Of a stretch of 35,448 bases of DNA, positions 1-35,448 are shown one piece after another. Position 1 is the first letter of the stretch. Each line of letters starts with the position of its first letter. Where the stretch lies: positions 1 through 35,448 of the IMG/VR virus record IMGVR_UViG_3300025890_000062. The stretch is one strand, 5' to 3'. Source of the DNA: a virus. A model generated the notes under the pieces. It was not told the origin of the DNA. It searched no databases and was given only the letters and a program-made list of their open reading frames with translations. A program made the position numbers and the translations under genes.

Positions 1-129
1 AAACGCGAAGCGTAGCGTACCCTAAGGTTAATATAAAGGACCCCCCCTTCCTTAAAACGTTCTACTACCCTAACCTACAAAAGTGTGTACCCGTGAGTTC
101 TATATAAAGCGACGATGTAAAAAAAAGTC
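1..129. other. Intergenic stretch at left edge
   Basis: No gene could be supported here. The stretch holds a run of seven C residues (42-48), a short GC-rich patch with AAGCGTAGCG (7-16) and a TATATAAAG stretch (101-109) just upstream of the first gene. The TATATAAAG could serve as a -10-like element, but no matching -35 is visible. Its composition is more GC-rich than the rest of the window. It may be the tail of an unseen upstream gene or a spacer. Confidence 0.4.
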
Positions 130-351
130 ATGATAAAATTTTCCCCAGAAAAAATTGGGACCAATAAAGTTTTTCACATATATCTAAGGAGTGATTGTGT
201 TATGCATAATTTAACTGAGGATAAATTCAAAGAGAGTTGGGAGATCCTCAATACGATAGTTGGTTTTATGAAGACTGATTATAGTATTGAGGATTTAACA
301 TATGAAGCGGTAGAAGAAACCGCCCATGAAGCAGAGGAAAGTTCGTATTGA
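130..351 (+). CDS. Small acidic hypothetical protein (73 aa)
   Basis: This 73-residue protein starts at ATG with only an A-rich stretch and no clear Shine-Dalgarno in front. It has a short beta-like start (KVFHIYLRSDCVMHNL), a helix-like middle (TEDKFKESWEILNTIVGFMKTDY) and a strongly acidic tail (EDLTYEAVEETAHEAEES). I see no signal peptide, membrane segment or known motif. Small proteins of this style, with a 'VFHIYL...C...L' start and an 'MKTDYS.EDL' centre, seem to recur near T4-like cyanophage virion genes, but I recall this rather than having tested it. Its stop codon (349-351) lies inside the promoter of the next gene. The function is unknown; a small regulatory or host-interaction protein would fit as well as anything. 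Confidence 0.65.
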   Translation: MIKFSPEKIGTNKVFHIYLRSDCVMHNLTEDKFKESWEILNTIVGFMKTDYSIEDLTYEAVEETAHEAEESSY

Positions 352-376
352 CTTTCTCTACATAATACGTTAAAAT
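348..376 (+). promoter_or_regulatory. Sigma70-type promoter, near consensus
   Basis: TTGACT at 348-353 and TAAAAT at 371-376 are separated by exactly 17 bases. Each hexamer differs from the bacterial consensus at one position. Transcription would start near 383, just ahead of the ATG at 406 and downstream of the TTG at 382. In T4-like phages, host-sigma-type promoters drive early genes. This one overlaps the stop codon of the upstream gene and would feed the glycosyltransferase-like gene and the 48-residue gene up to the terminator at 1391-1416. Confidence 0.7.
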
Positions 377-405
377 ACAAATTGAAGTGGAGTGATTTAA
401 TTCCG

Positions 406-1191
406 ATGGCAAAAGGATTTACAGTAAAGGCAAAGACGCCTGTGAAAGCATCAGAGGAACCCAAAGAGGAATGGGATTATGATGCAATCAAAGCAAGAAT
501 GAAAGGTAAGACGATTGTATTCTGTTTACCAGGGAGGGGATGTTCATATACGTTTATGAAGAATTTTGTACAGTTATGTTTTGACTTAGTACAGAATGGG
601 ATGAGCATTCAGATTTCACAGGACTATAGTTCTATGGTGAATTTTGCCCGATGTAAGTGTTTAGGTGCGAATGTATTGCGAGGTCCTAGTCAGATTCCAT
701 GGGACGGAAAGTTACAGTATGATTATCAGTTATGGATTGATAGTGATATTGTGTTTACCTCAGAGAAATTCTGGCAGTTATGCGATATGGCAATTACTGA
801 AGAGGGCACAGAACGAGAGATTGTATCTGGGTGGTATTCTACAGAGGATGGTCGCACGACATCAGTAGCACACTGGTTAGATGAGGATGACTTCCGAAAC
901 AATGGGGGAGTTATGAATCATGAGATGGTTGATGGTATTCAAAAACGGCGTAAGCCTTTTACTGTAGATTATACAGGGTTCGGATGGGTGATGATTAAGC
1001 ACGGTGTTTTTGAGAGTCCAAAGATGACATATCCATGGTTTGCGCCAAAGATGCAAGTCTTTGAATCTGGTGCGGTACAAGATATGTGTGGTGAGGATGT
1101 CTCATTTTGTTTAGATGCTATTGAGGCAGGGTTTAAGATTTGGTGTGATCCAAGGATTCGTGTTGGTCACGAAAAAATGCGGGTAATCTAA
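406..1191 (+). CDS. GT-A-fold glycosyltransferase-like protein
   Basis: This is a 261-residue protein counted from ATG 406. GGAG (389-392) lies 13 bases upstream, and the sigma70-type promoter would place the RNA start after the in-frame TTG at 382, so ATG 406 is preferred. The family signs fit a metal-dependent GT-A glycosyltransferase: W-I-D-S-D-I-V-F with a DxD at residues 112-114, CGED at 228-231 (acidic pair of the acceptor/catalytic loop), and GHEK at 254-257 with a C-terminal His that could bind the metal. A 'GRGCSYTF' segment sits near the N-terminus where a nucleotide-sugar loop is expected. A closely similar protein recurs in T4-like cyanophages (recall). Roles could be glycosylation of virion protein, DNA or host surface; the substrate cannot be told. 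It lies in the block ahead of the late virion genes, so an intracellular enzyme is more likely than a virion part. Confidence 0.72.
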   Translation: MAKGFTVKAKTPVKASEEPKEEWDYDAIKARMKGKTIVFCLPGRGCSYTFMKNFVQLCFDLVQNGMSIQISQDYSSMVNFARCKCLGANVLRGPSQIPWDGKLQYDYQLWIDSDIVFTSEKFWQLCDMAITEEGTEREIVSGWYSTEDGRTTSVAHWLDEDDFRNNGGVMNHEMVDGIQKRRKPFTVDYTGFGWVMIKHGVFESPKMTYPWFAPKMQVFESGAVQDMCGEDVSFCLDAIEAGFKIWCDPRIRVGHEKMRVI

Positions 1192-1235
1192 GAAGAACGT
1201 TAGAATCACTTTATACTGATAGGAGTATTTAAATT

Positions 1236-1382
1236 ATGGCAAAGATTAGAAAGTCTCTATTGGGACAAACAATGATTGAGTCTCAACCTAAGAGGACTCG
1301 ACAAGGAGCAGGAAAACATACAAAGTATGCTGCTACGAGTCGTAATGGGAAACCAAAGCGTTATCGTGGTCAAGGGCGATAA
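1236..1382 (+). CDS. Very basic 48-residue protein
   Basis: This short gene encodes 48 residues, starting MAKIRKSLLGQTMIESQPKR. AGGAG at 1221-1225 lies 10 bases before the ATG, one of the best ribosome-binding sites in the window. The product is rich in Lys and Arg, with tail KRYRGQGR and many Gly, Ser and Thr residues. It has no hydrophobic core and no Cys, so it probably binds nucleic acid or a polyanionic surface, or is disordered alone. Small basic proteins with a 'SLLGQTMIESQPK' start recur in T4-like cyanophages to my recollection, always uncharacterised. It ends 8 bases before the stem of a strong terminator, so it closes its transcription unit. Confidence 0.75.
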   Translation: MAKIRKSLLGQTMIESQPKRTRQGAGKHTKYAATSRNGKPKRYRGQGR

Positions 1383-1388
1383 TATGAT

Positions 1389-1416
1389 AAAGAGACCTTC
1401 GGGTCTCTTTTTTTTT
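1389..1416 (+). terminator. Intrinsic terminator with UUCG loop
   Basis: AGAGACC (1391-1397), loop TTCG (1398-1401) and GGTCTCT (1402-1408) form a perfect seven-pair stem. AA at 1389-1390 can extend it against the first T residues. Eight T residues follow (1409-1416). UUCG-capped stems of this kind are typical strong terminators in T4-like phages. It separates the left block from the conserved gene at 1451. Confidence 0.93.
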
Positions 1417-1450
1417 GTCTAGATACATATGTGAAACATTAAAGTATACT

Positions 1451-2119
1451 ATGGCTTGTTTGATTGTTAATCTACCAGCAGTAGAAGTATGGGTTCGTAA
1501 AGAATACTTAACTGATCATACTAGTGGATGGGGCGAATATGTAAAAGGTGTTTGGGTATCATGTAAAAGTATACCTGGTCGTGCATTTTATTTTGAGACT
1601 TATCTACCAGAATATGGTGCAATGTATGATAAGTTACCAATTAGTGCGTTCTTATCGGAACCAAAAAAACCCGACCCTGATATGAATCTACAGAACTTAC
1701 AGTTTTGGAACTGTATGGATTATGGTGTTGTAGCGATTCAAAAACCGTTTATAGGGTCTATGGACTATGAACTGTATACAAGGGATCACGGGACCGTTAA
1801 AGGTACATACGTGTGTACTCTAGATAACTATCATCAAGACCCTGATACAGTTGATTATGCAACCAGTGAGAATCCATCAGAGCATAAGTCTCATAACCTA
1901 ATAGAACTAGCAAATGGACAATATGCTTTGTATCCTAATAATAGGATGAGAATATATGATAATAGTCTTACACCAGCAGAACCAAAGAAACCTGACTTTA
2001 AAGTCTCTACTGAATATTATCAGGTTGAAAATGGTTATGATCGTATGGGACTAGGAGATCAGGAGTCATACTTCTGGAAAACACAACAAGACATTAAGAG
2101 AGGAAACAACGATGCCTGA
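1451..2119 (+). CDS. Conserved hypothetical protein of T4-like marine phages
   Basis: This protein has 222 to 223 residues and begins MACLIVNLPAVEVWVRKEYL. I chose ATG 1451 over the in-frame TTG at 1415 because that TTG lies inside the T-run of the terminator. No strong Shine-Dalgarno precedes the ATG. The protein is rich in Tyr, Trp and Pro (GWGEYVKGVWVSCKSIPGR, FWNCMDYGVV, DNYHQDPD) and looks like a compact soluble beta-rich protein without membrane segment or signal peptide. Two Pro-rich spots (SEPKKPDPD and PAEPKKPDF) look like internal linkers. I recognise it as a gene that recurs directly upstream of gp25 in cyanophage genomes but know no function. Position suggests a virion or assembly role. 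Its 3' end overlaps the next gene by eight bases, implying translational coupling. Confidence 0.8.
   Translation: MACLIVNLPAVEVWVRKEYLTDHTSGWGEYVKGVWVSCKSIPGRAFYFETYLPEYGAMYDKLPISAFLSEPKKPDPDMNLQNLQFWNCMDYGVVAIQKPFIGSMDYELYTRDHGTVKGTYVCTLDNYHQDPDTVDYATSENPSEHKSHNLIELANGQYALYPNNRMRIYDNSLTPAEPKKPDFKVSTEYYQVENGYDRMGLGDQESYFWKTQQDIKRGNNDA
2096..2103 (+). promoter_or_regulatory. Ribosome-binding site for the 53-residue gene
   Basis: AGAGAGGA, eight bases before ATG 2112, lies inside the end of the upstream gene. It is one of the few good Shine-Dalgarno sites in the window and supports the short overlapping gene that follows. Confidence 0.6.
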
Positions 2120-2273
2120 GAATAATTTTTTAAGGGAGATTGCGAATGATGAACAGACTCCTAGACAACTTAAGAAAATTAATGAAGACGGACTTTTTGA
2201 AACAACTGATTGTTCTGACCCTGATCATCAGTGTACTTGTGGTTCTAAACCAGTAACATTAACTGAGGATTAA
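2112..2273 (+). CDS. Small Cys-containing hypothetical protein (53 aa)
   Basis: The reading frame of 53 codons starts at ATG 2112, overlaps the previous gene by eight bases and has a good Shine-Dalgarno eight bases upstream. The N-terminal half is charged and probably helical (NFLREIANDEQTPRQLKKIN). The C-terminal half carries three Cys and one His in CSDPDHQCTCG, an arrangement that could bind one zinc ion or form a small knuckle, although only three Cys are present. It lies immediately before the late promoter for gp25. The function is unknown; a small metal-binding regulator or virion assembly helper would fit. The overlap, the ribosome-binding site and the uninterrupted frame are the evidence for it being real. 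Confidence 0.65.
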   Translation: MPENNFLREIANDEQTPRQLKKINEDGLFETTDCSDPDHQCTCGSKPVTLTED

Positions 2274-2277
2274 GCGT

Positions 2278-2284
2278 CTAAATA
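2278..2284 (+). promoter_or_regulatory. Late promoter motif before gp25
   Basis: CTAAATA lies 21 bases before the proposed TTG start of gp25. It resembles the T4-type late -10 element (TATAAATA) recognised by the phage late sigma factor gp55 with the host polymerase. Similar motifs at similar spacing precede several other genes here. Confidence 0.6.
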
Positions 2285-2305
2285 AGGTAGAATTCTTGTA
2301 TTATT

Positions 2306-2707
2306 TTGCCAGTCCAAAGGAACAGTAAAGCATTTAAAGATTTGAGTGCGTCATTTAAAATCAATCCTCTTAAAAGAGATTTGATTGAATTGACGAATGA
2401 GAATGCTATTGCTCGTTCTATTCGTAACTTGCTTCTTACAATACCTGGTGAGAAACCATTTAATCCTGCTTTAGGATCAAATATAAGCAATCTACTCTTT
2501 GGGCAGATTGATTCACGTACAGCATCATCAATTCAAACTGAAATTGTAGATACTATTGAGTTGTTTGAACCAAGAGTGGAACTCATTGATGTCAAAGTCA
2601 AAGCAGATCCTGATAAGTATCGTTTTGATTGTAAGATACAATATATTATTGTTGGTATAGATGTACCAGCACAAGAACTCTCCGTTGCATTAGAACCCAC
2701 TAGGTAA
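2306..2707 (+). CDS. gp25: gp25, baseplate wedge protein
   Basis: The 133-residue product matches T4 gp25 in length (132) and layout. It is the small wedge subunit with a lysozyme-like fold that contacts the tail sheath and joins gp6 to the tube. Family features seen are the N-terminal segment ending IRNLLLTIPGEKPFNPALGS, where T4 has 'RPFDPEFG', and the conserved EPR motif (LFEPRVELIDVKV) that belongs to the gp25/T6SS TssE family. Homologues I recall begin MPVQR, and here the codon before PVQR is TTG (2306-2308), so initiation at TTG is likely; no ATG lies nearby in frame. It is followed by gp6 after one base, so the two are translationally coupled. It is driven by the late motif at 2278. 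Confidence 0.93.
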   Translation: MPVQRNSKAFKDLSASFKINPLKRDLIELTNENAIARSIRNLLLTIPGEKPFNPALGSNISNLLFGQIDSRTASSIQTEIVDTIELFEPRVELIDVKVKADPDKYRFDCKIQYIIVGIDVPAQELSVALEPTR

Positions 2708-2708
2708 A

Positions 2709-4808
2709 ATGCCTTTAGTAAATTTCAGCAATCTAGATTTTGAGCAGATAAAGGTTTCCATAAAGGATTACCTCCGTGCAAACTCTAACTTCACCGATTA
2801 CGATTTTGAGGGGTCAAACCTCTCGACAGTTATTGATGCATTAGCATATAACACATATATTACTTCATACAATGCCAATATGGTAACGAATGAAGTATTC
2901 ATTGATAGTGCAACACTACGAGAGAATGTAGTGTCACTAGCAAGGAATATTGGTTATGTGCCTAGATCTCGTACCTCATCAAGATCGGTTATTTCTTTTG
3001 AAGTTGATGTATCCACTACTACAGCATCAAGTGTAACTCTAAAGAAGGGTCTTGTTGCGATTTCATCTCAACAATTCGGTTCGCAAGATTATACGTTTTC
3101 AATTCCGAAAGACATTATAAAAACTGTTGATTCAGATGGCATAGCACGTTTTTATGATATCACAATATACGAAGGAACTTTTGTTGAGACACAGTTCCCA
3201 ATAAGTTCCAGAACTCCGAATCAAAAAATTATATTACCAAATACAGGAATAGACACGTCATTAATCACTGTAGAGGTTCTAGAATCGTCTACATCGAATA
3301 TTAAAACCACTTATACCCAATATAGTGGATTGATTGATATTAAGTCAGATTCTCGTGTTTACTTCTTACAAGAGATACCAAACGAAAAATATGAACTTCT
3401 ATTTGGTGATGGAGTATTTGGTAAAAAGTTAGAAGAACCAAATGTCGTAAAAGTTGGATATATGATATCTGCAGGTGCTGCAGCAAATGGAATTGATTCA
3501 TTCACTTTCAGTGGAGAGTTAATAGAAAATAACGGAACTCCTGTTACAACTGCTATTACAGCACTAGTTACTGATGGTTCATCTCAACTTGGTGCTCAAA
3601 TAGAATCTGTGGATTCGATCAAAAGATATGCTCCACAAATTTACGCATCTCAGAACCGTGCTGTCACAGCATCAGACTACGAGGCATTGATTCCTAACAT
3701 ATATCCTGAAGCAGAGTCTGTATCAGCATATGGTGGAGAAGATTTAAGTCCTCCGCAATATGGAAAAGTATTTGTAAGCATTAAACCTGTCAATGGAGTC
3801 TTTTTATCTACTTGTCTAAAAGATTTTCTAATTGAAAAAATAAATCGATATAAAGTTGCTGGTATTCAAGTTCAGTTAATTGATTTAAACTATCTTTATA
3901 TTGAGACCGACTCTAATGTATATTATAATACAAATAAGGTACAAAGTGGAAGTGTAATTAAGGCAGATGTTTTGGCATCAATTACTGAATATTCATCTTC
4001 CTCTGCATTGAATAAGTTTGGAGCAAGATTTAAGTATAGTAAGTATCAAACTCTAATTGATAATAGTAACATTGCGGCGACTTCTAATATCACAAATGTT
4101 CAGATAAGAAGAGACTTAGAACCTGTAATTAATAAGTTTGGTCAATATGAGTTATGTTATGGTAATAGATTCCAAGTTAAAAACTCTTCAACAGATAAAT
4201 GTGGTACAAACCTATTAGATGCTGAGAACAAAGGATTCAATGTAAGATCGTCAGGTTTTAAAATCAGTGGGATCTCTGATACATTGTATCTTGGAGACAT
4301 TCCAAATATGGGATTAAAGACTGGTAAACTATTCTTCTTTAAGTTGGCATCACCAAAACAAGCAATAATTGTAAAACAAAATGTTGGTATTGTAGATTAT
4401 ATCCATGGTGAGATTAAGTTGAATCCAATAAAGTTTGTTTCAACGAGTATTGTTAGAAATAAAGTTCCTATTATTGAAGTATCTGCTATTCCTTATTCAA
4501 ATGACGTTATTGGTCTTCAAGATTTATATCTTCAATTAGACCTCAATTATACTACGGTAAATAGTGTTGTAGATAAGATAGATTCTGGTGATGATATCTC
4601 TGGAAGTAACTACATTGTAAGTCCAAGTTACGATGGAAATGAGTTAGTACGCGGCACCCCCCAACTTATAGCAGCAGAAACTTCATCCGCTTCATCCTCT
4701 TCAACCACACCTTCTTCTACTTCCAACACAAGTTCTACAATATTGGTCAATTCCAATAGAGTCGCACAATCTACTTTCAATAATACCCAATCAACTCCTG
4801 GCTACTAA
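2709..4808 (+). CDS. gp6: gp6, baseplate wedge protein
   Basis: This 699-residue protein corresponds to T4 gp6 (660), the J-like wedge subunit that forms the hexagonal ring around the hub as a dimer. Matches recalled from T4 gp6 include YDFEGS near residue 35, 'DALAYNTY' after it, the block NRAVTASDYEALI (T4 CVTATDYDTFV) near residue 320, and KPVNGVFLSTCLKDFLIEKI (T4 KPKSGLYLTTVQREDIKNYL) near 360. The C-terminal ~50 residues (DNA about 4656-4807) are a Ser/Thr-rich low-complexity tail ending STPGY that T4 gp6 lacks. The ATG follows the gp25 stop after one base. The downstream gp7-like gene starts seven bases after the stop. It acts in the extracellular virion baseplate and in its cytoplasmic assembly. 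Confidence 0.94.
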   Translation: MPLVNFSNLDFEQIKVSIKDYLRANSNFTDYDFEGSNLSTVIDALAYNTYITSYNANMVTNEVFIDSATLRENVVSLARNIGYVPRSRTSSRSVISFEVDVSTTTASSVTLKKGLVAISSQQFGSQDYTFSIPKDIIKTVDSDGIARFYDITIYEGTFVETQFPISSRTPNQKIILPNTGIDTSLITVEVLESSTSNIKTTYTQYSGLIDIKSDSRVYFLQEIPNEKYELLFGDGVFGKKLEEPNVVKVGYMISAGAAANGIDSFTFSGELIENNGTPVTTAITALVTDGSSQLGAQIESVDSIKRYAPQIYASQNRAVTASDYEALIPNIYPEAESVSAYGGEDLSPPQYGKVFVSIKPVNGVFLSTCLKDFLIEKINRYKVAGIQVQLIDLNYLYIETDSNVYYNTNKVQSGSVIKADVLASITEYSSSSALNKFGARFKYSKYQTLIDNSNIAATSNITNVQIRRDLEPVINKFGQYELCYGNRFQVKNSSTDKCGTNLLDAENKGFNVRSSGFKISGISDTLYLGDIPNMGLKTGKLFFFKLASPKQAIIVKQNVGIVDYIHGEIKLNPIKFVSTSIVRNKVPIIEVSAIPYSNDVIGLQDLYLQLDLNYTTVNSVVDKIDSGDDISGSNYIVSPSYDGNELVRGTPQLIAAETSSASSSSTTPSSTSNTSSTILVNSNRVAQSTFNNTQSTPGY
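4656..4807 (+). other. Ser/Thr-rich disordered tail of gp6
   Basis: The last ~50 codons of gp6 encode a Ser, Thr, Asn and Ala rich stretch with runs such as SSASSSSTTPSSTS. The DNA here is locally richer in C (TCC, ACC, and a run of six C) than the rest of the gene. It looks like a disordered appendage added to the wedge protein. Confidence 0.75.
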
Positions 4809-4814
4809 TAAGAA

Positions 4815-7800
4815 ATGGCAATCGATAGAGTCAATATTCAAGATATCATCGCATCTCAGGTCCCTGCATATGTGAGAGATGATTTCCCGCTGCTTGTTGA
4901 GTTTTTAAAACAGTATTATCTTTCAGTAGAGTTTAAAAGTGGGACATATGATCTTATTACAAATATTGATAAGTACGTCAAGGTAGATGAACTTTATGCA
5001 TTAGTAGATTCTACTATCCTTCAATCGGATATTAATTCAGTTGATACTTCTATCGGTGCTGATATTAATGGAAATTTCACAGAAGGATTTCCGAAAAGAA
5101 ATGGATTACTTTTAATTGATGATGAAATCATTTCTTACACCCATAAGACAGACACCTCGTTTGAGGGGTGTGTACGGGGTTTCAGTGGAGTTACAAGTTA
5201 CTCTGGGACAAATACCCCAGATGAACTAGTATTTAAAGAAACCTTAGCAGCAAGCCATACTAAAGACACCGTAGTTTATAATTTAAGTATTCGTTTTCTA
5301 AAAGAGTTTTTTAGAAAACTTAAAAACCAAGTCATTCCTGGATTTGAAGATAGAGCAACAGTTAGTGATCTCAATCAAAGAAACTTTATTTTTGGATCTA
5401 AATCTTTTTATGATTCAAAAGGCACAGATGATTCAATTGAGATTCTTTTCAGAGCATTGTATGGAAAAGACTCTTCAGTTATAAGGCCAAGTGAATATCT
5501 GTTTAAACCATCTGATGCAGATTATAGAGTTACCATTGATATGGTGGTTGAGAAGAATATTGGAGATCCTTTAGATTTAAAATCTCGTACACTATATCAG
5601 GACTCTACAAAAGCAAGAGGGTCTGTATGTAACGTAGAAAAATTAAATTGGGACTATGCTTCATTAGGTATCGATAAAGAAGCATTCAATATCAAAAGCG
5701 AATATTATCAAGTTTCTATTGACTATGGATATCAAAGAGATATTGATGTAACTGGAACAGTTTACAGCACATTTGAACCAGCAGCAAAGACACAACTAGT
5801 AAACACTGCAGGTATTGGTGCTACTATTATTGATGTTGACTCCACGGTAAGTTTTGGTAGTACTGGAGAAATTATTCTGAAGGATAATGATTATAACGAT
5901 GTAGTTGTTCAATATACTTCAAAATCAATCAACCAATTTATCGGAATAACAACCTTAACCACTGAAATACCAAATACCTCTAATGTAACACAAAATGATT
6001 TTGCTTATAGTTATAAAGGAATAGATGATATTATAAATGTCCGTATCACTGGTTCTCTTAAAGATTTTAATGTCTTTGATGATACTTTTTCTCTAAATTC
6101 TGACGATACTATTGGTGTTAAAACACTAGGTTATCCTTCATCTAGTTTTAAAGAGAACAATTGGTTTTTCAATATAAAAACAGACTGGAATGTTAAAGAA
6201 CTTATTCTTGTAGATGCAAGTGAATCTACTTACAAAGTAGAATTATATTCCAATCATTATTTTTATAATGGATATAAGGTAAGACTTATTGGTTCAAATG
6301 GAATTGTACGAGAGGGTTATGTTACGTCAATCAATACCAATAAAGGATTTACAGTTAAGTTATCCTCAACCATACCAGCATCGGAACTTTCACTCAGATA
6401 TAGTCTAAAAAATATTATTCAGAAAGGACTGTCTAATAACTATCCAATCATTCAAAAATATTATTCTAATATTCAAAACGTATATACTAAGTTTAATGGA
6501 GACCTGCTAATTGCTAGCAATTCTATTCCATCATATCTTGAGACCGTTTTAAATCCATATAACAAAGAAATCACTTTCTCAGGCAGTGCAACTGGATTGG
6601 GAGTATTGAAACTGCAGTCAGCAGGAGATCATGGATTATATACTGGAGATACAGTTTTCTATAAAGGTAGTATAACAGAAACGATCACCAATACTCCAGA
6701 TGGTAATCAATTTATTACTAAAACTAAAAGTCAATTCTCTAACTTAGATGAGTTAGTTTATTTTGTCAAGAGAGTTAGTGCTACACAAATTCAACTTTCT
6801 AGGAGTAAGTCTGATTTATTTTCTAACAAATATATTATACCTATAGGTTCTGTAGAAAACAATAAAATTATATTATACAGCAACTACGGTAAGCAACTTT
6901 TACCCCAACATATTGTACGTCAAGTACTGCCCCCAGATAATAAATCAGGCACATTTTTCACTCAACCAGGACCTACCGGCATCCTGGTTAATGGAGTTGA
7001 AATTCTTAACTTTAAATCTCCTAAAAGTGTATACCATGGTAAAATCAATAACTTTGAGGTTATTGATAAGGGATATGGTTATGATGTAATTACCCCGCCA
7101 GCATTATTAGTTACAGACACTAAAGGATCTGGTGTTGTTGGTGATGTTTCCGTTCATGGATCTTTAGAAAGAATTGATATAATTGATACTGGATATGATT
7201 ATATTGATACACCAATAATTGAAATCAAAGGTGGAGGAGGACAAGATGCTGCTGCTAAAGTTAATGTATCGTCTGTTTCCCACATAGTTACTTTCAATGC
7301 TGGTGCTGGAAGTAGTAATGTCAATACATCTAATAACACTATAGGTTTCTCGACCTTTCACAAGTTTAGAGATTTTGAGAAGTTAGTATACAAAACTGGA
7401 GGATCAAACACAATTTTAGGATTGTCCACTAACTCAGTATACTATGCAAATGTAGTTGATGCATATACAGTTAAACTTCACAATACTTTGTCTGAATCTA
7501 AATCAGGCATTAATACCGTAACGATACTTTCAAAAGGAAAAGATACACAATCTCTAGAAACATTAGAAAGAAAAAGAATAGTAACTGATATTGTAGTAAC
7601 AAATTCTGGATTTGGGTATAAGAATCAAAAGCGAACGATACCTTCTACTGGAATTAATACTGCTACTAATAACTTTATAATTCCAAGTCATGGGTACATG
7701 GAAGGTGATATTATTAGATATACACCAGGATCAACCCCAGTGAGCGGCATTTCTTCTAATACTGATTATTATGTAACTAAAGTAGATGATAATAAGTTTC

Positions 7801-10800
7801 TACTATCGGGTATAGGAACAGGAAGTATTACTAAAGACTATTATTATAATAATAACATATACAATAATATTACTTCTATTGGAAATGGGTCATTTAACTA
7901 TGAACCAATCTCAGTTACTATTAAGGGAACTATTGGCGTTAATACATTAACAAATCAAGATTTTAACTGTAAAATCCAACCTGTTTTTAGAGGAAATATT
8001 GATTCTATTGATACTACTTCTGGAGGAGTTGGATATGGTGCATCTACTACGATTAATTTCAATAGACAACCTAATATTAGTTTAGTCAGTGGTTCTGAAG
8101 CACAGTTGTTCCCTGTTGTTTCTAATGGTCAAATTATTGATGTTATTGTTCAGTCAGGTGGGTCTGGATATAACTCACCTCCAGATTTGGTTTTATCTGG
8201 ATCTGGAGATTACGCTAAACTCACTCCCGTTATTGTTGATGGAAAAATTACAGAAGTAAAAATTATAAATGGTGGAGCAGGATATGTTCAAGGTGATATA
8301 CTATTAACAATAGTTAAATCTGGAAATGATTGTACAATTAAAGCAATTATCCAACAATGGATAATTGATATTTTTGCTAATGATTTTAATAATATAAAAA
8401 GTGATGATGGATTCGTAGTAAAAAATGCAAGAGATAACTCTCTTCAGTATACTCATGTGTATGCACCAAGAAAACTGAGAGAATCTGTATATTCAGTTGA
8501 TTCTAATGGAAATAAAATTTATGGAAATACAGATTTAATTTTAAACAATGGCATTGAGATTGAATCTATAGATCATTCTCCAATTATTGGTTGGGCATAT
8601 GATGGAAATCCAATTTATGGACCATATGGATATACAAATGCGTTTGGAGGAACAGTAACAAGAATCAAATCTTCATATGAACTAATAACACAACAATCTC
8701 AAAGACCTCCTTTGTCTTCATTCAGTGAAGGATTTTTTGTTGAAGATTATCAGTTCACTGGTTCTGGCGACTTAGATGAGCACAATGGAAGGATATGTGT
8801 TACTCCAGAATATCCAAATGGAACTTATGCCTATTTTGCCACAATAAATGCAAATATCGATAATTCTGGTCCTTTTGATAATTTCAAAAGACCTGCATTC
8901 CCATACATTATTGGACTAACTTTCAAATCAAAACCAAACTCTTTTAACTTCTTAAAGTCATCTAATCAATCCGATTATGATCTCAAATCAAATAACTGGT
9001 TAAGGAATACAACTCCATACAAGTTAAATGATCAAAATAGTTCTTATAGTTATATTTTAAATTCAAGTAAAGATAAACCTCAAGAAATTAATATTACCGC
9101 AGCAAAAACTGGAAATGTAGAATCGATTGGAATAAGCACTGGTGGAGATAATTATAAAGTAAATGATAAAATCACTTTTGATGCTGTAAAGTTTGGTAAA
9201 AATGCTCGTGCTTCTGTTGATAGAATATCTGGTAGAAAAGTCAATACTGTAAGTGTTGCCACAACTCAAATTAGTGAAGTTGAGTTTGTCCCTCAAACTT
9301 CTAAAAACCAATTCTTAGGCGTATCTTCTACACCTCATGGATTTAATGATAAGGATATTGTTAATGTTAATGGACTTTCACGTTACTTTGATAGATTAGA
9401 TGGCAACTTTACTATTGGAGTTACTACTTCTAGACTTTCTTTATCACAAGAAGTAGGACTTCAAGGATCTACAGGCATTCACACGTATATTTCCGTATCT
9501 GGAAATTTGAGTTATCCTACCGTTATGGTGGATGATATATTCAAGATAGGAACAGAAAAAGTTAAAGTTCTTAAAATTGAACCCGGTAGATTGCGAGTAG
9601 AGAGAGCAGTCAACAATACAGTTGCTATTGCACATACGGTATCCAGTTTAATTGAAGATGACTCAAGAAGATTTGCTATTAAAGTTGGTTTGGCTAAAAC
9701 TACTCAAACATTAACACTTAATAAGAAGATTTATTTTGAACCTTCAGAATCTGTTGGTGTCGGAACAGTGGGTATTGGTAATACTTTATCAATTGTAAAT
9801 CCTGGAGCAGGTATCACTCAGATATTTGTAGAACCAAGAAACATTTATCTTCCAAATCATGGTCTAAAGATAAATGAAATAATTAAATATAATCCAAATG
9901 ATGGAACATCCATTCAAGTGTGGAGTGGATTGGTAGGAGTAGCATATACTAACCTGTCTTCATATGATAAGTTGTACGCAGTTCCACTTAATAATAGGTA
10001 TGTTGGAATTAGTTCAAATAAAGTAGGATTAGGTTCAACTGGAACATATGTTGGTGTAAACACCTCTACTAGTCTTTTATATTTTACAGGAATAGGAACT
10101 GGAACCAATCATAGTTTCCATACCGATAAAGTCAATGTTGTGAAGGGTAATGTATCTAAAAACATAGTTACAGTGTCTACAGCAGGCACTCATGGTCTTG
10201 CATATAAGAATAAGATATTCTTTGATCTTAGACCTACTAATCAGATTGATGTTGTTGTTAAGTATGATGATTACAATAGAAGAATTGTATTTAATCCAAC
10301 AAACTTCATTGCTGCTGATATGGATGTTGACGAGAACTCAATCAAATTCTCTAGGATGCCATTTAAAACTGGGGATAAAGTAATATATACTGCTTCCTCT
10401 CCAGCAAGTGGACTTACAGATAATGGAATGTATTATGTTTACATCTATACCACTAATAAGATTAAACTTGTAAGTGAAAAAACCGAACTTAAAACTCTTA
10501 ATCCTAAATTTGTAGACATAACTTCATCTTCTGACGGAACTCTATCTAGAATCAATCCATTTGTAGAGGTGAGTAGAAATAATACTTTAAAATTTGATCT
10601 TTCAGACTCTTCACTTTCATTCATATCAAATGGAGTATCATACTCTGCTTTCGTTATGAAGATTTTTACAGATCTGCAACTTAATAAAAGATTTCTTACC
10701 TCAGGAAATAGTGATCAATTTGAGGTAACAACTAATGGGAAAATGGGTATTGATTCAAATGCCAATCTCTCAATCCGTTTCACTAACGAAGTTCCTTCAG

Positions 10801-13800
10801 TTCTTTGGTATAACTTTGAACCAACCCAAAAATCAATCATTACAACCAGTAAAAGTAAAATTGTAGTAGATAGAGATGCTTATGCTTTTAGTGAGATAAA
10901 TGTTGTAAAAACAAAATTAGATGGTCCAAAAGATATTGCAAGTATTGGGTCTACCACCTTTACATTTAATATTGCGTCATCACCAAATATTATATCATTT
11001 GGATCAACCAATTGTAATGCAATCTATGAGACAACATCAAAAACCGCTCAAGGTGCGATATCAAAAGTTAAAATTTTAGATCCCGGTTCTGGATACAAAA
11101 CTATTCCATCCATATCTTCTATTAGGAGTGGATTTGGAACCGGAGCATACTTGGAACCAGATAGTAATAATATTGGAAAACTCCTAAAATCTGAGTTTAA
11201 TTCAACCAACATTGGTTATGATTTTCCTACAGACCCAACTCTAAGAGTTCTGGCAGGAGTTCCTGAAGTTATTAAACTTTCTCCTCTCTCATCTTTCCAA
11301 TCAATCGGTATCACATCTTCAGGAGTAAATTATCTTGTATCTCCCGATTTAATTGTTATTGATGGAGTTACTAATAAAGTTGTTGATGTAGATCTTCAAT
11401 ATAACTTGGGAGATACAGAGGTAAAAATTCTTAAGAACACTGCCTCTTTATATGATGTCCCTCCTACTATTATTCCCACCAATAACTCAAACGGATTTAG
11501 CATATCATCTATCACATATAGTTCTTCAACAAAAATTGTAAGACTCTTTCTTCCTCATCAGTTCTCTGGAGGAGACTTCCCATTTGAAGTTGGTAAGTCC
11601 ATATTAGTTGAAAATATAAGTGTTGGTTCTACCGGTTCAGGATTCAACTCAAAAGATTACAACTATACACTATTCCCAGTATCTGGTGTCAACACTGCTG
11701 CAGGCGGATCTGGAGCATGGGTGGAATATAATCTAAATGAATACGTCGGAACTGGATATCCAGGCAACTATAGTAAAAACTCCTTAGGTAGGGTTATTCC
11801 TAAGGTCAATTTTCCAATCTTTAATACTCAGATTAGAAAAAATAATTTCTTCAAAGGAGAAAGATTTGAAGGTCCTTCATATAAGGGAAGAGTTGATAGT
11901 TACAATGACAATATTGAGATTCTCAAAGCAAAGATAAATGGAGTTGCACGACCTGGTGATATTGTTAAAGGAGCAACTTCTGGTGCTGAGGGTAGTATCG
12001 AATCTATCTCAATATTTGATGCAGAAATCACCATAGGAACTGGTACAACAATTACTAGAGGGTGGCAAAAGAATACCGGATTTTTAAACGATAATCTTCA
12101 AAGACTTCCCGATAATGAGTACTATCAGAATCTTTCATATTCAATTAGTTCTGAAATTGATTTTGATACTTGGAGTGATCCAGTAAATTCGCTAGTACAT
12201 ACCTCTGGATTTAAAAAATATGCAGATCTACAAATCCTTAGTGGAGAAATAGATAATGATCTTAAACTGACGGTTTCAACTCCAGATTCTAATATTGAAA
12301 CTATAGTTGACATCACTAGTTCTGCGGATCTAAATTGTTACTATGATTTTGATAGTGCAATTGAAAGAACTAAGAGATTGGGCAATGTTGATGTATCTGA
12401 TGAAATCGTATTTGATACTATATTTCTTTCTGATTATTTCCAGTCAGTAGGAAATAGAGTTCTGAGTATAGATGATCTTAGTCCTCAATTTAATAGTAAC
12501 GAAAGAACAACTCCTTTTGAGGTTATTTCAGTATTTGGAAATGATTTTAAGTACAATAAACTTATTACTCATGTAAGAGATAGAATTTTTACAGATGAGA
12601 GGCAGTTTGCAATTGTTTCTTGTCTTCAGGATAACAATATAGGTTACATTAATCAGTTTGCATCTATCGAATCATATCCAAATCTTGGATATTACGATTA
12701 TGGTTCAGGAACTGATGGTTGGAGATTATTATTCTATCCTACAAAGTTTGAATTTAATACTTATGACGTTTCAACCACAAACTTTGCTATTTTGACCGGA
12801 GTGTCCACTGAGGGTTCTAAAGGTTTCGGTGACGTTGCTTTTACAAAATCAAAAATCACTAACGTTCCAGCATCGACTAATACTGATATTATTTCTATTG
12901 GAGCAACATATAGATCAGCAAAAGTTATGGCTAACTTTGAAGCATCTGACAACAAAATGTTTGCTTCTGAGTTAAATTTAGTCCACGACGGAACTGATGT
13001 ATATCAACTTGAACTTGGTTCAATTGATGAAAATGAAGGGTTAACTGGAGTTGGTTTTGGAACTTTTGATGCCAGACTTTCTGGTGGAAATATTATTGTT
13101 AAGTTCTTCCCGAATGTTGCACTCGCTATGACCTGTGTCGCGAGTATAATTGCTATTTCTGATGCAGGGACTACAACATCTAATACATTGTTGGATGTTA
13201 CTAGAGTTGGTTCTAGTTACTCTACTATTGCCTCTTCTGGGTCTCCTACTGCTAATGTAGTGGCATCTTATGAAGATCCTTCAGAGTCAGCTTACTACTT
13301 TATGAGTATTGAAGACAATACAAACAATAAGTATGAAATTCTTGAGTTTGCAGCACTAAACTCCAGCACAAATGATGTATATGTTGAATGGGGCAATATT
13401 AATACTGGAGGCACGATTGGAACAGTAGGTGTTGCCGCATCAACTAGTGGACTTCAGATTGTATATACTCCCGAACCTAATATAAACGTCGATGTTAGGA
13501 CTTATTTTACAGAGATGAGAATATATGATGATAATACTAGAATTGACGAAATTGATATGTTTAGCACTGTCATCAAAACTGATCATAAAGATTATGAAGG
13601 CACTAAACTAGATCTTAAGACTAAATTTGATCTAAAACACGATGGACTTGATATTTTTAGAAGAGTGTTTAACGGTTCATCAGCAGCAACTGTTGATGTG
13701 TCCAATAATAAGGTAATTATTCCAAATCATTATTTTGTAGGTGGGGAATCGATTGAGTATTCACATCCTGGCACAGGCACAACAATGGCAATCGTCATTG

Positions 13801-16800
13801 ACAATACGACATTCCCAAGTATTGGTGCTACAACTAAATTACCTAACACTGAACTTTTTGTTATTAAAGTAGATGAGGCAGCAATTCAATTAGCAACATC
13901 TGCGGAAAATGCTTTAAGTGTGCCACCTGTTCCTGTCGGAATAAGTGCTGTAGGAGCTGGTGCATCTCATGCGTTTAGTTCCACAAATCAGAATACTAAA
14001 GCATTGCTTACGATTGATAATATGATTCAGTCTCCACTTGCTGTTACAAATATCACTACGACATTGGATCAGGATATTGTCTTTGATCTGGTATTCAACA
14101 CTACTGGAGTAACTTCATTTACATCGGGAGATGTTATTAAGATTGATGATGAATATATGGTTCTTAAAACCATTGGAGTTGGAAATACAATAAAAGTTTC
14201 CGTATCTAGAGGTGATTTTGGTTCAACTGTTGCTATACACACAACTGGGGCGTCAATTACAAAATATGACGGCAACTACAATATTATCAATAATCAACTC
14301 TTCTTTGGTGTTGCACCTACTGGAAATTCTCCACTAAGCACTACAACTGGTGACCCTAGCAGTAGAGATTGGACTGGAATTACTACAAGTTCTAATTTCC
14401 AAGGTAGAACATTCATGAAAGGTGCTGGGGCAGGAACTACAAATGAGACCTATTATCAAAATTATGTTTTTGATTCTATCTCTGATAAGTTTACAGGCAT
14501 TGGTCAAACATATACATTAACTTCTAATACCTCAAATATAACTGGGATAACAACAAATTCAATTGTTCTTGTGAATGGTATCCATCAAACACCACAAGGT
14601 GTTCAAGCATATAAAGGTGATTATAATATTATTGAAGATCTTCCTACAGGTATAAGTTCTATTACATTTACAGGTAGTCCTAGTTCTTCAGGATATGATT
14701 ATAATAAATCAACTTTACCTGCTGGTGGGCAGTTTATCTCACTTGGTTCTACCGGTGGATTTGGATATCAACCATTAATATCAGCAGGAGGAACTGCTTT
14801 AGTATCTGCAGCAGGCACTATTACTTCTATTAGTATTGGAAATAGTGGTTCTGGATATAGATCTGGTATTCAAACTGTTGTGAATGTTGGAGTTCAAACT
14901 TACAGTGGAGTCCTAGCAAATGTAGAGTTTATTGGAACTGCCAATATATCTGGCGGTAATATCGTAAGTGTTGCGATCACAAACCCTGGAACTGGATACA
15001 CCTTTACAAATGCTCCAGTAGTAGTATTTGACGAACCACTTAGTTATGTAAATATTCCTCTTATATTCAGTTCTTCAAGTCCTTCTGGCGTAGGCAGAAG
15101 TGCTACAGCAGATATCGTCGTAGGTCAGGGTTCTAGTATTATTGATTTTGAGGTTAGAGATACTGGTTATGGGTACAGAGAAGGAGAAATTCTAACTGTT
15201 GCTCTTGGCGGAGCAACTGGAATCCCAACTGATACCACTAAAACCTTTGATGAGTTTCAGATTACTGTTGACCGTGTTCACACTGATTCATTTGCTGGAT
15301 GGTCTATTGGACAATTCCAAGTATTTGATCGATTGGATGATCAATTTGATGGGACCACAAAAGCATTTAGATTAAGTGTAAATGAAGAGATAATATCAAT
15401 TCAATCAGAAAGAGGTTCAAATATTGAACTTGATCAGACGCTATTAGTGTTTATTAATGATGTGCTACAAAAACCTGGTGAAGCATATCAGTTTGATGGT
15501 GGCAGCATAATTACTTTCAGTGAGGCACCTAAAGGATCTCTAGTAGGTTATGGGAATACTGGAGATACTTCTAAGATTCTGTTTTACAAAGGTGCTGGAG
15601 ATTCGGATGTTATATTTACTGATATAATAGAAACAGTTAAAGTTGGAGATTTGCTTAAATTATCTAACAATTCTGATTTAAACCAACCTATTACATTAAA
15701 TCAGGATTTCAGAACTGTTACTGGTATTAATACTGTTGATAGCGTAGCAACTAATTCATATATTGGACCAGGAGTTACAACTGATCAAACTTTACATAGA
15801 CCAATCAATTGGTGTAAGCAAAAAGTTGATAAAGTTATTGATGGCGATGAAATTGGCAAAGATAGACTGGCATATGAACCATCTATTTTCCCAGCAGCAT
15901 ATCTGACGCAATCATTAAGCATTAGCACCACTATTGTATATGTTGATACCGTTAGACCATTATTTGACTCTAGAAATGAGTCTAATATAAGAGGTTTCCA
16001 AAACTCAATTGTAGTTAATACCCAAGATGTTTTAGTTGGAGCATCTGTAACAGCAGTAGTAAGCATTGCTGGAACGATATCATCTTTTGTTATTACTAAC
16101 TCTGGACAAGGTTATGTTGGGTTATCTACAATTGCGATTAGTGTTGCCCCTCCAATTGGTCTTGGTAATACTCATAGAGCATCTGGAGTTGGATCTATAA
16201 CATCAGGCAAACTAGCAACTGTATCTGTGAATACCATTGGTTCTGGATATACATATACTAATCCACCTTCTGTAATTATTGAAGAACCTATTTTAGTAAA
16301 AGAAGTTATGCCAGTCTCCAGTTATAATGGAGATTACGGCAATATAGTTGGATTTGGCACAACAACTAGTGGATCATTTAATCAACTTAGATTTGATTTC
16401 TATATTCCAGTTAACTCTGATATGAGAAATCCCAATATTGTAGGAACTGCAGTAACTGTAAGTGGAATTTCAACTGGAGAATACTTCACAGTATTTAACT
16501 CTAATATTTCTCCTGCAGTGGGGTCTGCTCTCACAAGTCTTTATAATGACGGAACTACTTTAGGAATCACCACATCATTTATGGATGGTGTATTTCAGGT
16601 TTACTCTGCCTCAACCATACAAACAAATGTGGTTGGAGTTGGAACAACTACTATTAGAAGATTAATAACTAATGTAGGATCTATAAGCACTGTTTCATAT
16701 GGAACAACTAGTTTTGGATCATTTAGTTGGGGTAAAATTAACGTGAGTAGAAGTAGTATTTCTACCACATTCAGTTCTTATAATGAAAATGGATATGGTG

Positions 16801-16862
16801 GCATTTCTACTTCTGCACTGGTCACTAGAAGAGATGCTCTCAGATTCAATAATTATGTGTAA
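4815..16862 (+). CDS. Giant gp7-like baseplate protein with YHYH-like domain
   Basis: A 4015-residue protein at the gp7 position, between gp6 and gp8. Residues 1-300 resemble the C-terminal third of T4 gp7: SKSFYDSKGTDDSIEILFR near 200 matches T4 'YDFYSTKGIEASYKFLFK', and the region with DDFPLLVEFLKQYYLS near residue 30 matches T4 'SNFEAFCEAYIQYLSDGYG'. The remaining ~3700 residues are beta-rich and built of repeated modules: GxGY...P repeats near 750, 790, 930, 1070, 1115, 1153, 2090, 2168, 3343, 3390, 3449, 3762 and 3808; HGL..GDxVxY...YYV blocks near 600, 845, 955, 1675, 1845 and 2970; and IDDExxxY...H blocks near 100, 1575 and 3105. Residues 1240-1380 hold a YHYH-like domain (DGNPIYGPYGY at 1263-1273). 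No stop or frame break interrupts it. The gp7-like core should join the baseplate wedge; the rest probably extends outward as an adhesin-like or decoration arm (inference). Confidence 0.82.
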   Translation: MAIDRVNIQDIIASQVPAYVRDDFPLLVEFLKQYYLSVEFKSGTYDLITNIDKYVKVDELYALVDSTILQSDINSVDTSIGADINGNFTEGFPKRNGLLLIDDEIISYTHKTDTSFEGCVRGFSGVTSYSGTNTPDELVFKETLAASHTKDTVVYNLSIRFLKEFFRKLKNQVIPGFEDRATVSDLNQRNFIFGSKSFYDSKGTDDSIEILFRALYGKDSSVIRPSEYLFKPSDADYRVTIDMVVEKNIGDPLDLKSRTLYQDSTKARGSVCNVEKLNWDYASLGIDKEAFNIKSEYYQVSIDYGYQRDIDVTGTVYSTFEPAAKTQLVNTAGIGATIIDVDSTVSFGSTGEIILKDNDYNDVVVQYTSKSINQFIGITTLTTEIPNTSNVTQNDFAYSYKGIDDIINVRITGSLKDFNVFDDTFSLNSDDTIGVKTLGYPSSSFKENNWFFNIKTDWNVKELILVDASESTYKVELYSNHYFYNGYKVRLIGSNGIVREGYVTSINTNKGFTVKLSSTIPASELSLRYSLKNIIQKGLSNNYPIIQKYYSNIQNVYTKFNGDLLIASNSIPSYLETVLNPYNKEITFSGSATGLGVLKLQSAGDHGLYTGDTVFYKGSITETITNTPDGNQFITKTKSQFSNLDELVYFVKRVSATQIQLSRSKSDLFSNKYIIPIGSVENNKIILYSNYGKQLLPQHIVRQVLPPDNKSGTFFTQPGPTGILVNGVEILNFKSPKSVYHGKINNFEVIDKGYGYDVITPPALLVTDTKGSGVVGDVSVHGSLERIDIIDTGYDYIDTPIIEIKGGGGQDAAAKVNVSSVSHIVTFNAGAGSSNVNTSNNTIGFSTFHKFRDFEKLVYKTGGSNTILGLSTNSVYYANVVDAYTVKLHNTLSESKSGINTVTILSKGKDTQSLETLERKRIVTDIVVTNSGFGYKNQKRTIPSTGINTATNNFIIPSHGYMEGDIIRYTPGSTPVSGISSNTDYYVTKVDDNKFLLSGIGTGSITKDYYYNNNIYNNITSIGNGSFNYEPISVTIKGTIGVNTLTNQDFNCKIQPVFRGNIDSIDTTSGGVGYGASTTINFNRQPNISLVSGSEAQLFPVVSNGQIIDVIVQSGGSGYNSPPDLVLSGSGDYAKLTPVIVDGKITEVKIINGGAGYVQGDILLTIVKSGNDCTIKAIIQQWIIDIFANDFNNIKSDDGFVVKNARDNSLQYTHVYAPRKLRESVYSVDSNGNKIYGNTDLILNNGIEIESIDHSPIIGWAYDGNPIYGPYGYTNAFGGTVTRIKSSYELITQQSQRPPLSSFSEGFFVEDYQFTGSGDLDEHNGRICVTPEYPNGTYAYFATINANIDNSGPFDNFKRPAFPYIIGLTFKSKPNSFNFLKSSNQSDYDLKSNNWLRNTTPYKLNDQNSSYSYILNSSKDKPQEINITAAKTGNVESIGISTGGDNYKVNDKITFDAVKFGKNARASVDRISGRKVNTVSVATTQISEVEFVPQTSKNQFLGVSSTPHGFNDKDIVNVNGLSRYFDRLDGNFTIGVTTSRLSLSQEVGLQGSTGIHTYISVSGNLSYPTVMVDDIFKIGTEKVKVLKIEPGRLRVERAVNNTVAIAHTVSSLIEDDSRRFAIKVGLAKTTQTLTLNKKIYFEPSESVGVGTVGIGNTLSIVNPGAGITQIFVEPRNIYLPNHGLKINEIIKYNPNDGTSIQVWSGLVGVAYTNLSSYDKLYAVPLNNRYVGISSNKVGLGSTGTYVGVNTSTSLLYFTGIGTGTNHSFHTDKVNVVKGNVSKNIVTVSTAGTHGLAYKNKIFFDLRPTNQIDVVVKYDDYNRRIVFNPTNFIAADMDVDENSIKFSRMPFKTGDKVIYTASSPASGLTDNGMYYVYIYTTNKIKLVSEKTELKTLNPKFVDITSSSDGTLSRINPFVEVSRNNTLKFDLSDSSLSFISNGVSYSAFVMKIFTDLQLNKRFLTSGNSDQFEVTTNGKMGIDSNANLSIRFTNEVPSVLWYNFEPTQKSIITTSKSKIVVDRDAYAFSEINVVKTKLDGPKDIASIGSTTFTFNIASSPNIISFGSTNCNAIYETTSKTAQGAISKVKILDPGSGYKTIPSISSIRSGFGTGAYLEPDSNNIGKLLKSEFNSTNIGYDFPTDPTLRVLAGVPEVIKLSPLSSFQSIGITSSGVNYLVSPDLIVIDGVTNKVVDVDLQYNLGDTEVKILKNTASLYDVPPTIIPTNNSNGFSISSITYSSSTKIVRLFLPHQFSGGDFPFEVGKSILVENISVGSTGSGFNSKDYNYTLFPVSGVNTAAGGSGAWVEYNLNEYVGTGYPGNYSKNSLGRVIPKVNFPIFNTQIRKNNFFKGERFEGPSYKGRVDSYNDNIEILKAKINGVARPGDIVKGATSGAEGSIESISIFDAEITIGTGTTITRGWQKNTGFLNDNLQRLPDNEYYQNLSYSISSEIDFDTWSDPVNSLVHTSGFKKYADLQILSGEIDNDLKLTVSTPDSNIETIVDITSSADLNCYYDFDSAIERTKRLGNVDVSDEIVFDTIFLSDYFQSVGNRVLSIDDLSPQFNSNERTTPFEVISVFGNDFKYNKLITHVRDRIFTDERQFAIVSCLQDNNIGYINQFASIESYPNLGYYDYGSGTDGWRLLFYPTKFEFNTYDVSTTNFAILTGVSTEGSKGFGDVAFTKSKITNVPASTNTDIISIGATYRSAKVMANFEASDNKMFASELNLVHDGTDVYQLELGSIDENEGLTGVGFGTFDARLSGGNIIVKFFPNVALAMTCVASIIAISDAGTTTSNTLLDVTRVGSSYSTIASSGSPTANVVASYEDPSESAYYFMSIEDNTNNKYEILEFAALNSSTNDVYVEWGNINTGGTIGTVGVAASTSGLQIVYTPEPNINVDVRTYFTEMRIYDDNTRIDEIDMFSTVIKTDHKDYEGTKLDLKTKFDLKHDGLDIFRRVFNGSSAATVDVSNNKVIIPNHYFVGGESIEYSHPGTGTTMAIVIDNTTFPSIGATTKLPNTELFVIKVDEAAIQLATSAENALSVPPVPVGISAVGAGASHAFSSTNQNTKALLTIDNMIQSPLAVTNITTTLDQDIVFDLVFNTTGVTSFTSGDVIKIDDEYMVLKTIGVGNTIKVSVSRGDFGSTVAIHTTGASITKYDGNYNIINNQLFFGVAPTGNSPLSTTTGDPSSRDWTGITTSSNFQGRTFMKGAGAGTTNETYYQNYVFDSISDKFTGIGQTYTLTSNTSNITGITTNSIVLVNGIHQTPQGVQAYKGDYNIIEDLPTGISSITFTGSPSSSGYDYNKSTLPAGGQFISLGSTGGFGYQPLISAGGTALVSAAGTITSISIGNSGSGYRSGIQTVVNVGVQTYSGVLANVEFIGTANISGGNIVSVAITNPGTGYTFTNAPVVVFDEPLSYVNIPLIFSSSSPSGVGRSATADIVVGQGSSIIDFEVRDTGYGYREGEILTVALGGATGIPTDTTKTFDEFQITVDRVHTDSFAGWSIGQFQVFDRLDDQFDGTTKAFRLSVNEEIISIQSERGSNIELDQTLLVFINDVLQKPGEAYQFDGGSIITFSEAPKGSLVGYGNTGDTSKILFYKGAGDSDVIFTDIIETVKVGDLLKLSNNSDLNQPITLNQDFRTVTGINTVDSVATNSYIGPGVTTDQTLHRPINWCKQKVDKVIDGDEIGKDRLAYEPSIFPAAYLTQSLSISTTIVYVDTVRPLFDSRNESNIRGFQNSIVVNTQDVLVGASVTAVVSIAGTISSFVITNSGQGYVGLSTIAISVAPPIGLGNTHRASGVGSITSGKLATVSVNTIGSGYTYTNPPSVIIEEPILVKEVMPVSSYNGDYGNIVGFGTTTSGSFNQLRFDFYIPVNSDMRNPNIVGTAVTVSGISTGEYFTVFNSNISPAVGSALTSLYNDGTTLGITTSFMDGVFQVYSASTIQTNVVGVGTTTIRRLITNVGSISTVSYGTTSFGSFSWGKINVSRSSISTTFSSYNENGYGGISTSALVTRRDALRFNNYV
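8560..8950 (+). other. YHYH-like domain inside the giant protein
   Basis: Residues about 1250-1380 carry SPIIGWAYDGNPIYGPYGY, then DEHNGRICVTPEYPNGTY and PAFPYIIGL, the order of conserved blocks in the YHYH family (Pfam PF14240, from recall). The signature Y-H-Y-H that names the family reads Y-A-Y-F here (1338-1341), so the usual histidines are absent. The domain is embedded between GxGY repeat regions. Confidence 0.75.
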
Positions 16863-16880
16863 TAAATACTTGAAATATAA

Positions 16881-16888
16881 GATAAATA
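16881..16888 (+). promoter_or_regulatory. Late promoter motif before gp8
   Basis: GATAAATA lies 18 bases before the gp8 ATG, in the 44-base gap after the giant gene. It is a close match to the T4 late consensus TATAAATA. A second AATAAATA overlaps the stop codon of the giant gene (16860-16867). Confidence 0.65.
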
Positions 16889-16906
16889 ACAAAAAGTTCT
16901 CTAAAA

Positions 16907-18481
16907 ATGGCAGCTATAATTACTGACCAACTTCGTATTTTGAATGCTAAGAACTTTGTTGCTGGTATACAATCCACTTCAAATTCTTATTATACCTTTA
17001 TTGGTTTGCCTAATGCGGGTGACTATCAATCTACGTGGAATACAAATCCCCCGTCTCCTAAAGATAGTTTGAATGAATCTAACGATTATTGGGATACAAT
17101 GATCGCTATGAAAAAGATCACATCAAGTGATGTTAGTCAAGTCATTAGAAAGACTACGTGGGCAACGGGAACCACGTATGATATGTGGAGAAATGACGTA
17201 ACCAGAAGTAATCCATCACAACCATCTGGTTCTTTTGACATATATGATGGAAATTATTATGTAATGAACTCAGATTTTAGAGTTTATATTTGTCTTTATA
17301 ATAACGCAACTCCAGAAAATGCTTTCCAAGGAGGTCCGTCATTAGATGAACCTACTTTTACAGATTTAGAACCAAGATCTGCTGGCAGTAGCGGCGATGG
17401 ATATGTTTGGAAATATCTTTACACTATTAAACCAAGTCAAGCAATCAAGTTTGAATCAACAAATTATATTCCTGTTCCAAGTAATTGGGATACTGATACT
17501 GACGCTGCTCCTGTACGACAGAATGCTTCTACAAGCGGACAACTAAAAGTTATTACAATTAGAAATCGTGGTGTTGGTCTTGGAACTGCTAGAACATACA
17601 CTAGAGTCCCTATTAATGGCGATGGTAGAGGTGCTGAGGCAACTGTCATCATTAATAATGATTCAAAAATTGAATCAGTTAATGTTTCAAACGGTGGATC
17701 AAACTATACTTTTGGTACTTTAGACCTTAAAACTGGTGGTGTACCTACAGGATCAACAGCACCAATCTTTAATGTTATTATTCCACCAAATGGAGGGCAT
17801 GGTGCTGATATTTACAGAGAGTTAGGAGCATTTAATGTTCTAACCTATGCTAGGTTTGAAAATGATACTGAGAATCCTGACTTTATTACCGGCAATGAGT
17901 TTGCAAGAGTTGGATTAATCGCTAATCCTCTTAATAATGACTCAAGCACCATATTGACCACAGATAAGGCAAGTGCAGTATATGCTCTTAAACTTACCAG
18001 CGATGGTGACGAATATCAAAGTGCTATTTTTACGCCAGATAGTACTATCACACAAAAAGTAGGAGTTGGTTCTACTTCAGTTGGTAGAGTTATATCTTAT
18101 GATCAATCTACAGGAGTTCTTAAGTACTGGCAGGATAGAACAAACTCTGGATTTAACTCTGATGGAACTCAAAATTCAGGTCCTATTTACGGGTTTGAAT
18201 CCTTGAGGTTTACAAATGACCCTGCAGCAGGGGGAAATATTAATATTATCGGAGGATCTGTTACTTTGGGTATTGATACCTCTTTTGGATCTATTGGAAG
18301 TCCCGGTATAAGTACTGTAATAAATAGTCGTACCTACTTTCTAGGTCAAAGTTTTGTGAAGGGCGTTGCTCAACCAGAGTCTAAAAAATACTCAGGAAAT
18401 ATTATTCACGTTGATAATAGACCCTCTGTAACCAGGTCATCCTCACAGAAAGAAGACGTAAAGATTATCTTGCAGTTCTAA
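16907..18481 (+). CDS. gp8: gp8, baseplate wedge protein (enlarged)
   Basis: The 524-residue product is a gp8 homologue; T4 gp8 has 334. Diagnostic matches recalled from T4 are NDYWDTMIAMKKITSSDVSQ near residue 55 followed by an R-x-x-W-x-x-G-T-x-Y run (T4 'TDMWTHMMGTVKVLPSMLDA ... RRDWGDTRYPD'), GDGYVWKYLYTIKPS near 162 (T4 GDGYVWEYLFEIPP), 'FARVGLIANPL' near 330 (T4 'FRQISIITNPL'), and the C-terminus SGNIIHVDNRPSVTRSSSQK ending in DVKIILQF (T4 'SGEMIYMENRPPI ... INILFTF'). gp8 forms a dimer in each wedge with gp7 and gp10. About 190 extra residues are inserted, one stretch near 210-290 carrying GxGY-like repeat modules, and another near 345-495 before the C-terminal segment. The gene is followed six bases later by the DUF4815 gene. 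Confidence 0.94.
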   Translation: MAAIITDQLRILNAKNFVAGIQSTSNSYYTFIGLPNAGDYQSTWNTNPPSPKDSLNESNDYWDTMIAMKKITSSDVSQVIRKTTWATGTTYDMWRNDVTRSNPSQPSGSFDIYDGNYYVMNSDFRVYICLYNNATPENAFQGGPSLDEPTFTDLEPRSAGSSGDGYVWKYLYTIKPSQAIKFESTNYIPVPSNWDTDTDAAPVRQNASTSGQLKVITIRNRGVGLGTARTYTRVPINGDGRGAEATVIINNDSKIESVNVSNGGSNYTFGTLDLKTGGVPTGSTAPIFNVIIPPNGGHGADIYRELGAFNVLTYARFENDTENPDFITGNEFARVGLIANPLNNDSSTILTTDKASAVYALKLTSDGDEYQSAIFTPDSTITQKVGVGSTSVGRVISYDQSTGVLKYWQDRTNSGFNSDGTQNSGPIYGFESLRFTNDPAAGGNINIIGGSVTLGIDTSFGSIGSPGISTVINSRTYFLGQSFVKGVAQPESKKYSGNIIHVDNRPSVTRSSSQKEDVKIILQF

Positions 18482-18487
18482 AGAATT

Positions 18488-21400
18488 ATGCCCCAGGAAA
18501 CTAACCTCAACGTTGCTCCCTACTTTGACGACTTTGACCCTCGTAGCAACTATTATAAAGTACTTTTCAAACCTGCATACCCAGTTCAGGCTAGAGAGTT
18601 AAATAATCTTCAATCTATTCTTCAGAATCAGATTGAAAGCGTTGGTAATAATTTATATAAAGAAGGAAGTGTTGTAATTCCTGGTAACTTAAATTACAAT
18701 GATTTATTCTATGGGGTGCAGATTCAACAAGAGTTTCTTGGTGTTCCTGTACAAATCTATCTTGATCAGTTATTAGGAAAGAAGATTACTGGACAATCTT
18801 CAGGTATTACTGCTGAAGTTGTAACTTATGTTACTGATTCTGAATCCCAAAATGGAAACTTTACTCTTTATGTAAATTACTTAGAGTCAAGCACAGATAA
18901 TAGCACTGAAACATTTTTTGATAATGAAGTTCTTACAGTAAATGAAGGTATTTCGTATGCAACTACCTTCATAAGTGCTGGAGAAGGTTTTGCTAATACT
19001 ATTGTTGAAGATGCTTCACAAACAGGATCGGCATTTGTTGTCAGTGAGGGGGTATTTTTTATTAGGGGCAATTTTGTAACTGTTCAGAGTCAATTATTGA
19101 TTCTTGACCAATATGGAACTCAACCTAGTTATAGGATTGGTCTTTTAATTAATGAGGAACTTATTTCATCAGATATTGATCCTCAACTTACAGATAATGC
19201 CCAAGGATTTAATAACTATACTGCACCGGGTGCAGATAGATTAAAGATTTCTTGCACCTTAGTTAAAAAGGACTCGGATGATTTTAATGATGAGAATTTT
19301 GTTCAACTTGCAGAAGTTCAAAGAGGATTATTAAGAACAAAAATTGATGACACCAAATATAATCTTTTAGGAGATGAATTAGCAAAAAGAACTTTTGAGG
19401 AATCTGGAAATTATTATATTAATGAATTTGTAACTTCTGTAAAGGAAAGTTTAAATAATCAAGAAGGAAATAGAGGAGTTTACGAACCAGGACAAATTAC
19501 AGTTGGTGGTAATGTACCATCCGATGACTTGTTGGTATATAAAGTATCTCCAGGTAAAGCATATGTTAAAGGTTACGAAGTAGATATAAGATCTCCATCA
19601 CTTATTGATGTTAGAAAACCCCGAGATACAAGACTTTTAGAAAATCAAGCAGTTAATTTTGCTTTTGGTCCTACTATTGAAGTAAATAATGTTTCTGGAT
19701 CACCAATTATTGGATTTGATACTTCAACTACAGTAAGTCTTAGAGATCAAAGAGTAGGTTCATCTTCTACAGCAGCTGCTGGAGCAGAAATAGGACTTGC
19801 TAGAATTTATGATTTTGCTTTAGAATCAGGAAGTTATAATACCACAACACCTCAAGTAAATATTTGGGATTTATCACTATTTGATGTACAAACATACACT
19901 ACACTGGATGTTAATGTAATTACTACTTTATCATCTCCTGTTCATCTTCAAGGAGAACAAAGTGGTGCCTCTGCATTCTTAAGATACAATGTAAGTGCAG
20001 GAACAGCATTAACTGCTTACAGTCAACAAGGTGATTTTGTTTTTGGAGAAAGATTAAGTTTTAATGGAGTTTTAGACACTTCTAGATTTGTTACTGGAGT
20101 TAAAAAGCACTCAATTGCTGATGTAAAGTCAGTTTATAGTATTGTTGGGACAGCAAATACATTTAATGCAGATACAATTCAAAGAAATATAATTTCAATA
20201 GGTATTGGGTCTATTTCTGCAAGAGATAATGCTGGTATTTCTACAATATCTGCTCCTGAACTTGCTGCCGGTGGTTTTATTGGAGTTGTTACCACAGGTA
20301 ATTTAATTAAATATACAATTGCTGATAATGCTGATCCTACCATCTTAAGAGTAACTGGGATTAATGGAAAAACTGCTACTGTTACTGGAGTAACCACGGT
20401 AACTGGTATTTGTGAAGGATCTCCTCCAACATCTGCTACAAACCTTACTAATATTTCGGTAGTTGCTTCTAGATTACAAAGTTCACAAGGAACTGGAAAT
20501 CTTTCAAGTAATGATTCAATCTACAGTGTACTTCCTAAAGAAAATATTGAATCAGTAGATCTAAGTGGGAGTAATATTGTAATTAGAAACAATACATCAA
20601 TCAATATTGACGCTAATGGACTTTCTCAAGTAGTTTCCGTAGGTGATCCCGCCAAAGAGGTATTTTTAGCATTTGATGAGGAAAGATATTCACTGTTAAG
20701 GTCAGATGGTGGAACTGAAATCCTTACTGCTGATAAGTTTATATTCTCTCAGGGAAACACTCAACTTCAACTACAAGGTTTAAGTAGTGCAGATCCTGAT
20801 GCAACTCTTATCACATCCACTCGTAAATCTAATATAACATCTAAAACGAAGTTAAAGAACTCAACTAATAATATTATTATCAATAAATCAAAAAATAGTG
20901 CTTCTGGAGTTGGAACTGCTACTTTACAAGATGGATTGACATATGGAAATTATCCTTTTGGAACAAGAGTTCAAGATAATATCATTTCGTTAAATGTGCC
21001 TGATGTAATTGATGTATATGGCATATTCCAATCAGGAACAACAGAAGATCCAGAATCTCCTAATCTTGCTGTTGCTAACATGAATGGTCCTTCAGCGACC
21101 ACAAATGATTTGATTCTTGGGGAAACATTCTCTGGAGGAACCTCAGGTGCTAAAGCAAGGTATATTCAAAGGAAAAACGATACCACTATTAGTTTTGTTT
21201 ACTTAAATGATATAGTATTTGAAGTAGGAGAACCACTATCATTCTCGCAATCAACTGTTTCTGGAAATGCTTCAAACATTGAACTTGGATCTCAAAACGT
21301 AACTAGAGATTATTATCTTGCTAGAGGTCAAAGATCTTCATTCTATGATTTCTCAAGAATTATAAGAAAAGAAAATGTTCCCGAAGCTGCCTCTAAGTTG

Positions 21401-24400
21401 AGAGTTTATTTCTCAAATGCTTATTACGCTAGTTCTGATACTGGAGATGTTACTACTGTTGATTCTTACAATTCTTTTGATTACTCCACTGAAATTCCAT
21501 CCGTTGGAAACAGTAGAGTTACAGATATTATTGATGGAAGACCTAGAGTTACAAACTACGCTGTAACACCTGGATCAAGATCACCACTTGAATTCTTTGG
21601 TAGAAACTTCAACGGTGGTCAGCATAGTTCAAAAAACGTTATTGCATCGGATGAATCTATTACTTTAGGATATAACTATTATCTTGCTAGGGCAGATAGA
21701 ATTTATATTGATAAAAATGGATCATTCTCAGTTAAGAATGGTGCTCCAGATGATATTCCCCAACTTCCTTTATCTGTAACAGATGGGATGAATGTTGGTA
21801 ATGTATTTTTACCTCCATATCTTTATAATACAAATGACGCAAAAGTAACATTTATTGACCATAAGAGATATCAAATGGTTGATATCTCTAAAATTGAACA
21901 AAGAGTTAAAAATCTTGAATATTATAGCTCATTGAATTTGCTTGAGCAATCAACTCTGAATACATTTGTTCCAGATATTAATGGACTTAATAGATTTAAG
22001 TCTGGAATTTTTGTAGATAACTTCAGCTCTACACTTCCGCAAGATCTTACAATTGGAATTAAAAACTCTATTGATACAAAGAGAAAAATTCTTAGACCAC
22101 CTCACTACTCTAATGCTGTAAATCTTCAAGTTGGAATTGGTAATACTTTATTAGGTGCCGGAGTACGAAGAACAGGTAATATTGTTACTCTTGATTATGC
22201 TAATAATGTCTGGTTGGAACAACCATTTGCTACAAGACTTGAAAATGTTACTCCATTCCTAATTAATTTCTATCAAGGCAATATAGATTTAGAACCATCT
22301 GTTGATGTTTGGATTGATACAAACACAATGCAGATACGCGATGTTCTTATGGAAGGATCTTTCCAAGGACTTGCTGATGTGATTGGCGCAGAAGTTGAAA
22401 CTGCTGAAGATGGTTCAAGAATTGGCGTTGCTCCTATTGTTTGGGACTCTTGGGAAACTGTTGGTGCTCAACTTGATCTAAGTGCAACAAATAGAAATGA
22501 GTCACTCGCTCAATCTGCTCAAAGGAATGGGACTAGTGCTGGCGCAATTCTTGCCGGACAAGGAATTGGTGCTGGAAGAATTGATACTGGAAGAACTACA
22601 GTTCAAAGTACAGTTATCAATGGATCTGTTTCACTTGAGCAAACAAGAACTGGTTCACAACAGTCTATCCAAGAAGTAATTAATACTGAAAGTCTTGGTG
22701 ATAGAGTCGTAAACAGAGAGATCACTCATACAATGAGATCTCGTAATATTAAGTTCACTGCTAAGGCAATGAAACCATTTACACAAGTATATTCTTACTT
22801 TGACGGTGTAGCAATAAGTAGATTTACAGTCCCTAAACTCATAGAAGTCACAATGACTTCAGGTACGTTTACTGTAGGGGAAACTATTAATGGTACAATG
22901 CCAGGTAGCGTTACTACTCAACAAATAGGTAGTTCTTCTCTACCTGAGATTGTTTTCAGAGCAGCAGCTGCAAATCATAAGTATGGAAGTATCACTGAAC
23001 CTTCTGACATTTATGATAGCAATCCATACACCAGAGCAACTAGTTTACCAACTGCATATACTGGCGCATCTACTATTATAAATGTTGATACTGATAGTCT
23101 GCAGTCCGAAGAGTTCTCACAGTTCTTTGGATACATTCAATCAGGAATGGTTTTAAGAGGACGTACAAGTGGTGCAGAAGCGACTATAACCTCTGTTAGA
23201 CTCATCACAGACCGAGTTGGTACTTTGATTGGTTCTTACCGTGTTCCTGACCCATCTAGCGTCTCTAATCCAACTTTCGACACCGGAAGGTCAGAGTTTA
23301 GACTAACAAGTAGTTCAATTAACAGTAGAGTTAAAGGAGCACTTTCTACTAGTGCTCAAGAAATATTCTATTCTCAAGGAGATCTTGATAATACTCAAGA
23401 AGTAACTCTTTCGTTGAGAAATGCTAGAGTTGCAACTAATGATGATATTCAACCAGAAACAAGACAATTAGTCGGTGAGTCCACAGAAGTTAATATTATA
23501 CAAGATATTAACGTTGTTAGAATACCACCTCCCCCACCACCACCAGCACCACCACGTCCACCATGGCGTGGAGATCCTCTTGCTCAAACATTCTTTGTTG
23601 ATGATCTTACTGGCATATATCTTTCCAAGATTGATTTATTCTTCCAATCTAAGGCAACAGATTTCCCTGTAACTATTCAGATTCGTGAGACTAGACTTGG
23701 TACTCCAACTAATATCGTTCTCCCATTCTCTGAGGTAACTTTAGATCCAAAATTTGTTGAGATATCTGAAGATGGTTCTGTTCCAACTACATTTACTTTT
23801 AACTCTCCAGTATATTTGAACGGCAATACAGAATATGCAATAGTTGTTAAGGCAGATGTTACTGATTACAACGTATGGATTTCACGATTTGGCGAAGCAG
23901 ATATAACAACTGCTGCCCAAGAAGCAGGACAGATTCTTGTTACTCAGCAACCTCTCTTGGGTTCTTTGTTCAAATCTCAGAATGCTTCAGTATGGACACC
24001 AAGTCAGTATGAAGACCTTAAATTTGTTCTTTATCGCTGCCAGTTCGTATCTCAAGGTGTTGTTCAGTTCTTTAATCCAGAACTTCCTCAGCAACTTGAA
24101 AAAATCACTAGGAATGGTATTTCGATTACTCCTAGAACAATTAGCGTTGGAATCGGAACAACTGTTAATAATACAGGAGTTGTTGCTGGGAGGGAATTAT
24201 CTATTGGAGATATAATCACTCAAACTTCATCTAACTTTAGAGGAGTATTAGTAGGTCTTGCTGGTTCCTCAACTGGAAATCTTGGACTTTCTAATCCAGG
24301 AATAGGATATACTCCTGCAGCATCTCAGTTTACTCATACTGGGATTGCGTTAACAGCGTTTACTGGTCAAGGTGTAAATGCAACTGCTAACATTACAATC

Positions 24401-26053
24401 AACAATGGAGTTGCTATTGCTGCGACTATCAATACGGGCGGCAGTGGATACAATGTTGGTGATGTTCTGACACCATTAACCACTGGTAGTAATGCTTTCT
24501 TGCCAGGAAGAGACATGAAATTGTCTGTTAATACATTGCTTGGATTTAATGAACTTGAACTCAGTAAAGTTCAAGGCGAAGTTAAGTTTACTGCAAATAA
24601 CTACTTACAATATACTACATCTGCAGGAATCACCTCAGATGTGAATGTAGGTGTAGGTGGAAGTTTGGTTCCTGACGCACCAGTTACTGTAAGGAATGAT
24701 GGACTTCATTTGAAAGTGTTCCAGAGAAATCATGGAATGTATTCAAATACCAATAGAGTTCTTCTCAAGGAAGTTGGTTCCGATATTACTCCAACAGCAC
24801 TTTCTGCTCAATATACTAAGGCAGATACAGGTGCCATTTCTGTTGGATCAACCGCTAACTTAGCAGATTTTGAAGGTCTTCCTATTAGTGTTAACAATCC
24901 TGGATATGTGAAGATTGGTAGTGAGATTATATCATACACTGGAACTGCTGGTAATTCTTTGGTAGGAATTTCAAGTAGGTCAGTTGATAATACTATTGCT
25001 GCTACTCATAATATAAATGAACTGGTCTACAGATATGAATTTGGTGGCGTTTCTTTGCTAAGAATCAATAAAGAACATCAATTTGCAGATGTGACTGTTG
25101 ATGATGCTATTGGACTTGATCACTATAACATCAAGGTCAATATGTCTGCTGATGGAACGGATAGAAGTTCTACTTCTCCTACTTTAGGTTCTCGATATTT
25201 TGTTACTAGTAAAACTGGTGGAGGAACTAAAGTTAAAGGAACATATAATCTTCCTTATTCAATCGTTATTCCTAAACTGAGAACAGTTTCACCTAATGGA
25301 ACTTCTATTAGTTCTCAGATGAGAACTGTCACTGAAACATCCGTTAGTGGAACTGAAATCTCCTTCCTGGATAAGGGATATCAAGAAGTTTCTCTTAATG
25401 AGAAGAATTACTTTGACAATCAAAGAATGGTTGTTTCTTCAACTAATGAAAGAAGTTATCTTAACGGTCTCCCATATAATAAGTCAATGACTTTGAATAC
25501 TAATATGTTAACCGTTGATAATAGATTATCTCCTGCTATTGATCTTGATCATGCCGCTGTTGTGTTTGTTTCCAATAGAGCAAATCAACCTATCACAAAC
25601 TATGCTACAGACAGCAAAGCAAAGGGAATCTTAGGTGACCCAACTAGTTTGATGTATGTGACTAGAAATATTAGTTTGGAGAATCCAGCATCTTCCTTGA
25701 GAATATTCATTGATGGATATGTTTCAACGTTCAATGACATCAGAATGTTCTATGCTCTTGATCAGGATCTTCCTGCCACAGAATGTGTATTTACTCCTTT
25801 CCCTGGTATTAATAATCAGAGTGAATTTGGAACGGTTCTTCAACCATTCAATGCTGATGGAAAACCAGATGTATATGTCCCACCATCGGATGTTTACACT
25901 CAGTATCCATCATTGAATTACTTTAAAGAGTATAAGTTTACTATTGATAATCTAACTCCCTTTAATATGTTTAGGATCAAAATAATAGGAACATCTACCA
26001 ATCAAGCAATTGTTCCTCAGTTTAGAAATCTTAGATGTGTTGCGGTAGTTTGA
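18488..26053 (+). CDS. Giant DUF4815-type baseplate or tail structural protein
   Basis: This 2521-residue protein begins MPQETNLNVAPYFDDFDPRS, typical of the DUF4815 family of phage structural proteins (Pfam PF16075, from recall), with 'PVQARELNNLQSILQNQIE' near residue 35. Near 1125-1165 comes a helical block (YQMVDISKIEQRVKNLEYYS) found in the same family, and near 1410-1445 the block MRSRNIKFTAKAMKPFTQVY that leads to YFDG. A poly-proline hinge with seven consecutive Pro (about 1680-1693, ending WRGDPLAQTFFVDD) divides the chain. Beyond it lie beta-rich modules, including GxGY near 1935 and 1980 and an IGSEIISYT...H block near 2140. The C-terminal ~180 residues (FNDIRMFYALDQDLP...FRIKIIG...LRCVAVV) look like a jelly-roll-type domain. 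It takes the place of T4 gp9-gp12, so it may be the outer wedge and fibre-attachment component (inference). It has no signal peptide. Confidence 0.8.
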   Translation: MPQETNLNVAPYFDDFDPRSNYYKVLFKPAYPVQARELNNLQSILQNQIESVGNNLYKEGSVVIPGNLNYNDLFYGVQIQQEFLGVPVQIYLDQLLGKKITGQSSGITAEVVTYVTDSESQNGNFTLYVNYLESSTDNSTETFFDNEVLTVNEGISYATTFISAGEGFANTIVEDASQTGSAFVVSEGVFFIRGNFVTVQSQLLILDQYGTQPSYRIGLLINEELISSDIDPQLTDNAQGFNNYTAPGADRLKISCTLVKKDSDDFNDENFVQLAEVQRGLLRTKIDDTKYNLLGDELAKRTFEESGNYYINEFVTSVKESLNNQEGNRGVYEPGQITVGGNVPSDDLLVYKVSPGKAYVKGYEVDIRSPSLIDVRKPRDTRLLENQAVNFAFGPTIEVNNVSGSPIIGFDTSTTVSLRDQRVGSSSTAAAGAEIGLARIYDFALESGSYNTTTPQVNIWDLSLFDVQTYTTLDVNVITTLSSPVHLQGEQSGASAFLRYNVSAGTALTAYSQQGDFVFGERLSFNGVLDTSRFVTGVKKHSIADVKSVYSIVGTANTFNADTIQRNIISIGIGSISARDNAGISTISAPELAAGGFIGVVTTGNLIKYTIADNADPTILRVTGINGKTATVTGVTTVTGICEGSPPTSATNLTNISVVASRLQSSQGTGNLSSNDSIYSVLPKENIESVDLSGSNIVIRNNTSINIDANGLSQVVSVGDPAKEVFLAFDEERYSLLRSDGGTEILTADKFIFSQGNTQLQLQGLSSADPDATLITSTRKSNITSKTKLKNSTNNIIINKSKNSASGVGTATLQDGLTYGNYPFGTRVQDNIISLNVPDVIDVYGIFQSGTTEDPESPNLAVANMNGPSATTNDLILGETFSGGTSGAKARYIQRKNDTTISFVYLNDIVFEVGEPLSFSQSTVSGNASNIELGSQNVTRDYYLARGQRSSFYDFSRIIRKENVPEAASKLRVYFSNAYYASSDTGDVTTVDSYNSFDYSTEIPSVGNSRVTDIIDGRPRVTNYAVTPGSRSPLEFFGRNFNGGQHSSKNVIASDESITLGYNYYLARADRIYIDKNGSFSVKNGAPDDIPQLPLSVTDGMNVGNVFLPPYLYNTNDAKVTFIDHKRYQMVDISKIEQRVKNLEYYSSLNLLEQSTLNTFVPDINGLNRFKSGIFVDNFSSTLPQDLTIGIKNSIDTKRKILRPPHYSNAVNLQVGIGNTLLGAGVRRTGNIVTLDYANNVWLEQPFATRLENVTPFLINFYQGNIDLEPSVDVWIDTNTMQIRDVLMEGSFQGLADVIGAEVETAEDGSRIGVAPIVWDSWETVGAQLDLSATNRNESLAQSAQRNGTSAGAILAGQGIGAGRIDTGRTTVQSTVINGSVSLEQTRTGSQQSIQEVINTESLGDRVVNREITHTMRSRNIKFTAKAMKPFTQVYSYFDGVAISRFTVPKLIEVTMTSGTFTVGETINGTMPGSVTTQQIGSSSLPEIVFRAAAANHKYGSITEPSDIYDSNPYTRATSLPTAYTGASTIINVDTDSLQSEEFSQFFGYIQSGMVLRGRTSGAEATITSVRLITDRVGTLIGSYRVPDPSSVSNPTFDTGRSEFRLTSSSINSRVKGALSTSAQEIFYSQGDLDNTQEVTLSLRNARVATNDDIQPETRQLVGESTEVNIIQDINVVRIPPPPPPPAPPRPPWRGDPLAQTFFVDDLTGIYLSKIDLFFQSKATDFPVTIQIRETRLGTPTNIVLPFSEVTLDPKFVEISEDGSVPTTFTFNSPVYLNGNTEYAIVVKADVTDYNVWISRFGEADITTAAQEAGQILVTQQPLLGSLFKSQNASVWTPSQYEDLKFVLYRCQFVSQGVVQFFNPELPQQLEKITRNGISITPRTISVGIGTTVNNTGVVAGRELSIGDIITQTSSNFRGVLVGLAGSSTGNLGLSNPGIGYTPAASQFTHTGIALTAFTGQGVNATANITINNGVAIAATINTGGSGYNVGDVLTPLTTGSNAFLPGRDMKLSVNTLLGFNELELSKVQGEVKFTANNYLQYTTSAGITSDVNVGVGGSLVPDAPVTVRNDGLHLKVFQRNHGMYSNTNRVLLKEVGSDITPTALSAQYTKADTGAISVGSTANLADFEGLPISVNNPGYVKIGSEIISYTGTAGNSLVGISSRSVDNTIAATHNINELVYRYEFGGVSLLRINKEHQFADVTVDDAIGLDHYNIKVNMSADGTDRSSTSPTLGSRYFVTSKTGGGTKVKGTYNLPYSIVIPKLRTVSPNGTSISSQMRTVTETSVSGTEISFLDKGYQEVSLNEKNYFDNQRMVVSSTNERSYLNGLPYNKSMTLNTNMLTVDNRLSPAIDLDHAAVVFVSNRANQPITNYATDSKAKGILGDPTSLMYVTRNISLENPASSLRIFIDGYVSTFNDIRMFYALDQDLPATECVFTPFPGINNQSEFGTVLQPFNADGKPDVYVPPSDVYTQYPSLNYFKEYKFTIDNLTPFNMFRIKIIGTSTNQAIVPQFRNLRCVAVV
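23521..23565 (+). other. Poly-proline hinge in the DUF4815 protein
   Basis: Codons near residues 1679-1693 give a run of seven consecutive Pro, then APPRPPW. In phage fibres such runs form stiff linkers between a shaft and a distal domain. Just after it comes DPLAQTFFVDDLTG, the start of a new beta domain. Confidence 0.75.
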
Positions 26054-26054
26054 T

Positions 26055-26279
26055 ATGGCATTAGTACCAATTGAAGGAAAGGATGGTTTTTTTAGAGATA
26101 ACACTACCGGTGCTATTGTGAATCGAAATAAAACTGATTATGAAAACTATATAAATGCAAGAAATAGACTCTCTTCTGAAAAGGAGAGAGTTGATAATCT
26201 TGAACAAAAAGTGGATAATTTACAAAATGATCTAAGTGATATCAAAACTCTTCTCCAAGTAATAGCAAATGGCAAATAA
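26055..26279 (+). CDS. Small coiled-coil protein (74 aa)
   Basis: The product is 74 residues. Residues 1-30 (MALVPIEGKDGFFRDNTTGA...) look like a small beta hairpin, and residues 38-70 form a heptad coiled coil (SSEKERVDNLEQKVDNLQND..., hydrophobics at L, V, L, V, L, L, I). Such short N-terminal-head coiled coils often act as trimeric or dimeric connectors in virions. The start codon lies one base after the stop of the giant DUF4815 gene and its own end overlaps the next gene by 11 bases, so it is certainly translated within the same late unit. T4 counterparts by position would be gp11, gp12 or wac (fibritin); there is no sequence resemblance that I can assert. The function is unknown. Confidence 0.78.
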   Translation: MALVPIEGKDGFFRDNTTGAIVNRNKTDYENYINARNRLSSEKERVDNLEQKVDNLQNDLSDIKTLLQVIANGK

Positions 26280-26652
26280 TACAATTACCTTTGATCCTTC
26301 AGTAAGAACTCCTTATGGGGTAAACCTTACAATGTATACTGGTGTTGATTTTGAAGAGACATTTAAGATTTTGAATAATGATAGGTCAAACTATAATTTG
26401 ACTTCCCATACGATGCATTCAAGAATGATGAAATCCACTGGTCAAGCAGCATCAATGGATGTGGTGGCAAACTTTACAGAATCAATTACAAGTGCTAGTG
26501 CGGGAGAATTTAAGATTACGCTATCTGACACTCTTAATAGACAAATAAAAGGTGGAAGATATGAGTATGATATCTTTGCTTCTATAGGAAGTAGCACTTA
26601 TAGCATTGCCAGAGGTAATATCAATGTGTATTCTGGAATTTCTACGGTCTAA
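26269..26652 (+). CDS. Beta-sandwich virion protein (127 aa)
   Basis: This 127-residue protein overlaps the coiled-coil gene by 11 bases (ATG 26269 within its end). The pattern fits a small Ig-like sandwich used in several phage tail and head proteins: GVDFEETFKI near residue 25, a variable 'NLTSHTMHSRM' strand, then AGEFKITLSDTLNRQIKGGRYEYDI and a closing STYSIARGNINVYSGIS. In that family the 'ITLS...T..L..G.Y.YDI......G...V' sequence precedes a closing strand. It lies between the baseplate block and gp13, so it is likely a structural decoration or a part of the wedge/neck. I cannot name a T4 counterpart. There is no signal peptide. Confidence 0.75.
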   Translation: MANNTITFDPSVRTPYGVNLTMYTGVDFEETFKILNNDRSNYNLTSHTMHSRMMKSTGQAASMDVVANFTESITSASAGEFKITLSDTLNRQIKGGRYEYDIFASIGSSTYSIARGNINVYSGISTV

Positions 26653-26659
26653 CTAAATA
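26653..26659 (+). promoter_or_regulatory. Late promoter motif before gp13
   Basis: CTAAATA lies 24 bases before the gp13 ATG and begins right after the stop of the preceding gene. It matches the motif before gp25. It would start the neck and terminase unit. Confidence 0.6.
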
Positions 26660-26683
26660 ATAAAAAAGAACTGTCTTATAATA

Positions 26684-27556
26684 ATGGCAAAACCGTCAAC
26701 TAGGCAAGAATTAATTGATTATTGTTTAAGACAACTGGGTGCTCCGGTTGTTGAGATTAATGTTGCTGAGGAGCAACTGCAGGATTTAGTTGATGATGCT
26801 GTTCAGTTTTTCCAAGAAAGACACTTTGATGGGGTAAGTCAAACATATTTAAAGTATCAAGTAACTGACGCAGATGTTAATAGAGGAAAGGCTAGACCTC
26901 CAGGAGCACCTGCAGGCGATGGTGGAACATCAGGAATAACTAGTATTACAGCAACTGCAAATATTGCTGGATCTAATACTACATTTGCATATTACGAAAA
27001 TAGCAATTATATAGCAATTCCTCCATCAATTATTGGAATCAATAAAGTATTTCAATATAATGAAGGGTTATCTTCTGGAATGTTTAACATCAAATATCAG
27101 TTGATGTTAAGTGATATAGCGGGACTTCAAGGGTCAGGAGCAACGGGATATGACCTTACCTCCTACTCAATGACTATGAGTTATTTGGAAACAATAAACT
27201 TTTTACTTAATACTCATAAGCAAATTAGATTCAATCAAAGACAAGATAGAATGTATCTTGACGTAGATTGGTCGGAATTAAAAGCAGGAGAGTTTCTAGT
27301 TTTAGATTGCTGGTCAGTATTGGATGGTAACGATTATTCACGAGTTTGGAATGATTCATTCATAAAACCATATCTAACATCTCTTATCAAAAGACAATGG
27401 GGTCAAAATCTGATGAAGTTCCAGGGTGTAAAACTTCCTGGAGGCATTGAGTTCAATGGTAGACAAATATTTGATGACGGACAAAGAGAAATCGATGAGA
27501 TTAAGCAAAAAATGATGAGTACATATGAACTTCCACCGTTAGACTTGATCGGTTGA
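26684..27556 (+). CDS. gp13: gp13, neck (head completion) protein
   Basis: The 290-residue product is close to T4 gp13 (309). In T4, gp13 and gp14 form the neck ring that joins the filled head to the tail. The N-terminal block TRQELIDYCLRQLGAPVVEI, followed by EEQLQDLVDDAVQFFQERHF, is the conserved start of cyanophage gp13, and 'NFLLNTHKQIRFNQRQDRMYLDVDWSE' near residue 170 is a second conserved region. The insertion PGAPAGDGGTSGITSITATA near residue 70 looks like a flexible loop with low-complexity composition. The protein is soluble with no membrane segment. It starts a late unit from the CTAAATA at 26653 and is followed four bases later by gp14. Confidence 0.93.
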   Translation: MAKPSTRQELIDYCLRQLGAPVVEINVAEEQLQDLVDDAVQFFQERHFDGVSQTYLKYQVTDADVNRGKARPPGAPAGDGGTSGITSITATANIAGSNTTFAYYENSNYIAIPPSIIGINKVFQYNEGLSSGMFNIKYQLMLSDIAGLQGSGATGYDLTSYSMTMSYLETINFLLNTHKQIRFNQRQDRMYLDVDWSELKAGEFLVLDCWSVLDGNDYSRVWNDSFIKPYLTSLIKRQWGQNLMKFQGVKLPGGIEFNGRQIFDDGQREIDEIKQKMMSTYELPPLDLIG

Positions 27557-27560
27557 TGCT

Positions 27561-30107
27561 ATGCTTAATCCATTTTTTCAAAACGGAACTAAGGGAGAAC
27601 AAGGATTAATCCAAAGTCTCGTCAACGAACAGTTAAAAATGTATGGTATTGAGGTATATTATATGCCTCGCAAATATCTTACAAAGTTTACTGTAATTAA
27701 AGAAGTCATACAATCTGAGTTTGATAATGCATATCCTATTGAGGCATATGTAGATAACTATGATGGTTATGGCGGAGAAGGCACTATATTGTCACGATTC
27801 GGCATTCAAGAGAAAGATGATTTAACTCTGGTTGTGTCTAGAGAAAGGTTTGAAGACTATATTACTCCTTTAATTAAAAATCTTCCTAATGTTGAACTAG
27901 CAACTAGACCAAAAGAAGGAGATTTAATCTATTTTCCATTGGGAGAGAGATTATTTGAAATCAAGTATGTAGAACACGAACAACCGTTTTATCAACTACA
28001 GAAGAACTATGTTTACACACTGAGATGTGAACTCTTCAGATATGAAGATGAAGTTATTGATACTGGAATCGAAGATATTGACGAAGAAATTGAACAGATT
28101 GGTCATATCAAGACTCTTAGACTTATTGCTGTAGGAGTCAGTACACAAGCAACCGCAACCTCAAATTTGTGCATAACTGGTTCTGTTGGATCTGTTGTAA
28201 TTACAAATATGGGTAGAGGGTATACAGAACTACCCAGAGTTGCTTTCTCTTCCGCACCAGGAGGAACAACAGCAGTTGGCATAGCATCACTTACTTATGA
28301 TTATATTGGGTGTGACGGAACATCAGGAAAAATAGTTTCAGTAAATGTAACAAATGCTGGATGTGGGTATACTGTAGCACCTATTATTACATTCCACGGA
28401 GGAGGTCTTTCTGGTGCTGGAGCTGCTGCTACTAGTATTCTTGTTCCAACAGGTTCTGTACAAACAGTATCAATAGCAAATAGCGGAGGAGGATATATTA
28501 CAGCACCAATTGTTGGAATATCAACTCCAAAACATGTTGGTGCCGCAGCAACTGCTATTCTTAATACTGCGTCAGAAGTGGGAGCAGGAGTCAGTGTAGT
28601 AAAGGCACCTATTAGTATTGGTGCATCTGCATATCTGTTCCCATATGGAACTACGGGAGGTGTTTATTATAAACAGGCACCTACGGTGACTTTTGGTGCT
28701 CCAACAGGAGGCGGTAATGCTGGACTTGCTTCTGCTATTATGGATCCAATCGCATTAGCAGGCGGCACAGTCAAAAAAGTTGCTATAACCACAGAAGGTA
28801 AATTCTACACAAGCGCACCGGATATTGTTATTGCTCATCCAGGAACAAGTCCAGCAGTTGCTACCATTGATAATGGCGGAGGAGTTGATGGATCTAGTAT
28901 TGATGAAACTTCTGTTGCATTTACTACAACAGGTCGAGCATATTCAACAGCACCAACAGTTTCAATTGGACTTGGAACAGGAACTGCAACCCCGTCTCAA
29001 GTAGCAGTTGGTATTGCTACTATTCATCCGATCTTAGGAATTGTCACAGCAGTTGGATTCAATACAGAAACTAAATTATGGTGTGTCGGAACTGGAGCAA
29101 CTATTGGGGCAGGATATACAGTACAACCAACGATTAGTTTTTCAAATCCTCAACCGATTACAGCAACAGCAACTGCTACTGTTTCTATTGCTGGTACTAT
29201 TAGTGCCATATCTATTGGTAGTAGTGGATTTGGATATGTTTCTACTCCAGATGTCGCAGTTGCTGGTCCTGGTGGTATAGGTACTCAATTTATTGCTACA
29301 GGAATTTCTACAATAAGATTTGATTCTATTATAACTTCTGGAACAATAGGTATAGGTTCAACAGTTATTACAGGAATCAATACCACTAATATGGTAGTTG
29401 GTGACCGTGTAAGACTGCAGACTGGATATGATAGTCCATATGAAAGAGTTTATATTATACCAAAAGATACTTTTGTAACGAGCATTGGATCTTCAATTCT
29501 TGTTGTGAATAATTCCACTGTTGGTCTTGCTACAACAACTCAAAATGTTGAAGTAGGCATACAAAATTGTGGAATAGTAACAGGTATAACTGTAACATTT
29601 GGTGGAGGTGGATATACTTCTCCTCCTGTTGTTACAATTTCAAATGATACCTCAGAGAAAAACTATTACACAGAAGTAAATGGAGTTGTAAAAGCAACAG
29701 GCATTGCTACTATCAGTTCTGCAGGATTCGTTACTTCCATCTATATTTCAAATGGTGGAGCAAAATATGTTATAGCGCCAGATGTTACATTACCAAAACC
29801 AGTCGCTGGAATAGTTACATCAAGTGGATCATTTGTGTATAATGAAATCGTTACAGGTGGAACTAGTGGTACTACAGCCAGAGTTAAAGAGTATGATGCA
29901 GTTGCTAATACTCTTGAGATTTCAATAGTCAGTGGAGACTTCAAGGCAGGCGAAACGATCACTGGTTCAGAATCTTCTGCGGTTGGTGTTATCAGAACGG
30001 TAGGTATTTACGACGAGGTTACTCCATTCGCAGATAATGATAATATTCAAAGAGAAGCAAGTCTAGTTATTGATTTTAGTGAGAATAATCCTTTTGGAAT
30101 GCCTTAG
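27561..30107 (+). CDS. gp14: gp14, neck protein with a large internal repeat insertion
   Basis: The protein has 848 residues, while T4 gp14 has 256. Residues 1-185 (MLNPFFQNGTKGEQGLIQSL... to FEIKYVEHEQPFYQLQKNYV and CELFRYEDEVIDTG) match the main domain of gp14. The last ~50 residues end with NIQREASLVIDFSENNPFGM, the gp14 C-terminal motif. Between them lie ~600 residues of extra sequence with at least ten GxGY...P repeats (near 214, 264, 307, 365, 411, 456, 515, 554, 680 and 732) and a GExIxGxxSGA module near 760-812. The two ends together total about the T4 length, so the middle is an insertion. gp14 forms the neck ring with gp13. The insertion could project as whiskers or contact host or tail (inference). 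It follows gp13 by four bases; the gp15 late promoter comes after it. Confidence 0.92.
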   Translation: MLNPFFQNGTKGEQGLIQSLVNEQLKMYGIEVYYMPRKYLTKFTVIKEVIQSEFDNAYPIEAYVDNYDGYGGEGTILSRFGIQEKDDLTLVVSRERFEDYITPLIKNLPNVELATRPKEGDLIYFPLGERLFEIKYVEHEQPFYQLQKNYVYTLRCELFRYEDEVIDTGIEDIDEEIEQIGHIKTLRLIAVGVSTQATATSNLCITGSVGSVVITNMGRGYTELPRVAFSSAPGGTTAVGIASLTYDYIGCDGTSGKIVSVNVTNAGCGYTVAPIITFHGGGLSGAGAAATSILVPTGSVQTVSIANSGGGYITAPIVGISTPKHVGAAATAILNTASEVGAGVSVVKAPISIGASAYLFPYGTTGGVYYKQAPTVTFGAPTGGGNAGLASAIMDPIALAGGTVKKVAITTEGKFYTSAPDIVIAHPGTSPAVATIDNGGGVDGSSIDETSVAFTTTGRAYSTAPTVSIGLGTGTATPSQVAVGIATIHPILGIVTAVGFNTETKLWCVGTGATIGAGYTVQPTISFSNPQPITATATATVSIAGTISAISIGSSGFGYVSTPDVAVAGPGGIGTQFIATGISTIRFDSIITSGTIGIGSTVITGINTTNMVVGDRVRLQTGYDSPYERVYIIPKDTFVTSIGSSILVVNNSTVGLATTTQNVEVGIQNCGIVTGITVTFGGGGYTSPPVVTISNDTSEKNYYTEVNGVVKATGIATISSAGFVTSIYISNGGAKYVIAPDVTLPKPVAGIVTSSGSFVYNEIVTGGTSGTTARVKEYDAVANTLEISIVSGDFKAGETITGSESSAVGVIRTVGIYDEVTPFADNDNIQREASLVIDFSENNPFGMP
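28200..29800 (+). repeat. GxGY...P protein-repeat region of gp14
   Basis: Codons 214-745 of gp14 contain ten copies of a degenerate unit. It has the form N-x-G-x-G-Y-T-x-x-P-x-V-x-(I/F)-x-x, for example MGRGYTELPRVAF, AGCGYTVAPIITF, SGGGYITAPIVGI and GGGGYTSPPVVTI. Copies are 40-130 residues apart, and the intervening segments are rich in Ala, Gly, Ser and Thr. No DNA-level identity is preserved, which points to old, protein-level selection. Confidence 0.85.
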
Positions 30108-30117
30108 ACATAAAACT

Positions 30118-30125
30118 GTTAAATA
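30118..30125 (+). promoter_or_regulatory. Late promoter motif before gp15
   Basis: GTTAAATA ends 21 bases before the gp15 ATG, in the 39-base gap after gp14. It is similar to the other late motifs here, although TTAAATA is weaker than TATAAATA. Confidence 0.5.
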
Positions 30126-30146
30126 GAAGTATATTCTTTAAAGATC

Positions 30147-31154
30147 ATGTTTGAGTATTTCTACAACGAAATTCTAAGATCTACAATCATTTCATTTGGT
30201 TCTCTGTTTAACGGTATCGAGATTAAACACAAAGACGGAAATGATGAGACTTGGAGTGTCGTCAAAGTTCCTCTTGCTTATGGACCTACACAAAAGTTCT
30301 TAGCAAGATTAGAACAGACTCCAGATTTGAATACTCCTGTTCAAATGACATTGCCTAGAATGTCTTTTGAGTTTATTGATTTGACTTATGATCCCGAAAG
30401 AAAAGTATCAAAATCTCAAACGTTTGTTATAACTGGTGATAACGGAGAGCAAACTAAAAAAGCATATATGCCAGTACCATATAATATGGTTTTTGAATTG
30501 TCTGTAATGACGAAACTAAATGATGATATGCTGCAAATAACTGAGCAGATTTTACCCTATTTTACTCCTGCGTACACCATACCGGTTAAACTTCTTAGTG
30601 GATTAACAGAAGTAGTTAATACTCCAGTTGTGCTTGATAATGTATCAATGGAAGATGATTATGAAGGCAACTTTGATACAAGAAGAGCATTAGTTTATAC
30701 TTTTAGATTTACAGCAAAGACCTATCTTTACGGACCACTTACAGATATTAGTTCTTCTATTGTTGAAAAAGTTTCTGTTGGATATATTGCAGGAACAAGA
30801 ACAAAAGGAAAAACTCAGTACGAAAGAGATGTTACTTACACTGTAGAACCAAGAGCACTAAAAGATTACAATGGAAGTGAAGTTGCTCAGTTAACAGCAA
30901 ACATTGATTTTGAAGACACCGTGATTGAAGTTTCAGATGGTACTAAGTTTACCAAGAAAACATATATCTACATGGGCGAAGAGCAAATGTACGTTGACAA
31001 TATAATTGATAATAAGTTAACAGTTAGAAGAGCACAAGATAAGACTACGATTCAGCAGCACGTTTTAGGTTCTGCTATCTATAATATCACTAAAGCAGAT
31101 GCTTCATTCATTGAAGTTGGAGATAACTTTGGATTTGATGGAGGATTTAGTTAA
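30147..31154 (+). CDS. gp15: gp15, tail sheath stabilizer / tail completion protein
   Basis: The 335-residue product corresponds to T4 gp15 (272). The start MFEYFYNEILRSTIISFGSL, with 'GIEIKHK', matches T4 'MFGYFYNSSFRRYATLMGDLFSNIQIKRQ', and VKVPLAYGPTQKFLARLEQT, then LPRMSFEFIDLTYDPE and MPVPYNMVFELSVMTK, follow the family. gp15 caps the top of the tail and binds the neck and sheath. The C-terminal ~85 residues (from about 249) are extra relative to T4. They form a block DTVIEVSDGTKFTKKTYIYM followed by GEEQMY, RRAQDKTTIQQHVLGSAIYN, the same IGxExxxV...H module seen in the baseplate giants. The next gene, gp16, begins eight bases after the stop. Confidence 0.93.
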   Translation: MFEYFYNEILRSTIISFGSLFNGIEIKHKDGNDETWSVVKVPLAYGPTQKFLARLEQTPDLNTPVQMTLPRMSFEFIDLTYDPERKVSKSQTFVITGDNGEQTKKAYMPVPYNMVFELSVMTKLNDDMLQITEQILPYFTPAYTIPVKLLSGLTEVVNTPVVLDNVSMEDDYEGNFDTRRALVYTFRFTAKTYLYGPLTDISSSIVEKVSVGYIAGTRTKGKTQYERDVTYTVEPRALKDYNGSEVAQLTANIDFEDTVIEVSDGTKFTKKTYIYMGEEQMYVDNIIDNKLTVRRAQDKTTIQQHVLGSAIYNITKADASFIEVGDNFGFDGGFS

Positions 31155-31162
31155 TTACTATT

Positions 31163-31588
31163 ATGACTAAAAAATATGACGGTTTGGATGAGGCATTTGA
31201 CGTTGAAGTTTCAGATGTTCAAATAGATAAAACAAAAGTTGATAATAAAATTGAAAAAATCAAATCATCAACTGAAGACATCAATAAAGATTACGAATAT
31301 ACTAGAGGTAATCTTTATTCAATAATAGAAAAAGGACAAGAAGCAATCAATGGCATTCTTGAACTTGCTCAAGAAAGTGAGATGCCAAGAGCATATGAAG
31401 TAGCAGGTCAACTTATTAAAAACGTTTCCGATGCCACTGATAAGTTGATGGATCTTCAGAAGAAACTGAAAGATGTTAGTGAGGAAAAAGATCAAAAAGG
31501 ACCCACTACAGTCAATAATGCCCTATTTGTCGGTTCTACAGCGGACCTTCAAAAAATGTTAAAGCAAGCAAGTCAGACAGATAAATAG
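31163..31588 (+). CDS. gp16: gp16, small terminase subunit
   Basis: This 141-residue protein corresponds in position and layout to T4 gp16 (164), the small terminase that loads DNA onto the large terminase gp17 during packaging. It is Lys/Glu rich and strongly helical. Its central helix pair (YSIIEKGQEAINGILELAQE then PRAYEVAGQLIKNVSDATDK) fits the coiled-coil oligomerisation core of small terminases, and a C-terminal segment (NNALFVGSTADLQKMLKQ) resembles the gp17-binding tail in the cyanophage family (recall). In T4 the order is 15-16-17; here gp17 does not follow directly. The late motif for the next gene overlaps its stop codon. Confidence 0.88.
   Translation: MTKKYDGLDEAFDVEVSDVQIDKTKVDNKIEKIKSSTEDINKDYEYTRGNLYSIIEKGQEAINGILELAQESEMPRAYEVAGQLIKNVSDATDKLMDLQKKLKDVSEEKDQKGPTTVNNALFVGSTADLQKMLKQASQTDK
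31580..31587 (+). promoter_or_regulatory. Late promoter motif overlapping the gp16 stop
   Basis: GATAAATA covers the gp16 stop codon region and ends 41 bases before the ATG of the fibre-like gene. A short inverted repeat (TTTCTC 31589-31594 / GAGAAA 31600-31605) follows within the leader. The inverted repeat has no T-run, so it is not a terminator. Confidence 0.55.
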
Positions 31589-31628
31589 TTTCTCAGGGAG
31601 AGAAATCCCAAAGTACTACACTAATAGA

Positions 31629-34600
31629 ATGTCTAACGAAGACCTGCCGTCAATAAATGATATAGTAGAGGAAAATAATTTACCCTCTTATAAAGATTTT
31701 ATAGATGAAAAGGAACTTCCGTCAGTAGAAGATTATATTACAGAATCGCCCAAAGAAGAAGTTTTAGTTGAAGAGATAGAGAATATTGACCCTGTTTTAT
31801 CAGAGACTGCACCAGAATGGTCAGAACTGATACGCCTTGTTAATGATTTAAGGAAAGAGATACCAGAAATACCAGAAATAAAATATTATGATGAAGAATT
31901 AAGTAATTTAAGTAGTAAATTAACTCATATTGAGGAATATTTTACACAGTTTGATCAAAAAAGTAATAAAATTGATGACTTAGATGTAAAAAATGAACAT
32001 CTTGAGGAAAAATTAACTGAAATTGAATCAAAAATACCTGAAATACCAACAATAAGGTATTATGATCATGATATTGAACATATTAATGATAAGATAACAC
32101 AATTAAAAGAAGATATAACATCTTTACCTGAAATCAAACACTATGATAGTGATATATCATCTCTTGTAGAAGAACTTAATAAAGTAAAATCGAGAGATGT
32201 ACCTGATTTTAGGTGGATTGGGAATACTTTTAATACTATTGACGAAGATTTTACTAGAGTTCAAGGGCATCTTGACGTAATTAAAGAAAAGATATCTTTT
32301 GAGGTATCAGAACTTAATGAGACTATTCAAGTAAAGGATTTTGAACAAAATATAAATGTCAAAAACCTCAAAGATAATGTTAGTGAGAAGATTGATCAAA
32401 CTAATACTCGATTAACTGAAACTAAAGATAAAATATATTCTGAACTAAGTAAGTCATCATTAAAAGTTTGGGAATATCACAGAGAATTTAAAGATGATGA
32501 TAGAAAACTAAAAAAAGCAGTTCTGAGTGAGCAGAATAAAATAAAACAGAAGTTAGAAAAAGAAATTACTTCTATCAATGAGCAGAGCATCAAGACAGAT
32601 GAAACACTTTTAAAGTTTTTCAATGAACTTAAAGAACAAGTAAATTTACTTCCAGAAGTCAAATATTATGATAATGAAATATCTACTATCATAAAAGACG
32701 TTGATTCTTTAAAATCAACTGTTAGAGAACTTAAGGATATTGCCTCGTTAATCAAAAAAGATCAAAAGCAGTTACAAGAAAATTATCTTCTTAATGAACC
32801 ACCATCTGAAAAAGAAAAAGCAGGTGGGCAAACTGATGCATTAACACCGCTTGATCAAAAGTTTGCTACTCTTGATGATCTATCAAATCATTACAGACTT
32901 TTTATTAATAGGATTACCACTCAACTCTCAACAATGGGTGGTGGTGGAGCAGGTTTTATCAAAGATCTTGATGATGTTGATATCACTGGTTTACAAAACA
33001 ACTATATTTTAAAATGGGATGACCCAAATAATAAGTGGATAGTAGCGAGTGGTGGCAATGTTGGTGCTGGAGGAACTTGGCACACTGATAGCATTGGCAT
33101 TTCTACTAACAAATCTGTTGGAATTAATACCTCATCTGCTGCAACAGGAAAGTCACTGTATGTCGTAGGTGATGTTCAGTTCACTGGCAATCTAAGTGTT
33201 GGTGGAACAATCACATATGAAGATGTCAAGAACGTAGACTCTATTGGTATTGTTACTGCAAGAAGTGGTATTAATGTTCTTGCTGGTGGAATTAATGCAG
33301 TTGGTGTTATTACTGCTACTTCATTTATTGGTGATGGTAGTGGACTGAGTAATATCATTTCTGGTGTTGGAATCCAATCGGGATCAGTTCGTGTTGGAAC
33401 TGGATTTACTGACGTTAAATTTACTGGAGCAGGTGTAACAATTGTAGGGTCTGGAACGACTGTAACTGTTAATATTCCATTCTCAACAATCACTAGACAG
33501 ACAGAAACATCTTCTGGTGTAACAACGAATTTCACAATTACTGGTGGATATGAAGTTGGTTTGATTGATGTATTCCTGAACGGAATTAAACAGAGAAGTG
33601 GAGTTGACTTTACGGCTACCAATGGGTCTGTTGTGACTATGACACCCTTTATTAGTAATGGTGATGTTGTTGAATTTCAAAAAATAGATCAACTAACAAT
33701 TGGTGGAATTACATCAGTAACCAATGCTACTAATGCCTTTACTCTAAACAGTCAAGCAGCATCTTATTATCTTGACTATGATAATTTCACAAATACACCA
33801 ACAGTTCCAACAAATAATAATCAACTGACTAATGGTGCTGGTTTTATTACAACATCATTTACCAATACCAATCAACTGACCAATGGTGCTGGATTTATAA
33901 CCACATCATTTACTAACACTAATCAACTGACCAATGGTGCTGGATTTATAACAGCAACATCATCTGGTACAGGATTAACTGGAATTGTAACTTCTATTAT
34001 TGCTGGAACTAATGTAACTATCTCTGGATCAACTGGAGTAGTAACTATCAATTCTTCTGGTGGTGGGGGTAGTTCAGGTATTGAGATTGAAAATAATGGA
34101 ACTTCTGTTGGAACAGGAATAACTTCAATAAATTTCAGTACCAATGTAACTGCAACTGCTAGTGGCGGTATTGCAACTGTTACTGCTTCTGGTGGAGGTG
34201 GTGGATCATCATCAGTTGCTATTATTGATGAAGTTGAAACTTTTTCAACTGGTGGAGGATCTTTCACCTCTGGAGCATGGCAGGATAGGGACTTAAATAC
34301 TGTTACTTATGATGGTGATGATATTATTGATTTAAATAGTAGTACAGGAGAAGTGACTTTAAAAGCAGCTGGTACATATAAAATTGATTTTAGAGCACCA
34401 GGTTTTAGATGCGATAGTCATGTTGCAAGGATTTTAGATACATCTATAACTCTTGTGAGAGGTCGGGGGTCTTCTACATATAGTCAAGATTCTGGTTTTT
34501 ATGCACAAACTAATAGTATGGGATCTACCATATATACAACAACTGATGTAAATCAAAAATTTAAACTACAACATAGATGTACTACAACCCAATCTTCAGC

Positions 34601-34682
34601 ATATGGTATGGGTAATCCACATAATGTAAGTGCTATTGGAAATAATTACTATTCTCAAGTCATAGTTACGAAGTTATCATAA
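31629..34682 (+). CDS. Long fibre-like structural protein, coiled coil plus C1q-like tip
   Basis: This 1017-residue protein has three parts. Residues 1-60 carry three LPSxxDxIxE units (LPSINDI, LPSYKDF, LPSVEDY). Residues 75-400 are a long charged coiled coil with four copies of a unit like 'LPEIKYYDEEIS' near 79, 137, 166 and 340. Residues 440-860 are Gly/Ser/Thr-rich fibre shaft segments, including FLNGIKQRSGVDFTATNGS near 650 and three NQLTNGAGFIT repeats near 731-777. Residues 863-1017 form a compact beta domain (GTYKIDFRAPGFR ... FKLQHRCTTTQ ... YYSQVIVTKL) that resembles C1q/TNF-type tips of phage fibres. It is most likely a tail- or head-fibre component. Its location after gp16, in front of where the large terminase would be expected, is unusual for T4 order but not rare for cyanophages (recall). 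It has its own late motif. Confidence 0.82.
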   Translation: MSNEDLPSINDIVEENNLPSYKDFIDEKELPSVEDYITESPKEEVLVEEIENIDPVLSETAPEWSELIRLVNDLRKEIPEIPEIKYYDEELSNLSSKLTHIEEYFTQFDQKSNKIDDLDVKNEHLEEKLTEIESKIPEIPTIRYYDHDIEHINDKITQLKEDITSLPEIKHYDSDISSLVEELNKVKSRDVPDFRWIGNTFNTIDEDFTRVQGHLDVIKEKISFEVSELNETIQVKDFEQNINVKNLKDNVSEKIDQTNTRLTETKDKIYSELSKSSLKVWEYHREFKDDDRKLKKAVLSEQNKIKQKLEKEITSINEQSIKTDETLLKFFNELKEQVNLLPEVKYYDNEISTIIKDVDSLKSTVRELKDIASLIKKDQKQLQENYLLNEPPSEKEKAGGQTDALTPLDQKFATLDDLSNHYRLFINRITTQLSTMGGGGAGFIKDLDDVDITGLQNNYILKWDDPNNKWIVASGGNVGAGGTWHTDSIGISTNKSVGINTSSAATGKSLYVVGDVQFTGNLSVGGTITYEDVKNVDSIGIVTARSGINVLAGGINAVGVITATSFIGDGSGLSNIISGVGIQSGSVRVGTGFTDVKFTGAGVTIVGSGTTVTVNIPFSTITRQTETSSGVTTNFTITGGYEVGLIDVFLNGIKQRSGVDFTATNGSVVTMTPFISNGDVVEFQKIDQLTIGGITSVTNATNAFTLNSQAASYYLDYDNFTNTPTVPTNNNQLTNGAGFITTSFTNTNQLTNGAGFITTSFTNTNQLTNGAGFITATSSGTGLTGIVTSIIAGTNVTISGSTGVVTINSSGGGGSSGIEIENNGTSVGTGITSINFSTNVTATASGGIATVTASGGGGGSSSVAIIDEVETFSTGGGSFTSGAWQDRDLNTVTYDGDDIIDLNSSTGEVTLKAAGTYKIDFRAPGFRCDSHVARILDTSITLVRGRGSSTYSQDSGFYAQTNSMGSTIYTTTDVNQKFKLQHRCTTTQSSAYGMGNPHNVSAIGNNYYSQVIVTKLS
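31860..32740 (+). repeat. LPEIkyYD coiled-coil repeats in the fibre-like gene
   Basis: Four copies of PEI(P)xIKYYDxEIS (codons near 79, 137, 166 and 340) each lead into 15-20 residues of heptad sequence. The spacing is uneven (58, 29 and 174 residues). It suggests a rod in which Tyr-Tyr-Asp turns interrupt helices at several points. Confidence 0.8.
33819..33959 (+). repeat. 51-base tandem repeats in the fibre shaft
   Basis: Units begin at 33819, 33870 and 33921, each starting AATCAACTGAC and encoding NQLTNGAGFITTSFTNT. The first two are full 51-base units and the third is cut after about 39 bases. Bases differ by a few transitions only. The repeat unit codes for a Gly-Ala turn flanked by Asn and Thr. 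Confidence 0.9.
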
Positions 34683-34685
34683 ATA
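34678..34685 (+). promoter_or_regulatory. Late promoter motif before the 72-residue gene
   Basis: CATAAATA overlaps the end of the fibre-like gene and ends 15 bases before ATG 34701. It is the closest spacing among the late motifs here, so some of the leader would be very short. Confidence 0.5.
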
Positions 34686-34700
34686 TTCATAAAGACTCTC

Positions 34701-34919
34701 ATGAGCAAGACTAGACAAATTGCAAATATGGTTTCTAGTGGTACTGATGCTCGTATGAACATCCCCACCTTTTCAACCACACAAAGAGATGATGGGTCTT
34801 TTGATGCTGGGTCAGTAATATACAATACCACTTCAACTAAATTAGAATTTTATAACGGAACTTCCTGGAATACTCTGCCAGGACTAACCGTTGGATTGTC
34901 TTTGGCTCTTGATGGATAA
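34701..34919 (+). CDS. Small fibre-type structural protein (72 aa)
   Basis: The 72-residue product starts MSKTRQIANMVSSGTDARM, then carries PTFSTTQRDDGSFDAGSVIY and the typical phage fibre motif IYNTTSTKLEFYNGTSWNTL. In longer proteins of marine phages this unit is a fibre shaft repeat, so here a single unit stands alone. It begins soon after a late-promoter motif and lies between the fibre-like gene and the last gene. A short fibre head or accessory part seems likely. There is no membrane segment. An alternative is a decayed remnant of a larger fibre gene, but the clean start and stop argue against this. Confidence 0.72.
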   Translation: MSKTRQIANMVSSGTDARMNIPTFSTTQRDDGSFDAGSVIYNTTSTKLEFYNGTSWNTLPGLTVGLSLALDG

Positions 34920-34921
34920 AT

Positions 34922-34929
34922 TATAAATA
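34922..34929 (+). promoter_or_regulatory. Perfect T4-type late promoter TATAAATA
   Basis: The exact consensus TATAAATA lies 24 bases before the ATG of the last gene, three bases after the stop of the 72-residue gene. It is the best late motif of the window. Confidence 0.7.
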
Positions 34930-34953
34930 CTAAGAGACCTTTTTATTGTTACA

Positions 34954-35448
34954 ATGAACGAAGGCAATCTTCATAAATGGTTCAAGGGATCAAAATCCAA
35001 AGACGGTAAGTCTGGATGGGTTAATGTGGTCACTGGTGGAACTTGTGCAAGTGATAAACCTGGTGAAGGAACTCCTAAGTGCGTCTCATCATCTAAAAGG
35101 GCAAGTATGACTAAAGCAGAAAGAAAATCTGCTGCCCGTCGCAAAAAAGCAGCAGATCCTGGTCAACAATCCAAGACTGGTGCTGCAAAACCAACATATG
35201 TTTCTACAGACAAACCAAAAAAAGTAAAAGAAGATATTGAACTTACTGATGCATACGGTGAACCTTTTGCAGTTGTACAAGACATTATCAAACCAAAACC
35301 CATGAAAACAAACGCACCTGATATCGAGTCATATGAGACGTATGATATTGAAGCAATGACTGAAGAAGATAAGAAGGGCAAAAGTAGTGGTAAGAAAGAT
35401 GCCTGCTATCATAAAGTAAAAGCAAGTGCTTCTGTATGGCCGTCAGCA
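34954..35448 (+). CDS. Conserved T4-like phage protein, 3' end cut by window
   Basis: The frame from ATG 34954 is open for 165 codons to the last base of the window, so the gene is partial. The start is MNEGNLHKWFKGSKSKDGKS, then a segment with two Cys (GTCASDKPGEGTPKC), a Lys/Arg-rich stretch (KAERKSAARRKKAADPGQQS) and later KKDACYHKVKASASVWPSA, which is the beginning of a motif that usually continues with YASG in T4-like cyanophages. The basic, Cys-containing layout matches the DUF6321-type proteins that I recall from these phages. The function is not known; position after late structural genes and the TATAAATA promoter indicate late expression. The middle (TDAYGEPFAVVQDIIKPKPM) is a probable linker. 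Confidence 0.8.
   Translation, partial: MNEGNLHKWFKGSKSKDGKSGWVNVVTGGTCASDKPGEGTPKCVSSSKRASMTKAERKSAARRKKAADPGQQSKTGAAKPTYVSTDKPKKVKEDIELTDAYGEPFAVVQDIIKPKPMKTNAPDIESYETYDIEAMTEEDKKGKSSGKKDACYHKVKASASVWPSA

Follow-up and report, generated by a model that had tools for sequence, protein, structure and literature searches.

In the viral DNA analyzed here (the window: nucleotides 1 to 35,448 of IMG/VR record IMGVR_UViG_3300025890_000062), a repeat unit of about 40 residues with a GxGY loop occurs in four virion proteins. In one of them, the neck protein gp14, ten units form an array that varies in length among near-identical phages, was in one case replaced as a cassette, and in one contig contains a foreign domain. 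Our main reading, to which we give a probability of roughly one half, is that the unit is an exchangeable all-beta module and that the gp14 arrays are length-variable neck arms, most likely for surface contact.

Units were counted with a profile HMM, for which 11 visually picked units served as seed and which was then iterated over the proteins of the window. The last iteration yielded 14 units of at least 10 bits in a gp7-like protein, 10 in gp14, two in gp8 (12.4 and 8.1 bits) and one in a DUF4815 protein (4.7 bits). Because shuffled proteins (n = 300) reached 7.7 bits with this profile (10.1 with the seed profile), the weaker gp8 unit is borderline and the DUF4815 unit lies below noise in the window alone, while the gp7-like, gp14 and gp8 units exceed every last-profile shuffle and 21 of the 24 in gp7-like and gp14 score at least 19 bits. 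By eye, the gp7-like protein holds 17 to 18 units, since the HMM misses degenerate ones, and the PHROG profiles of gp8 and gp14 each independently match its repeat region. The other ten window proteins searched, including gp6, gp15 and a fibre-like ORF, gave no unit of at least 5 bits. This last ORF has 1017 aa, is Gly/Ser/Thr-rich and has zero units by HMM; a tRNA-Pyl call within it (34183-34279) was taken as a false positive. The earlier note had proposed one repeat vocabulary in these four proteins, which the HMM confirms, for DUF4815 only via its family alignment. The strict N/D...P motif given there does occur but is rare (two in gp7-like, three in gp14), and its span, drawn to 31154, takes in gp15 (30147-31154), where the profile found no unit. 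The gp7-like features are as follows.

4815..16862, plus strand: gp7-like baseplate wedge protein, 4015 aa (phrog_2885, E 0; 14 HMM units)
7029..7283, plus strand: units aa 739-784 and 779-823 (HMM 36.2, 42.5 bits)
7581..8048, plus strand: units aa 923-937 and 1059-1078 (HMM 11.0, 10.1 bits); by eye, the former is apparently interrupted by another, inserted domain
8118..8303, plus strand: units aa 1102-1141 and 1140-1163 (HMM 36.0, 20.9 bits)
9108..9218, plus strand: unit aa 1432-1468 (HMM 32.4 bits)
11049..11390, plus strand: units aa 2079-2121 and 2162-2192 (HMM 34.0, 22.6 bits), plus two degenerate ones by eye
14712..15284, plus strand: aa 3300-3490, units at 3331, 3378 and 3441 (HMM 15.9, 36.7, 20.0 bits); an additional first unit by eye makes four in total
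16062..16322, plus strand: units aa 3750-3794 and 3795-3836 (HMM 35.8, 29.3 bits)

For gp8 and DUF4815, family alignments carry the assignment. Two units are visible by eye in the family consensus of each (76 unique of 87 rows for gp8, 47 unique of 53 for DUF4815). When the 21 window units of at least 19 bits were used as the hhalign query, the gp8 family matched at 83.6% probability (P 8e-6; second unit 20.3%) and the DUF4815 family at 17.8% (P 1.4e-3), against at most 1.4% for stretches of either family that do not overlap the unit regions.

16907..18481, plus strand: gp8 baseplate wedge protein (PF09215, E 3e-14; phrog_438)
17528..17710, plus strand: gp8 unit pair, aa 208-224 and 254-268 (HMM 8.1, 12.4 bits; family consensus; hhalign)
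18488..26053, plus strand: DUF4815 structural protein, 2521 aa (PF16075, E 6e-57)
24269..24517, plus strand: DUF4815 degenerate unit pair, aa about 1928-2010 (4.7 bits; family consensus; hhalign)

The consensus of the gp14-family profile reads GSVTSITITNAGSGYTTAPTVTISGPGGGGAAATAV. Only two G and the Y are invariant across 15 units, which suggests a requirement of the fold rather than a shared binding site. Two AlphaFold models, one of gp14 and one of a gp7-like stretch, agree on the order strand, GxGY loop, short strand, strand. The gp14 model (input: the window and 31 of the 55 loci translated, out of 75) is all beta in the array, with pTM 0.41, pLDDT of about 50 or less in the core and dips to 41-52 within the array; the AlphaFold2 model of gp7-like aa 3300-3490, made with 38 of 43 relatives, reaches pLDDT 83 and pTM 0.71. 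None of 1000 chains matched the gp7-like model at Z of at least 5, and the best structural match of two gp7-like units, the Ig/FN3-type chain 4bq8_A (Z 4.5, rmsd 3.5, 75 residues), is weak, with a Z in the range that commonplace arrangements reach. The unit had no credible match in Pfam or NCBIfam, nor in PDB sequences searched with profile and consensus, and none of the PDB chains found by sequence contains an array of this kind. A match to BurrH, which summed weak matches to a different repeat, was rejected as a solved structure of the unit.

The gp14 of the window has the PF11649 core and lies between gp13 and gp15. Its counterpart in phage S-SSM5 (308 aa) matches the core (window aa 8-174) and, after a short linker, the C-terminal barrel (S-SSM5 aa 204-298 to window aa 755-846, E 8e-14), with no unit detected. 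By this comparison, the array (aa 204-759) is an insertion that separates the head-closure core from the C-terminal barrel.

27561..30107, plus strand: gp14 neck/head-closure protein, 848 aa (PF11649, E 1e-29; T4 gp14 chains, E 4e-26)
27561..28100, plus strand: core, aa 1-180, T4 gp14-like (PF11649, T4 chain and S-SSM5 matches)
28170..29312, plus strand: units 1-8, at aa 204, 254, 296, 364, 401, 450, 514 and 542 (23.9-48.5 bits each)
29316..29564, plus strand: barrel-like domain within the array, aa 586-668 (structural match to 8eci_1; model range 586-673, VIA Z 7.8, 69 residues, rmsd 2.0)
29568..29837, plus strand: units 9 and 10, aa 670-716 and 719-759 (HMM 35.1, 34.7 bits)
29838..30104, plus strand: C-terminal barrel and tail, ending in NPFGMP (S-SSM5 gp14 match)

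To call the four proteins otherwise unrelated, as had been done, is too strong, given that the C-terminal barrel aligns with a 1030-residue T4 baseplate chain (Z 6.5; gp7, judged from chain length) and shows a weak match to the DUF4815 PHROG (E 0.007).

Array length was compared across a gp14 set that came mainly from four gp14 queries, three of which gave their best 80 loci each, and is thus not a random sample. Among its unique complete gp14 proteins (246 of 301), the automatic unit counts at 3 bits or more were 0 (58 proteins), 2 (1), 3 (10), 4 (141), 5 (2), 6 (3), 8 (5) and 10 (26). All 13 proteins with two, three or five units have four by eye, leaving classes of 0, 4, 6, 8 and 10. Among cultured relatives, P-TIM68 and S-B43 have four units and S-8S55 has more. 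Even numbers fit gp14 but fail as a general law, as clusters in other proteins include 51-69 single units and 25-43 triples out of about 215, depending on the threshold. A scheme of two alternating unit types was also set aside: profiles built separately for positions 1-4 in 139 four-unit gp14 gave no clear distinction between odd and even units in other copies.

The length differences reach down to near-identical phages. In two loci (L036, L038), the alignment by eye shows unit 4 joined in register to unit 8, and the remainder of gp14 is 91-93% identical to the window. A ten-unit locus (L035) and a four-unit locus (L066) have both flanks 97% identical, and their gp14 proteins are 98-99% identical over the first 150 residues and then 71-91% by window to the gene end, which amounts to one cassette replacement; a few flank windows of this pair also go down to 0.88-0.91. 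In a single further contig (L043), the array contains a 120-residue domain; seven further copies, at 62-83% identity to it, occur in gp7-like and other virion proteins, and the domain had no notable match in Pfam, PHROG or PDB. The idea that divergence generally concentrates in the array was rejected: across 217 close pairs, the mean identity was 0.961 for array plus C-terminus, 0.967 for the core, and 0.973 and 0.976 for the flanks, and a drop of more than 0.08 in array plus C-terminus was confined to three pairs, two of them reflecting the L035 event.

The dispersal of copies over several proteins had been attributed to repeated capture within one genome. Units of one protein indeed do not group together (10 of 28 have their nearest neighbour within their own protein, versus 10.3 expected, p 0.6; one unit had no comparable columns), a result that is weak because the units are short and gapped. 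The spread itself is old and mainly inherited, since terminal units stay in place across the gp14 family (the first, second and last window units have as their best-scoring profiles those of units 1, 2 and 4, respectively, in the four-unit gp14 of other phages) and gp8 and DUF4815 keep their pairs throughout their families. The earlier note calls repeats of this type common in marine phage proteins; the one described here is not simply marine. The profile found it in eight of nine records of Kyanoviridae, two of two of Pootjesviridae and none of four of Straboviridae, a seawater Vibrio phage included, with no match in the T4 record; among the matches listed for the typed consensus, 10 of 11 bacterial loci carry it. 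It thus follows lineage and extends to bacteria, on whose contigs units adjoin domains as different as a multicopper oxidase, a beta-helix and a phage cement protein. By tblastn, the unit consensus matched two phage records (an Escherichia phage Alux-21 tail protein and one unannotated) and no plasmid, and a mid-array stretch of gp14 (aa 329-673) matched none; since sequence of this kind is subject to BLAST filtering, we do not equate a missing match with absence.

In the mechanism that we propose, large virion proteins of Kyanoviridae would use the GxGY module in insertions that are exposed, frequently as two units that together span about 90 residues. The gp14 of T4 forms a hexamer, together with a dodecamer of gp13, and its residues 178-256 bind gp15 once the tail has joined (PMC12270204, preprint). 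Should gp14 be hexameric here as well, as it may be, the neck would bear six arrays as projecting arms, and in-register loss or gain of units would alter how long they are. Each array may be exposed, and would be exchangeable as a cassette or could receive a foreign, recognition-like domain. The arms may be adhesive and would most likely serve surface contact, either through weak adhesion to the host surface or by holding fibres, and in gp7-like, gp8 and DUF4815 the same module would decorate the baseplate.

It is possible, though less likely than not, that the units are instead passive spacers or braces, which make the neck and baseplate larger or stiffer, or clamp adjacent subunits, without binding the host. 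Invariance limited to G, G and Y would fit such a role, as would bacterial units beside very different domains and the frequency of unit-less gp14 (58 of 246 in this query-steered set), from which we conclude that the array is dispensable in some phages; yet both a cassette replacement in an otherwise near-identical genome and a foreign domain common to other virion proteins are more usual for exposed recognition regions. That every copy binds one common ligand or partner protein, as the earlier note suggested, is very unlikely: although a single repeat family in neck and baseplate proteins and the strand order of both models agree with it, no motif is conserved besides G, G and Y, nearest neighbours are no commoner within proteins than between them, and bacterial proteins that are unrelated also contain the unit. 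That Gly-rich sequences of low complexity have merely converged, with no repeat family at all, is hardly credible even for units so short and G/S/T-rich and with the DUF4815 copies under noise in the window alone, as shuffled proteins went no higher than 7.7 bits with the last profile, the Gly/Ser/Thr-rich fibre-like ORF gave no unit, hhalign sets the gp8 and DUF4815 unit regions apart, and the two models have a common strand order.

If the gp14 arrays are arms for surface contact, they might take over part of host recognition where DUF4815 and gp13 have almost nothing between them. In related phages, a host recognition cluster is located between VrlC and gp14 (PMC7029224). In the window, the only ORF of at least 100 aa from DUF4815 to gp13 is the following.

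26269..26652, plus strand: 127-aa ORF (phrog_3304, "L-shaped tail fiber protein assembly", E 7e-10)

The interval from DUF4815 to gp13 was no longer than 629 nt in 19 of the 20 informative ten-unit loci, whereas in all 50 loci without gp14 units DUF4815 was unseen within 900 nt (that is, missed by the DUF4815 end profile) or the interval exceeded 6 kb, an association with unit number that is confounded by lineage. Four-unit loci with enough flank were mixed, the DUF4815 end lying at 241-3034 nt in 29 of 114 and not being found in 85. These counts omit loci with short flanks (7, 39, 0, 2 and 5 for 0, 4, 6, 8 and 10 units). We regard it as rather doubtful that neck arms substitute for the host recognition cluster in phages nearly without one.

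A gp14 array that is longer or shorter in phages otherwise nearly identical would give the neck a role in host contact or in spacing, on the protein that is the DNA gate of the head. The analysis also adds a repeat family that neither Pfam nor NCBIfam matches, and a mobile domain whose spread over virion proteins can be followed. Ig-like and FN3 domains occur attached to phage structural proteins, and the GxGY unit resembles them as a small beta module on many unrelated virion proteins. It differs from them in its tandem unit of about 40 residues with a GxGY loop, and two array stretches had no Ig or fn3 match in Pfam at E up to 5 (HMMER filters remove most above 0.1). T4 gp14 (PF11649, phrog_460) matches the window core at aa 2-171 (E 4e-26), and the gene order gp13-gp14-gp15-gp16 is the same; T4 gp14 has 256 aa, whereas in that of the window an insertion of about 550 aa precedes the C-terminal barrel and tail. 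If the gp14 arms project, they would be neck appendages like the whiskers of T4 fibritin (wac). Fibritin, however, is a coiled coil with its own gene (PMC3797505), while the window array is all beta in the model and lies within gp14; T4 has wac before gp13, where the window has the 127-aa ORF. Domain shuffling is well known in phage tail proteins, and neck proteins are among the recently mosaic classes (PMC10684548); the new part here is the gp14 array. The passages on this subject in that paper make no mention of a GxGY repeat or a T4-like gp14 array, and the titles and abstracts surveyed hold no description of either, which is no proof of absence. The closest parallel in position is the host recognition cluster of pelagimyophages and cyanomyophages, which is likewise variable and beside gp14, from VrlC to gp14 (PMC7029224). 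The S-SSM5 protein annotated as VrlC occupies the position of the window's DUF4815, and where those phages have the cluster, the window has only the 127-aa ORF and gp13, with the variable stretch inside gp14 instead.

The repeat proposed in the earlier note for four tail-module proteins was confirmed: a GxGY profile built from 11 seed units and then iterated detected units in the gp7-like protein (14), gp14 (10), gp8 (2) and the DUF4815 protein (1, below noise), whereas 300 shuffled proteins scored no higher than 7.7 bits against the last profile and 10.1 bits against the first. Since the profile was trained on the window proteins that it scores, these scores are not independent. Independently of it, the PHROG profiles of gp14 and gp8 match the gp7-like repeats, and in whole-family scans of gp8 and DUF4815 hhalign singled out the same stretches, each family consensus holding one GxGY pair. 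Other phages add to this independent support: gp8 scores 18.1 bits in S-8S55, 10.9 bits in S-SSM5 and 10.4 bits in P-TIM68, and the S-CAM7 protein that occupies the DUF4815 position likewise scores 10.4 bits. By eye, one gp7-like unit (7581-8048) seems split by another inserted domain.

The window is a 35.4-kb IMG/VR virus record with a T4-like phage tail module, encoding gp25, gp6, the 4015-aa gp7-like protein, gp8, the 2521-aa DUF4815 protein, a 127-aa ORF, gp13, gp14, gp15, gp16 and a 1017-aa fibre-like ORF. Kyanoviridae, e.g., S-B43 and P-TIM68, were among the top named matches in searches with gp8 and gp14. The 127-aa ORF between DUF4815 and gp13 (26269-26652) is similar (E 7e-10) to phrog_3304, a family annotated "L-shaped tail fiber protein assembly", and the gp7-like protein contains a YHYH domain (PF14240; aa 1249-1347, 8559-8855; E 2e-28). 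ORF 1415-2119 matches phrog_3704 (E 8e-113), for which the name "ferredoxin" looks doubtful, and ORF 382-1191 more weakly matches a glycosyltransferase PHROG (E 5e-7). A tRNA-Pyl called by ARAGORN (34183-34279) lies inside the fibre-like ORF and is probably a false positive.

AlphaFold2 modeled the gp14 array mostly at pLDDT 70-88, with dips to 41-52 (32 sequences; pTM 0.41), and failed in the gp14 core (pLDDT about 50 or less); residues 3300-3490 of the gp7-like protein reached pLDDT 83 and pTM 0.71 (39 sequences). Both models predict the same strand order: a long strand, the GxGY loop, a short strand and a strand. When the gp7-like stretch was searched against viral models, it matched cyanophage virion proteins; one was the Bellamy wedge initiator (E 6e-21), and a weak match was the S-RIM32 neck protein (E 2e-3). 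The gp14 model returned a similar list. Matches in the PDB were weak, and their Z scores under 8 may mean a common arrangement only: two GxGY units matched an FN3 chain (Z 4.5), the gp14 barrel at aa 586-673 best matched a chain of Arthrobacter phage Bridgette (Z 7.8), and a discontinuous gp14 barrel (aa about 180 plus 760-822) matched, at Z 6.5, a T4 baseplate chain over its residues 761-863; with 1030 residues, that chain is presumably gp7. The first of these gp14 barrels, a separate barrel-like domain (29316-29564), interrupts the array between units 8 and 9, and the second, the C-terminal barrel (29838-30104), also weakly resembles a tail-fibre PHROG and a DUF4815 PHROG. Because of its likeness to these and to the T4 chain, gp14 may share a second module with such proteins besides the repeat.

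Using a profile of 15 window units (E 1e-3), we found matches in 10 of 15 whole phage records: eight of nine Kyanoviridae (the exception being Melnitz-1), both Pootjesviridae (two matches in each) and none of four Straboviridae (T4, Ah1, QD01 from seawater and AB-Navy1). In S-B43 and S-SSM5, units also occur in proteins annotated as tail fibre-like, YadA-domain, structural and hypothetical. Among bacterial genomes, a typed two-unit consensus led to at least 11 confirmed loci, 10 of 11 with units at 10 bits or more; six of the 10 listed have exactly two units, the query being biased toward loci with at least two. Pfam domains beside the units comprise multicopper oxidase, fn3, beta-helix, S74 chaperone, bacterial Ig and phage cement, and four of the 10 proteins had no Pfam match. 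Given the phage-family pattern and the bacterial loci, the unit is neither phage-specific nor marine-specific. Domain capture, as the earlier note proposed, holds in part, but its spread is older than one genome, and a common ligand for the copies found no support.

The core of the window gp14 matches that of T4, and S-SSM5 gp14 matches in core and C-terminal barrel, with no unit detected. Among 246 unique complete gp14 proteins (of 301, gathered mainly with four queries), 58 have no unit and the others 4, 6, 8 or 10, after 13 scored at 2, 3 or 5 were reassigned to 4 by eye; these figures reflect few independent changes. In two close relatives, L036 and L038, unit 4 runs directly into unit 8, the sequence between being missing and the junction in register. 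Another pair, L035 and L066, has 10 versus 4 units within flanks 97% identical, the first 150 gp14 residues being 98-99% identical and the remainder of the gene 71-91%. Such drops are rare over 217 close gp14 pairs, and all nine close pairs differing in length come from these two cases.

Unit number goes along with gene neighborhood. Of the 20 informative 10-unit loci, 19 have no more than 629 nt between DUF4815 and gp13; among unit-less loci, DUF4815 was not found within 900 nt in 48 of 50 (at 6.5 and 15.7 kb in the other two), and a YadA-type protein precedes gp13 in 49 of 57. Four-unit loci are mixed, with DUF4815 in view in 29 of 114. This link may reflect lineage alone. In related phages, a host recognition cluster is described between VrlC and gp14 (PMC7029224, in part). 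In S-SSM5, in whose gp14 no unit was detected, the 1982-aa YadA-domain protein before gp13 has two GxGY units (L165:10300-16245).

The gp14 array of one relative, L043, encloses a non-repeat domain of roughly 120 aa (L043:4375-4758). This domain, noted also at L428-L434 and L436-L452, was confirmed in 18 loci at 52-99% identity to the query and is often accompanied by Gly-rich linkers. Best reference matches assign one of its carriers to gp14, two to gp7-like proteins, three each to a protein encoded between gp7-like and gp8 and to a P-TIM68 tail-fibre-like type, five to an S-B43 hypothetical protein type and one to another type, and leave three ORFs unassigned. The domain had no notable match in Pfam, PHROG or PDB, and a longer query had no tblastn match among 50,697 phage records. 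Among the 15 whole records, only Melnitz-1 matched, weakly (E 2e-4), in ORF 191 (L164:20837-21343), directly after gp15.

Exposed, exchangeable and length-variable arms would be somewhat easier to reconcile with surface contact than with passive spacing, the two being indistinguishable here. Both the gp14 array and the mobile domain merit follow-up. T4 gp14 is described as a hexamer whose residues 178-256 bind gp15 after tail joining (PMC12270204, in part). Inserted just ahead of this gp15-binding tail, the array would leave the gp14 ring at its edge, and, T4 gp14 being hexameric, a virion would carry six arms. S-CREM2 virions contain wedge proteins and a gp14-type stopper about 347 aa long (PMC10665884, in part), and in S-PM2d chemostats gp8 was among the targets of early selected mutations (PMC9910659, in part).
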